This document shows, piece after piece, positions 1 to 64,000 of a stretch of 64,000 nt of DNA. This stretch comes from Clytia hemisphaerica (Eukaryota > Cnidaria > Hydrozoa > Leptothecata > Clytiidae). The stretch is taken from positions 849,457 to 913,456 of the forward strand of contig CACVBU010000956.1 in NCBI GenBank assembly GCA_902728285.1, written 5' to 3'. Positions within the stretch are counted from its first letter, which is position 1, and each line of letters begins with the position of its first letter. Below the pieces are notes generated by a model. That model did not search any database and was not told the DNA's origin. It saw only the letters and a list, made by a program, of their open reading frames with translations. A program made the position numbers and the translations under genes.

Positions 1-667
1 AATTGAATCACCTTTTAAGGATATAGAATTAACTTGTGTGACACCAACGCCTGAATCATCGGTATCATCCGAAACACCTCCACCCGGCCCACATGACCAA
101 GCATCAACATCTTCATGCGTAAGGTAAGCCTGACCCCTAAATCAGCAACTGCTAGTCGCAGGTGGTGGAAAAGCCCCGGTGCTCTTGATATAAAAGATAT
201 CAAGATTCTAGACACAACATCGCCTGGATTGAAACCTGGTGAGAAAAGAAGAAGAGAATTTTTAAATAGAAAGAGAAAAGAGATAGCTACAAAAAGACCC
301 AAAATCAATCGTAAAAGGGGTTACGCACGGAGAACGAGTCTCGTGTTCGCAAGGCGAAAGGGATTCTATAGAGCCCACTAGTTGTATAAGAAGAGGTGGA
401 GGCTATCAATCCGCTGCTCATCAAAAAAATATCGTACTTTTTTCCCGAAAATCACAAATCACAAAGAAATTTCGAATGAAAATCTAAAATTCCATAGATA
501 TAAAAATTACAACTTAAAACGGATCAAAACTCAAAATACTGCAAATCTTGTGACGATGACGTCATTTTGCTTTGGCCCTAAACAACTTTGAGTGCAATAA
601 TACGAGAAATATTTTACGAGGCGAGCCTTTTTATGAGGCCAATCAGTGTAACGTAAATCTACTTACA

Positions 668-870
668 GAAAGTTAAAGGAAGCAAAAGTTCCCGAGTTAA
701 AAAAGGAAAAATAACTCGGATAGTTAAAGGAAGCACAATTTCCCGAGTTAGAAAATAAAAAATAACTCGAAAGCTAAAGGAAGCAAAAATCACGAGTTAC
801 AAGATGAAAAATAACTCGGGAAGTTAAAGGAAGCAAAATAAACAGAGTTATGAAATGTAAAATGACGTCA
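668..870. repeat. Tandem units with CCGAGTTA/TAACTCGG hairpins
   Basis: About four units of roughly 55 bases each carry GTTAAAGGAAGC followed by CCGAGTTA and then its reverse complement TAACTCGG about 15 bases on. Each unit could therefore fold into a small hairpin. Decayed relatives recur at about 3040-3260 in the second dimer copy. Confidence 0.7.
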
Positions 871-1946
871 CTTTATTCCAAAAATGACGTCATCACTCGG
901 GATAACTCAGTTTTTTCGTAACTCGGAAAAAAATAACTCGGGAATTCCGGGTCTCCATAATTTCGAATGTTTTTGTTCGAAAATCTTGTTAGATTCGAAC
1001 AAAAAAATTCGACAAGTTCCCGCCGAAAATATAAACATCAAAATAAAGAAAATATTTTTCGATCCCGAAGCTTCAAACATCAAAATGCAGGAGCTTTTTC
1101 AGAGATGTGAAATTATTATACATTATACACAGAAAAAGAAGATATATTGTATTTTTTCGATTGAGAAGAAATTCTTCATCGTTGCGTTTCTCTATCAGAT
1201 TGATGACACTTTTCAATGTTTTTGTTTCGATGCATGGATGAGAGAAAATGCATACTGGTTTAAATTATAGCTATAAATGGTCTGAAAGAACATTTTTGCA
1301 ACAAAAACTATGGGGAACTTCTCGACTTTCAACTATCGTCAAGCTGTAAACGTGTCGAATTTTCGAAATAAGAAGTAAAGTTGATTGTTGAAGATTTGAT
1401 GCTGAAAAGTCAAAGAGAGACACGAGAGACCTTTTACAAAAATCCCTCGTTACCTGGTTTAATCAAAGACATTGAATTTCTCTTGTTTTGTTATGAAAAA
1501 TATTCTTGACAAGTATTAAAGAATTTCAAGTTTTTATGCATGCATTGATAAAAAGAACTGTTTGGTTTTCACGAACGAAAGTGCCGAAAGCTGAATTTAT
1601 TTGCTTTGGGTCGTGTCACGTGTGTGTCGAGTAGTTTTGTAATAATTTCTATATATTTCATCAGTTTTAATTTCACTGACTTTTTGGAAAGAATAGAATA
1701 TAAGAGCTCATCAAATTATAGTTTTTTTTTACGTTTTTCCATTATTTATTTCGAGAGTTCAGTTCTTTTCTCGGCTTTGTTTTGATTTTCTCACGCTGCT
1801 TACCCAAATGTTAACCAATTTTTATTTAAAGTCGTCCCAAGACCTGATAACACCCCTCTCTGTCTCTCTCATTGCATTCTCGATAAATTTTCCGATCCAA
1901 AGAGGGGTTAGCCATTTCCAAACTCCTTTCCAAATCCTATCTTATT

Positions 1947-2400
1947 CCCCATAAAATTCCCGATAGAATGAGGGGTCAACGACCTCCCAATTCCTTTCCA
2001 ATCTCGAGTTATCGCATTTTTTTGTTTTGATGACATCATCAGCTGAAAATGGCTAAAAATTCAGCCAAATTTGAAAGTCCTACTCAAGCCTTATAAATCT
2101 TCCCATCTCATTCCCCATAAACTTCTCGATCTAATGAGGGGTCAACGACCTCTCAACTCTTCTTCAAACTCGAGATATGGCATTTTTTTGTTTTGATGAC
2201 GTCATCAACTTAAAATGGCTGAAGATTCAGCCAAATTTGGAAGTCCTACTCAAGCCTTATAAACCCTCCAATCTCATTCCCCGTAAAATTCCCGATAGAA
2301 TGAGGGGTCAACGACCTCCCAACTCCTCTTCAAACTCGAGATATCGCTTTTTGAAGTTTTTCCCAAACCCGTGACGTCATTGGTTCCCTTTACCCCTAAT
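1947..2400. repeat. ~165-base tandem units with TGACGTCA
   Basis: The segment AATGAGGGGTCAACGACCT recurs at about 1972, 2140 and 2304, giving a period near 165 bases. Units contain ATGACGTCATCA, a perfect CRE/ATF-type palindrome, followed by AAAATGGCTGAAAATTCAGCC, which is itself partly self-complementary. Open frames here follow the repeat and are not treated as genes. Confidence 0.7.
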
Positions 2401-2742
2401 GTTATCAACGGTCAATTCGCGAATTTTGGAATTTTTGCGGTCAACAGGTACCTTATGCCCCAAGGGTCCCAAAAATACAAAAAACGTCAATTTTTTCCAA
2501 GGGAAAGTGGGTTTTTAAATTTGCGAAAGATTGACACTGCAAAGACTTCTTCCTAAAAAACGCTAATTTTCATAAAATTTTCAAAGTTGAAACATTCCAG
2601 AGGCTAAACATGGTGGAATAGCGGCTAGACGAAAAAAAAGGTGAATTTCCATTTTTAGTACCCGCATATCATTGAAATTTTGTAAATTTTGCTTACGCGC
2701 ATGCGTTTGCCAAAAGAGTCGCACTCCGCTCGCTAACGCTCG

Positions 2743-2784
2743 CTCCGTGCGTAATCAATCGTAAAAGGGGTTACGCACGGAGAA
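2743..2784. repeat. Perfect 12-bp hairpin
   Basis: CTCCGTGCGTAA and TTACGCACGGAG are perfect complements separated by about 16 bases at the join of the two dimer copies. This may mark the end of the repeat unit. Confidence 0.7.
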
Positions 2785-4300
2785 CGAGTCTCGTGTTCGC
2801 AAAGCGAAAGGGATTCTATAGACGCCAGGTAGACACCCAAAGCCCACTGGTTATGTAAGAAGAGGTGGTAGAGGCTATCAATCCGCTGCTCAAAAGAATA
2901 CCGTACTTTTTTCCGAAAATCCCAAATCCCAAAGAAATTCCGAAAATCTAAAATTCCATAAATTTAAAAATTACAACTTAAAACGAATCAAAACTCAAAG
3001 TACTGCGAATCTTGTGATGATGACGTAAATCTATTTACAGAAAGTTAAAGGAAGCAACAATTCCCGAGTTTAAAATAACTCGGATAGTTAACTTAAAGGA
3101 GGCACAATCTTCCGAGTTAGAAAATCAAAAATAACTCGGAAAGCTAAAGCGTAAAGGAAGTAAAAATTCACGAGTTACAAAATGAAAAATAACTCGGACA
3201 GTTAAAGGAACCAAAAATTCCAAATTCAAAAAGTGAAAAATAAAGTTAAAGGAAGCAAAATGGTTTAATCAAAGACATTGAATTTCCCTTGTTTTGTTAT
3301 GGAAAATATTCTTGACAAGTATTAAAGAATTTCAAGTTTTTATGCATTTATTATTGTATTGATAAAAAAAACTGTTTGGTTTTCACGAACGAAAGTGCCA
3401 AAAGCTGAATTTATCTGCTTTGGGTTGTGTGACGTGTGTTGGGTGTGTGTCGAGTAGTTTTGTAAAAATTTCTTTATATTTCATCAGATTTATTTTCACT
3501 GACTTTTTGGAAAGAATAGAATAAGAGCTCATCAAAAAATGGTTTGTTTTTTTACGTTTTCCCGTTAGCATTATTTATTCCAAGAGTTCAGTTCTTTTCG
3601 GCTGTTTTGTTTTGATTTTCTCACACCGCTTACCCAAATGTTAGCTAATTTCTATTTAAAGTCGTCCTTCCTTTCCAATCTCGAGTTATCGCAGCCAAAT
3701 TTAAAATAAACTCTTCAATCTCATTCCCCATAAAATTCCCGATAGAATTCGGAATGAGGGGTCAACGACCTCCCAAGTCCTTTCCAATCTCACGTTATTG
3801 CATTTTTTTGTTTTGATGACGTCATCAACTGAAAATGGCTAAAAATTCAGCCAAATTTGAAAGTCCTTTTCAAGTCTCATAAATCCTCCCATCTCATTCC
3901 CCATAAAATTCCCGATAGATTGAGGGGTCAACGACCTCCCAACTCCGTTGCAAATTCGAGATATCGCACATTTTCTGTTTTCATGACGTCATCAACTGAA
4001 AATGGCTGAAAATTCAGCCACATTTGAAAGTTCTACTCAAGCCTCGTAAATCCTCCCATCTTATTCTCCATAGAATTCCCGATAGAATGAGGGGTCGACG
4101 ACCTTCCAACTCCTTTTCAAACTCGAGATATCGCACTTTGAAGTTTTTTACCAAACCTGTGACGTCATTGGGTCCCTTTACCCCTAATGTTATCAACGGT
4201 CAATTCGCGAATTTTTGCGGTCAACAGGTACCTTATGCCCCAAGGGTCCCAAAAAAACAAAAAACGTCAATTTTTTCCAAGGGAAAGTGTATTTTTAAAT
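2753..4300. repeat. Degenerate tandem dimer, copy B
   Basis: This is a shorter relative of the preceding block, with the same start, hairpin units, 170-base units and terminal stretch. It ends where the first recognisable coding exon of the large relic gene begins (ATG at 4303), so the long open frame running through 4024-4302 into that exon is a chance fusion with repeat sequence. Confidence 0.72.
3720..4200. repeat. ~170-base tandem units, second cluster
   Basis: Three further units of the same family as at 1947-2400 lie in the second dimer copy, each with GAGGGGTC(A/G)ACGACCT and TGACGTCA. Spacing is about 171-173 bases. Confidence 0.7.
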
Positions 4301-4302
4301 TG

Positions 4303-4671
4303 ATGAGCAAGAATGACGTCCTGAAAGAAGCAGATAAAGAGTGGTTGTTAGAAAGAGCCGGATCATACCAGGAAGACCTTGGCCGTGTTACAGAAGCTTT
4401 GGTAATGGCATCAAAGAAGAAGGGTAAAATTAGTCTTAAAAAAGAGACCATAACCAACAGTTTAGCACGACTAAAAACACTAAAAGAGAAAATGAGACAA
4501 GAAGGTAACACAAAATCTGATGATCTTTTCCACCAAGCGGAGATGAAAAAAGTTTTAGACACTTTGCGAAATACAACAAAGTTGAGAATGCCAGAGTTAA
4601 AGTCGATCCTGGAGGACGAGGGAGTTGCTGAGGATAGTCAAGAACTAGTAGAACCTATTGAAATCGATTGA
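4303..4671 (+). pseudogene. Relic gene, N-terminal helical segment
   Basis: The frame from the ATG encodes about 122 residues, charged and helical, with EALVMASKKKGKISLKK early on and TKLRMPELKSILEDEG near the end, the latter like a SAP-type helix. An acidic tail EDSQELVEPIEID runs into a stop. The start was chosen because upstream codons belong to the tandem repeat. It could also be a separate small gene. Linking it to the downstream exons rests on orientation and on remembered order in related proteins; no clear donor site was seen before the stop. Confidence 0.5.
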
Positions 4672-5251
4672 AAATCGCATACACTTCCATTTTCCTACAA
4701 CTTTTTTCACTGTGTTACTTAACGATTTAACAATCACAGCCAGTAAATCAAAGTGGTTATGTTTTGTATCTGGAACGAAGACATAAACCGTGAGGGTGAA
4801 TACTCAAACCATACCGATACTCGTGCATTTTTTTAAATATCAATATCATGCTATTTTGTATGTTATATTATGATCATTTAAAAACACTTTAAGATATCGA
4901 GCAGCCATAAAGGGGATTAAGTACGAATTTTGTAGATTTGTTTCCCTAGATATCCACAAAAGGTATTCTCGTGTTAAAAATCGCCCTATTAATATTGTTA
5001 TTTTATTAGGTTCCTTCATGGGATTCGTGTATCTACATGCTATTTTTTACTTCAATTTGCAAGGGGGTGCACAAATCATCAAGAATGAGAAAAATCCGTT
5101 TTTGTCATCATTTGAACATTCATATTGAAATGGCTTTAGATATCCGATAGGATTTCAGGGCTCAGTCTTAGACCTCATTTTTCGGTTTTCTCAGGAATCT
5201 CTAATTTCGTTTTCCCTTCATTTATGATAATGTAAATTCTTTTAATTTTAG
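4672..5251. other. Intergenic or intronic AT-rich sequence
   Basis: No supported coding or RNA feature. It ends in a polypyrimidine tract and acceptor for the following exon. Confidence 0.5.
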
Positions 5252-5881
5252 AGTAAAATGACTTATGATATGCATGTGGTAGGTTCCAGTGGATCCTATG
5301 TTTGTTCTGAGAAGATGCATTTCCAACAAGAGATTGATTTTGCGCTGGACAAAGTAAGAAGCATTATCGTAAATGTGACTAGAATTGACCAATTTGACTT
5401 CATCTATAGGAAAGTCAGTTTAACGAAAACGCAAGAGAACATAAATATACATTAAGGAAAATTTTACACCCTCCTTTTACATTTGCAATATCAATCCCGT
5501 CTAAGATAAACTTTCTTACTTGTATTCTGATCACAAAAGATGGTTCCACCAAAAATATCGGCGTGATATTTTACAAATTTTCAGATTCGATCGAGTTTAA
5601 AAGAATTGATAAGAGATAAATTTAACTTACCTGAGCTAATAGTTCTTAAGAAAGGCGTGCCGTTAACTCATCGTCAAGAATCGATTTACAAAGTCAGTCA
5701 AGTTCAAGATGAAGGAAAAATATCACTCTCCAAGTCGCCGTCGCTAGTATCGAATTTTTCTGTCGCAAAGGATGCATCTGTTTTAGTGGATAAAGAAATT
5801 TATTTTTTTATTATTTATTTTATTTTATTAATTGTCTTTCAGGCTCTTCCATATTTTACAATGGCTATTCGTCCTATGTAA
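5252..5881 (+). pseudogene. Relic gene, beta-rich N-terminal exons
   Basis: An acceptor (TTTTAATTTTAG) precedes SKMTYDMHVVGSSGSYVCS and about 60 further codons to 5455. A second acceptor at 5584 precedes IRSSLKELIRDKFNLPELIV and LKKGVPLTHRQESIYKV, ending at 5881 after a hydrophobic AT-rich stretch. A third acceptor-like site (GTCTTTCAG) lies inside. The alternating hydrophobic pattern suggests a small beta domain, but I do not recognise a named family. Donor sites are weak, consistent with decay. Confidence 0.45.
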
Positions 5882-6301
5882 AAATAATCATATTTAAATA
5901 AAAAGATAATTATATTCTATGAAAAAAATATTCTGTAGAAACAAAACACACAAAAAAAAAAAACAACTCAAGAATACTGACAGAGCTCACAAAATTGCAG
6001 ATTGTAAAACCGTAAAACTGTAGAAACAAAACACAAAACAAAACTCAAGGATACTGACAGAGCTCGCAAAATTGCAGAAAAAAAACAGAAAGTATAGCTT
6101 GTTAGTGTTGTAGTGGTTAATTAGGAGTTGTAATAGTATTGAAGTGGCTAATCCTGCGAAAATTTCAGTGTTGATCAGACCACCAGACTAAAATAAATAT
6201 TGTAAGGTAAATATTAATAATATAATCACTAGACCTCATGATCATAGAATCTACAATATATTGGCTTGAAATAGGAAAAATTTTGAAAGTGGTATGCCAA
6301 G

Positions 6302-6336
<35 letters not shown>

Positions 6337-6487
6337 GGCACGGCCCGAAAAACGTTGCTAAGACTTGAACATGATGAGAAATTGTAGAGTTGAATACTGC
6401 TAACTCGAACGAAGAAAACTATAAGATTAAGTAATGTATAGATTGCTGTGAGGTTACCGAATGTAGAAAAAAAAAAAAAAAAAAAAA
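5882..6487. repeat. A-rich spacer with 33-A and 21-A runs
   Basis: Contains two near-identical stretches around AAGGATACTGACAGAGCTC (about 5969 and 6045), an uninterrupted run of 33 A at 6302-6334, and 21 A at 6467-6487. The second run directly abuts the stop codon of the minus-strand reverse transcriptase, so on that element's strand it is a T run, not a normal poly(A) tail. Confidence 0.7.
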
Positions 6488-8200
6488 TTAGATATAACGT
6501 GTATAAAATATTGCCAGACTACGATCTAATAAATACTTTTTTAAAATATTGCGAAATTTTTTGTGATCAGGTTCTTCCCTGATCGCTTTTGGAATATCAT
6601 TCAAAAGGCGACTTGCCTTGCCAACAAATAATTTTTCCGATACATTAGTCTCGTATTTAGATTCAACTTCCTCAACATTACGAGTATTACGTCCAGCGAC
6701 TCTTAATTTAAAACCTTTTAAGTACGATGGAAACTCATCCTGGTGAATCGATTTGTGTGCGAGTTTCAAAAGTTCAAAATTAATTTGCTGCTGGATCGGT
6801 AACCAACCAAGCTGTACTACATCCTCGATTGTAGAATATCTCCGCGTCACAAAAGCTGCAATTCTGCATAGCAGTTTATCAAGTTTTTTCAACTGGATTT
6901 GTGGCAGGTTCCAGAACAATGAACAACAGTAGTGTAACTTCGATATAAGAAGGGCTTCGGCCAGTTGCTTCCGCAGACGAAAAGTTGCTGTACGACGAAG
7001 ATAGCGTAGCACGTATAATTTTGCGTAAACTGATTGACAGAGTTTATCGATATGAGTTTGCCAATTTAGATTTTGATCGAATTGGATGCCAAGAAGTTTA
7101 TAAACGGTAACTCGTTCTATCAGTTGGTCTGTGTGATAGATATGAAAGATTGCGTGATCGAGGTTCATGAAATCGTGAAGGTTTGACATTCTCAGTGTTG
7201 ACAGTAGCATGATTTTGTTTTTTTTGTTATTAAACGCCAGATTATTAGTGCTTGACCATTCTCTAAGTTGGTTTAAACGATGTGTTAAGTTGACGATTGA
7301 AGCTGGGAGGTTTACTGTCTTACAGTGTTCATAGATAGTAGTGTCGTCTGCATACTGGTTTTTACTCCCACCATCAACGTTATCTTGTAGGTCGACGGTA
7401 TAAAGGTTGAATAGAATTGGTCCAAGTATAGAGCCTTGAGGTACCCCAAACGATACAGTTCCGTAGTCAGATTTTTTGTCGTCAATCTGGACGAATTGGC
7501 GACGATTACATAAGTACGAAAGCATAAGCATGGCAGCACTGTTCGAAAAGCCTATCTTTCGTAGTTTTACCAGTAGCGTTTTGTAATCGACGGTATAGAA
7601 GGCTTTGGAATAATCAAGAAAGGCGGCTAGTGTGACTTCGCTTTTGTTCATCGCACCAATGATGTCGTCTCGTATCTTCATTAGGAGCGTTTCGGTAGAA
7701 TGACGCTTGCGGAAACCAGACATGGTTTGTTGATATATCTGGTTTCTTTCGATGTACTCAACGATCTGCTTTGCCATTAAACGTTCGTAAAGTTTTGATA
7801 AGATAGGCAAAACAGTGACGGGTCTGAATCGGTCAGGAGTGACGGACTGTTCAGTTTTTGGAATCGGTGTTACTTTACCGATTTTCCATTGCTGATGGAA
7901 AGTGGTTTGAGCGATCCCTGTGTTTATGATGTGAGTTAGTGGTGACGCTAGATGGTCGGCGATAGGTTTGATCAGCGATACGGGTAGATTGTCATACCCG
8001 GCAGAGCAGTCACTTCGAAGATTCTTTATCTCTTTGACAACTTGATCATAAGTGACGGGTTGAAACTCAAATTCCTGATCAACCTCAGTGACGAAATTTC
8101 GAAGAAGATGTTGGATTTCTTCAGTGGAAGTTGGTTCCGATCCAAGGATTCTTGGTGCCTTAAAGATATCATAGATCTGACCGATGTCTCTGAAGCTCAC
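6488..8200 (-). CDS. Non-LTR retrotransposon reverse transcriptase, 5'-truncated
   Basis: The 570-residue frame is a LINE-type reverse transcriptase. Fingers and palm motifs are clear: FRPVTVLPILSKLYERL near residue 120, SGFRKRHSTETLL near 160, the first catalytic aspartate in AAFLDYSKAFYTVDY near 195, GVPQGSILGPILF near 250, and the catalytic YADDTTIY near 285. A C-terminal conserved tail follows. The apurinic endonuclease and ORF1 expected upstream are absent: coding similarity stops where plus-strand codons of the relic gene start, so this is a 5'-truncated insertion, usual for target-primed reverse transcription. The initiator ATG is incidental. The element lies antisense within the relic gene. 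Confidence 0.9.
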   Translation of the reverse strand: MSFRDIGQIYDIFKAPRILGSEPTSTEEIQHLLRNFVTEVDQEFEFQPVTYDQVVKEIKNLRSDCSAGYDNLPVSLIKPIADHLASPLTHIINTGIAQTTFHQQWKIGKVTPIPKTEQSVTPDRFRPVTVLPILSKLYERLMAKQIVEYIERNQIYQQTMSGFRKRHSTETLLMKIRDDIIGAMNKSEVTLAAFLDYSKAFYTVDYKTLLVKLRKIGFSNSAAMLMLSYLCNRRQFVQIDDKKSDYGTVSFGVPQGSILGPILFNLYTVDLQDNVDGGSKNQYADDTTIYEHCKTVNLPASIVNLTHRLNQLREWSSTNNLAFNNKKNKIMLLSTLRMSNLHDFMNLDHAIFHIYHTDQLIERVTVYKLLGIQFDQNLNWQTHIDKLCQSVYAKLYVLRYLRRTATFRLRKQLAEALLISKLHYCCSLFWNLPQIQLKKLDKLLCRIAAFVTRRYSTIEDVVQLGWLPIQQQINFELLKLAHKSIHQDEFPSYLKGFKLRVAGRNTRNVEEVESKYETNVSEKLFVGKASRLLNDIPKAIREEPDHKKFRNILKKYLLDRSLAIFYTRYI

Positions 8201-8806
8201 GAAAAAGAACTAAAAGATTCCAGTAATGAAGAAAATGAAAGAAAATTAAAGGCGTACACGAAAATTGAGATAGCTGCCAGTGTTGGATTAGAGAGAGATC
8301 GAATGATATTCGTTAATAACTTTATTTCAAAGCACAGCGATGTGCTTGAGAGGAAATTAAACATCTCATGTCTAACGACAGTCAACGGCATAATTGATAC
8401 ATCTTGGTTACAAACGAAAACAAGATTGTTGCTTCGAAAAGTAGCAGATGAATCCCAATCTAAAGTGGTTTGAAAATGGGTCAATGAAATGAAATTCTCA
8501 ACTTTTCATATTGAGAGATGTTATGAAAAGATTCAGGAATGTTTTCACGATAAAGACCAATCAAAAATGTTGAAATATGAAGAAGAGATTGCCGAATTGT
8601 TCAAAAAGCTGAAATTATCACAGGCTAATTTTTGTAAATCATTTGACACTTGTAGAACTAAGAAAGAAGAAGTAGAAACAGTGGTGGCATGTGAGCATCT
8701 TGAAAAAACTGAAGTTGAAGGGATAGTGAAAGAACTAAAAACAGACTTTGGACTGTATGATGGTCCTGCTTCTTTCCCACGTTGTAAATATTTTTTGTCT
8801 TTTTAA
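8197..8806 (+). pseudogene. Relic gene, helical exon with in-frame TGA
   Basis: One reading frame runs from the retrotransposon junction to about 8785. It is broken once by TGA at 8471-8473, after DESQSKVV and before KWVNEMKFSTFHIERC. The protein is helical and charged on both sides of the stop, so the TGA most simply replaces a tryptophan TGG. A possible donor (GTT|GTAAAT) near 8786 follows GLYDGPASFP. The protein family is not recognised on its own. Confidence 0.55.
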
Positions 8807-8920
8807 AAACGTAAATAAAAGACTTTGTGTTTTTACAAAAATTTACTACTACATATAATCCCATTTTCCTTTTTGCGGAAAGGTGATAAAATTTCTCAAA
8901 CAACTTTTATTTCTTTTAGA

Positions 8921-9456
8921 TAATACAAAAACAGTAAAACTTTTAAACCCTCCAATCTATCTGCAAGCAATCAAGAGAACGAATGGATTCCAGCAGTGAT
9001 ATTGATTCAGGGCAATACCCCTTCTTTTTGTTATCAGATGGTTTTTTCTTTAACCGAGGAAGGCTTTGTGCTACAAATAAGAAACGTGATTCGGCAAGGC
9101 AGAGCAAACAGAGCAAGCGGACCCAGGATGATAACATTGTATTCACACTTGAAACATCGAATCCGGAAATCTCCAGTACCTTTGAGGCTGCAATTACTCA
9201 TTTGGATAAAATTTCAATTTCGGCTGATGATAAGAAGAGTAGATCAATTGTTGGGTGCAAAGCTGTTTTGGAACACATTCAAAAGACAAGCCCCGTTATT
9301 TCCGTTCGTGAGCTCATTAAAGTGTATCAGAAAGAAGTTGGAAACTTTACAAACACCGAAACCTCCGATAAAGTTATGAAGCCAGCTGAATTACAAGAGC
9401 GTTTTCGTTCAAATGACATTAGCGACCTTAAGCATCTAGGACGGCGACTTGAATGA
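8921..9456 (+). pseudogene. Relic gene, helical exon
   Basis: A strong acceptor (TTATTTCTTTTAG) precedes the segment. The open frame from 8983 encodes 157 residues with a serine/lysine-rich start and then a helical region containing AITHLDKISISADDKKS, VISVRELIKVYQKEVGN and SDKVMKPAELQERF. The 5' end of the coding part is uncertain because the frame has a stop shortly upstream of the ATG. No motif of known function was seen. Confidence 0.45.
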
Positions 9457-9601
9457 GGACGTGAAGTAAATCTTATAAGCAAATGGCAAATTTTATCCGA
9501 TTTTATCTAAATTTAATATCACATGGACAGATTTTAAATGCAGGAAAGTCTTTGTAAAAAATAACGTTATAATTCTCGAGGGTTCATATCATTCAAAACT
9601 A

Positions 9602-10089
9602 TTGTACTCTTTCTTAACCGTCTTCGTCCCGAAGACGACGTCAAAACAGAATTTTCAAGTTGTCTTGAGATTTGAAAACGTCGATTACCCTATTAAAATT
9701 AACTATTCTCGTGAGAAAATTGATATGAAAAGAAAAGAATCTAGCTGCGATCCAGATATCAATCCCAAAGGATTTTCTTTTTGTTCAATCCTGCCGTACT
9801 CTTTCAAAGTCACCGTTCTAGATGCTTAAGGTCCCTATTATCTTTGTTCTTTTGTACGTGAACGGAGAAGCGTTTACCGTATTTCCGCATTCAAGAGATG
9901 TCGACACGGTCTTAAAACAAGTCAAGAAGCTCTTTAATGTCGATGCTCTAATCAATCAGTCACTTTATGAGAAACTTGGCGAAATTTTCAATGATTCCTT
10001 ACAAATGTTAAGCACCAAACAAGATAAGGATATTGTCCGGTCTCTATTCACGATTGCAACAAGTGCGAAGTTTACGGCAAAACTGCAAG
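9602..10089 (+). pseudogene. Relic gene, beta-rich exon with frameshift
   Basis: The first part encodes QVVLRFENVDYPIKINY and SILPYSFKVTVLDA, and the second VPIIFVLLYVNGEAFTVF and SRDVDTVLKQVKKLF. They are in different frames that overlap at about 9822-9829. A single-base shift there would join them smoothly, so I read this as one exon carrying a frameshift. It ends at a consensus donor CAAG|GTAAGT with one base left over, which matches the next exon's phase. Confidence 0.6.
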
Positions 10090-10384
10090 GTAAGTAGTCG
10101 TAATAAGTCGTTTGCATTTGCGAGTGGTTGTTATCTTTTACGTTTAATTTGTTGTTACTAGGATCTTATTAACAGGTCTATCAAACCTCAAAAAAAAATA
10201 CTATGTTCTCCACTTATTCCACTCCCCCGCCAATTGAAGACTAGTGAATACCGGAAAAGGACGAGATTGGGAGACTCTTTTTTTCTGGATTTGCAGGCCT
10301 ATAATATTCTCTTTTTTATCTTATTTGGGATACTTTTGCTGCATTATAGAATTGAAACTTTCAGCATCCAATTTTAACTTACAG

Positions 10385-10896
10385 GTCTTCAAAACACATC
10401 TGCAATAACAATTAATGCCAATCAGCTTATTCACCGTATAAACCAATTTAAAACGCTAAGATTTACTTCACAGACCGTTCGAAATGATCTTACTAATCAT
10501 GCCCAAACCATACTTGCTAAACGCATACTGAACAAAAGAAGAGTTAATATGTACCGACAAAAATATGAAAGTCGTGGTCGCGAATTAAAAGTTGACCAAT
10601 ATCCAGAGCTGACATCAATATTGGAGACTTTCTTTGATGAAGGTGGAATGGAAGCTCATCCCCGTTTGACTACAACCACAATATTTAGACACCAACAAAA
10701 CAACCTATTCATGTGGCAAGCCCGAGAACGAATATTGTTACATTCTCCAGATTTTTTCAAAATAAGTCTATCGTCTTGCTACAACTACACGATGAATTGT
10801 CGCGAAAGAAGTCGAGCAGCTGCCCAACATCATCACGGCAAAAATATCAACGCTGATATTTCTCTAAAACGACCTCCACGCTCAGAAACGAAGAAG
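10385..10896 (+). pseudogene. Relic gene, region before the catalytic core
   Basis: Bounded by TAACTTACAG and AAGAAG|GTAAGA, the exon continues the previous frame. It encodes GLQNTSAITINANQLI, YPELTSILETFFDEGG, MEAHPRLTTTTIF, FFKISLSSCYNYTMNCRERS and HHHGKNINADISL. The SCYNYTMN and HHHGK stretches look like conserved structural motifs of a larger enzyme. The intron upstream is 295 bases. Confidence 0.65.
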
Positions 10897-11057
10897 GTAA
10901 GAAATATTTTGGAATTTAGATGCGTCTGCTAGTTTTCAATATTTTGTTGCTCACTTTTCCAGATTATTCTTTACTTTTGAACAACAGAAACAACAAAATA
11001 TAAAATTCAAAAACCGTTTTTAGAGCTAACATTTTTTAAACTGATGTAAATCTTCAG

Positions 11058-11180
11058 GTATTGAATGTTCACTGGACAGCTTCAAATGTCAATTTATTTC
11101 TTGGAAACCATGACCACAACGACACAGCCGCAAAAGATATCGTCATCGACTCTAAGGATACCAAAAAAAAACAGTTATCG
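11058..11180 (+). pseudogene. Relic gene, first catalytic-core exon
   Basis: A phase-0 exon of 41 codons between AATCTTCAG and TTATCG|GTAAGA. It reads VLNVHWTASNVNLFLG and then DIVIDSKDTKKKQLS. By position, the aspartate of IVIDSKD is a candidate first catalytic residue of an RNase-H-like fold. A run of nine A inside may hide an indel, since the phase does not match the next exon by one base. Confidence 0.6.
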
Positions 11181-11270
11181 GTAAGAATTTTAGATTTGAA
11201 TTTGTAATTTTTAATTCCGCAAAAAAATTCGAGAAAAAAGCTTCTGTTACGAATCTTCAACACATTCTCA

Positions 11271-11861
11271 CACTTATTTCTACCATATGTGTAGATATGT
11301 AAACATCCGTAAATCTACCATATGTGTAGATATTAGAATCCGTAAATCTACCATATGTGTAGATATCGTAAATCTACCATATGTGTAGATACGGTAAATG
11401 CTTAACATAAAGACTTATGCGCATGCGTAATAGGGGTGGTACAGTCACTTTTTGGTCGGGGTTGTGGAGGGCAAAATATGTCGTTTCGTTCTTTGATAGT
11501 TAGGGTTAGGGTTTGAAATATGTCGTTCTTTGGATAGTTAGGGTTAAGGTTTGTCATCGTTCTTTTTGTTTCGTTCTTTGATAGTTAGGTTTAGGGTTTG
11601 AAATATGTCGTTCTTTGATAATTAGGGTTAAGGTTTGTCGTTCTTTTTGTCGCTTTTTAATAGTTATTTGTCGTTCTTTTTAGATTGTCTGGATAGTATT
11701 TACCGTAACTACCAATATGGTAGATTTATGGATTTTTACATATCTACACATATGGTAGATTTACGATATCTACGCATATGGTAGATTTACGGATTCTAAT
11801 ATCTACACATATGGTAGATTTACGGATGTTTACATATCTACACATATGGTAGAAATAAGTG
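11271..11861. mobile_element. Foldback element with CATATGTGTAGATA sub-repeats
   Basis: The two ends are long inverted repeats of about 130-145 bases, starting CACTTATTTCTACCATATG and closing with the reverse complement. Each arm holds four copies of ACCATATGTGTAGATA separated by CCGTAAATCT-type spacers. The centre (about 11480-11640) has repeated GTTAGGGTTAGGG/AAGGTTTGTCGTTCTTT units resembling telomere repeats. No coding capacity. It sits in an intron of the relic gene and should be able to form a large stem-loop. Confidence 0.85.
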
Positions 11862-11920
11862 CGAGATTGGCCTGGAATCTTTCATGATAGAGACAAAATT
11901 TAGACCCTATCTTTTTTTAG

Positions 11921-13174
11921 CTGAAATCACTCCCGTTCAAAAACCTGGGAAGAGCTGGAAAAAGACCAACGCTCCAGATCGCGATTGGGATCAAAGCCGA
12001 ACGTATGATGTGACACCGATGACACATCTATTTCTAGAAACACGGAAGGTACCAAAAGCTTTTTAATGCAATGATAAACCCAATGATAAATCATAAAAGA
12101 ATACAGTAAATCGAGGGCTAATTTCTTTGCAAAAAAACAACGAATGCAGTGTAAATCTAAATCCAGCGGGGATCTGATGAAGAAGCTCAAGACCAATAAA
12201 GTAATCTTATGCTTGATTGGCTAACATTTCAATCTTTTTGTTAACAGAGCGAAATATCAAAACAGCTCGTAAAGTTTAGTGCTTGGAGATAAGATGACCT
12301 TTATTATATTTCAGGAATTTAATTTGACAATTTTCTTTTTTTTTTTCAGCATAAAATTAACAAGCTAGTAATCGGTCAAGAAAAGAAGGAGACAGCTACC
12401 ATCACGCGTGGAGGAAAAGGCTTAACTTTGCTCAACCCCAGTTACTTCGAAGCTGATACGACCTTCCGAAGATTCAATGAAATATTTCTTATTTTAAAAG
12501 ATCCTGCACTAGAACATATATTTCAAAAGGGTACAGCAGCAACAAGAAGACTTATACCGAAACTTGGATTTCTCGTTGATAATGGTCCAGGAGAAGCGCC
12601 CAGTAGTCCTCTTGTCCAAATTCTTCTTGTTAGACTTCTGACTATCTTGATCTCGATGTTGTTGCTCAATTGTCATACGCTTAATATCACAGTAAATTAA
12701 ATCCTGTTGAGCGTGTCCATGCAGTGGAAAACGAACGCATAGGACGACATGGTCCTTTCAACTCCAGGTAAAAGTGTATTTTAATTCAAAAGAAATATAC
12801 AAAGCTTTTCTAATATTTAACAAGAAAGCCTAAGTGGCGTCAAGGCCCAGCAGTGTTAGTAGTGTCACCATATTTTCCATAGTTGCCGAATATTTTATCT
12901 GGGATGTACAGTAGGTTCATTTTGTTTTTGAGGAAGGAAAAGTTTTAAAAGTTTTTTATACACTGTCTATCTGTTCAATTGTAGACAAATCCATTCTGAC
13001 GCGGAGATTGGAGATGAAAAACATTGTGCGAACATAAAAGCAATGACTAATGATCTCATTTCGATCTCTTTCTGAAGATGCAAAGCAAGAGTGTGAATGG
13101 ACCTACGAAACCAAGGACAATGCCCTTCATAAAGAAATGAAAATCTTATGGAATGCCAAATCTTTATCAAGAAG
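11921..13174 (+). pseudogene. Relic gene, DDE-like core exons
   Basis: Three exons: 11921-12048 (TPVQKPGKSWKKTNAPDRDW, TPMTHLFLE), 12350-12767 (GKGLTLLNPSYFEADTTF, KLGFLVDNGPGEAPSSPLVQ) and 12985-13174 (QIHSDAEIGDEKHCAN). The middle exon shifts frame near 12650; in the new frame the text continues LDLDVVAQLSYA, stop, YHSKLNPVERVHAVENERIG. VDNGP and NPVERVHA fit the second aspartate and the glutamate of a DDE transposase or integrase fold. The third exon shifts frame near 13070 before EDAKQECEWTYETKDNAL. Splice sites are otherwise good. The lesions show this copy cannot make the protein. Confidence 0.7.
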
Positions 13175-13629
13175 GTGAGCAAATTAATGGAACTCGATTT
13201 ACTTCAATGCTGAAAAGTTATCGATTTTGATTTTTGTCATGTAGGTTTTCTTTCCAGTCAATCAAACTTTCTTTAAATACCACTCAGTGTCATTCGTCTA
13301 CTTCCAGCTAAATAAGAATGGTTAGTAGACGGGTTCTCAATGTAAGAGCAGCATTTCCTTCTACTAGGTTTTTCTTGCTTCTTATTGGGATTTTGTATCA
13401 TTTGCCTATGATAATAGGTACATTGATGATTACAATCTCGCATTTCGATTAAAACAAATTGGTCAAACAAATACATATGTGTCATTTACAGTATTTCGAT
13501 GTAGAAATGTGGATGTTTTCAAGCCGAAGAAATGGGAACGTTATAAAATATTGATACTGTGACAGTAATTTAATAATTCCAAAATATTTTCATTTCATTG
13601 GGACGCATTAGGAAAATACAAACTTTAAC

Positions 13630-13990
13630 AATTTGAGTTATTGTTTTTCCTTGTAAAGTACAAGAGGTTGAACGTTCATTTTCCTTTTAAAATACAAGAA
13701 ATTTAGCTAGTCAATTTTCCTTTCAAAATACAAAAAGTTGGAGTTTTTAAAATACAACAGGCTGAGAAGTTAATTTTCCTTTAAAAGACAAGAATTTGAG
13801 CAAATGGCTTTTCCTTTTAAATAAAAGTACTTGGAGCTGTTTATTTCCCTTTTCAACCACAAAAAGATGAGCTGATGATTTTTCCTTTTGAAATACAAGA
13901 ACTTGAATTAATTATTTTTCCTTTTAAAATACAACAGATTTAGTTGTCGATTTTCCTTTTAAAATACAAGAAGTTGAGCAGATATTTTTC
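13630..13990. repeat. Intronic minisatellite, ~45-50-base units
   Basis: About eight diverged units with core TTTTCCTTTTAAAATACAAG followed by A(A/C)TTGAGC-like sequence. It lies in the intron between the core and C-terminal exons of the relic gene. Confidence 0.7.
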
Positions 13991-14201
13991 CTCTCTCAAA
14001 TTCACTTAGAGCTTTTGACTCTCCTTGGAGAATGCATAAAATCAAGCTATCAACTAACGCCAAACTTGTTATTTTTCTTAACGAGTACAAAAATGAACCG
14101 ATTAGGTTTCCTTGGAAACAACTAGAACTAATAAAAAACAACTAAGTAATTGATATTTATTCTCACTAAATGATCGCTTTTTGATTTGTTTTACGTTTTA
14201 G

Positions 14202-15653
14202 AGAGGATGGCGAGTTTCGAGGAAACATTGTGCCAAGATATGAATTGCAACCTATTCCTGATTTCTTGCGTTGGTTCGAGACAGAAGAGCTGCATTATCT
14301 TTCTCATATACGAGCTAAAGAAGTAGTGGATGCAATTCAAGATCTCTCCTTGAAAAGCGATCTTTTCCTTCCATCAAGACTTTTAAACACGATGCTATGC
14401 ATAACCGAAGAAGTAAGTGTTTGATAAATGAATAGTACAAATAGTCATATGATAGTATTCAAAATCTTTATAAATTCGGTTCCAAGACGAAATTTCATTA
14501 TTTTATTGCCACCGCAGGGAGGAATCACTCCCTTGACACATTTGTTAGCATTAAAAAGAATTTTGTCTCAGATGAGAGGTCACTCTTAACAAAAATTACT
14601 GTAGGGCTAAGATCATTCCTTTTGAACGCAAATTCAACTCTATGTGTTCGTTTTGCTGCGGTGACACCTTAATGAAAGTTATGGCTAGTTACTAGCTTTA
14701 TTGGAGACAGTACCTTTTAGATGCAAGTTTAGTTCACATGGAGTGTGGAGGTTAGTGAACTTTCACAAGCTCAACTAGCTTTGTCTGATAAAATGAATGT
14801 AGTCAAAATTTGATGTGGTTTGTTTTAACGTCGTTGTTTTGATTTTATCTAGATCCCTGATGATGTGTTACATTCACTGGCAATTCTATGTTGCACACCG
14901 ATAGAAGATGTTAAACTCAAAATCCAAGAGGCAAAGGCTAAACAAGACAAAATCATTGAGGAAGGTAAAGAAAATGAAAGATACCGGGCTCACTGTCTAT
15001 ACAAGAAGAAGAAGATTGAGCTAGAGGAGGAATGTAAGAAGCAAAACCTAGACTTCAAAAACAAAAAGAAACGCGAACTAGTGAAACTCCTATTGAAAGG
15101 CCAAGAACTACCAGAATATGTAACCAAGAAAATTTCCAACATACCCTCAACTCTCTCAGCAATTTCCAGCCTACCAGTCGCAGACCTCCGATGCATTTTG
15201 GCTGAAAATGGTTCGCCGACTATTGGAGTAAAGGATGAGCTTGCGTTGCGTGTCTACTTAAAGAAATCACATAAAGAAGATTTCATCTACCGAACAGAGG
15301 CTACCCACATCCTTGAAATCATCAAACTAGCCCAAAATGTTATTCAACAGCAAGAGAAGATCCTTCTTTTAGGTGGTAGTCTTGACACAGTCACTAAGAG
15401 AAAATATGACACAACAACAAGACGAGCCATCTTAAAAAAACAAAAAGATGTCGCTCTAGAAGCGGTTTTCAAACCATTGGAAATCTTTACAAAGTTGTTT
15501 TTAGATCCCCGTCTACGAACTGAACCAATGGACGTAGAAAATCAAGAACTTTCTCCTGACGGGGATGGAAATACGTACGAAAGATTTTTTAATATTGGTG
15601 CGAAAATCAAAGTTTTTTGGGAAAAAGAAGCTGTTAAAGAATTGGGATGGCGT
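14202..15653 (+). pseudogene. Relic gene, SAP-like and C-terminal exons up to P insertion
   Basis: Exon 14202-14412 encodes RYELQPIPDFLRWFETEELH and DLFLPSRLLNTML and joins the previous exon in phase. Exon 14853 onward encodes a lysine-rich helix (EECKKQNLDFKNKKKRELVK, SAP-like), a second similar helix pair (LPVADLRCILAENGSPTIGV then KDELALRV), a linker, then IGAKIKVFWEKEAVKELGWR. SAP repeats bind DNA; the last part begins a Tudor/chromo-like barrel. Here the P element interrupts the codons, and the frame beyond 15653 is transposon sequence. The intron 14413-14852 holds nothing else recognised. Confidence 0.72.
15646..15653. repeat. P-element target-site duplication, left
   Basis: GATGGCGT immediately before the left terminal repeat, repeated at 24854-24861 after the right one. 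If the terminal repeats are taken as fully symmetric the duplication is ATGGCGT (7 bases), with the extra G shared with the element end. Confidence 0.9.
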
Positions 15654-15698
15654 CATAGACTAAAGAAAAATTCCATAGACGGGAAACGAACAATAGGC
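15654..15698 (+). repeat. P-element left terminal inverted repeat
   Basis: 45 bases, exact reverse complement of 24810-24854. The first bases are CATAGACTAAAG, and the inner end is CAATAGGC. Confidence 0.93.
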
Positions 15699-15730
15699 TT
15701 TTGTTTTAACTTATTCAATTTGAAAACGCT

Positions 15731-15920
15731 CGTACCCAGACCTGATGGAGGGGAAGCGACTTTCAAAATGGCGGATACGTAAGCTGAAAACTTGTTGGAA
15801 AAATGAAACTGAGCTTGAAAACATTGGGTTTCTACTTAAAATAATGAGGATTTTTTAATGAATCATTTAATTTAAATTATTTTACAGCTGAAATAAAAAA
15901 ATAAATGAAATATTTACGTA
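15731..15920 (+). promoter_or_regulatory. Subterminal arm, probable transposase 5' leader
   Basis: The left subterminal repeat (CGTACCCAGACCT...TTCAAAATGGCGGA) is the mirror of the region that encodes the start of the minus-strand gene at the other end. A donor-like AC|GTAAGC at about 15779 and an acceptor (TATTTTACAG, ending about 15888) suggest a 5' untranslated intron upstream of the transposase ATG. That this arm acts as a promoter is inference. Confidence 0.4.
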
Positions 15921-18900
15921 ATGACTGGGTCAAATTGTTCTATTGTGGGTTGTACCACTAACAGGAACACTCACAAGGACCTCTCAATATTTCGTTTACC
16001 AAGTTTGAAGACTGAAAATCCAAGACGATTGAGTTGGAGAAAAGAGTGGTTACATATCATCTTAAAGGACCGTGTTTTAGATAATAAACTCCAAAAACAG
16101 ATTGATAAAAACAATGTTTATGTTTGTGAAAAGCACTTCAAAGTGGAAGACTTGTTACAATGTAAGTAAAAAATACAATTCTATTTTCTTACTTTACAAT
16201 TATAATGACAATGCTAAGAATATAAGAATTGCTTTTGGCCAATTATGGAACAGTTCCACTTTCTATATTTCCTAGGGTCAAGTTAAACAGGGTTCGAATT
16301 GTTAAACATTTTAAGATAAAACCAGCTATAACAGCCTATAATAATGAATAAAATTATATTTACTTTATCAATTACACGTACTCTTGGATAGAGCTGATTT
16401 CACTAAACCTTTGCCCATCAAAATGAGAAAAAAGTGTCATTTCGGTGGTTTGATTATAAAGCTTTTAATCAATCTTTCAGATGCAGCCAAAAAAGAAGTA
16501 CGAGAATTCTGCTTGCCGACTGAAAATCTTCCGAAGAAGCACCTTGATCTACATGAAGTATCAAGACCAACATCAAGCATCGAAAAAAGAGAAATTTTTC
16601 AACAAAAGAAAGCAAAACACGATATTCCAAAACCAAATTGCTACAAAGGCTTCAAAGACTTTTTAGATAGAATTCAGAGGCTAAGTCTCAAAGGATGGAC
16701 TATTGTTAACAATCATCTTGGATTTGTGGAAATCAGAAAGAATTTACCTGAATACCTTGGTCCAAAATTTCAAATTTTTGTGAAAGAAGATCTGACTTTC
16801 AGACTTCGAATCCATGGCTGGATGTTGTCTTTGGAATCTGAGTTTATGAAAACCTACAATTCAATGCAGAGCGTAACTTTGAGTTATTTGATCACTATTT
16901 TGGAAAAATACCAACTTTGTCAAGGTAAATAAATCAGCATTTTTTGTTTTGCATAAATTTGCTCTCATCAGCCAACAGTGTTTACATTTTTTTTGTAAAA
17001 TCAGAAATGAACATTCTGATGATAGTTATTTTGAATCATCTTTTTAATTTGAGGTACAGTTTTATTTTACCCTCCAATGGCTTACATTTGCTGTCAATTT
17101 GAACAGTAATATTTCATTTTGTATTGCATATGTCGGATTTAGAACCTGGGGGTCGATATTAGAGCATCTTACGGTATAGACAATTCTATGATGTTGAGGT
17201 GATGAAAGTTTTCCTCAGTCATATTTCATGTCACATTGACTTCATTCACTGGGACGTACACGTGCCAAATTGGTTAATGCAAATATGTTTTTAATTTTTT
17301 TTCAATAGCTGTAGATCTGGTTGAATTCAAAGAGGCAGTCAACTTGCAACATCACATGGTACAAAAAGCATTTGATTTCAGAGATAATCCACCAGAGAAT
17401 TTAGAAACTCCTCTTCACCAAGAAGAATATTTGCGTTCAATGCAATGTCAGATCCTTATCGAAAACGCTGGTAAATGTACACAGTGTCATAAAATGGAAA
17501 TCAAACTTCGTAGTCAACTTAACACCAAGAAAAATTCTTTAAAATCACCGTTGCATCCAAATGCACCTTTGTCATTTGTTTCTCCAGACAAACTCGTTGA
17601 AACTGTCAAACTTCAAAGAGTTGAAAACAAAGCTTTAATGAAAGAAACAAAAATACTCAGAGAACGATTAGAAGCAGCAATTGAAAAAAACTCTATGGAT
17701 GTCACTGATGATTTGAACAATGACTTGATAGATATTTTTAAAGGCATCCCCGAAGATAAAGTGCCACCATTTATGCGTCTTTTCTGGGAGGAGCAGCAAA
17801 AGTACATTCGAGCAAAAACTAAATCACAGATTCGTTACCACCCTGCCATCATTAAGTTTTGTCTCTCAATCGCATCTAAATCACCAGCTGCCTATGAGCA
17901 ACTCCGCTTAAATGACAAGGATGGGACAGGTGTCATGGTGCTTCCAAGTCAAAGAACTTTGAGGGATTACAGAAATTATAGCCGAAGCAAGGTATGCTCT
18001 TCTTTTCTTTCACCTTTTTAAGAAATCCTCTTGTTTTGCAAATTTCGGTAAAAGCTGGAATAATTTTTTAATTTTTTAATTTTCTTTTGAAGACTTTTGA
18101 TATGAAAATGCAGTGATAAATCTGAATCCAGAATTTGTTTTTTCAAAATACGATGATGACAGACTTGCTTTTGAATCATCCATGTCTATGCAGTGAAGGG
18201 GGAAGAGGGTCTATTGTTTTAAATAACTTACTATTATTCTTTGTGTACAAGGGGGGGGGGTCAATTATTTGGAAAATTTTTGTGTTGCTATGTGGATGAT
18301 CCCTTTAAGAAAAGGCATATGAAAATATCTTTAAAATTTGGATATGACGGACAGCATAGTTTATCAAGACATGTTTAAAAATTTTGAATTTTTCAAAATC
18401 AATTAAGATTTTTAACTTTTGTTTTATAGGATTCAATCCTGAAGTTATTCAAGACTTGATAGATAGGACCAAAGAATTCAGTGATCGAGAGAGATATGTT
18501 AATATTCTGATAGATGAGATGAAAATACAAGAGGATTTGGTCTGGAACAAACATACTGGAGAGTTGATTGGCTTTATTGATCTTGGTGATGATGAGCTCA
18601 ATGAGGGTCTGCTTGAAGACAAAACTAAACTAGCAACACACATCATGGTATTCATGGCCAAGAGCCTTATGAACCCCCTTTCGTTTGCCTTTGCTAACTT
18701 TGCTACTGATGGAGCATCCAGTGAACAAATTTTCTCTTTATTTTGGAAGGCAGTGAGTATCTTGGAGATCACATGTAACCTAAAAGTTGTTTCCACTGTT
18801 GCTGATGGGGCTTCAATTAACAGAAAATTCATGCAGATGAATAGGGTAAGATATTTAAAGTTAAAAAGTAGCACACTTTCTACCCTGATGATGGGTGGAC

Positions 18901-20910
18901 TTTTAGTGAGGATTTTTAATTTTTTTTTAGAAAAATTAGATTTTGAATTTTTTTAAAGAATTCAAGTTTTTCTTATTATAAATAAAAGAGCCTAGAAATT
19001 TATTGGAAAAAAAGAATATGAAAGTGGGAAATCTTTTAACATTATCTCCTACTTTTGTGTCTATTTTTTTAAGAGAGTACTTATGAGCATAATTAGCCAG
19101 TAATTGAGGCATTTTTGAAATAAGAATTATTTTTAGCCAGGATTTGATCGTTACTCAATTCTGATATATTGATGGTGAGAGAGTCAAGTATCACCTACAC
19201 ACTTGTATCTTAAAAGGTTATGAAGTGATATGCAATATTAACAAGCATTCAGTTGAAAAATGTCTGTTTAGGTATTCAACCCTCAAAAAATATTTAGTCA
19301 TTTGTGTACTAGAGGTTAACTACCAAGTGTCGGATAATTACCCTTTCGAGATTTATCAGTCATTGAAATTAATGCAAATTGGTTGGATTTATTGAATTGT
19401 CTTTCAATTTGCCTATGAACTTTTGAAAGCTTTGGAAAATTTATATTTTCCAGGTTGCAAATTCATAAAGTTATATTTCAAAAATCACCATGTAAAATAC
19501 ATGTAATTTACATGGTGATTTTTTTAATATAACTTTTAATACCGTAGTAATATAATATAACTGAAACTTTTAATTCATCTATTCAGGATTCAGACGGTAA
19601 AAATGGTTCAGAGTTGATTTACAAGGTCAAGAACATGTATTCAGAAGAAGAACGTTACATATTCTTTTTTGCCGATGTACCTCATCTCATCAAGACAGCA
19701 CGAAACTGCCTTTGGTCATCAGGCTCTGATTTTTCTCCAAGATTCATGTGGAACAATGGTAATTTAAGTTTTTATGTCATTAAGTTATTGGGGGATTTTT
19801 GCAACATCACATGGTGCAAAGTTATACGGGGATTCTTTTTGGAAAAAGGAAAGGTATTCAATAAGGGATGGGTAAATTTTAAAAGGGAGGGGGTACAGAT
19901 CTCTCTGCACACTATGAGGCTAACCTGGGTAAACCTGGATTTTTTCTTGCCAAGTGAACTAACAATCTAATCTAGTTGCTTGGTCTTTGCAAACCAACTT
20001 GGACAGTAGGAATTGTCCTTTAGAAATTGAAAAACTAAAAGTGTTAGTTATCCCTTACTCTTGATCTTTCCCTGATCAAATTGATGGTTCTGGAATACTG
20101 GCATAGTCAAACATTTGCTTTGGTACGTTTATATTTTTACCTCTTTTAACTTTTCTTTCAGGTTCTTACTTGCTTTGGCAGCACATTAAAACTATGTTTT
20201 ATGAAGACATGGACAATGGATTGAAGTTAATGCCAAAACTTACCACAGACCACATTCTTCTCAACTCCTACTCTAAAATGAGAGTTTACTTAGCTGCTGA
20301 AATTCTCAGTAATACAGTTGGAAACATGTTGTTGAAATTCGGTCCAGAAGAGGCTAAAGGAACTGCTGGATTCTGCTTACAAATGGATCAGTTTTTTGAT
20401 TGTTTTAACGTGCGAAATACCAAAGAACACAAAAAGACTGGAAAACCTTTTTTAGCTCCATATACCACAGTTGATCCTAAAAAGGATGAACGGTTTAGCT
20501 TTCTTGACAAATTTTTGAAATATCTAGATGATTGGAAAAAGAGTACAATGGAACGCCCTGGGGAATTTTCCCAAACCAACCGAAACAATATGTTTTTATC
20601 TTTACCAACATATAATGGTATCAAAATTAGCATCAGTTCCCTCAAAGAAATCATACCATTTTTACTTGACCAATGTGGATTTGACTATGTTCTAACAGAA
20701 AAGTTTTGCCAGGATGACATTGAAAATTACTTTGGGAAACAGAGGGCAATTGGTCGTTTTAAGGACAATCCAACTGCAAAAGATTCTATCTACAATGACA
20801 ATATAATAAAATCACAGTTTGACACACGACCGATTGCTGGTAATGTTAGAAAGGCTGAGTTTGATCCCAAAGATATACCAGACACTCCAATCAAAAAACG
20901 TAAATGTTAA
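15921..20910 (+). CDS. P-element transposase with THAP domain
   Basis: Exons read by eye: 15921-16161, 16394-16924, 17309-17991, 18430-18845, 19587-19758, 20162-20910, about 930 residues, near THAP9 size. Exon 1 is a THAP zinc finger: C2CH with NCSIVGC near residue 4 and VCEKHF near 70, a conserved tryptophan, and a basic stretch. Exon 3 adds a coiled coil. Later exons carry the RNase-H-like core: ILIDEMKI gives a first acidic residue, FADVPHLIKTARN the second, and DDIENYFGKQRAIGR the glutamate, all typical of P transposases. It cuts and joins the element's inverted repeats. The phase between exons 3 and 4 is off by one base, so a microexon, another splice site or a lesion is possible; the others fit. 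The start is the ATG at the THAP domain. Confidence 0.88.
19469..19539. repeat. Intronic hairpin
   Basis: AAATCACCATGTAAA and TTTACATGGTGATTT are perfect complements around a 10-base loop, extended outward by AAAGTTATAT/ATATAACTTT. It lies in the transposase intron 18846-19586, which otherwise shows nothing. Confidence 0.8.
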
Positions 20911-21252
20911 AAATGCTGTATGTAGTACAGTATCGAAGATAAGAGATATTTAATTAAGACTTTGGTTATAGAGGATCCTAATAGATAAAATCTACTACTC
21001 TTTTGTGCTTAATTGTAGGGGTAGGTGGGACAAGTGGGGAGGGGTTAGTGGGTACTCCAGGTGAAAATCAACAAAATGGGGGGGATAATAAATCATATAA
21101 ATTTTTTCCATATTTTCATCCCCAAAATCACTTTATATTGCAATGACCCCCATTTTATGACTTTTTTTCTAGGGAAAATCACTAAAATCCCCCTGCTTAT
21201 TCAAAAGAGAAGGAAAATTTGAAAAATTGCAAGTTGACGCTCCCTAAAAAAA

Positions 21253-21556
21253 GAGTACTCTTAGGTGCCATGCCAAATAAACGCCCCCTCCCCCCGCTTG
21301 TTAATTTTTTGATTTTTTTCCAACCCCCTGGACGTTATTAGGACCCCCCCCCCCGTTTATTAATTTTTTTAAAAATTCCCAGCTCCCAAAAGGAAAGTTT
21401 CTTGTTTTACTCTAAAAAGCCTAAATTTAGTCTATTTTGACCCTTTTTAGGATTTTTAATAGTCCATTTCCAACCCCCCGGTAATTAGGCCCCCCCCGTT
21501 TATTTAATTTAAAACCCCCCCCCCCCCGTTTATTCAGCACCTACGCTAAGAGTACT
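21253..21556. mobile_element. G/C-run palindromic MITE, copy 1
   Basis: Ends AGTACTCTTAGGTGCC and GCACCTACGCTAAGAGTACT are inverted repeats. The interior has three runs of C (up to about 14) each before GTTTATT(T/A)AATTTT. The same architecture recurs at 27672, 46194 and 47439. Non-coding. Confidence 0.75.
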
Positions 21557-23252
21557 GTAGCTATTTAAAATTCATTTTAGAGTTTTAGCTAAAAGTCTTC
21601 AAATATTTTTCTGAATTTTGATTGGACTGGATTTAGGTCAGAAGGCCTCATAAGCTTTTCTTGTTCAAATTTTAAACCACTTTTTCATTACATAGCTAGA
21701 TATTCAATTGTTACAGGCTATTCTCTAACTCAAAAGATCTGGAGCAACTTTTAGAGTCTACATTTATTATCCTTTTTTTTAAACTCACATTTTATAAAAT
21801 ATTACGTTGTAATCAGAAATGAAAAAAACTGTAATAGTATTTCATATCTTTTGAGATTACTTTATTGTGTAACATTTTTGTAAATTATTATCTTACCTGA
21901 TGTAGTTTCAGTGAAAAAAAGAAAATTGAGATCATAAATTATCATGATACTTTTGTCTTAATTTCCTCCACATACGAAAAAGTGAAAAGTGCATAATTCT
22001 CATAAAATTTTGAAATGTCTAAAATTCTCAACATCTAAGGTGTCTTTTATTTTACAGACGAAATTGAAACTAAAATACCTCGGCTAGAATTTTATTTAGT
22101 TGAATTTTTGGATCAATTTTCACGAACTTGATCAATAAAAATTAAATTTCGAAGAAACGCTTTAAATCTGATAAAAGATCCTGATATCGGAAATGCGGTC
22201 ATTTTCAAAACGTTGACTCTCGAAATTTAATCGGGTTCAAGTATACTATTTTTGGCAGTCAGACATTTGTATTTTCGTCTAATCCCACAGGGTTTCTTTC
22301 GGAGTAAAGTTACTAGGAGGAAAAAAATATAGTTTGTTCATTTTTATTCAAAAGAATGATAAAATCATGACTAGAAACAAAGCATAAAATTTTTGAATAA
22401 AATGAAATGAATAAATCATCAATAATAACACAACCGATAAATCAGTGATAACACAATAATTCAAAAATTCTTGACCAAAATATTTGCCTAAAAAACGCTT
22501 TATAAATTAACATAATATAAAGAATATGGGGAATTTAGGCATTTGAAAGAAATAAAAATTGTACAACTTTCACAGTAAAGCCATAGAATTTGGTTTTTAC
22601 TTTGAAGACTAATGGTATCAAGTTTTCCCCATTGTGTACTTTGGCATCTGCTTAGTACTCAAAATACCAAACATATGACGAAGAACTACTTAACTTTCCA
22701 GAAAGCTGTTTATCATTTGAGTTGATTTGACCAATCAGACAGTTGGATTTTACAATTTCAAAATAAAAAATAACAAATCGACCAATCAGATCAATCAGAA
22801 TGATAAACGGCTTTCTGGAAAGTTAGGCAGTTCTAAGATTCCTTCAGTGAAAATTTTAAAAGGAAACATATGGAAAATACATTGGCAGCATAAAATAAAT
22901 TACTTTAAATATAATAAATTCATGTAATTACAACTTTTGTTTTTTGTGGTAAATAAAAAAATATACAAGAAACTATAAAAACAGAAAAAGCTTTTGAATC
23001 AGAATGAAAAATTCAAGTTATAAAAACCTTGGTGAAAAGCATAATAAACAGCAACAGTAACTCTGTAAAAAGAAATTTGGCTTGTCCAAATTGTAAAATC
23101 ATTTCATACAATATAATGCAAATGAAAAAGTCCAACATTATTATCAAAAATGCAGATACATTATTATAGTATAGACCTCAAGACAAGTTAAAACAAACCA
23201 ATACAAAATGAAATATATGTATATTATTATATAATTATTGTTATAAATATAT
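21557..23252. other. P-element spacer between the two genes
   Basis: AT-rich. Apart from the palindromic repeat at 22680-22836 I see no coding or RNA feature. The two genes converge here. Confidence 0.6.
22680..22836. mobile_element. Short palindromic repeat
   Basis: Arms of about 60 bases (22680-22740 and 22778-22836) are inverted copies: CTTTCCAGAAAGCTGTTTAT on the left against ATAAACGGCTTTCTGGAAAG on the right, also GACCAATCAGA in both. Probably a small MITE inside the P element's spacer. Confidence 0.75.
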
Positions 23253-24777
23253 TTATGGCTCCTCTTTCTCTGATTTTTTCAAATTTGCTCTCAAAGAGTG
23301 TTTTTGAGTTGACTTGCTTTTACACTTGTGTTTTTCCCTTATGCTTTTTGCATATGAAAATCCTCTGATTTTGAGGTAAAGAGAGAGTAGTTGATCAAGT
23401 AAGTCTTTCCCAAGATCTGTATCTATTTCTGGTGAATCACTTAAAAGCTGTTCCCAATACTTTTTAACCAATAAGTTTTTCATTAAATTTCTGACCATTG
23501 CTTTATAGTCAACCCTTGTGACATGTCTACATGTTTCACTTGTGAACAAAAGTTCAGCTTGTTCAAAAACTTGTACCGTTAATTTGGAGACACACCACAA
23601 TCCACCTCTATTTTTTGCTTTAATCAAAGCATGCTCTTCCATGTCAGTTGGTTCAATTTTGAATTTCTTCAAAAGATTAAATGATTTTTGAAAAATATCT
23701 GTTCGCCAATGTTTACTGGTGCGTAGTTTTGCATAGATTTTGTGGACTGCATGTCCGGCTATGTAATTGAGGGCTGCCTTCTCCTTTGTCCCCAGTGCAG
23801 TTCTAATATCAACATTTGCATCACTTTGATTTGGCTTTAGATGCTTTACACAACTGCTAGCAAATTCCAACATTAGAAGGTTATGAACTCGTTTGTCAGT
23901 AAATAATAGATCAAGTTTTGATGAAGTTATTCGCCGAAAAGCAGCAAGGAATTCGTCATTTTTATTTTCCTTGTATTTGAAGATGATCTCCTCCAATTGT
24001 TTAAAGATTACATCACCTTGATTTTGCGTAATTTCAAAATCAATAAACTGGGATCGAAACTCCTCTGGATAGCACTGGTCATGTGATAATCTTTCAGCAG
24101 ATTCTTTGATTAGTCTCATAATATCCATCGATCCCAATTTGTCACTTGCAATCTTTGTTTTTTCCTCCTTCTCTTTAACTTTTTCCAAATACACTTCGTG
24201 TGGATGTTTTGCTGCTTTATGTCTCTTTATTCCACCCTTTGTCTTGCAAATCTTTCCGCATATTTCACAATCAAATGTTGCCACTTGTGATGTTTCTGTA
24301 AGCTGTAGACAAAGAAAACAAAAGTTGAATTATTAACTTTCAATTAGTTAATTTTCCAAGTATTTTCCATCATTGAAACTGAAAGAATCAAGAAAACTTG
24401 ATTGTTAAAGTGATTGAAAGAAAAGATTTTTGAAAGGTCTGGATTATGTTGCTCTATGCTTGATTTGGGTGTCCTACATCATAACCAAACATAAGTATAG
24501 AAACTATTGCATGCACCCTTACACTTTAAAAGCAGTCAAAAGTAAAGCAAATATTATTGGTATAAAGGGAAGGTTTACGTGTGAAAAAAGAACAAAGATT
24601 TGCATTGGAACTTACATCTGACTCCATAGAGTTAATCTGCTCCGATACTTCTTCCTCACAGTCGAAAAAACCAGCATCAAGCAAGGAAAGGATATCTTCA
24701 ATTGGGTAATCACTGCCTGAATTACTTGAGCTGGCCGCCATTTTGAATTTTTCTTCCCATTCAGAAGGTCTGGGCAC
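23253..24777 (-). CDS. Zinc-finger passenger gene of the P element
   Basis: Two exons, 24777-24616 and 24302-23253, join in phase 0 across a GTAAGT..CTACAG intron to give 403 residues. The N-terminus (MPRPSEWEEKFKMAASSSNS) is encoded in the subterminal inverted repeat. An acidic stretch follows, then one C2H2 finger (CEICGKICKTKGGIKRHKAA, ending KH) near residue 65, then a mainly helical region with LNYIAGHAVHKIYAKL and RGGLWCVSKLTVQVF, similar to a block I associate with transposon-encoded proteins in invertebrates. The lysine-rich tail could act as a nuclear signal. It may bind element DNA and help or repress the transposase; that is inference. The start in the inverted repeat implies expression from the right arm. 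Confidence 0.8.
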
Positions 24778-24809
24778 GAATATCTCAAGTTCCTCTCGCT
24801 AAACAATGC

Positions 24810-24854
24810 GCCTATTGTTCGTTTCCCGTCTATGGAATTTTTCTTTAGTCTATG
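24810..24854 (-). repeat. P-element right terminal inverted repeat
   Basis: 45 bases, exact reverse complement of the left repeat. Confidence 0.93.
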
Positions 24855-24861
24855 ATGGCGT
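24854..24861. repeat. P-element target-site duplication, right
   Basis: GATGGCGT, identical to 15646-15653; the first G may belong to the element end. Confidence 0.9.
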
Positions 24862-25002
24862 GGTGGTTGGTACGTTGTCCACGTCACATCGTATTGTCGT
24901 GAGGATGATCGCATCTCCGTTCAGTTTGTAAGTGAACGTAAATCCATTTATGACATCGAGGTGGCATCTTCATTGGCAAACAACACGTTAACGCTTGCTT
25001 AG
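24862..25002 (+). pseudogene. Relic gene, end of last exon beyond the P insertion
   Basis: In the frame that continues ...KELGWR from 15653, these 47 codons read GGWYVVHVTSYCREDDRISV, then QFVSERKSIYDIEVASSL, ending ...LTLA and TAG. Together the halves form a compact Tudor/chromo-like barrel: aromatic W..GWY strand, then alternating strands. The exact restoration shows the P element arrived after the exon existed, and that this exon was still open at that time. Confidence 0.82.
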
Positions 25003-25940
25003 TTTTTCAATTTTTAAAGCAAAAATCGTTACAATATGTCACAGTTTGACTATTTGCACTTGATAAAATCCTCGATCAGATTTATAAAATCTTATTCATA
25101 TCGCGTACCACAGTTATTAGTAGGACAGCTTTTTTCAAAGACTAAAAACAGCCATCAGTTTTTTTCAATTAACATTAACATTTTGATTTTATTTCTTGAA
25201 AACACTAAGAACATAGTGCATAGTTTTTCATCCACCCTAACCCATACAATTTTTCCTCGACTCCTATTATATTGAGATGAAAGGCTTATCTCTAATCTTA
25301 AATCAATCAATTCTTATCTCTGTGTTGAGTCCGTGTTCTTAGCTACATTTTCCTTGTAGACAACACATTATTTTTTCATACATACATCATTTATTTTCAT
25401 TTGTAATAGTTTTTGCACTTGATTTTTCAAAACTTACCGATTTACCGAATGAAACTCCTACACAAATCGTCATTGTTTTTAATCAATTGTCCCTTCAACA
25501 AAGTTCCTGTAGGAGGTAGCTTCTGCGATTTCGATCATTTATTGGTTTAGTAAACACTAGTTTGATTTACCCACAACACCGTAGCATTCTTTGAACAATT
25601 TCTATTGAAGATCTTTGAGCATAATGAGGCATGCTTTTCGGCTTTCAAAAACTAAAAGTACCCTGCGTACTGTAATTCCCTGTTGTTTGATTGATTTTCC
25701 GATAAACGTATTGGCGGCCCCCCACGCCAGGGTTTGCCCACGCTAATAATCCCCCTAATCGGGTTAAAGTGCCTATTATGCGCTAAAGCGGCAAAGGCAA
25801 AATGAACGATCAGATCCGACCAGTACTGATCCAACTAATTCTCAAAATGACGGTCTAAACTTAATCAGTTGGTTTACTGCGTAACAAAAAACTGTGACAT
25901 CTAGTTAGGCTAATCAACTAATCGAGTATGGGTTTCTGAG
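25003..25940. other. Spacer after the relic gene
   Basis: AT-rich, no supported gene. A short GC-richer patch near 25710-25770 (GGCGGCCCCCCACGCCAG) may be the remains of a repeat. Confidence 0.5.
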
Positions 25941-25945
25941 GGGTA

Positions 25946-26345
25946 GAGATGATTGTTAGGTGCGGATTTCCGAGGGGTCGGATGATTGTTAGGTGCGGAT
26001 TTCCGAGGGGTCGGATGATTTTTAGCTGCGGATTTCCGAGGGGTCGGATGATTGTCGGATGCGGATTTCCGAGGGGTCGGATGATTGTTAGGTGCGGGTT
26101 TCCGAGGCGTCGGATGATTTTTAGCTGCGGATTTCCGAGGGGTCGGATGATTGTTAGGTGCGGATTTCCGAGGGGTCGGATGATTGTTAGGTGCGGGTTT
26201 CCGAGGCGTCGGATGATTTTTAGCTGCGGATTTCCGAGGGGTCGGATGATTGTCGGATGCGGATTTCCGAGGCGTCGGATGATTTTTAGCTGCGGGTTTC
26301 CGAGGCGTCGGATGATTGTTGGATGCGGATTTCCGATACTATTTT
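25946..26345. repeat. 33-base minisatellite, 12 units
   Basis: Units of 33 bases with core CGGATTTCCGAGGGGTCGGA. Because 33 is divisible by three both strands stay open and give repeating MIVRCGFPRGR-type peptides, which I do not consider genes. Three variant types (ending TTAGGTG, TTTTTAGCTG, TGTCGGATG) alternate, hinting at higher-order duplication. Three further partial units with CGGATTTCCGAGGG lie at 26390-26465. Confidence 0.92.
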
Positions 26346-26499
26346 CTTGAATCACATTTCCATCGTCAACCATGACATTTTTTAGAACCGGATTTCCGAG
26401 GGGCGAGTTAAAAATTGGCAGCGGATTTCCGAGGGCGAGTTAAAAATTGGCAGCGGATTTCCGTAACTTGTGAAAAAAAAAATTTCCGAGACAATTTTG

Positions 26500-26534
26500 A
26501 TGTATAAGATTTTTGTCGTCCACCCCCTGGTAAC
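26500..26534. mobile_element. Left part of a split MITE arm, including target duplication
   Basis: GTCGTCCACCCCCTGGTAAC here and GGTAACGGATTTTAACTGG plus AAGAGCCC at 36441-36467 join, after removal of the transposon between them, into a sequence like the right arm of the palindromic MITE at 46811-47072 (CTCCACCCCCCATGAACGG then GGAAGAGCCC). GGTAAC is the 6-base target duplication. Confidence 0.65.
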
Positions 26535-26546
26535 TATGGCGTACGA
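26535..26546 (+). repeat. Transposon 1 left terminal inverted repeat
   Basis: TATGGCGTACGA. Weaker similarity to the other end continues for about 60 bases, including CCAGGTTT. Confidence 0.85.
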
Positions 26547-26746
26547 AAACAACAATAATAATAGAAACGTAGATTAAGATGCATAATCCAGGTTTAAGCA
26601 TCATAAAAACCGAAAGCCGGAGCCCGCATTTTCGGAACGTGGTCAGCGTCATTCTAGGCTTTTTACTCAATTTTTCTTGTTTGATGAAGTTTTTTTCACA
26701 TTTAATTTCGTAAATGTATTCGTTAAGCTTTCTTGCTTTCATTTTC

Positions 26747-27671
26747 AAGGTTGCATCCGGTAAATATACAAAAACAAGAAGTTACAGGACTTTTTAGAAA
26801 TGGGATTATTAATCGTTTTTCAAAATCAGGGACCTTCGAGCCGCCATGACAGTTGTCCTTTGCGGACAAACCTAGAACATCAATTGTTTTCTAAAACAAT
26901 GGAAATATAATACTTCGCTCTCCACCGTTTTATTTGATGTTTATCCAGAGTTCTATGATAAATCCATGGTGACATGCACTTAAAACGAAATATCCAAAAT
27001 TTTTCAAAGTGAGCAATTCATCTCAATCTTGAAGCCAGGGGGGCAATTCAATTCAAAAACGACCGTATATGAGGTCAAAAATTAGGTCTTTGAAATCGGA
27101 CCCTTACAGTGTAGAGAAAATTTAGCCGAATTTGAGTAAATTTGGGCGAAACTTTATTTAAGTTGGAACGAAGTTGTAAACGGAATATTAAAGATTGATT
27201 TAATTGATTTAACCTCTTCCTTGTAGAATATGCTTTAGTCTAAGACAAATCACTATCTAAGAAATAAACCCAAAGCTGAAGAGTCTCTTCATTTTTTCCA
27301 GAATAAAATTCTGGGTCAAATCTCCTTTATTAAAAAAAGTCCAGGAACAGATGTTTTTCCAGTATCTCGACACTCTATATCATGGTATAAGAACAGATAA
27401 ATATTTCCAGGGAAAGTTACCCTTCCGGAACAGATATTCTGTAATTTCTAGCTTTTGGTTTCTCTTGTTTATTGTTTATTCATTCGAAAAGGAGAAACAG
27501 CCGAAAAGTTAGTCAGGAAGTTTAGAAAAGCATCTATTAGGGCCAAGAGAACTCAAGAACGGAGTCAAATAGAGAACCACTTCAAAGTAGATATATCTCA
27601 ACTTGAATAGCCAGTGAGAGGAAATCGTTAGTTAAAAAAAAAACAGCAGACAAAAACAGTGAATTTAATAC
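26747..27671. other. Subterminal non-coding region of transposon 1
   Basis: AT-rich; no supported feature. Confidence 0.4.
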
Positions 27672-27936
27672 ACTCTCAGACAGGTGCCTAAAAAACAACC
27701 CCCTCGTTAGTTTATTTTTCTATTTTTCCAGCCAAACCCTTCCCCCGTTTATTAATTTTTGAAGATATTTTATTTTGCTCTAAATCACCCGATTTTTGCC
27801 CAAATTTACCCTATTTCGGGTTTTTCAGAAGTAGAATTTCCAACCCCCTCGGCGATTTGCCTCCGTTATCAAATTTTGAAAAGTTTTCAAAACCCCTCTG
27901 TTTATTCAAACTGTTATTAGGCACCTGAGAATACAG
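27672..27936. mobile_element. G/C-run palindromic MITE, copy 2
   Basis: Ends ACTCTCAGACAGGTGCCTAA and TTAGGCACCTGAGAATAC are imperfect inverted repeats; the interior has CCCCC(T/G)CGTTTATT-like blocks. Same family as 21253-21556, with shorter C runs. Confidence 0.65.
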
Positions 27937-27944
27937 TCTTGTTT

Positions 27945-28320
27945 GATCAAGCATATAGATCGTCTTCTGAAAGTACTGGTTAATGCATTAAACAAAAACG
28001 TCTTGTACAAACAGTGGATCATTTACTGATTATACATTCAAAATTAAAAGGGAATGAAATAGAATAGCATTCATTTGAAGCATCAAGCATATAGATCGTC
28101 TTCTGAAAGTACTGGTTAAAGCATTTAGCAAAAACGTCTTGTACAAACAGTGGATCATTTACTGATTATACAATCAAAATTAAAAGGGAATGAAATAGAA
28201 TTCGTTTGAAACATCAAGCATATAGATCGTTTTCTGAAAGTACTGGTTAAAGCATCAAGCAAAAAAACAAATAGTGGATCATTTACTTTTTTTGCTTCGA
28301 AATATAAGATTAAAAGGGAT
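27945..28320. repeat. Three ~130-base tandem copies
   Basis: Units starting AAGCATATAGATCGTCTTCT recur at about 27949, 28086 and 28217. Each contains GTACTGGTTAA and AACAGTGGATCATTTACTGA. The third is truncated and diverged. Confidence 0.88.
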
Positions 28321-29098
28321 TAAAACTTTAAAGTAAAAGTAACAGGAAAGAAAAGAAAGACCCTGCAGCTCTCAAAGCTTGCTCAAAATCAACAAAAATA
28401 ACTTGAGCTGATGGTTAAGTATGTTCTTCAAGGTTGTTCTACGGGGCAGACCAACCCTGTTTTTACCGAAATTGAAACAAATAAAAAAGCTGAGAAAACG
28501 GATTTTCCAAAATAATTAGTAATCTGAAAATAAGTTCAAAATAACATGTATATTTTTTATACGACGGGTACAAAATGCATAAAACATAATGCATATTGCA
28601 TAATGCATAATGCATAATATTTGAAAAATTTGAATTTTAGAGGCTATAATAAGGATAATTGGAGAGATAATACTTTCAACAAAACAAATATACCATTTTC
28701 TACCAGAAAATAAAAGGTAGAAAGCTGTAAATTTGAATTTTGGATGATGAAGAAAATCCACGATCCACTGAAAATGCTTGTTGCCATTTTGATTTTCATA
28801 GGGGCATAGTTGTATTTTACAGAGCGTAGTATAGTGTAGAAAAAACACAAAAATATCTCCTCCGTATATTACTTTTCTTACTCGAAAACGTAAATTTTAT
28901 TGCAAGATCTTTATTCTGGGTTTTATCAGAGATCTTTTCGAACAATTCCTAATATAATCAACTGGTTTTCCCTATCTTACAAATCATTAGGGTCATTAAC
29001 CATGTGAATGCTTTTTGTTAGATAAGTCAATATAAATTAAAGAGCTTCATGCAAAAGCTAGATCAAAGAAAATAAACTTAGAATCTTTTTACATTCGA
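28321..29098. other. AT-rich spacer with TGCATAA microsatellite
   Basis: A run of AATGCATAATGCATA repeats at about 28567-28618; otherwise no supported feature. Confidence 0.5.
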
Positions 29099-29368
29099 AT
29101 GTTTATGTGTTTACCTTTGTTTGAGAAAGAAAAAGGGGGAAACCTTTCTGATCAATCTGATCTTTTGCATCTTCTTATTATTTATGCTGACGGAAAACCC
29201 TTTGTTATTGATTCGAATTTTCTTATTCGTTCGGATTCGAAAAGTAAATATCATGTCTGGGGAAATCCTTCTGATTGGAATGTTTACTTAAGAAACTCTT
29301 CTAAAGAGGTTTTCGAGGTTTTAGCCTCTACAAAGGAGAGTTTTAGAAAATATAAAATCGTTCTATAA
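29099..29368 (+). CDS. Small ORF of unknown function in transposon 1
   Basis: An 89-codon frame with a protein-like composition: SDLLHLLIIYADGKPFVIDS, then IRSDSKSKYHVWGNPSDWNV. It lies downstream of the kinase-like gene and on the opposite strand. I recognise no family. It could be a small cargo gene, an exon remnant or chance. Confidence 0.3.
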   Translation: MFMCLPLFEKEKGGNLSDQSDLLHLLIIYADGKPFVIDSNFLIRSDSKSKYHVWGNPSDWNVYLRNSSKEVFEVLASTKESFRKYKIVL

Positions 29369-29424
29369 ATTACACAATACTATTATGTTTTATGCATTAT
29401 GTACCCGTCGATTTTTTATATGTT

Positions 29425-32400
29425 TTAAAAAAAGTCTTGGACATGGATCCAAAGATTAAATTGTTCTCTCATAGCCATACAAATGCTAATAGTCTCAGCA
29501 ATGTCTCTCGACAAACAAGAGTCTTTTGAAACGTAGCGATTGAATGTCCTTAAAAGCAAACCAAAACTAAATTTATCTGACACTGTAGAAGGTGGTTGTA
29601 AGCCTTTTCGCACCACCTCCGGTAAATGGTTCCATTCATTCATGTTCTTCTGTTTGAAAGTCAATTCTTTGACTGATACGATTCGACAAGCCCAGGAAAA
29701 ATTTGTTATTATTGGAATCGCGTTATAGTTTACATGGACAGTTGACGTGTTTATGAGGTTGTGAATGACACCTTCTTGATGTATGTGGGTCAAACCATCT
29801 GCGAGTCCAACAATAAAACTACGAACGAAGTTTGAAGTTAGGGACGACTTTTTTTTCAAAAACGACGACAAGGGTACATTTGAGCTGAACCGAAACACAG
29901 AATGAAAAAATGCATCATCCGTGCATGTTATCCCCAAAGGGCTTATAATATTTTTATGTTTGTCAATTGTTCGCAGCAATTTCAGTTCATGGCTCAAAAT
30001 AACGAGCGACTGTTCTTTGGAAACCTTTTTTTTCAAGTTCTTTAAATTGATCATCTCCCCATCTTTTATTGACAATTTAAAGTATTCAAACTCACCATCG
30101 CTATAAACAAACAACTTATCTTTCAAATTTTCAACTTCAACGAAGTCAATATCAGTATCAAGCAAGACTTCATCACAATAGCCTATATGGTCTGAGAACA
30201 ATGCCGAATCACTAATACGGATGGTTCGTTGTTTCAGAGATTTTTCCAGCTTTAATCTACCTAACTCAAAGCTTCGAGTTGTAAGGTAGTGGTTTTTGAC
30301 AAGTAGTTTCGCATTATCTATTCTGAGTTCTTCCTTTTCCTTATCCACTTTAACAGCATGACGAGAATCATAAGCGACCCCTTTTTGCCTTAATGAACCC
30401 CATCTTGCTGCAACTGAATTATCCTGTTTGTCAAGGTTTTCCTGAAAACAAAACAAAAAAATAAATAAAGTTACATAAAAGTACACAAAAATTCACCGTA
30501 TACACACAACGTAAGAGTATTACAAACCAATTTATTAGTCTACAGTCCTTAAAAAGTGGAAAATGGTAAACAAAAAGCCCCCATAAATTATTTCATATGG
30601 GATGTATTTAATGTGTGTTCATAAACTTGAAAGCCATTCACAAAGCCGTTAAATTTGATGTTTTGGTGTTTCTCTTTTTATGTTCTTTATTCTTTTTATT
30701 CTCTTTATATGTTCACATAAATTATATAATATAATTTATGAGGATTTTTTAGGGGGTCAGTACAAAAATCCAAGACATAAATGAGTACTAAAAGGTAATA
30801 CCCCAACCTGTTTTGAAATTGTATCTCTAATTTATGTCATACAAGATAATTAATCTTATTTAAATTAAAAATCCAGTAAAGAAGTTAATTCTTTGCTAAA
30901 AAACACAAACCTTTCTATTATTTTTGAAGGAATACTTTTCAATGATTTCCAAGGATTTGATTTCAACAACTTCAGCTTCGCTTTTTTCTTTCAGCAATTC
31001 AACTATCTGTTTCTATAAATTGATAGATAAAAATCATATTTATAATTTTTAAAGTCCGTTTCAAAATATTTGGCGGTCCGCACATTTTCTTAGTACACAA
31101 ATTTTGTTTTTATCTAAATACCACCTGCTTTTCACTTAGTACACTTGGTGAATAACTGCATTATCCAAATTTGACAAGTGGACCACTGCAGTACTAAATG
31201 TCATTAGTGGGGCCCCCCCAGCGGTTTGCGTGAATGCGTGAATGGGCTTTTTTGGTTGCGTGAATGCGTGAAGATTGAAAAAAAATTGCGTGAATGCGTG
31301 AATTAAAAAAACTTGCGTGAACGTGAAAATCCATTTTCTATTGCGTGAATGCGTGAATCTGCCCTGTTTTTTACGTGAACTCGGGGAATTTCCCTTTTCA
31401 CCCAGTTTGCAGAACGTGGCACGTTTGTTCGAGATTTTGAGTGCAGCACCCGCCAAAAGTCGAGTGCAAGTACATATTTTTTCTTTTATAAGCATAACGT
31501 TTATAAGCATATGCAGGCTCAGTTTTTGGTCACTAAACAATGGCTCTATTATTTGAGAACAATAGAATGCTAAGCATAATGTGAGCCTGATGTAGGGGCA
31601 GACACTTGCTTATAAAAAAAAAACATGTATAGTTTAGTCAGCCCTCACCACAAATCTTTAATTCAAAGAAATATTTAATACCCACGATGCAGACTTTTGA
31701 GAACCTCATTTCTTGGCAAAATCAGTCTGAAATGGAGTCGTATTTAAGCACATCAGAGTGTGAAAATAGAAACTTTCCCCTGTCGGCGCAAACCATGGTT
31801 GCGCCTCCCTTAGTCGCTATGTTTTCGGCCCCTCCACGTTAGGAAATCAAGACGCGACCCCTGATGAACAAATGTTCATCCTTTTACCTCATTTTGCACT
31901 CTATCAAGCGATCGTACCTCGCCTCTTAATGAATTTAGACTACATTCTTTTTCAATGGTGTTAAAGATAGCATTTTTAGCCAACCGCGAGGTGACAGAAA
32001 TGCAAAAAATTTCCTCTCTGCGCAAACCATGGTTGCGCCTCCTTACCCCTTAGCTAAGCATTATGGTGTCACCCTGGAGTTTGTTTGACCTATTTTTGAT
32101 AATGATTAAGATATTTTTTGTACAAAAATCACCTTTTCTAAACGACAGTGACATGTTAGAAGAATAAAATATTTTGCGTGATGGCATGTGATTAAAGTTA
32201 AAAACTTACGTAGCACTTTATTAAGCTAATGTGCTTATAGTCAGGTGTACAGGAAAAAATCACTACTGAGTTAAGTTTTTCTCAAGTGCATGACCAGATC
32301 CGGTCGAAAAATCTCGAGTGTAGCAGCCTTGCCATTTTGGTTCCGCTGGGGCGCCTCGTATACGAGGGCATTCTACCATTTATATTAGATTGCAATGTCT

Positions 32401-32845
32401 AACGTCTGCCCCACTCTCGAATACTTAACAAAAACAAACGACTTCTCTGATAATTCAGACTCTGCAAACTGGCTTTTCACCCAAATGTGTAGAAATGTTT
32501 GACAATTTCCCCGATTTTTCCGAAAATTTCCCCGATTTCCCAAAAAATCGGGTTTGTGTGAATTTCGAGAAAAACTTGCGTGAATGCGTGAATTGCGAAA
32601 AAACTTTGCGTGAATGCGTGAATTTAGGGTCCGCTGGGGGGGCCCCATTAGTGTCATGTGCTAACTGCCTGTCCCCCTGAACACAACAAACTCCAACCAA
32701 AAATAATTCCATTAAGGTAAAAATGGTGAAATAGAAGACTTACTGGTAACGTTTTCTTCAAGCGATTAATTGTTTTTTTTTTGTATCTGCCTGGCAGGGC
32801 ATCCAATACTACTTTTGACTTTTCGAATATTTCATCAATAATCAT
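29425..32845 (-). CDS. Protein-kinase-like cargo gene (probable pseudokinase)
   Basis: Exons 32845-32744, 31012-30911 and 30441-29425 are all phase 0 and give 406 residues. The N-terminal third is helical (IFEKSKVVLDALPGRYKKK, QIVELLKEKSEAEVVEIKS). From about residue 220 it follows a protein kinase: HELKLLRTIDKHKNIISPLG (helix C to beta 4), FIVGLADGLTHIHQEGVIHN (helix E and catalytic loop), IPIITNFSWACRI (DFG region) and LQPPSTVSDKFSFGLLLRTF (helix F). The catalytic loop reads HNLINTS rather than HRDLKxxN, and DFG is NFS, so both catalytic aspartates are missing: probably a pseudokinase. Intron 1 holds a 1.4-kb hAT-like insertion. Frame and splice sites are intact, suggesting a kept function, perhaps host interaction. 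Confidence 0.78.
31210..32645. mobile_element. Non-autonomous hAT-like element, 1.4 kb
   Basis: Ends GGGCCCCCCCAGCGG and CCGCTGGGGGGGCCC are inverted repeats, flanked by 8-base duplications CATTAGTG (31202-31209 and 32646-32653). GCGTGAATGCGTGAAT doublets recur near both ends. CAAACCATGGTTGCGCC, a near-palindrome, occurs twice inside (about 31788 and 32022) and a close variant lies in the MITE at 43288. No transposase frame. Antisense frames across it are ignored. Confidence 0.82.
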
Positions 32846-33349
32846 TCTTATAATTTTACTTTACACTGAAATGAAAAAAAAAACATTGCTGGAAAACAGG
32901 AACCTAAAAATACCATTTGCTTGCGGTACATATCAAGTGGATTTTTGTTATTTTGATACATACACTCAGATATTGTCTCAAAATTGCTGACATATACATA
33001 AATAATTTTAACTTCCAGCGTCTTTGGCCATCATCGACGCGTCCAAACAAGCAATGCTATGGGTGACTTTAAACCTTTTAAAAGCACCCAGGTCTAAATT
33101 TAGCTTCCGATTAATTATTGTCAGTATTTCCATTTAAATTGAGAAAAATACGATTGAATAATTTTATGAGCTTTCAGAAGATGTATAAATTCAAATTCAA
33201 AAAAAAAAAACACAAAACATCTAGATAAACCTATGAGCTTTAAAAAAATGTTATGTTCTACATGAAAATTTCTAGTAATGGTACAATTTAGACCCATATT
33301 ACATAATTTAAAATTCTTGTCCTGAAATTCAACAAATGTAATTGATGGT

Positions 33350-36255
33350 TCATTTAGCAAGTCTCTCAAAAACAAATTGCATTACTTCGCCATAAATATC
33401 TAAACCATCATTTGGACTTTCCCTCAAAACATCAATAGAGTCATCCAACTCTTGTATATCCTGGTCAGTGAGAGGTAGCTCAAAACGTGGCAACACCACT
33501 TTAATGGAATCAGGTTCAGTTAAGGATTTAGTGCTTCTATATTTTTGAATGATGTTATTGTAATCTTCAGGATCTCTTCTAAATATATTGTTCATGGCTG
33601 TTAAAGATCTATTTGAATTAATAAGTGAGGCATTAAACCACATTTGTTTGGGAGTTTGGCTTCCTTCTGACCGGACTGCGTGAATATTATGAGCTTCTTT
33701 CCAGAATGTGAGGGATTTTTGTATACGTCGCCCATAAACATGATGCAAACATGCCAAGTGAATTTCATTATTGATATCTAAGATATGCCATCCTTCCATT
33801 AAGGTGAACAAATTGTAAAACTTTTCCAACACTTTTATAAAAACATCTCTCCAGAGACGCTCTATACGAATATTATGGACTGATTTTCCTGTTATAAAAC
33901 TACCGCGATCTACTCCATTGATTTCTTCCATCAATTTGTTGATATGGACGAATTCACTTCCTTTGTCAGCTCTAACACGACTAGGAATTTCGTATTGATT
34001 TATACCACTTAAAAAGTCAGACAGCATAGATGCAGCAAGATTATTAGTGTGAAGTTGAAGAACAACTATGAGTCTACTATAGCCATCAATACATCCATTG
34101 ACCACAAAGTTCCACCTGCAATCAAATAAAGAAATTGGTACAGGAGGCACCCGGGGAGGCAATTAGCCTACATAATCTTCTAAAAAATAGCGTTAATCTA
34201 GGTAAGTAGACGGATGAGATAAACTAAAAAATATTATCAACAATTCTTGATAGAAATCAATGAACACCATTAAATGAGCAGGAAAATTACTTTAAATTAT
34301 TGGTCAGTTATTTTCTTAAAATCAGAAAATCTATCGCTCGGTGATTTCTTATTTCTGGTCGGTTTTAACCGATAACCGACCACTATTTCGATCACTGTAA
34401 TCCCCACTGAAATCCAAAAAATCCAAAGTTCCACCTAAAGATTTGGGACCGAAATCAATAAATCCTAGTTAGGGGGAGTGCACACTATGTTTAAGTTATT
34501 ACCTGATGAGTTTGTGATGGGTGTCAATATGCCAAAGAGAATTTGGGCTTGCAACTCTGTAAAATAATAATTTGAAAAAAAAATTAACTTGCATATTAAA
34601 GTGGTAAAAATTTAGAGGAGTCCTTTTTTTAAGCGGTGGCAAAATGGATGACATTATCAGGTGCTAAAAACGTTTAAAATTCTCTAAATCATTACAAAGT
34701 GTGTCAGATGTTATTACAAAGTGGGTCATCTTTTGGTATTACAAAGCGCGTTAATTTTTATTACAAAGTGCATAAATTTTTATTACAAAGTGCATTAGTT
34801 TGTTTATTACAAAGTGCGTCAGTTTTTATTACAAAGTGAGTCAGGTATTACAAAGTGCGTCAAGGTGTATTACAAAGTGCATCAGGTATTACAAAGTGTG
34901 GCGTTATTACAAAGTGTGTTAGTACAGAAGTCGTTATTATAATGCAATTGTTGTCTTTTTGTGTCTGAAAAATCTGAGCCTGACTTTAAAATATTTCGGA
35001 ATACTGGAATTGTTTCGGTATCAGAAATCCATGAATTTTTGCTTTGGGATTTCGTTAGTATATAGTTTTTATCCCCCTATTTTCGGAATTCGTCCATAAA
35101 AAATGGAAATTGAAAAAATATTAGTCAAAACAAGGAAAGATTTCCCCAAAAATTGGTATCGGAATTTCAAATATTTTTAGCAAAATTGTTTGGTATTTCG
35201 GAATGCAAACCCTGTACGCCCCCTTTTGATGATGATTTCAATGATTGGCCAAAAAATACCTCTCATGGGTATATAGTGAAGATATGTAATATATACCGTG
35301 AAGTTGGGTAACTTGCATCAGTGGAGGCTAACATGCATAGCCCTCAAATGGATGACCTGGCTGGTCCTTAAAATACAAAGTTAAATCAAAACAAAAATGG
35401 TAGAGCTGCGAGCGAGCGGAGCTCCGTAGTTCATTTGTTTTGAAATTTTGCTGCTTTGATTGGGCAGTCATTTGAGGGCTATGCATGTTAGCCTCCACTG
35501 ATGCAAGTTACCCGACTCCACGGTATCTGTCATTATTGTAGTAAAAAAAAATTAATTCAAAAACTAAATCTGTATATAAAAAGATGAAACCTATAAACAC
35601 GTCTTGGGATGATTTTGGCCCATCTTCTTGTTGTACCAACAGGGTCTACCTCAGCAAGTAACTTTGCAACTCGGTCCCTTTGAACTTTAATAGGTGGATC
35701 TAAATTCATTAGCATGGCCTTGACCTCCCTTATTCCAGAGTTTGGATACTTCAAGTTAATTGATTTGATTTGAAGGGTAAGGTCATCGTCTGCGATAATA
35801 GTGTATCGTTTCCTTACTCCAATCATATTATTCCTTCTTATGAAGTTGTGTATTGTATTTGGATGGACCTTTGCCCCTAGCAAACCATCAGTGGCTATCT
35901 TGACCACAGAGGTACCTAGTGAGAGTAGCTGCTCTAAAAGGTCTTTATTGATAATATAAGCATCATTTCCTCTTTTTCCATTTCTTTTCTTGGCCAATTT
36001 AACATCTAACAGTTGATTTTCGCAGTCATCAATTACTAGACTGCTAATCGAGTCAATCTGACTTTTAACTCGTGCATATTGCTCATCAGTGATTACATCT
36101 TTTAATCTATCAAGATTTCGAAGGGATAGATTTACACGTTTATAAAAGCTTTCATCTCGTGAATTTACATCTGACCTACTAAGTCCTTCAACAAGGTTTT
36201 TGATATCATCATACAATTCATCTGTACCTTTGGTTCGACTTCGAACATCAGCCAT
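33350..36255 (-). CDS. Integrase (rve-type transposase) of transposon 1
   Basis: Exons 36255-35591, 34556-34503 and 34115-33350 join to an uninterrupted 494-residue frame. The first ~190 residues are helical with a helix-turn-helix-like stretch (KVHPNTIHNFIRRNNMIGVR). The core follows: PNSLWHIDTHHKLIRWNF with GCIDGYSRLIV (first Asp), PSRVRADKGSEFVHI (second Asp), and SVHNIRIERLWRDVF (catalytic Glu). This matches integrase-core proteins seen in fish and invertebrate genomes. The first donor, TATAG|GTTTCA, is weak but the frame fits exactly across it. It should cut and join the TATGG ends. Intron 1 holds a TTACAAAG array and a MITE. No lesion was seen, so the copy may be young. Confidence 0.88.
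34690..34921. repeat. Intronic TTACAAAGTG array
   Basis: Eleven copies of ATTACAAAGTG(C/T)(G/A)T(C/T) at irregular 16-28-base spacing, in the integrase intron. Spacing and spacer sequence are irregular, unlike CRISPR. Confidence 0.88.
35294..35525. mobile_element. TA-flanked palindromic MITE
   Basis: Ends CCGTGAAGTTGGGTAACTTG and CAAGTTACCCGACTCCACGG are inverted repeats with arms of about 60 bases (both include CATCAGTGGAGGCTAACATG or its complement), flanked by TA. This fits a Tc1/mariner-type MITE. A half copy lies at 53411-53503. Confidence 0.82.
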
Positions 36256-36428
36256 TTTGTGATCATCTTCATGCTTCTTTCATCGCGCATCATCACATGT
36301 CTATTTTAAACATGGTTTAAGCTAGACTAATTCGGGAAATTTCATGTTTTGATGTACTAGATGAACAAAATATACACTGAAACCTGGTTTAAGCAGCAAA
36401 ACCAAGTTTATGCTTTTTGATGTTCATC

Positions 36429-36440
36429 TCGTACGCCATA
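36429..36440 (-). repeat. Transposon 1 right terminal inverted repeat
   Basis: TCGTACGCCATA, exact complement of the left end, followed by the target duplication GGTAAC at 36441-36446. Confidence 0.85.
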
Positions 36441-36446
36441 GGTAAC

Positions 36447-36914
36447 GGATTTTAACTGGAAGAGCCCTATAATATCGAGATATGACCAAGAAGAAAAATC
36501 AGCTCCGATCAGAAAACTAGATTTCACTTGAAGAAAGGGTCTTTGTATTTTTTATTTACTAAAAGGGTTGGGGTGGTTCAGCTGAACCATTTGAACCCCC
36601 TCAGATCCGCCGCTGAGAAATGTAACATTATTCTTAGAAAGGCTTCTCTAGTTTTATTTAATTTTTTTTGAATGAATGAGATTTCTTTTCTCTAAACTTT
36701 AACTAGAAAAATTTACAAAATCAACCTGATGAAACAACCTTTAATAGGTTTACAAAGCCATCAGGCAGTTAAAGTACTGTGGTAAATAAAGGAACGTTAT
36801 GTACATTTAAAAATAGCTATATGTTTAGCTACAAGAATGGCGTGGGTTTGGCGCGAAAATGGAGAATATATACATATGATTACTACTAAATAATAAGAAA
36901 TGGTTATAAGATAA
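36447..36914. other. Spacer and retrotransposon 3' untranslated region
   Basis: Begins with the right remnant of the MITE arm, then AT-rich sequence that probably includes the 3' end of the minus-strand retrotransposon. No gene. Confidence 0.45.
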
Positions 36915-39900
36915 CTATGAAATAATTTTTTGTTTCAAAGATGATAGAAAGCTACTGAATGGATTCAGATCTTTTATTTGGACACCGTAAGCATTCCAGA
37001 AATGAGGACCGTAAAACATAATTGGATGGGCAGCAACGTCGAAGTGTATCACCTCCATACCTCCGTTATTTACGAGTCTGGTTTTATGTTCATGATCAGG
37101 TTCATTAAACAAAGATTTAAGTGAAGATGGAATATTATTAAGTTTAATGTAACTATATATTAATTTACAACATTGTAATTTATATAATTGGTTTAGAGTT
37201 AGCGGTGCAAAAATTTCTTCATCATGGTGTTTGTATTTATTGATTTTGTTGATTATTTTATTAGTTACGTCATTTATCCTTGATAATCCCTTAGTTAAAG
37301 GAGATCCCCAGGATGTAATGGAATATTGAACATGAGATTGAATGAAACTATAGTATAGCGAACGACTGACATAGTTGGGGACTAGATAACTTACCTTCCT
37401 CATTATACCTGACCCTTGTTTGATTTTCGATAGGACACTGTTTACCTGTTCTTTCCACTTTAACCTGTCATCAATCATTACTCCTAAGTATTTTGCTGCG
37501 TTAAGCCTGGTAAGAGCATCATTACCCATGATAATATTGAAGTCCTCTGTATTCTTTTTCCCTGTAAAAAGAAGATAGCAAGATTTTTTCACATTCAAAG
37601 ATAACCTATTATTTTTCAACCAAGTTTCTATTTCTTTGATTTCGTGGTTTACAAGAGTTTCTAAGTCTTTTAAACTCTCATGTTCTGCTAGAAGACACGT
37701 ATCGTCAGCAAAAAGGGTAAACGAGAAGATTTTAGAAGCATCAGGAATGTCATTGATGTAAATAAGGAACAGAAGTGGGCCTAGGACAGAGCCTTGTGGT
37801 ACTCCATATTTCATATGGACAGGACTAGATAACTTACCATGTACACTGACACACTGTTGTCGATGACTGAGATAGCTCTCAAGCCATCCTAGCATAGGAC
37901 CTCTGATACCAACCTTAGAAAGCTTTCCTAGTAAAATGGAGTGGTTGACAGTGTCGAAGGCTTTTGCCAGGTCTAAGAAAATTGCACAGCAAGATTTATT
38001 GTTTTTTAGTGCAGAACTGATTTTCGATGTTAAGTCGAGTACTGCATGAGAGGTGGATTTAGATTTTTGAAAACCATATTGGTTTGGAGCTAATATTTCG
38101 AAATCAGTGAAAAATTTCATTAAACGTTTGTGAACAATCTTTTCGAAAATCTTGTCAAAAATTGGCAATATGGATATTGGTCTGTAGTTTTTGATGTCAT
38201 TCTTAGCACCGTTTTTGAAAAGAGGAATTACTTTTGAAAGTTTTAACTTACTTGGAAAATTTGAAGTGGTAATCGAATGGTTGATGATATGACTCAAAAC
38301 TGGAGAGATCAGGTCACTTACTTGTTTGACAGAGATCGGAAAGTTATAAATGTCTTCAGACTTTTTCTCGTCTAACAAGTTAATGAGATCCATTACTTCA
38401 AACTGATTAGAAGAGTTAAAGTAAAAAGTTTTATTAATAAAGTTTAAATGTGTAAGTGGATTTTGAGGTGGTTTCATTTTCTCAATGAGATTTTCAGCAA
38501 CCTTTGAGTAGTGAAAATTGAATTTGTTTGAGATTTCTCTGCTAGATGAGATTTTTTTGTCGTTGTAGAACATTGATGATGGGATGCTGTTGCTTTTGGA
38601 TCTACCAGTAATGATGTTGATTTCTTTCCATAATTTTTTAATGTCTGTTTTTAATTTTGATATTCTGGCTTTTTGGTAAATGAATTTTTTCTTTCGAATA
38701 AGATGATTAATTTTTTTTCTAAGGGATTCATACATTTGTGAGATTTCTAAGTCACCAGTTTTTAGAAGTTCTGAGTGTAAGATTTCTTTTTCACTCATTT
38801 TGTCTAAGATTTCTTTGTCAATCCAAGGGTTTCGTTTGTTTTTGAGTTCTTTTTTGGACATTGTTTTAAGTGGACAGTGCATTTCAAATAATAAGTCCAT
38901 ACCGTTATGAAAAAAAGAATACATTTGATCACTGTCGTTCATAGTTTTGATTTTTTTCAGGAAATTAATGGAATTAAAGTTATCTCTAAGTTTGTCTATT
39001 TTGAAATTTTTGAAATCACGTACTTTTGGTCTATTGTTGTTAGTTTTCTTATTCTTCTTGAAAGGAAAGAGAACAAAGTTAGGTAAATGATCTGAAATTA
39101 AGGACATAAGATTGCCACTGACACATTCAGCATTCATAGTGTTTAGAAATATGTTGTCAATCAAAGTACAATTCATGTTTTTATCAAATCTGGTAGGTTG
39201 AGAGATGCAGGGTAAGATGAAGTTATCTAGCATAGTGTCTAGAAATCTCTCAGATTCTTTATGGTCATGTACTCGTAGTAAATTTATGTTAAAATCTCCC
39301 ATCAGTAAAATTGTTTTGTTTTCTCTTGTCAATTTTGAAATAGTATTTTTAAGAGTATCTATGAAGTCGTGAACTTTAGTACTAGGGTGTCTGTAGATTA
39401 CACCAGCCAAGATATTTCTATCTGTATTTTCAATTTCAACAAAGAGTATTTCAGAATGAGTTTGCTTACCTGATAGGTCATCTCTTCTTGAGAAGGATAG
39501 ATCTTTCTTGATGTACATTACAACACCACCATTCTGTGAAGAACCTTCAACCCTCTCTGCCTTGTGGTAACCTTGAAGATCTTGAAGATTTGCAGGGCTA
39601 TCCAGTGTGTCCCAGGTTTCTGATAAACCTATAATGTCAGGACTAGTTGGAAGATTAGTTATTAGTGCAGATAATTCATTAAAGTTCTTGTTGTAGGATC
39701 TAATGTTTGTATGGAATGCAGAAAATAAGTTAGAAAGGTCAGAAATCCTTAACAAATCATGAAAATCTTTAACATTATAATATTTGAAATTTAGATTTTC
39801 GTTATTTCCCTCGTTGTCAGTTGGCATTGACAGAGAAGGTAGTTGTTTATTGAATATTGTTAGTTTATTGTTAATATCAATTTTAAGTTTACGGTTAGGG

Positions 39901-40373
39901 TTTTTAGTACATGTTACTGACTCAGCTATTAATTCATCAATACAAAGATCAGGAAAAGGAAATTTATAACATTGATTACAGCACCATATGCTTTTAACTG
40001 GGTCATTTTTAGTGAAATTATTGCATGTTTTATGAATATGATGTTTGTTTGTGATACAATACACCATGTCATCTTTAGAAGAGGATTTATTGCATTTAAC
40101 ACAGAGTTTTAGCTTCTTAGTGGTGATGGACAGATGGTTAAGTAGTTGGAAGTTAGTTATGTAAGTGAGAGGTAAGGCATTTGATATACACTTTTGGCAG
40201 AAAAAAGGGATTGAAGAAGCTCCTTGTTTCCTAAATTGAGATTGAGTCATTTTGATACATTTAGGATGCAACCAGGTTTTACAAAGGTCACAAAAGATAC
40301 AGTTATCAAGACACAGTTTCAGACAAGTGTGACAAGTCGAGCTTTCATAATCCTCTATTATAATGTCAACCAT
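36915..40373 (-). CDS. Retrotransposon ORF2: PHD finger, endonuclease, reverse transcriptase
   Basis: 1152 residues. Near residue 15 are two cysteine-rich zinc clusters (CHTCLKLCLDNCIFCDLCKT; CVKCNKSSSKDDMVYC) of PHD type. At about 215-455 is an apurinic-endonuclease fold: HTNIRSYNKNFNEL, GLSETWDT, LMGDFNINLL and SDHLPNFVLF. At about 690-960 is the reverse transcriptase: NYRPISILPIFDKIFEKIV, LDLAKAFDTVNHSILLGKL, GVPQGSVLGPLLFLIY and FTLFADDTCLL. It nicks the target and copies the RNA there. All catalytic motifs are present. Organisation fits a CR1/L2-like clade, but clade is not settled. Its ATG shares one base with the ORF1 stop (TAATG). Confidence 0.93.
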   Translation of the reverse strand: MVDIIIEDYESSTCHTCLKLCLDNCIFCDLCKTWLHPKCIKMTQSQFRKQGASSIPFFCQKCISNALPLTYITNFQLLNHLSITTKKLKLCVKCNKSSSKDDMVYCITNKHHIHKTCNNFTKNDPVKSIWCCNQCYKFPFPDLCIDELIAESVTCTKNPNRKLKIDINNKLTIFNKQLPSLSMPTDNEGNNENLNFKYYNVKDFHDLLRISDLSNLFSAFHTNIRSYNKNFNELSALITNLPTSPDIIGLSETWDTLDSPANLQDLQGYHKAERVEGSSQNGGVVMYIKKDLSFSRRDDLSGKQTHSEILFVEIENTDRNILAGVIYRHPSTKVHDFIDTLKNTISKLTRENKTILLMGDFNINLLRVHDHKESERFLDTMLDNFILPCISQPTRFDKNMNCTLIDNIFLNTMNAECVSGNLMSLISDHLPNFVLFPFKKNKKTNNNRPKVRDFKNFKIDKLRDNFNSINFLKKIKTMNDSDQMYSFFHNGMDLLFEMHCPLKTMSKKELKNKRNPWIDKEILDKMSEKEILHSELLKTGDLEISQMYESLRKKINHLIRKKKFIYQKARISKLKTDIKKLWKEINIITGRSKSNSIPSSMFYNDKKISSSREISNKFNFHYSKVAENLIEKMKPPQNPLTHLNFINKTFYFNSSNQFEVMDLINLLDEKKSEDIYNFPISVKQVSDLISPVLSHIINHSITTSNFPSKLKLSKVIPLFKNGAKNDIKNYRPISILPIFDKIFEKIVHKRLMKFFTDFEILAPNQYGFQKSKSTSHAVLDLTSKISSALKNNKSCCAIFLDLAKAFDTVNHSILLGKLSKVGIRGPMLGWLESYLSHRQQCVSVHGKLSSPVHMKYGVPQGSVLGPLLFLIYINDIPDASKIFSFTLFADDTCLLAEHESLKDLETLVNHEIKEIETWLKNNRLSLNVKKSCYLLFTGKKNTEDFNIIMGNDALTRLNAAKYLGVMIDDRLKWKEQVNSVLSKIKQGSGIMRKVSYLVPNYVSRSLYYSFIQSHVQYSITSWGSPLTKGLSRINDVTNKIINKINKYKHHDEEIFAPLTLNQLYKLQCCKLIYSYIKLNNIPSSLKSLFNEPDHEHKTRLVNNGGMEVIHFDVAAHPIMFYGPHFWNAYGVQIKDLNPFSSFLSSLKQKIIS

Positions 40374-41236
40374 TAAAGAGTTCTATTAGGGTCTACCTCT
40401 TGATCTGTATCAGCTATATTGTTATTATTAGAATTTGTAACATATCCTACAACATCTGTCATTGATTTCAACATGATTTTATCAGATCGATCATCTTTTT
40501 TCATAAAAGTAATTCCATGATGTGTCCAAATATATTTGTTATTTCTTCCAAACTTATTCTTTGCCGCTTTGAAAATATCAACATTTTGTGTTGTTAAACT
40601 TTCATTGACGTAAATCTTATGTCCACAATCTCCAAAATGGTCACCAAGGTCTCTGACTCTAATATTTCTCAAATTTTTTCTTTTATCAAAAAATGCGTTT
40701 CTAGTACCACGGGATAAGAACTTGACAATGATCGGTGCATTAGCTCCTGGATGTGTCCGGTGACTGATTTCAATGTCAGACTTCAGCAGAGTTAAACCCA
40801 TTTTCCCAGCAAGAACCGTAACTAGTTTGTCAGTATCCTCTCTATTCAACCGAGGGATACCATGAATGTCTACCATATTCCTACGACTGTATTGCTGCAG
40901 ATCATTTAGAGCAGATTTTTCTTTCTCCAGTTCTGTACGTAGGTCAGTACAAGTTTTTGCAAGGTTCTTGTTGACAAGCTTAGTTTCAGCACAGCCTTTC
41001 TTAATATCGGTTATTTGGGTTTGCAAGCCAGTTATAAGTAGATTCTGTTTATCATATTCCTTGCTAATGAAGTCTTGAGACTTGATAACATTGTCTAGAT
41101 CAATTTTCATCTTGTTAAAATTGTTTGCAAGGTTTGCCACATTAGTAGAGATCGATTGGATTTCAGACTTTGTAGATTTGTAGTTTGTTTCCATATCTGT
41201 GAGCTTTTTCATCATTTCTTTTTGATTTTTGGTCAT
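40373..41236 (-). CDS. Retrotransposon ORF1: coiled-coil nucleic-acid-binding protein
   Basis: 287 residues. The first ~130 are a coiled coil with heptad leucines and isoleucines (MTKNQKEMMKKLTDMETNYK onward). The rest resembles a LINE ORF1 RNA-binding domain: NDLQQYSRRNMVDIHGIP, IEISHRTHPGANAPIIVKF, VRDLGDHFG and IYVNESLT. It likely trimerises and coats element RNA. Its TAA overlaps the ORF2 ATG by one base, an arrangement used for reinitiation in some non-LTR elements. The start ATG is the first in frame. Confidence 0.88.
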   Translation of the reverse strand: MTKNQKEMMKKLTDMETNYKSTKSEIQSISTNVANLANNFNKMKIDLDNVIKSQDFISKEYDKQNLLITGLQTQITDIKKGCAETKLVNKNLAKTCTDLRTELEKEKSALNDLQQYSRRNMVDIHGIPRLNREDTDKLVTVLAGKMGLTLLKSDIEISHRTHPGANAPIIVKFLSRGTRNAFFDKRKNLRNIRVRDLGDHFGDCGHKIYVNESLTTQNVDIFKAAKNKFGRNNKYIWTHHGITFMKKDDRSDKIMLKSMTDVVGYVTNSNNNNIADTDQEVDPNRTL

Positions 41237-41856
41237 AAATTCTTTTATACCTTTTTCCTTTTTCCATTTTTTCCAATCATCATCATCTAAAACATTTATC
41301 GGATTTGTCGTTTTATTTTGACATTTTTAGTTTGAAAATTGTGAATGTCTCTTATTAGAAAGTCTAGTGGTTGGTAGCGCTCCACTTGTTTGCAGGATAT
41401 GTGAATTAGCGACTCACCTTAGTAAAAATTAGGTTAAAGAAGTTCACACGTATTGATATAAATTTGTGTGTTTTTTGTTTGAAGTCCTTATTTCCTTCTT
41501 CTTTTTCTAACGTACGGCCGCTCGGATACGGCACGCCGAACCGGGCTCTGGGCCAACTTTTCAAACTTTTCGATTATGCGTCTTTCTTTCTAAATCTTTT
41601 CTAGATATAATAATGATAATAATGATATATCTTTCTTTTTCAGGTCTATGTACATTTAAAAATCTCCTAAACGAAAAATAACCCTAAGGGCTTTCGAGCT
41701 CGAAAGGACATGAAATGTAATACTATGTAGAGTAAAAGGAAGTTTACAATGTGTCATAATGAATAAACAACAATAACATTACAACAACAACAACAACAGA
41801 TTTAATTAATCTGTATCTAAATTGAATTGGGTGTGTAGAGAAGGAATAATACTATA
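41237..41856. other. Junction of two retrotransposons, non-coding
   Basis: Holds the 5' leader of copy A (to about 41600) and the 3' untranslated end of the older copy B, including ACAACAACAACAACA near 41780. No gene. Confidence 0.5.
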
Positions 41857-42003
41857 TTAAGTGACGAACAGTCTTGATTTAAGTTTTTTGGTGAAATTCG
41901 AAAAGCTACTGGTGGATAAATCCAGGCAAAAATGGTTCCAACAATGAGGGCCATAAAAACGAATGGGAGAAGGAGAGTCAGCAAAAACTACTAAAGTTGT
42001 CAG

Positions 42004-42317
42004 TGAATTGGATGCAGGTTGACGCGTGCCAAGATTATGTATTGGTTTACTGAATAACATGTTTAGACTTTTAGGTGATATTTTATGGATGAATTTATAG
42101 ATGAGTTTATTGCATTCTAGTTTATAGAGGGAATTGATGTTAAATGCATTTAGTGGTTTCTGAATTGGATGCAGGTTGACGCGTGCCAAGATTATGTATT
42201 GGTTTACTGAATAACATGTTTAGACTTTTAGGTGATATTTTATGGATGAATTTATAGATGAGTTTATTGCATTCTAGTTTATAGAGGGAATTGATGTTAA
42301 ATGCATTTAGTGGTTTC
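42004..42317. repeat. 157-base tandem duplication in retrotransposon copy B
   Basis: The segment starting TGAATTGGATGCAGGTTGAC occurs at 42004 and again at 42161 and is essentially identical. The length is not a multiple of three, so it shifts the reverse-transcriptase C-terminal frame. Near identity points to a recent event. Confidence 0.93.
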
Positions 42318-43287
42318 GTATTATTTTTATAGTAGATTTTTTCTATCTTGTATGATATACTGTTTATCAGAGAATTTAACTTACCTAGACCCTTGGTGCT
42401 AGGTGAGCCCCAAGATGTAATACAATATTGTAAGTGACATTGTATAAAAGCATGATAAAGAGAAGATAAACAATGAGGAGAAATTAAATGACTTAATTTA
42501 CGTACAAGACCAGAGCCTTGTTTTACTTTGTTAGCTACATGATGGATATGAGCTTGCCAATCTAGTTTTTCATCAATAATTACTCCAAGATATTTGGTTG
42601 AACTTGGTTACCTGATATCAGAACATTGAAATTTTCAACTTGCTTTTTACCTGTGAAGAGAAGAAAGCAAGATTTTTTAATATTTAATGATAGCCTATTG
42701 TTCACCAACCAATTATTTACAAGTTCTAATTCTTCATTTACCAAATTCTCTAGGGTTTGAGGGTCGTCATTGCATGAAAAGAGAGATGTATCGTCAGCAA
42801 ATAGGGTAAATGAAAATTTAGCTGATGACAAGGGAAGATCATTGATATAAATAAGGAAAAGTGTGGGACATAGGACTGAGCCTTGGGGAACTTCGTATTC
42901 CATTTCAAGAGGGGTTGATGTTTCTGAATCAATACTTACAACTTGTTTTCGGTTGGATAAGTAACTTTGAAACCACTTGTTCAGTGGACCCCTTATTCCA
43001 ATTGCATTTAGCTTACTTATGAGAATGTCATGGTTGACTGTATCAAATGCCTTAGCTAGATCAAGCAGAATAGTACAGCAGATCTTTTTCTTTTTGATTT
43101 GTGAATATATTTCATCAGTCAACTTTAACACAGCATCTGAGGTAGACTTACCTGTCTGAAAACCAAATTGGTCTTGGTAGAGTATGTTATTATCTATGAG
43201 AAACTTTTTCATTCTATGGTTTATGGCTTTTTCAAAGATTTTATCAAAAATAGGAAGAACTGAAATGGGTCGGTAATTTGAAATATC

Positions 43288-43544
43288 AGTGCCGTAGCAA
43301 CTGGGGGGGGGGGCAAGGGGGGCTATGCCCCCCAATATTTTTGTCAAAAATGGTTATTTTGCAAGATGCAAAGTTTTTTTTTAAATTTGTCATAATTGTC
43401 GTTATGTGCATGTTTTGAGTGTATTTTTAAGCAATCTAGAGCTCAAATTTTCAAAATTTTCCCCCTCGGCCCAAACCATGGTTGGCCCTCGCGGTGTCAC
43501 TAAACTTCAGCCCCCCCCAATATGAAAATGCTTCCTACGGCACC
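43288..43544. mobile_element. hAT-like MITE inside copy B
   Basis: Ends AGTGCCGTAGCAACTGGGGG and CCCCCC...TACGGCACC are inverted repeats, flanked by 8-base duplications GAAATATC (43280-43287 and 43545-43552). The interior carries CCCAAACCATGGTTGGCC. Removal restores NDISNYRPIS in the reverse transcriptase, as in related copies. Confidence 0.88.
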
Positions 43545-43669
43545 GAAATATCATGCTTATTACCATTATTTTTAAAAACTGGTGTAACTTTGGCAGTCTT
43601 GAGTTTTTCAGGAAATACGCCCTTTTTTACAGATTTATTGATGATAATAGCTAATTCTGGACTGATTAG

Positions 43670-43960
43670 TATGGTGGCCCATGAGTGTCATGACTACTTT
43701 TGAAAATAAAACATTAAAATGTTAAAAAATGTTGAAAAATAATTAAATAATAATAAAAGAAAAAAATTGATTTTTAACAAAAGAAAAAAAATATATATAT
43801 ATTTATAAATTTAAAGAAATAAAGAAAATAAAGAAAATATAAAAGAAATTAAAAAAGTTTAAAATGAAAAAGTTTTTTATTTATCGTGTTTAACGTGGCC
43901 CATCGATATCATAGCCCAAGGATGTCATACGGTGCCGTCAACTATAATTTGTCGTTGCCG
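43670..43960 (+). repeat. Transposon 2 left terminal repeat
   Basis: Perfect for the first 10 bases (TATGGTGGCC), then imperfect through an A-rich stretch to CATACGGTGCCGT at about 43930. Confidence 0.75.
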
Positions 43961-44081
43961 TAATGTAATCGTTCGATAGGCCGGCTACCGTAAAGTTTGT
44001 TTGTTTACATCCTGCGCCATATTGAACTTGAAACACGCGGGAAGCAGTGAAGCAGTCCAAAAGCAGCAGAAAAAATCCAAA

Positions 44082-45374
44082 ATGTCTGGAAAAAAGCGAG
44101 GACAAGATCAATACAAAGCTTTTCTTGAAGGTTTGAAAGACAAAAAGAGCAGCAAAGGAGGGAAATTTGAATCCTTCGAAAATTTGACCGTCCAGAGAAT
44201 GTCCACTGGAGTATCAGGCAAATTACAAACCTACGACCGGATTGGACCCCTCACCTATGTTAATTTCAATGGTATGCAGCTTACACTTGACAATATTAAG
44301 AAGGCATGTAAAAATCACTTTCATCTTGAGATGAAACAGAACCAAGAGATCGATATTTTGGCTGGAGAACGTGGCCCTTCCTGGACCCAAATCTCAGAAA
44401 TCAAGAAGTTTGTTCCTCTTCACATTAGATTCGTTCCTGGGAAAGCAAATAATGAAACATCTACATTTAAGTCTTCATTGCCACCAGCCCGCAAAAGATC
44501 AGCAAATGCATCTGGTATTTCTAGTAATAATTCAACTCAAATACAAAAATCACACTTTCCAACAAGCAAGCTTCCAGTGGCAAACATCAATGGGCCACTT
44601 GTATCATTACCCCCATCAAAATACATGAAAATGGGACAACTGATTGAGCCACAAAATTCAAAATTGAAAGTGTTTACATTGGAGGAATTCAATGTCAACA
44701 CACAGAGATGGTTACCCCCCTTTGAGGTGAAAATGACAATGGAGGAACAACCATTTGGACATGGTGGCTTCCGAGATGTGTTTAAAGCATTCAGCTGCAA
44801 TAAACTCTATGGTGATTATGTTGTAAAAACATTTCAAAAAGAAAAAATTGATGTTCTTAAAGAAAGGTTATTCACAGAGGAAGAGCATGCCAGAAAAACA
44901 GTTCAAATGCATGCCCTAGCACAATACCTTTCAGTTAAATTCAAACAAGTGATTCCTAAGGATTTTGGTGAATCCTTTGTGTACACAACTTTGTATTTTG
45001 GTAAATTCAACGATGGTAATGGTGATCAATACGTTACTGTAGAAAGGTTTTTGGAGGGAGAATTTGAGAAATTTGTCAATAATGATGGTAATATTAACCA
45101 TGCACCAGAGTTAGATAAAACTTTGTTAAAAAAGGCTGAAACATTTGCTCACTATACATACCTAGAATCAAGAAAATCTTTAATGGTCGTAGATCTGCAA
45201 GGGGTGAAATACACTTTGAGCGACCCTGAAATTGCCAGTCAAAACTCGCATGACAGTACAGACAAGATGTACTTTTGTACAGGAAATTGGGGTCATGAAG
45301 CTATCCAGAAATTTTTAAAAGTGCACAAGTGCAATAGTTGGTGCAAGCAAATTGGTAAGAGATTTGGAGAATGA
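44082..45374 (+). CDS. Alpha-kinase, transposon cargo
   Basis: A single 430-residue frame. The start is the ATG at 44082 (MSGKKRGQDQYKAF); upstream codons begin with a non-ATG and are doubtful. Residues 1-200 are basic and low in recognisable motifs. The C-terminal half is an alpha-kinase (eEF2K/TRPM7/VwkA family): FGHGGFRDVFKAF (nucleotide loop), YVVKTFQKE (lysine), VERFLEGEFEKFVNNDG, HYTYLESRKSLMVVDLQGV, TLSDPEIAS, and GNWGHEAIQKFLKVHKCNSW with the following C forming the zinc site. All conserved residues I look for are present, so it is probably an active Ser/Thr kinase. It is the leftmost gene of the transposon, reading towards the integrase gene. The intronless form may indicate capture via RNA. 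Confidence 0.9.
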   Translation: MSGKKRGQDQYKAFLEGLKDKKSSKGGKFESFENLTVQRMSTGVSGKLQTYDRIGPLTYVNFNGMQLTLDNIKKACKNHFHLEMKQNQEIDILAGERGPSWTQISEIKKFVPLHIRFVPGKANNETSTFKSSLPPARKRSANASGISSNNSTQIQKSHFPTSKLPVANINGPLVSLPPSKYMKMGQLIEPQNSKLKVFTLEEFNVNTQRWLPPFEVKMTMEEQPFGHGGFRDVFKAFSCNKLYGDYVVKTFQKEKIDVLKERLFTEEEHARKTVQMHALAQYLSVKFKQVIPKDFGESFVYTTLYFGKFNDGNGDQYVTVERFLEGEFEKFVNNDGNINHAPELDKTLLKKAETFAHYTYLESRKSLMVVDLQGVKYTLSDPEIASQNSHDSTDKMYFCTGNWGHEAIQKFLKVHKCNSWCKQIGKRFGE

Positions 45375-46193
45375 CTTTCAAAACGTACATATCATACATA
45401 CAATCATATTTAAATTGAAACTTCTTCCATTTTCTTTTTGAGTAATTTTTGAAACTCGAACTGTTTATTGTTCTCCTGTTCCTATTTTGTTATTATTTTT
45501 TGAGTTATTTCATGAAGTGTAATTCATTTTTTTGCCCTCAGACATCACAAACATATATACAAATATTTCTGTGAGGCTTTTGTTTATTCTTCTGAAAGAG
45601 GGTGAAAAGATTGCACAGTTTATGTGGATGTAACATTTTCTAGGAATTCACCCATTGACTTGACTTTGGTGTGAATTTATTTATTGAAAAGTGATTTTGA
45701 TTTTAGACTTTAAAAAGAAGTCAAAATTTTGACTAAATATTTTGTATATAGGAAAAACGAAACCTACCTATTAAGTCTTTGTATGTATTATTGTAGTATT
45801 TTTGACTAGTTAGCTTTTTATTATTACATTGAAAAAACGAAAACCCACCTTTTTAAGATCCTTACTCCAATTATCAATTGTCAGTCAGTCTCTGACAAAT
45901 AACCCTAACTTGCCTCCACTCCCCTTAGATGGGCTGAAAATTTTCTCGAAATACAGAGCACTTTCTATTTCAATTTCTTGAACATGTCTGAAGAAAAAAA
46001 ATTACAAAAAAAAAGGTTTTTATATAAGCATCAGCTTTTTTCGAGCTAAGCTTCGATTATGCTTATAGTGTTAATATTGTTAATAATTGTTATCTCAGCC
46101 TGGATATGCTTATAAAAAAAAGGTGTAGGAGCTAAGTTTTGACATTCAACTCAACATTCAAAGTTCTATGGTTTTCACAAAAAACAAAAGTAC
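45375..46193. other. 3' region of the alpha-kinase gene
   Basis: AT-rich. No coding feature. Confidence 0.45.
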
Positions 46194-46796
46194 AGTACTC
46201 TTAGGTTCCAAATAAACGGGGGGGGCTTGGAAATTGTACTTCTGAAACCCAAAAATAAGGTAAAAATAGGCTAAAATCAGGCTATTTAGAGCAAAATAAG
46301 GGGCCTTCTCTTTGACAGCTTAAAAAAAATTAACAAGCGGAGGGGGGGGGGCATAGTGTGCAGAGGGGTCTGGACCCCCCATTAATATTTCATCCCCCCC
46401 TATAAAGGTATCCCCCTATTTTTAAAATTTTTTGATCCCGCACGCCATTTACAGGGGTCCGAGCCCCCAGCATATAATTTGTACTCCCAGTATTGGGGAA
46501 GAATTTTGATGAATAAAATATATTTTTCAGTGTGAATTCGTACCAATAGTCAATGAACTTGAAAACACTAGCAAATAAACAGTAAACTAATAATAGTAAA
46601 ACTAGGAAAAATAAGAAATAAGACTTTCATCAACTATCCCCCCCCCCCAATTTTTATTTGATCCCCCTCCCTATAAGCTCAAACCCCCCATTTTAACTGG
46701 AAAATTGCCCATCCCCCCTATAAAGCCTTCCTTGAAAACTCGGACCCCCCTTTATTCATACTATGGGGGGTGTTTATTTGGCACCTAAGAGTACTT
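46194..46796. mobile_element. G/C-run palindromic MITE, copy 3 (longest)
   Basis: Ends AGTACTCTTAGGTTCC and GGCACCTAAGAGTACT are inverted repeats. GGGGGGG/CCCCCCC runs of 6-10 bases recur about every 40-80 bases. The middle (about 46350-46740) has a second set of CCCCCCTATAAAG blocks, perhaps another element nested here. Confidence 0.78.
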
Positions 46797-46810
46797 AGAT
46801 TTTGGACAAT

Positions 46811-47072
46811 GGGCTCTTCCAGAAAAATCCGTTCATAGGGGGTGGAGGATGAATTGTCCAGGGGTATTGAAAAAATACCAAAAAATTGCAATGTCCAGGG
46901 GGTAAATTCCAATGTCCAGGGGTAATTTTTTGTGTCCACGGGGTTGATTTGATGTTTGTCCAGGGGTATAACCCGTGTCCAGGGGGTTAAAAATCAAAAT
47001 GTCCAGGGGTAATTCATGAAAAAAATAATATATCCTCCACCCCCCATGAACGGATTTTTTCTGGAAGAGCCC
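46811..47072. mobile_element. Palindromic MITE with TCCAGGGG units
   Basis: Ends GGGCTCTTCCAGAAAAATCC and GGATTTTTTCTGGAAGAGCC are inverted repeats, continuing GTTCATAGGGGGTGGAGGA. The interior has about seven units of TGTCCAGGGG(G)T. A split relative flanks transposon 1. Confidence 0.82.
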
Positions 47073-47438
47073 AGTGTTGAATACTTAAAATTATTTCAAA
47101 ATCTCTCTAGTTTTAGAAAACTTTCTTTCAAATTATCAAAAAGTGTCAAAGATTACAGTAATCGTAAATATGATATAATACATGCACATGTTAAGGACCA
47201 ATGACTTTTCTATTAATCCCCGTAGTGATCTCTTATGTAGAGAAAGGGTGCAATTATGTTAACAGAGTCTTCTTCGGGATTGATAATTTTCAGCTGCTCA
47301 CAACGAATTCGCGTTTCCGGTTTGATGTAATCATCAAGATCATCATTGTTAAAAACTCCCGATAGCTGTGCCACTTCAGTCAATTCCTCTTGTGTAGTTT
47401 CAAAACCTGAGATTTGAGAAAAGGTTTACTCTCTTGAT

Positions 47439-47721
47439 TACTCTCGGGTACCTAATAGCCGGGGGGGTTGGAATAAGCGGGGGGGTTGGAAAAAATCTCA
47501 AAACTTAATAAGCGGGGGGGGGGGTTGGAATAAAAATGTCCTGGGTGGAAAATTTTTGAAAAGGAGGCTATTACAGCTGAATTAGGACAAAAAAGGGAAC
47601 TTTCAAAAATATTTTCCCAAAAATTAATAAGCGGGGGGGTTGGAATAAGTATGTCCTGGGTGGAAAATTTTCGAAAAATTAATTAGCGGGGGGGGACGGC
47701 TATTAAGTACCCGAGAGTAGT
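47439..47721. mobile_element. G/C-run palindromic MITE, copy 4
   Basis: Ends TACTCTCGGGTACCTAATAG and CTATTAAGTACCCGAGAGTA are inverted repeats; the interior has four TTAATAAGCGGGGGGG(G)TTGG units, some with AATATGTCCTGGGTGG. It sits in an intron of the broken integrase gene. Confidence 0.85.
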
Positions 47722-48113
47722 CAATAATTTATATAATGCAACGAAAATTTAAACAAATTAAAAATTTTCATCTGTTGAAAGATGTAAATCCGAACTCAAT
47801 GTAATGTATTGATAAAAATAAAATTATATGGCAAAATTAACATACCACACTGTTAATTTGAGATTTAATGATGGTATTGAAACAATGAAGGTGACACATC
47901 TTAATGACTTAGTTAAAACTTTTCCTGATCATAGAAAACTCTTTGTTTGAATAAGTTTTTTATTACATACGACCAATCCACTTTTTGACAACATCTCTGT
48001 TTAATTGTGTACAATTTTTCGTCTAAATGCTTGCTTTTTTTTTTCTCCCTTTTTTTATTACATTTTGGCTCGAGGAACATTTGCAAACTTATTTTGCACA
48101 CAAAAACTCTACA

Positions 48114-51100
48114 ATGGCAAACGATGACTGCTCTGTTTGCTCGAAAAAAATAACTTCTAAAACTTTTCATTCTTGCCCCAAGTGTAAAAGACGATCCCAT
48201 GCACGGTGTTTAGGCATTGAACCAAAATACGTAAAAAACATTTGGCTCTGTAAACTTTGTACGCATGATGCTCTACCTAATTTCGAATCCAATGAAAAAT
48301 TACCCATTGGTAAAGATATAAGTCACTTAAAATCATATTTTAGACATCTAAATTCTATTTCAAACTCTTTTTCTAACTTCGATTCTCAAATCGATGAACA
48401 ACGTGGCGATATTACTTTTGATGATCATGTTAATCATTTTGACTGCAAATATCATAGTACTCAAGAATTTGCTTCTCTACCTCTCAAAAAACAAACTTTT
48501 TCTTGCCTTCATCTCAATATCTGCTCTTTAGAAAAACATCATGATAACCTTACTACTTTACTTTCTAATCTCAATCATAATTTCAGTATACTCGGTATCA
48601 CTGAAACAAGACTCAAATCTTCTATCGAAAACACTGAACTTTCTATTAGCGGCTTCAAATCTTTTGATACCCCTGCAGTCTCAACAGTTGGGGGAACTGC
48701 TCTTTTTGTCTCGAACTCTCTCAACAAAAAACCTCGTAAAGATCTTTCAAAGATAGTACACTCGGACTGTGGTAATCTCGAATCAACCTTTGTTGAAATC
48801 GTCTTAAAAAATAGGAAAAACTTCATTGTTGGATGTATCTACAAACATCCCCTTTTAGACATCGACCTTTTCAATGATAAATTCTTAAAACCTTTGCTGA
48901 GAAAATCCTGTCAAGAAAATAAAAATCTTATTTTGTTAGGCGATTTCAACATAGACCTTTTGACTTGTGACTCTGTGATTTCTCACTCCAAATTTCTTGA
49001 CATTCTTGGTGCCTACCAGATTCTACCAACTATTACCTTGCCAACGCGGATCACTGATACCTCTAGTACTCTTATTGATAACATCTTTACCTCTCCCTTT
49101 CCCTGCTCTTCTTTCTCTGGAAATCTTACAGTTGCTATATCTGACCATCTTCCACAATTTCTAATTTTGAATACTGACTGTGACTCTAAGTACAAACCTG
49201 AACTTCCTTTTCGTCGAGATTGGTCTAGATTTGACGAGGCTAGTTTCAAAGAAGAATTTGATAGCGTCAATTGGAATGGTCTTCTTGAAATTGAAAAGGG
49301 AAATGTTGACTCATCTTTTGATTCTTTTTTGACTCGTTTTTCTTCTTTGTATGATAAGCATGTTCCTTTGAAACAGTTGACCAGACGTCAAGCTAACCTT
49401 CTACTCAAACCTTGGATCACCAAAGGTATTCTCGTCTCTATGAACATCAGAGATAGCCTTAAAACCGACTATTTGAAAGTTCCTGATTCTTCATCCGATC
49501 TTAAGAATTTTCTTCGTGACAGATATAAATTTTATCGAAATCGCATTGTTTCTCTTATCCGTGCGAGTAAAAAACTCCATTATTCTCGTTACTTTTTTCA
49601 AAACTCAGGCAATCTTCGAAAATTATGGCAAGGCGTCAGAGAGATTATAGCTTCTCCTTCTTCTTCAAGCTCTATTTCTCTTAACATCGATGATTCCCTA
49701 TCTTCGAATCCTGAAGAAGTTTCTGAAGCTTTTAACGATTTCTTTTCAACCATTGCAGGTAAAATACGATCAAAAATTCCCTTCACACGTCATCATTTTT
49801 CAGAATGGCTGAAGAATGACAATCGAAATACCGACTACTTTCTCATTGCTCCTGCTTCTAATCTTGAACTCTCTAAAGCTCTTATTTCTCTCAGTGAAAA
49901 CAAGGCTACAGGTCCGAATAGCATCCCTTATCGAATCATTTCTTCCAATTTGGACACCCTTTCTTCGATCTTTACTCGTATTGTAAATCTCTCTTTCTTT
50001 ACTGGTGTCTTTCCAAGTCAGCTGAAGGAAGCGAAAGTTATTCCTGTTTTCAAAAACAAAGGTTCTCCATTCGATGCTGAGAACTACAGGCCAATTTCTC
50101 TTCTTTCTAATATTGACAAAATCTTCCAAAAACTTATGCATAAACGACTGATGAACTTTCTCGACCAATCAAATTCAATCTACCCATTACAATTCGGATT
50201 CCGATCAAATCATTCAACTGAAACAGCCCTCCTTTACTCCATCAACCAAATTTCAAGTGCTCTAGATGAAGGTAAGTATGGATGCTCAATTTTTATCGAT
50301 TTACAAAAGGCATTTGATACCGTTGACCACTCTATTTTACTGTCAAAGCTAGATTTTTATGGGGTTCGTGGGAAAGCTCTTGAATGGTTTCGATCATTTC
50401 TTTTTGAAAGATCACAGTTTGTTTCAGTCTCTGGTAAAAACTCTTCTTCTAAACACATGCAACATGGTGTCCCCCAAGGTTCTGTTTTAGGCCCTCTACT
50501 CTTTCTCCTTTATGTTAATGATCTTCATATTGCTCTTCGCTATTTTCTTGTCAGTTTGTTTGCTGATGATACTATGCTCTTTTTTGCGAATGAATCTTTG
50601 AAACCGATCGCCAAACAAGCTAATATTGATCTGAAGCTTCTTATGAATTGGCTCAAAGCTAATAAAATTTCTATAAACGCTAGTAAAACAGAGCTCTTAT
50701 TATTTCGTCCAATACGTAAGAAGATCGATTACGACTTGAAAATTAAAATCAACGGGCATCGGCTCAGACCAAGCAAAGTTGTAAAATACCTTGGTGTGTA
50801 TATTGATGAACATCTGAACTGGAAACACCACATCGATTTTGTCTGCAATAAACTAAAGAGAGCTAATGGAGCTCTGAGTAAACTTCGGCATTATGTCGAC
50901 AAGAAAATATTAACTTCATTGTATTTTTCTCTTTTTCAATGTCACATATCTTATGCAGCGCAAATCTGGGGGCAACGCCAAACCATCCACGCCCGCCGAA
51001 TTCTTATTCTTCAAAAACAAGCTCTCAGAATCATGTCTTTTTCTGACTTCCGTGCTCATTCTTTTCCTCTCTTTTTGCAGTTTAAACTTCTTTCATTTTT

Positions 51101-51416
51101 TGATTTTGTTAAATACCTTAACATTCTCTTTATTTTTAAACTTTTGAATCGAAAATTACCTCTTCCTCTCATACAAACTCTTGAGTACAAACGTTTAAAT
51201 GATACAGACCGTCATGAAGTAATCCGTTGTAAGTCTGGACTTTTAAAAATACCTGAAGTAAAAACAGTGACTTATGGTAACTATTCAATTTTATACCAAT
51301 CCATCTTGGTTTGGAATGAAATTCAAGATTTTGTTACTTTCGATGATTCGTCTACACTAGCATTGGATCGTCTTAAAGATTTAAGTAAATTATATTTTCT
51401 TTCCTCGTACACTTGA
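48114..51416 (+). CDS. Retrotransposon ORF2: PHD-like finger, endonuclease, reverse transcriptase
   Basis: The open frame begins at 48027, but I prefer the ATG at 48114 (MANDDCSVC) because the earlier 29 codons are hydrophobic and low-complexity; length 1100 residues. A PHD-type finger comes first (CSVCSKKITSKTFHSCPKCK, then C...H...WLCKLC). The endonuclease follows: HLNICSLEKHHDNL, GITETRLKS, LLGDFNIDLL, SDHLPQFLIL. The reverse transcriptase: NYRPISLLSNIDKIFQKLM, IDLQKAFDTVDHSILLSKL, GVPQGSVLGPLLFLLY, SLFADDTMLFF. All catalytic residues are present. No ORF1 was found upstream, so the copy is either 5'-incomplete or of a one-ORF type. It differs from copies A and B. Confidence 0.92.
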   Translation: MANDDCSVCSKKITSKTFHSCPKCKRRSHARCLGIEPKYVKNIWLCKLCTHDALPNFESNEKLPIGKDISHLKSYFRHLNSISNSFSNFDSQIDEQRGDITFDDHVNHFDCKYHSTQEFASLPLKKQTFSCLHLNICSLEKHHDNLTTLLSNLNHNFSILGITETRLKSSIENTELSISGFKSFDTPAVSTVGGTALFVSNSLNKKPRKDLSKIVHSDCGNLESTFVEIVLKNRKNFIVGCIYKHPLLDIDLFNDKFLKPLLRKSCQENKNLILLGDFNIDLLTCDSVISHSKFLDILGAYQILPTITLPTRITDTSSTLIDNIFTSPFPCSSFSGNLTVAISDHLPQFLILNTDCDSKYKPELPFRRDWSRFDEASFKEEFDSVNWNGLLEIEKGNVDSSFDSFLTRFSSLYDKHVPLKQLTRRQANLLLKPWITKGILVSMNIRDSLKTDYLKVPDSSSDLKNFLRDRYKFYRNRIVSLIRASKKLHYSRYFFQNSGNLRKLWQGVREIIASPSSSSSISLNIDDSLSSNPEEVSEAFNDFFSTIAGKIRSKIPFTRHHFSEWLKNDNRNTDYFLIAPASNLELSKALISLSENKATGPNSIPYRIISSNLDTLSSIFTRIVNLSFFTGVFPSQLKEAKVIPVFKNKGSPFDAENYRPISLLSNIDKIFQKLMHKRLMNFLDQSNSIYPLQFGFRSNHSTETALLYSINQISSALDEGKYGCSIFIDLQKAFDTVDHSILLSKLDFYGVRGKALEWFRSFLFERSQFVSVSGKNSSSKHMQHGVPQGSVLGPLLFLLYVNDLHIALRYFLVSLFADDTMLFFANESLKPIAKQANIDLKLLMNWLKANKISINASKTELLLFRPIRKKIDYDLKIKINGHRLRPSKVVKYLGVYIDEHLNWKHHIDFVCNKLKRANGALSKLRHYVDKKILTSLYFSLFQCHISYAAQIWGQRQTIHARRILILQKQALRIMSFSDFRAHSFPLFLQFKLLSFFDFVKYLNILFIFKLLNRKLPLPLIQTLEYKRLNDTDRHEVIRCKSGLLKIPEVKTVTYGNYSILYQSILVWNEIQDFVTFDDSSTLALDRLKDLSKLYFLSSYT

Positions 51417-51719
51417 TTTGTTTTTGTTTTTTTTAATTTTTTATATTTTTTTTTTCCCCCTCTCTTTTTCGAGTTTGATTTTAAATTTCAATAGTTTCTT
51501 CTTTTTTTATTTTAGTTTTTCTTTTATTTATTTTTCTAAATTTTTTCCAATTTTTCGAAAATTATTTTATAAAAAATTTTATTTCACTTTGTTACTAGTA
51601 AGACCTTAGTAACTTTATTTTTCTTAGCTTTTCTTGTAATTATATCGTGCGGCCACCTCCTTAGTTTAGCATTATGTCTATGAGTGTGGTCGCTAGTCTC
51701 GCTTTTTAGGACAAATAAA

Positions 51720-51751
<32 letters not shown>
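51720..51751 (+). repeat. (TTAC)n tail of retrotransposon copy C
   Basis: Eight TTAC units directly after AATAAAT. On the minus strand this reads GTAAGTAAG, a consensus splice donor, right after the integrase exon. Confidence 0.92.
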
Positions 51752-51752
<1 letters not shown>

Positions 51753-53197
51753 GAAGACCCCAATTCTCTGGAAAACTGTAAATATGAGAGGGTTTTCCGG
51801 TAGGCAAATACGTTTCTTTTTGTTTACGAATCCGATGATTATTCCACAACTCAACAAATACATCCACTTGATGTTGAATTATTGGTACCATAACATACGC
51901 AAGAATTTCCCTGAAAAAAGAAAACATGTTCCTTAGAGAAAGAAATTCTGATTTTACGTTTTGAATGTCATTTTAAATTTTAGTTTTGAATGTTATGGAC
52001 ATAATTTCAACAAAAACTACATATATAAATTCTTCATATAGTGAATAAAATGATAAAATATATCAAAATGAGGCGACTGCCAGTTTTCTTTCTTTTTTGA
52101 AATACTGTAATACCTTACTTACCTGTGTAATTCGTTTTTTGGATCGTACATAAGGTTGTCTTTCATGGTTCTTAATTGGTCTTTATAATATTCTTCTAGT
52201 TTCTCATGCAACTCCTTCCACCAGCGTTCAATCTGATAAAAAAAGGATCTGAGATTATAGACGGATTTTTTTGATGCTTTAGGGGAGGGGGTAGATGGTT
52301 AGATATTTGAAATGTTGATTGAAATGGAGTTTTAAATTTTTACAATTTTTCTTGATTTTCACTTTTATCCTAGTCCAAAAAAGAATTGGTTGGAAGACCT
52401 GTACAAAGTTTGACAGAATATAGAATCACCAAAATGAATTTAATATTTACCTGGTTTGAGGTTGATGGTCCAAATATGATGTTTTTTGTTGGATCGTCCA
52501 CTTTATCCTTCAGTAAATAACAATGTACACCAGCCATCTGGACAGTTTCTGTTCCTTTATCTATTCGAAGGTTTTGAGCAACGACTTTGCTTTTGTATAG
52601 GTATTCAATGTAAAACCTTCCGATCAGATCTGGATTACTGTTGCTACTCCATACTTTCAACCACAAAATTTTTCGGCTACATGTATCGATAGATCCATAA
52701 ATTGCTATCGGGAAAGTACTGTTTTGGTATCCCATCAACTTATCGTGTCCATCAAGTGAGTGGACAAAATTAGGACCAGGGGAAGAAAAGTGTCCTTTCT
52801 CTTTCTTTTTTGCTCCTGGTCTTCTTGCTTCTAGAAGCTCTGGATTTTCATTAAACATGGCACCATGTACCACAGCTCTTGGAACGTTTAATTTGTATTC
52901 TTGTCTGATTTTCTGATGCATAGCTCTATAGCCTAGAAGGGCTCCAGGTCCACCCATCTCATTGCTAACTATCCCCTGAATAACATCAACAGGGACATTG
53001 TAGTCAGTATATTGGATTCTGAAGTGGTTCAGTCGACGTGATAGTGATGATGGACTCCAAGCATATTGAGGGAAATCTCTTTTGACAAAATCCAGAATTT
53101 CACATTTCTTGAAAGTCTTAGAGACATAGTCGGTTAACACTTCTTTTAGGTTTTCATCATCCTTCCAACTATCATTTCTGATTCTTGCGATACTCAT

Positions 53198-53859
53198 TTT
53201 TCTTTTTATTCTCTTCCTCAAAATGTGAAAAAGTTGCTTAGAGACAAATACAAAAGCTTGAGGCTTTAAATGTATAACATCAATATTGGCAAGATATGCA
53301 CACAAAAAGCTGTTGAAAATAAGAATTATCTCCCTCTACAAGATAACACCAACCTATAGTATTCTCATAAAAAGTGTGCAGGTACTTAAGCTTGCTTAGA
53401 AATTTGGTTACAGTATCGTGAGATTGGTTAATTTGCATCAGTGGAGGCTAACATGCATAGCCCTCAATTAAAAGACCTGGCTGGTCATTAAAATACAAGA
53501 GCAGCCGCAGATTTCTTTGAAATATCTGTTCTCTTTTTCCAGGAGAGTAAATTTTATGGATAAATCTAGGAGATTTCAGATTTATAAGATTAATGATCAT
53601 TACAGTAAAGTTGCTGCTATTTAGTTAGACCAAAGATGTATAAAAGCGTACAAGAAAGTGCTCGAATTAATTAAACTAACTGATAAACACAATTATGAGG
53701 TAAAATTAACTAGTTTGATAAAGCAAAACCACAACCACAAACAGACAAAACAACAAACATTGAAATCCATTATCTGTTTCATGTTGTTTAGAAACATACT
53801 TTCGATTTCGATCGGTAAACTTTTACGGCTGACGAACAATGTTTATACACTATCACGGT
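53198..53859. other. 5' region of integrase gene 2
   Basis: Apart from the MITE fragment, nothing coding is supported. Confidence 0.4.
53411..53503. mobile_element. Half copy of the TA-flanked MITE
   Basis: Contains TTTGCATCAGTGGAGGCTAA then CATGCATAGCCCTCAA and GACCTGGCTGGTC, matching the left half of 35294-35525. The right arm is missing. Confidence 0.75.
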
Positions 53860-54152
53860 TGCCGAATTCTCGGTCACTCAAGGATACGGCACCGTATGAC
53901 ACCGAAAGGCTATGAGATCGATGGGCCACGCGGGTGTTATGAGTTTTTTTTTGTTTTTTTTGTTATTGTTCACACTTTTATTTTTATTTTTATTTTTTTA
54001 TGTGTTTTAGATTTTTTTTATTCACTTTACATCTTTTTTTTCTTTTTTTTTTTTTCTTAATTTTTTGAAAGATTTTGTGAGAAATCATCGATTTTTTTTC
54101 CTTTTTTGTGATTTTTCCTTAATAATTGTTATGACATTTATAGGCCACCATA
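53860..54152 (-). repeat. Transposon 2 right terminal repeat
   Basis: Reverse complement counterpart of the left terminal repeat; the inner end has ACGGCACCGTATGACACCG and the outer end GGCCACCATA. Confidence 0.75.
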
Positions 54153-55011
54153 GATTAGATCGCTGATTTCTTTAATGACGTTAACTGGAAATTTGTATAT
54201 ATCGAGGGCTTTTTCTGGATTTAGTTCTTTAATCAGACTTGAACTTCGTACTCATTAACAGGTTCAAAGAACATGCTTTGCTTTGTGTGTTTGATGCCTG
54301 CTAAAGGGTTATTGCCTGTTTTCATGTTTTTGAGAAGGTTTGGTGCTACTTGTGAAAAGTGTTCATTGAAGTTTTTGGTAATTTCTTGCTTATTTTGTAG
54401 TTGTTTCTTGCCTCGATTCATAGTTTGTGGAAGAGATTTGGAAGAATTTCTTGAAAGAAGATGGTTTATTTCTTTCCATAGTTTTTTTGAGTTTGATCTA
54501 AACAATTCAAATCTTCGTTTTTGGTAGTGAAATTTACTGTTTCTAATTTCTTTGTTGATGGTGTGTTTAAGTAATTGATAGTCTTTGAAAATCTCTCGGT
54601 TGCCTGTTCTTAAATAGATTTTATTAAGTTCTTCTTTCCTGGTAATGTTTTTTAGAATGGAATCAGTGATCCAGGGTTTACGTAGACGCTTTTGTTCTTT
54701 ACGTGTGATAGGTTTTATTGGGCAATGCATTTCAAATAAAATTGATAATGTATTGTGAAGAAAATCATACATTTTTGATGGATCGTGTGTCTGCTCAATC
54801 TTATTTTTTATGCCTGCACTCAGGAGGTCTGAGCGGAATTCAGCTATGTCAAAGTTTTTGAAATCACGTTTCAGGATTTTCTTTTTGATAGGTTTGGTTT
54901 TGACAGAAGACAGAATTAAAAAATTAGGTAAGTGATCTGAGACACTTGAGATGAGATTTCCACTTATAAATTCACCGGAAACATTGTCGTGGTAGATGTT
55001 GTCTATAAGAG

Positions 55012-55278
55012 TAGGGGAGGGACTATGACATAATTTTTTTGTGGACCATATACAAAAGTTGCTAAATATCCTAAAAACAGGTAAGAAAGTGAAATTTTTT
55101 ATGGGGGACCCTTTTTAAGGGTCCCTCGGACCCCACTTTTGCGGGGCCCATAGCCCAAACCCGCCTACAAAATAGGCTTGTAGCAACTTTTTCAAAACAT
55201 AGGCATGTGACACACCAAATTGTCAGAAATTTCATGTAGATTCCAAAAAACATCACAACTAGGGGTCAAAAATCAAGC
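55012..55278 (+). repeat. 5.1-kb transposon left terminal repeat
   Basis: About 267 bases, highly similar to the complement of 59831-60108. It includes a GC-rich inner palindrome GGGACCCTTTTTAAGGGTCC, which may form a hairpin. Confidence 0.9.
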
Positions 55279-55452
55279 TAGAAAAAGTTATAGCTATTTT
55301 TTGACAGTTTTTTTACGAAAAATAATGTAAAATTATAAAATTTTACCATAAAGAACACAATATGCTTTGAGCTTGAAAATATATTTACATACAACACATT
55401 GAATATCACTAAATGTACTGTTATAATGGTGTAACTGGTTAAAAAAAATCAT

Positions 55453-58400
55453 TTATTGTTTGAAAATGTTCAATTTTGTTGTAATATCATCTGCAAGTTG
55501 TTTTGGTATGAGGCATCTAATTCTAACGGTGCACTGGTAAGCAACCTTTTCCACCTTTTTAATGATTTGTTCATATTTTGTATCTTGAATATCTGCTTCC
55601 TCTGGGAATGTCCATTGGCTGCCAGCTTTGTCCTTTCTTGAGAAATATGAAACTTTCAAGCAATCCTTGTCAACTGAATCTATCACACCTATGAATGAAA
55701 AGAGAACAGTTAGCATGGTTCTAAACTAAACTGGAAAAAGGATGGAAAAATGTTCCATTGCAACCCAACTCACCTAAATACCATGTATATTCTGTGCTAT
55801 CCTCCTTTAGCCATGCAGCTGCTACATGCATTCCAGGAGTGTATTCGTTTTTCCCACGTTCAGCATCTTTAGATGGTTCTTCAATAGCGGCTACCTGATC
55901 TTCAGGTTGATCGATCTGTATTGAACCAAATGCTGTCTCTGAAAATATGAACAAGTTATTTTGATTACCCATGGCAGAGTAAACAAGCTTAGTCCAGTAC
56001 ACTCCTGACTTTCTTACTTATTATTTTTTTCTTTGAAACTGATATGATAATTATGATTTTCAGAATAGATAGATATTCTTTCTCTTACCTTCTAGGGCAC
56101 ACAAAATGTTTTTAAGATCAGCCATGGATATGCTTTTTGCTGCCTTCGCTCCTTCAAAGTATCTTTCTAAGCCATCCTGATAATCATCTGAGCTGAGCTT
56201 CTTTCCATTTTTCTTCAATCTGAACATTGCCTTGTTATCACCAAATCCTGAACAAGCCTTGGCATATCTAACTTCTCTATACATACGATCAACCTTCTCT
56301 TTACATTCTTCAAACGATTCCATGAATTTGATGACATCTTCTTTGCATGTGAATGGTCCAGGAATATCTTGACTTTTTAAAAACTGCAAATCTTTCAACC
56401 TTTTCTCTTCATTCTTTGCATTCAGTAAATCCTTTTCTTTGTAACCTTTTTCCTGGAGCTTTCTCATCTTCTCATTCCAATTTACTTTGATGGACTCAAT
56501 TGCTTTAGATTGTGCCTTGTATTTCCTAAATTCTCCTGGTGAAACTTTTGCCAAAACATCTGCTGAAGACTTTATGACTACCTTACGTGATGCTGACTCT
56601 AAATTTCTGGATCCAACTCTAACAGTGCAAGCATAGTTGAAGCTACCAACATTTCTTTCTTCTCCTATATTGTGCACATCAACATATGCGTCAAGCTTCT
56701 CCAATTCATCAGAGGTTGCTGTCGAGATTTTGAATACATTTGTTTCGTCATCTGCATTCTTACCAAACCCAAATATTGCTCCTTTCTGATGATGAAATCC
56801 TTCTGCAAACTTCTCCAGTGCAATGCGAATGATTTTCTCAATCTCTTTGGGATATTTGTTGATGTTTTCCTGCAGCGATTCTAATAGAAATTTCTTCTTT
56901 GGAAGGGAATTTTGGAATGTGTCTTCAGAAACAAAGGTAAAGACTCTGTCCAATGTGAGGAGACGGGAAGCTTGTATCTCTGTCAGCTCTTTGTAAAGTT
57001 GAGAAAAGCTTTTCAAGATCAGTGAATAATTTGTCTCTGTGTTCATCAACAATGCGTGATACGGTATTGTCACATGGATGCCTAGAAATGAATAGTGAAA
57101 GTTATGATATACTGCCTAAAGGACTTCACATTACATAATTAACAACCAGTGGCCATAGTGAAGCAAATACAATTGTTAAAACACATCATTACAAAATGAG
57201 CTTCCAATGGTTAAACTTGATTAAAACTACCAACAGTACTAACCAAGTAAAGAGATGGCAGCAAAAATTGGTTTAAGGATTTCCATCTGTACAAAACTTC
57301 TGTCGATGATGGCAATGTTGTTTAGGATGTCAGAATACTTTTCAAGGTAGGCAGCAATGTCATCAATCAGATAGATCAAGCTGATGCAGCACACAGGCAG
57401 TCTGTTGAATCTGGAATCTTTCAATGAAAGTGAGACATTCTCCTTTGGTTGGATAAATTCCCCAAAGTGAGTGCTGTAGTTCCAAGGCTTTGCTGAGAAA
57501 TCTTTGCAAATGAAATTTGAGAGGCATTTCACTGCCTTGATGGGAAAAGATTCTCTCCGAAAGTCAACATCAACATAGAAACAATCTGCCAATTTCTTCC
57601 CGCCAAGATGATTGTGAATCTCCTGACAAAGCTCTCTTATCTTCCTATCAAACATCATCAGCGGGTGGACATTGCAAAGCAAGGTTTTTGGAACATCATC
57701 AATAGCCAGTTCTTCACAAACAGACTCAATAACACCAATGTTATGTGCAGTGCTATCTGACATCACAAAGGAAATTTTCTTCAATATATCTTTGTTGCTG
57801 TACTTCCTATTGCTTGACGCAGACAGGATATCAAATGTTGTTATTTGCAGATCTTTTAATGTCTCTTTTGTTTCAGAAAAAACACCAAAGGTTGGAAGTG
57901 ATCTTCGGACTCCATTTATGGACAGTGACTGCACAACATAGCTTCCAACTTGATTCATCCCTGAACCATCATTTGAGTAGACAATACATGTACTGTTTGT
58001 TTTATCCTCCATAATGTCCTCAACAAGAAGACCCAAAGCCATAGCCTCAAATAGTTTTGAATTTACTCTTGAATTTTTTCTCATTGGTAGAGTGTTGTCA
58101 TCTATTTCTACATCACGACTGTATGACTTCCATTTCCCAAACTCATTTCTTCCAAATAAGTCATTTGCAGTTTCTCTCACAGCAGCTTCTGCCTGCTCAT
58201 ACGACATGTGGTAGACAGAAATGAATTTTTCAATCAGAACATAGTATTCTGGACGAACGCTTTGAAGACCGGAACGAATATGCCTGTATTCTAATGGGAG
58301 TGGATCATTGCTGATATTGCTGAAGACTGGTACATATTGAAATTTTGGTCTCTTCTTCAGAGGCTCTTCAGGTTGAAAATCATCATCCATGATGTCCTCC

Positions 58401-59593
58401 TCTCCTTCGGATTCAGATATTTCCTGATGGGAGTTGTTTTGAAAGAACTCTTCAGAGTAGGATTGGTTCGTTGATCGATTTAGTCTTTCAAGTTTCCGGT
58501 TGTGGCTAAAATGAATAAAGTGTTGGACTCATATCATAGAACCTCATTCAGAATAATAAGTATGAAAGCCTGTTGTTTTACACTTTTGAGCCCTTCTTGG
58601 AAATGACTCGTTTTACAAAGTGATATCCTTGGGATATAAACCTACCTTATTTCCCACTTTCTATCAGTGTAAGTTGAACAGAAGTCTTTCCGGGGGGTTT
58701 GGTTCTGATTACTGTAAAAAATCCAGTCTCTTTCACACATCTTGACATCCCATAGGCTTTCTTGCACCTTTATTCTTTCTCTTGAACCTAAAAATAACCA
58801 AAAATTAGTTTAATCACCCAAAATAGGTTAGTGCAGAAACAGTTATAATAAGATTTATCGACTATACACATGCTATACTATTGTAACAAAGATGAAAAAC
58901 TCACCAATAATGTCGAACAAATGCCTTTGTTTGTTGACAAATCGCTCATATCTTTTCCAATATTCGCTCGATTTACTTGAATTGCTTCTTTTCTTCAATG
59001 TTGTAAAGTTATCAAATAACAAAATAATATCTTTTTCCACTGATCTTACGTCTTTGGGGTATACATTGCAGAAAATCCATTGCAGGACAACATCTTTTGC
59101 AACTTTACGTTCAAAGTTATCTCTTGCGCCAGGGTTTGACATTTTGACAGTGAGCAAATATTCCAAAACTTCAAGCCCATTTGGCAAAACACCCAGAGGA
59201 AGACACTCAAGAATTTCAATTTTCAAACAATTTTCGCATTTATTGCATTCCTCTTTCCACACCTGAGGTAATGTGTGATGTTCTTTGCAAAGAAAATAGT
59301 TCTTATTTCTTGATGTTCTTTTCAGCTTTGGTTTTGACTGTTCCTCATTATCAAGCTTGATATACTCCCTTGCTCTTGTCTTTAACACCTCTACTTCATT
59401 AAATCCTGTATCATTCATTCTCAATTTTTGTTTTCTCTTTTGTATTACTATCTATATAAACAAAAAAGATTCAATTTACACTCAAAACTGGAAAGCATAA
59501 ACTCAACATGCTCTTCTCTGCTTCTTCTTCCTTACTTTGTTTTGAAGCTACCATTTCCTTTTTCAAAATTTGCATTGTCATTCTTTTTGGCAT
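55453..59593 (-). CDS. hAT-like transposase with C-terminal Tudor-like module
   Basis: Seven exons (59593-59536, 59447-58905, 58787-58646, 58505-57244, 57081-56089, 55938-55774, 55688-55453) join to an uninterrupted 1132 residues. An N-terminal cysteine cluster (CKEHHTLPQVWKEECNKCEN) may bind zinc. The RNase-H-like core follows hAT spacing: VYSNDGSGMNQVGSYVVQS (first Asp), KISFVMSDSTAHNIGV (second Asp), LLCNVHPLMMFDRKIRE (the C..H pair). A long helical part follows, with a coiled coil. The C-terminus TPGMHVAAAWLKEDSTEYTW, GVIDSVDKDCLKVSYFSRK and SQWTFPEEADIQD resembles a Tudor/SGF29-type reader. The start is the first ATG with a good donor after 19 codons. The catalytic Glu was not located. 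Open frame and matching repeats suggest recent activity. Confidence 0.82.
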
Positions 59594-59830
59594 TTTACTG
59601 ACCAAAACACAATAGTACATAATACTTATTTATTAGTTTAAACTTTATTATTCCTAATTAAGTTATAATTACAAAACAATACAGTACTATTTAACAAAAT
59701 ATTACTTGAATAAAACTTAGAAATTTGTCATTGAACCATCATGTCTAGGTCCGGAGTTTGTTAAATTTTTGGCAAGTTTTTGTAAATTTTCATCAAAAAG
59801 CTGAAAAAGACACAATGAAAACTTTTAAAT

Positions 59831-60108
59831 GCTTGATTTTTGACCCCTAGTTGTGATGTTTTTTGGAATCTACATGAAATTTCTGACAATTTGGTATGTC
59901 ACATGCCTATGTTTTGAAAAAGTTGCTACAAGCCTATTTTGTAGGCGGGTTTGCGCTGTGGGCCCCGCAAAAGTGGGGTCCGGGGGACCCTTAAAAAGGG
60001 TCCCCCATCAAAAATTTCACTTTCTTACCTGTTTTTAGGATATTTAGCAACTTTTGTACATGGTCCACTAATTATAATCAAAATTTTTTTCTCACAGTCC
60101 CTCCCCTA
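59831..60108 (-). repeat. 5.1-kb transposon right terminal repeat
   Basis: About 278 bases, counterpart of the left repeat; it differs mainly by a short A/T-rich length change near the outer end. Confidence 0.9.
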
Positions 60109-60877
60109 ATAAGAGTTGCATTAAGCTCTTTGTCAAATTTTGTAGGATGAGTAATATAGGGGAAAGTTTTTGAACATTAAATCTACATGATCATTGGTTT
60201 CTCTGCGTTTGTTAGCTTTGAGAAGATCAATGTTGAAGTCACCCATTAAGATTATCTGTTTATTTTCTCGGCCAATCTTATTCAAAAAACTTTCAAGTTT
60301 TTCATTAAAGAGTTTGATTTTATTGCTTGGGTGACGATACACAACTCCAACAATGTAGTTACTTAGAGCACTTCCTAATTTTAGCTCTATAAATAAGGAT
60401 TCACACTCAAAGTTCTCACCTGATTTCAATTCTTTCTCGAGGTCTCTTCTTCTATGATAGTTCAATTCCTCCTTGATGTACACAATCACTCCACCGTTTT
60501 GAGACTTACCTCCAACACTTTCTAATGGTTGATAGCCAAGATGCTCTTGAAGGTCAATTGGTTTGGATGGAGAGTCCCATGTTTCAGATAGACCTATAAC
60601 ATAAAACTTGTAATTTTTGTCATATGAACGGATGTTAGTATGAAAAAAGCTAATGTTTTCATCCTCATTTGTAAGTGTTAAGAGTTCTGATTTGTTCATA
60701 ATAGTTAAAATTAATGTTTATGTCAGTTTCAGGAGCAGATGGATCACAGAAAGATATTTTTGGTAGTGTTAGTTTTAATTCTGATATTTTTTGACTGAGT
60801 TTTAACTGTGTTAAACGTTTATGTCTGTGTTTTATGAGATGTTTGGACCAAAATAGCAAAACATCATTTTGGCCCAA

Positions 60878-61799
60878 ACAAACATTGATGTTCGGTTCAA
60901 GTTTGGGCTATATACAAAAGAATTTTTGCCTTTGATATTGAAAGCCTGGCCTAAAAAGTTTGGGCTATACCATGGACCATGTTAAAAAATCTTTCTTGTC
61001 AACCTCTTTTTTTTTTCTTGTACAGTTTTCTACCATCAGTCAGTCCTGTCAAAAACTTTGCTACTTACCCCAGATAAAAGGCATGTTGATAAAGCTTTCA
61101 AGTATAAGTTTTAATCGATAAAATAGCAAGGCAAGCAACAAGTAAATAAAAATTTGCTTCCTTCAAATCTGAATATTACATGAATCTGTGTCTTTTTAAA
61201 CCTATGCTAGATAGGTTTTTCTTTGGTTTTAGGGTAAATATTGACATCTAGATACTTCCATATCAGATGATTACATATAACAGCATTTAAATCTTGTCAA
61301 GCAGGCAGTAGTAATGAAAAAGCGAATAAAAAAATCATCTAACATAAAATCAAATCAAATCTCTCTCGGCAGTCAAGAAAATTATCAGCTGATTTTCAAA
61401 ATAACCGTCTGTTTACAATCCCGTCGTATTACTTTGAATAAACCCGGGGGGGAGGGGTACTTAGGCAAAAATGGATGATGGGTATGTGCGGACGGTAAGG
61501 GTCGGTTTTTCACCTTTCAAAGTCTCTATAAGGGTCGGAAAAATCAGAAAGTTTTAAATTAGTCTCTCTAAGGGTCGGAAAATTCAAGATTTTTAGGAAA
61601 TTTTTTGATTTCCAGAACAATTTTTGTTCAGAAATGAGTTGGTTAGGTTAGTATTAAGATTTTGGAATGGGAATGTGAGGCAATCACTGCATGACCATGT
61701 GGCTCGATTAATCTCATTTAATGAATTAATGTTTGTGCATTTTATACGAAGGGAGTGTTTACGTAGTTTACATTCAATCTTATCATTATGGTTAATGGT
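60878..61799. other. Non-coding stretch within retrotransposon copy B
   Basis: Contains AAACCCGGGGGGGAGGGGTA near 61442 and three AAGGGTCGGAAAA(A/T)TC units at about 61499-61580, perhaps part of another MITE. No gene. Confidence 0.45.
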
Positions 61800-62339
61800 T
61801 TAAAGGCATTTAGTGCAGTTATGACATGGTTGCTGTCTATGGTCCATGGATGAGTTAAATTGGTCAATATGGGCATTCGTTACATTACTGAATGGAATGG
61901 AACAAGATATGCAGATTGGACAAAAGAATGGGTGTTCACTATTGGCAAAAAGAGTGAGCTGACGTTTAGAAATTTTGAAACATTTAGCATGTATCCAGGT
62001 GTTACATAGGTCACAAAAAATACAGTCATTCAGACAAATAAGTTTGCACTTGTGGCAAATAACCGATTCTATAGTGGTACCCATCATATGAATTTACTAA
62101 TGTGTGCTATTGCTTTTACAGGTTTGATATCAGAGTTTTCATTTTTTCTTACCATGGTTACTCCATGGACTGTCCAAATAAACTTGTAACCCTTCTCTTT
62201 AAGTTGATTTCTTGTGGTTTTAAATATGTTCCCGTTGATCCTTGTTAAACTCTCGTTGATGTAAATGTTGTTGTTTTTATCGAAACCAATGTCTCTGGTT
62301 GTTTTTCCTTTCAATTTGTGCTTGATTGTGCTTGATCAA

Positions 62340-63590
62340 CACTTTTTAACATTTGGTTAGATGACGGGTGACTCTAGAGTAGCAGGACAAGCTTACTCAT
62401 GGCCACACCTGATGCCAGACTTTGGTCTTCATCTATCCGCACTCCATTTATTTCTCAACTTTCTTGAAATTCACTTACCGGTTTTCTCTACGCTAAATTT
62501 GTAGATTTATATTTATTGTTTGTCTATTGTAAGATTGTTTATTTGTGGGTTGTTACTTTTTGGTTCTTTGGTTTTATTTTGTTGTTGTTGTTGGTTTTAA
62601 GGTTTGTTGCTGTTTTGTTTTGTTGGTTTTCAACTTTTGTCCTTGTCGCGTTAAGTTGTGAAAATATTTCTCGCTCAGTTTGAATGTTTTTGATTTTTAG
62701 TTTGACACGCGCTTTCTGAATTTTGATTAGCTTTTTCAGATAATAACCCTAACATTTTGCACAAGTACTGCATAAGATTTTGTTAAAAGTCAGAAAGTTT
62801 CAGATATCTCTGAGATATACACAAAAGAACTCCAGTGTGGTAGATTCTACCCCCCCCCCCGGGCTTATAGGGTGAAAATAGAAATCTAAGAAATCTAATT
62901 TTTTCTTCAACCTACTTATGCTCAGGAAGATACACCCTCAGCTGATGGAAATTGCTAAGATTCCCTCTATACACCCCTGTCTAACAGCCCCGATGAAACT
63001 TTTTTCTTCAGCGGTGATAAAAATTCCTTTTGAAATCCCAATGTATACTAAAAAGTTTTCATTTTTCATATAATATTCTTTATCTTAAATTTGGCGGGTG
63101 ATCTGTTTTTGAATTTTTTTGGCGGGGATTAAATTTATCCACTTAAGGTAAATGTATTTTCTTTTGCACTCTTTTCCCGTGCGGACGGCTGCACGGCATT
63201 TCGGACTTTAGGTGTCGAACCGGGCTCTGGGCCTACTTTTTGAAAATTTGTGTTTTTTGATAGTTATCTTTTGTCGTTTGTCTTGTTCTCGTCTCTTTGA
63301 ACTTGTTTGTTTTGTCTGTTGTTTAACCCCTTTTTTGTTTCTTTGTATTTGTGTGCGAGTTTTTGCAATTTTTCTATGTTTGTTAGTTTGTTTGCACTGC
63401 GGCACAAGTGTTTCAAGCGTCATTCCGAAGTAACCATATTTTGCTTTGTACAGAGCCGCTCTGCGCAAAAATAAAAACAAAAGCTGGTCAAGCGTACTAA
63501 GATAAATTATTGCGTGACATGTTTGACCATGCACATTTTTGGGGTTTCCCTTGTAAACTACATTGCGTGACGTCATTTATTTTCTTTTTT
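62340..63590. other. Probable 5' side of retrotransposon copy B, non-coding
   Basis: Carries GAACCGGGCTCTGGGCC near 63218, shared with the leader of copy A. A GTTGTTGTTGTTGG run lies near 62580 and a C10 run near 62850. Antisense frames here have no support. Confidence 0.45.
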
Positions 63591-63591
63591 T

Positions 63592-63798
63592 CTTACAAAA
63601 TGGCGGATGGCCGCGGCAATCTGTTCCATTCGTTCTAATTCTAATTTTGCTAATTTCTTATGGAATTTTCTTTCATTTCAGGTTTCAATTATAGTGGTAG
63701 ATTTTTACGATGAAAGTGGTCACTATCTGGCATCGTATTTCATCGAAGTTTTATTTTCTAAATCTACTTCAGGAGTTACCTTGTTCATCATGATCTGA
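63592..63798 (+). CDS. Possible 5' exon of an unknown gene
   Basis: TGACGTCA at about 63568 precedes an ATGGCGG (63600), and an acceptor-like TTTCATTTCAG near 63680 precedes VSIIVVDFYDESGHYLASYF. Two frames are involved and no family is recognised. This could also be transposon leader sequence, since ATGGCGG near an end is also seen in the P element. Weak call. Confidence 0.2.
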   Translation, partial: LTKWRMAAAICSIRSNSNFANFLWNFLSFQVSIIVVDFYDESGHYLASYFIEVLFSKSTSGVTLFIMI

Positions 63799-64000
63799 CT
63801 GAAAACTGTTGTATAATTAAACCAGATTTCACGAATTGGCCTTTTAGTTTACGAGCTACATTTCCCATCCCCTTGAAAAAAGAAGTTACTAAGTTATTTT
63901 TCATTAAAAAACTTTTCCATCTTCCCTGGCAGAAACATGTTTTTTATAAACATATTGAGGAGACCTGGTTGGTAAAACAATAAGTGCGTAAGTGGGCCAG

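Follow-up and report, generated by a model that had tools for sequence, protein, structure and literature searches.

Two cut-and-paste DNA transposons, E1 and E2, lie in one 64-kb stretch of the Clytia hemisphaerica genome (the window, here meaning the whole stretch analysed), and each carries a kinase-fold gene besides its integrase gene: an alpha-kinase in E2 and a pseudokinase in E1. The elements derive from two deeply separated integrase lineages within one genome. Kinase-fold cargo and integrase moved as one unit in several copies, and the cargo is mobile and selected, and was probably recruited twice. The explanation as a whole, which names no target, appears likely to us: two IS3EU/GingerRoot lineages with separately recruited, selected kinase-fold cargo. 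Its element-level part is held with high confidence; the target and role proposed for the kinases are doubtful.

Structure and classification of the two elements

Both elements end in TATGG..CCATA between perfect 6-bp target site duplications, with the layouts GGTAAC-TATGGCGTACGA...TCGTACGCCATA-GGTAAC for E1 and GATTAG-TATGGTGGCC...GGCCACCATA-GATTAG for E2 (Table 1). The inverted repeat of E1 is perfect over 12 bp and continues imperfectly up to ~64 bp, while E2 has a terminal inverted repeat of 60 bp at 72% and a subterminal one of 45 bp at 87%. The 12-mer end of E1 and the 10-mer end of E2 each occur exactly twice in the window, once per element end. Empty-site checks showed that E1 inserted into a MITE-like repeat, of which an uninserted relative lies elsewhere in the window (Table 1); joining the flanks of E2 at the duplication gave one frame open across the junction, inside a LINE ORF.

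The E1 integrase is intact, with 494 aa over three exons and the core D-56-D-34-E. In the E2 integrase the core is D-63-D-37-E, and exon 3 of this copy is broken by a 3.9-kb LINE, which the initial annotation had missed. Both matched Pfam family rva_4 (PF24764), E1 with 4e-68 and E2 with 1.2e-5 (25.6 bits, slightly under the cut-off of 26), and the E2-type relatives L012 and L026 scored above the cut-off. The two integrase-type transposons with shared end style and 6-base duplications proposed by the initial annotation were confirmed by ends, perfect duplications and rva_4 matches.

Judged by ends, target duplication and DDE core, E1 and E2 fit the IS3EU/GingerRoot superfamily, which, in the available part of its description, has TA..TA termini, a 6-bp target duplication and a DDE integrase related to IS3/IS481. 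TA..TA termini are present in E1 (TATGGCGTACGA) and E2 (TATGGTGGCC), and 6-bp duplications in E1, E2 and four other E2-type elements. The superfamily is further defined by the lack of an HHCC zinc motif before the core, and no zinc domain was matched in Pfam among the integrase pieces scanned. The word kinase does not appear in the paper that describes the superfamily, whereas here two integrase lineages bear different kinase-fold cargo.

Table 1. Coordinates of the features of E1 and E2 within the window.
Feature	Position	Strand	Size or remark	Basis
E1, IS3EU/GingerRoot-type DNA transposon	26535..36440	.	9906 bp	TIR + TSD; second copy starts exactly at TIR
E1 left target duplication	26529..26534	.	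GGTAAC	sequence
E1 right target duplication	36441..36446	.	GGTAAC	sequence
E1 left terminal inverted repeat	26535..26546	+	12 bp	
E1 right terminal inverted repeat	36429..36440	-	12 bp	
E1 pseudokinase exon 1	32744..32845	-		inspection; identical piece in second copy L033
E1 pseudokinase exon 2	30911..31012	-		inspection; second copy L033
E1 pseudokinase exon 3	29425..30441	-	kinase domain	Pfam, over cut-off: Pkinase 4.8e-14, PK_Tyr_Ser-Thr 3e-14
E1 integrase exon 1	35591..36255	-		open frame and splice sites by inspection
E1 integrase exon 2	34503..34556	-	first catalytic D	inspection
E1 integrase exon 3	33350..34115	-	second D and E	rva_4 4e-68
Uninserted relative of E1 target repeat	47030..47080	+	approximate limits	empty-site check
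E2, IS3EU-type DNA transposon	43670..54152	.	10483 bp, nested LINE included	TIR + TSD
E2 left target duplication	43664..43669	.	GATTAG	sequence
E2 right target duplication	54153..54158	.	GATTAG	sequence
E2 left terminal inverted repeat	43670..43679	+	10 bp, TATGGTGGCC	
E2 right terminal inverted repeat	54143..54152	-	10 bp	
E2 subterminal inverted repeat, left arm	43894..43938	+		87% complementary to 53886-53930
E2 subterminal inverted repeat, right arm	53886..53930	-		partner of 43894-43938
E2 alpha-kinase	44082..45374	+	single exon, 430 aa	Pfam Alpha_kinase 2.1e-38
E2 integrase exon 1	52451..53197	-	first and second catalytic D	inspection
E2 integrase exon 2	52123..52232	-	catalytic E	inspection
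E2 integrase exon 3	51751..51910	-	LINE interrupts near exon end	comparison with twin copy
E2 integrase last exon	47213..47406	-		inspection
LINE nested in E2	47852..51751	+		missing from twin copy on contig C248

An alpha-kinase accompanies E2-type integrases

The E2 alpha-kinase, initially annotated as intact, has 430 aa in a single exon (Table 1). Its AlphaFold model (pLDDT 83.6) resembles ChaK, eEF2K and MHCK-A, with a Foldseek E value of 8e-18 for ChaK. The protein contains K249, D371 and Q373, which we take to be the catalytic lysine, aspartate and glutamine, as well as D381 and the presumable zinc-site residues H357, H415, C417 and C421; nine catalytic and zinc-site residues were invariant in all 21 alpha-kinases compared. 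With the structures of ChaK/TRPM7, eEF2K and MHCK-A it thus has the catalytic-domain fold and the active-site and zinc-site residues in common; unlike them, it is transposon-borne and has an N-terminal domain of its own type, which is conserved in 43 database relatives.

Further alpha-kinase loci were fetched as 10-kb stretches around the 20 best-scoring of 113 genome matches, leaving out that of the window. A frame of at least 380 aa from the first Met was found in only 11 of these 20. An E2-type integrase, whole or in pieces, was present in 16 (only a piece in L017, L020 and L022), and the exact 10-mer TATGGTGGCC, expected from composition ~0.006 times per 10 kb, in 13; it occurred in none of seven pseudokinase loci. 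Four of the 20 showed both TATGGTGGCC ends, enclosing kinase and integrase, with four different perfect target duplications (CATAAC, CTAGAC, CTTATC and GTAGAG). Homology between L015 and L023 begins and ends within 1-2 bp of the element ends and includes both genes, at different target duplications; between L026 and L028 it stops exactly at the right end, and between L015 and L021 within 2 bp of it.

When 150 of 309 candidate integrases were scored, an alpha-kinase lay within 10 kb of 49 of 67 E2-clade loci, leaving 18 without one, and of 41 of the 48 loci at least 600 bp long, versus 0 of 71 loci of a distant rva_4 clade (Fisher p 1.4e-22, compared with the E2 clade). Among these scored integrase loci, no E2-clade member lay within 15 kb of 49 of 100 alpha-kinase loci. 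The kinase domains of the associated families differ at 56-67% of sites, and above the level of families the distances between kinases did not correlate with those between integrases (seven representatives; r 0.09, a value reached in 2067 of 5000 permutations). The alpha-kinase is opposite to the integrase in E2, L015, L023 and L026 and on the same strand in L012, L014 and L018. It is no casual neighbour: across divergent families of the E2 lineage it often accompanies the integrase.

One could suppose that the transposons insert preferentially beside kinase genes, or that the kinase belongs to a repeat of its own that lies nested inside them, since each kinase family is large and scattered, with many copies away from listed integrases. 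We regard this as very improbable given the end-to-end homology of L015 and L023 at different target duplications, the joint presence of kinase and integrase in a second E1 copy, and the fact that unsystematic inspection noticed no separate ends around any kinase gene. These data support the view that the kinases are true cargo, and chance neighbourhood is rejected.

A pseudokinase in part of the E1 lineage

As initially annotated, the protein-kinase-like gene of E1 has three phase-0 exons and encodes 406 aa, but it does not hold up as an active kinase: it has HNL at the HRD site and NFS at the DFG site, so that both catalytic aspartates are gone, a point overlooked before. In eight aligned pseudokinases, with sites placed by alignment to CDK2, the ATP-site lysine and the helix-C glutamate were present in all and the HRD and DFG aspartates in none. 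A ninth, L035, reads HLN and DFS and so keeps the DFG-site aspartate; part of another integrase is present at that locus too. The predicted fold of the E1 protein has a pLDDT of 39. On sequence grounds the E1 cargo is a pseudokinase, with a conserved kinase domain and lost catalytic residues; the earlier suggestion of a kinase modifying transposase, chromatin or a host defence factor therefore fails for it as an enzyme. Eukaryotic pseudokinases have a kinase domain that retains the ATP-site lysine and has lost the catalytic aspartates. The E1 protein shares this pattern and differs in being multicopy and partly transposon-borne.

With 149 of 323 candidate integrases scored, 6 of the 16 long loci of the E1 clade and 2 of its 7 fragments had a pseudokinase within 8 kb, versus 1 of 117 other loci. 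Two of the six, C248 and C662, probably represent a single locus, and C261 differs in having the integrase downstream on the opposite strand. The cargo is not constant, since 10 of the 16 long loci (three of them at 65% identity) have no pseudokinase in the surrounding 15 kb, and no listed integrase lies within 8 kb of 74 of the 83 pseudokinase loci. The pseudokinase is thus present in a subset of E1-lineage loci, a looser link than that of the alpha-kinase with the E2 clade. Kinase cargo as a general trait of the group, one option of the initial annotation, holds for the E2 clade, partly for the E1 clade, and not for other rva_4 clades of this genome; the expectation that copies keep their kinase and kinases keep to the elements was borne out for the E2 type but just partly for the E1 type, and in both families many kinases lie away from listed integrases.

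A second E1 copy, L033, is 97-99% identical, begins at the end sequence in another 5' flank and holds kinase and integrase together; the kinase frame is broken in L033 and likewise in L034, the other E1-family copy that was fetched. The gene order of E1 is kept in the divergent L031 and L035 and, by coordinates, in C788. The many pseudokinases without a listed integrase would suit an ordinary multicopy family, of the host or of another transposon, from which E1-type elements picked up some members. We consider this rather unlikely: order and strand are alike in E1, L033, L031, L035 and C788 despite only ~26-32% identity of three of the kinases to that of E1, and just three relatives, none with a specific name, were found among 5.8 billion proteins (where intron-split genes were possibly missed), unlike a common host gene.

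Selection and origin of the cargo

In the selection check suggested at the outset, diverged members of both families carried marks of purifying selection. The pseudokinase pair L031/L032 gave a dN/dS of 0.11 (0.08-0.16) and L029/L030 one of 0.18, near saturation; for alpha-kinases, pN/pS was 0.31-0.50 in four diverged pairs picked from 210, and deep pairs with finite values, among those shown, gave 0.25-0.40. For young alpha-kinase pairs differing by 15 or more changes, dN/dS was 0.36-0.72. Transposons capture genes, and these young pairs, the catalytic residues missing from pseudokinases and the broken frames of L033 and L034 would be expected of host kinase gene fragments caught by chance and useless to the element. 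Such neutral hitch-hiking is nevertheless improbable in view of the association at 49 of 67 E2-clade loci among families so divergent in their kinase domains, the invariant catalytic sites of the alpha-kinases and the ratio of 0.11 in one pseudokinase pair.

Alpha-kinase cargo in IS3EU elements is already known from fungi, contrary to the initial annotation, which knew of no kinase cargo in such elements; for pseudokinase cargo borne by transposons no description was found in the literature. According to the accessible part of the account, all families of fungal TET+ IS3EU have an alpha-kinase gene that runs opposite to the transposase gene, TAYGG..CCRTA ends and 6-bp target duplications (Kojima 2025, PMC12730594), and E2 is alike in these respects. 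The fungal elements have an extra TET/JBP gene between both, whereas no such gene turned up in E2 among its Pfam hits and long frames; that part of the account only names the kinase and gives no copy counts, residues or tests of selection for it. Extra conserved genes also occur in the 'Intons', fungal elements derived from IS3EU with five to six conserved proteins, here compared by their description in part of a 2012 meeting report (PMC3520738).

As the two kinases are unrelated in sequence, two acquisitions, one of the options originally offered, would be the simplest reading. That IS3EU-type transposons gained a selected second gene with a kinase fold on at least two occasions, as a predicted-active alpha-kinase in one lineage and as a dead pseudokinase in another, has in our estimate a nearly even chance. 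Alternatively, the alpha-kinase could be ancestral to IS3EU and common with fungi, lost elsewhere and replaced by the pseudokinase in the E1 lineage, which would make one old acquisition and a replacement. This is a plausible, if somewhat less probable than even, history: the opposite orientation of the fungal genes recurs in E2, L015, L023 and L026, but orientation varies here, and the fungal elements are known by description only. None of 42 strong alpha-kinase loci lay within 10 kb of 150 scored rva_4 loci, which is neutral on an old loss.

Besides separate recruitment of the two cargo types, the following mechanism is proposed. The integrase would cut at the TATGG ends and insert with a 6-bp stagger. 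The alpha-kinase may be enzymatically active and favour persistence of the element; its substrate would most likely be a restraining host factor or the element's own transposase, with the conserved N-terminal domain selecting the target. The pseudokinase, since its catalytic aspartates are lost though ATP-site lysine and helix-C glutamate are kept, would most likely act by binding, as regulator or decoy of a host kinase or of the integrase.

Implications

Eukaryotic DNA transposons are usually pictured as scarcely more than a transposase. An alpha-kinase beside the integrase in 49 of 67 loci, with its active site intact where compared, suggests phosphorylation as part of the coexistence of element and host, and with the selected dead kinase of a sister lineage one can ask directly which of the two matters, catalysis or the binding surface. 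Genes of corals and their relatives annotated as 'TRPM6-like' or 'myosin heavy chain kinase-like' may be transposon genes. Should a pseudokinase carried by a transposon prove to control the integrase or the kinase signalling of the host purely through binding, it would represent a novel type of transposon accessory protein.

Structure of the two integrase-type elements

Two integrase-type transposons with 6-base duplications, E1 and E2, had been proposed in the initial annotation, and their boundaries were confirmed, as both carry matching TATGG..CCATA ends and a perfect 6-bp target-site duplication (TSD). The host site of E1 is a MITE-like repeat of which an uninserted relative lies elsewhere in the window, and the flanks of E2, when joined at the duplication, form a single frame open across the junction within a LINE; both elements therefore look like real insertions. 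The gene models, with exon borders set by inspection, agree with the originally described 430-aa alpha-kinase and 406-aa kinase-like gene of three phase-0 exons. In E1, the kinase-like gene lies downstream of and on the same strand as a three-exon gene for a 494-aa integrase (D-56-D-34-E). In E2, the alpha-kinase is encoded by one exon and the integrase (D-63-D-37-E, four-exon model) by the opposite strand. The E1 integrase matches the Pfam integrase family rva_4 (PF24764) at 4e-68 and the E2 integrase at 1.2e-5, slightly below the cut-off; relatives of both match this family as well. The ends and TSDs agree with the superfamily IS3EU as described in the accessible parts of PMC10045372 and PMC12730594.

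Exon 3 of the E2 integrase is interrupted by a 3.9-kb LINE, a few bases short of the position at which a LINE-free copy has its splice site. This LINE is a young insertion, polymorphic between the window and a twin of E2 (locus L010) on contig C248. The twin shares the right-hand GATTAG with E2, but its left side differs and its kinase matches in two frames; it appears to be either a duplicate of E2 or its counterpart on the other haplotype. A dN/dS of 0.94 between E2 and L010 was discarded because of the two frames. Alpha-kinase and pseudokinase are separated by about 117 kb on C248 and by 14 kb in the window, and C248 looks like a rearranged alternative haplotype of the window contig, C662.

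Positions of the elements and neighbouring features in the window, and further complete E2-type elements
Feature	Position	Length	Remark
E1	26535-36440		integrase and pseudokinase
E2	43670-54152		integrase and alpha-kinase
Relative of E1 host repeat	~47030-47080		uninserted
LINE	47852-51751		nested in E2 integrase exon, missing from L010
Remnant	20107-20910		match to TNP-like GTP-binding insertion domain (PF21788), found in P-element-type transposases
Stretch immediately left of E1	25910-26440		repetitive, several frames open
Long open frames, minus strand	56060-58528	351 and 429 aa	no Pfam match above cut-off
L012		7871 bp	both ends and TSD
L015		4754 bp	both ends and TSD
L023		5292 bp	both ends and TSD
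L026		4918 bp	both ends and TSD
Frame upstream of the L030 pseudokinase	1517-3001 of L030 (kinase orientation)	495 aa	

Association of the alpha-kinase with E2-type elements

Pfam searches of the genome (417 Mb, 951 contigs) revealed 113 alpha-kinase matches. Among the 10-kb stretches fetched for the 20 best-scoring matches, the window's own left out, 16 contained an E2-type integrase or a piece of it (just a piece in L017, L020 and L022). For L013, L019 and L027, the genome-wide list places such an integrase beyond the fetched stretch yet within 10 kb, and L011 alone lacks one. Four of the 20 loci showed both ends with perfect, mutually different TSDs (L012, L015, L023 and L026). The exact 10-mer end was present in 13/20 alpha-kinase loci versus 0/7 pseudokinase loci, the expectation being about 0.006 per 10 kb. 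L015 and L023 are similar over the whole element, with limits that fall 1-2 bp or less from both ends and no similarity outside; for two further pairs, similarity runs up to the right end and stops there, exactly in L026/L028 and to within 2 bp in L015/L021.

The reciprocal search with the E2 integrase, in which 150 of 309 candidates were scored, yielded 67 merged loci of the E2 clade, delimited by at least 41% identity, a line chosen after the lists had been inspected; merging distances of 1.5 kb for kinases and 4 kb for E2-type integrases were our choice. Within this scored set, an alpha-kinase lay within 10 kb of 49 of the 67 loci (46 within 7.5 kb, 51 within 15 kb) and of 41 of the 48 loci of at least 600 bp, versus none of the 71 loci below 41% identity, many of which have intact frames above 400 aa (67 versus 71 loci, Fisher p = 1.4e-22). 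A genome-wide count of kinases in copies of these elements had been suggested as a check in the initial annotation, and the present one upheld its claim for E2. Viewed from the kinase side, with the same partly scored integrase list, an E2-clade integrase was found within 10 kb of 49 and within 15 kb of 51 of 100 alpha-kinase loci; short fragments are found among the remainder, as are large frames of 680-730 aa. Such large frames, in two pieces each and with no E2-type integrase within 15 kb, occur on contigs C941, C831 and C398 and may be host alpha-kinases. We conclude that the alpha-kinase is real cargo of E2-type elements. Deep co-descent of kinase and integrase gave no signal over 7 family representatives; a correlation of r = 0.94 over all 14 loci was set aside, as it reflects near-identical copies.

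Putative activity and selection of the alpha-kinase

An AlphaFold model of the alpha-kinase based on 44 sequences (pLDDT 83.6) matched ChaK/TRPM7, eEF2K and MHCK-A in Foldseek. The Lys, Asp, Gln and zinc-site His/Cys residues are unchanged in 21/21 copies, and only one of 13 alignment columns checked varies (Asn replaced by Gly in two copies); these copies were selected by score, which favours finding invariant residues. A frame of at least 380 aa from the first Met was present in only 11/20 fetched alpha-kinases. Four diverged pairs, hand-picked among 210, gave pN/pS values of 0.31-0.50, and the finite values shown for deep pairs were 0.25-0.40 with synonymous sites close to saturation. For young pairs that differ by 15 or more changes, dN/dS was 0.36-0.72, as expected if individual copies decay once inserted. 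Judged by sequence and model, the E2-type alpha-kinase looks like an active enzyme. Among its 83 relatives in the databases, many of which are full length and about 40% identical, are named cnidarian and hemichordate proteins; no relative was confirmed in IMG/VR viral contigs, where the alpha-kinase alignment gave 40 pattern hits.

The pseudokinase of E1-type elements

The kinase-like E1 protein matches the Pfam domains Pkinase and PK_Tyr_Ser-Thr, and alignment to CDK2 revealed HNL at the HRD site and NFS at the DFG site. Eight such proteins were compared, from E1, three database relatives and four loci of this genome; all eight retain both the ATP-site lysine and the helix-C glutamate, and none has the HRD or the DFG aspartate. 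A ninth, L035, has HLN at the HRD site and retains the aspartate in DFS. The initial description as protein-kinase-like holds for the domain and not for catalysis, both catalytic aspartates being missing; by its sequence, the cargo protein is a pseudokinase. The pseudokinases of L031 and L032, 78% identical, gave a dN/dS of 0.11 [0.08-0.16] at dS 1.05, and those of L029 and L030 0.18 at dS 2.9, near saturation. Together with the ratios of the diverged alpha-kinase pairs, the L031/L032 value bears out the purifying selection for which dN/dS had been proposed as a test. Only three relatives were found among 5.8 billion proteins, where genes with introns were possibly overlooked, and no relative was confirmed in IMG/VR viral contigs, where the pseudokinase alignment gave 93 pattern hits. 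A fold model from a four-sequence alignment was set aside (pLDDT 39). The frame upstream of the L030 pseudokinase presumably resembles a HECT ubiquitin-ligase domain.

A second E1 copy, L033 on contig C605, is 97-99% identical across long blocks; its alignment begins at base 1 of the end sequence, its 5' flank differs and 108 bp at the right are unmatched. The kinase frame is broken in L033 and also in L034, an E1 fragment. The gene order of E1 recurs in L031 (integrase 46-59%, pseudokinase 32%), in L035 (integrase more distant at 27-41%, kinase 27%, a piece of another integrase in between) and, judged by coordinates, on C788. No convincing pair of ends was found inside the stretches fetched for L029-L032 and L035.

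With exon 3 of the E1 integrase as query, 149 of 323 candidates were scored, and the 149 matches were joined by hand into 140 loci, divided after inspection of the lists. Within this set, a pseudokinase lay within 8 kb of 6/16 long E1-clade loci, 2/7 E1-like fragments and 1/117 other rva_4 loci, the last being L035 (6/16 versus 1/117, Fisher p = 7.6e-6). C248 and C662, both counted among the six, are probably one locus. The integrase is upstream and on the same strand in five of the six, C261 being the exception. As 10 of the 16 long E1-clade loci have no pseudokinase within 15 kb and 74/83 pseudokinase loci have none of the listed integrases within 8 kb, again with 149 of 323 candidates scored, the pseudokinase is true yet inconstant cargo of E1-type elements. 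Three E1-clade integrases of 65% identity (C611:86167, C377:136785 and C695:1018388) have no pseudokinase within 15 kb. Kinase cargo as a general trait, considered in the initial annotation, therefore describes the E2 clade well and the E1 clade just in part.

Origin and possible role of the kinase cargo

The initial annotation knew of no kinase cargo in such elements. For the alpha-kinase this is contradicted by fungal TET+ IS3EU elements, in which, according to the accessible text of PMC12730594, an alpha-kinase gene lies opposite to the transposase; such cargo is thus known in kind. Fungal 'Intons', derived from IS3EU, carry five to six conserved proteins according to the accessible part of a 2012 meeting report (PMC3520738); in the available text of this report and of PMC5753468, kinase passages bear no relation to IS3EU cargo. 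A search of the openly accessible literature, mostly at title and abstract level, found neither an IS3EU element with an alpha-kinase outside fungi nor a transposon-borne pseudokinase.

The presence of a different, unrelated cargo in each of the two lineages suggests that the kinases were recruited separately, a possibility raised initially; a single old acquisition, with later replacement by the other cargo type, is a less likely reading of still appreciable probability. That selected kinase cargo is carried in both lineages, with no target named, we consider quite probable; our confidence is slightly reduced by the broken kinase frames of the further E1 copies. According to anatomy and superfamily, the integrase would act by cut-and-paste at the TATGG ends with a 6-bp stagger. 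The alpha-kinase would be an active enzyme in service of the element, with host restraint or the element's own transposase as candidate targets, and the pseudokinase would work through binding.
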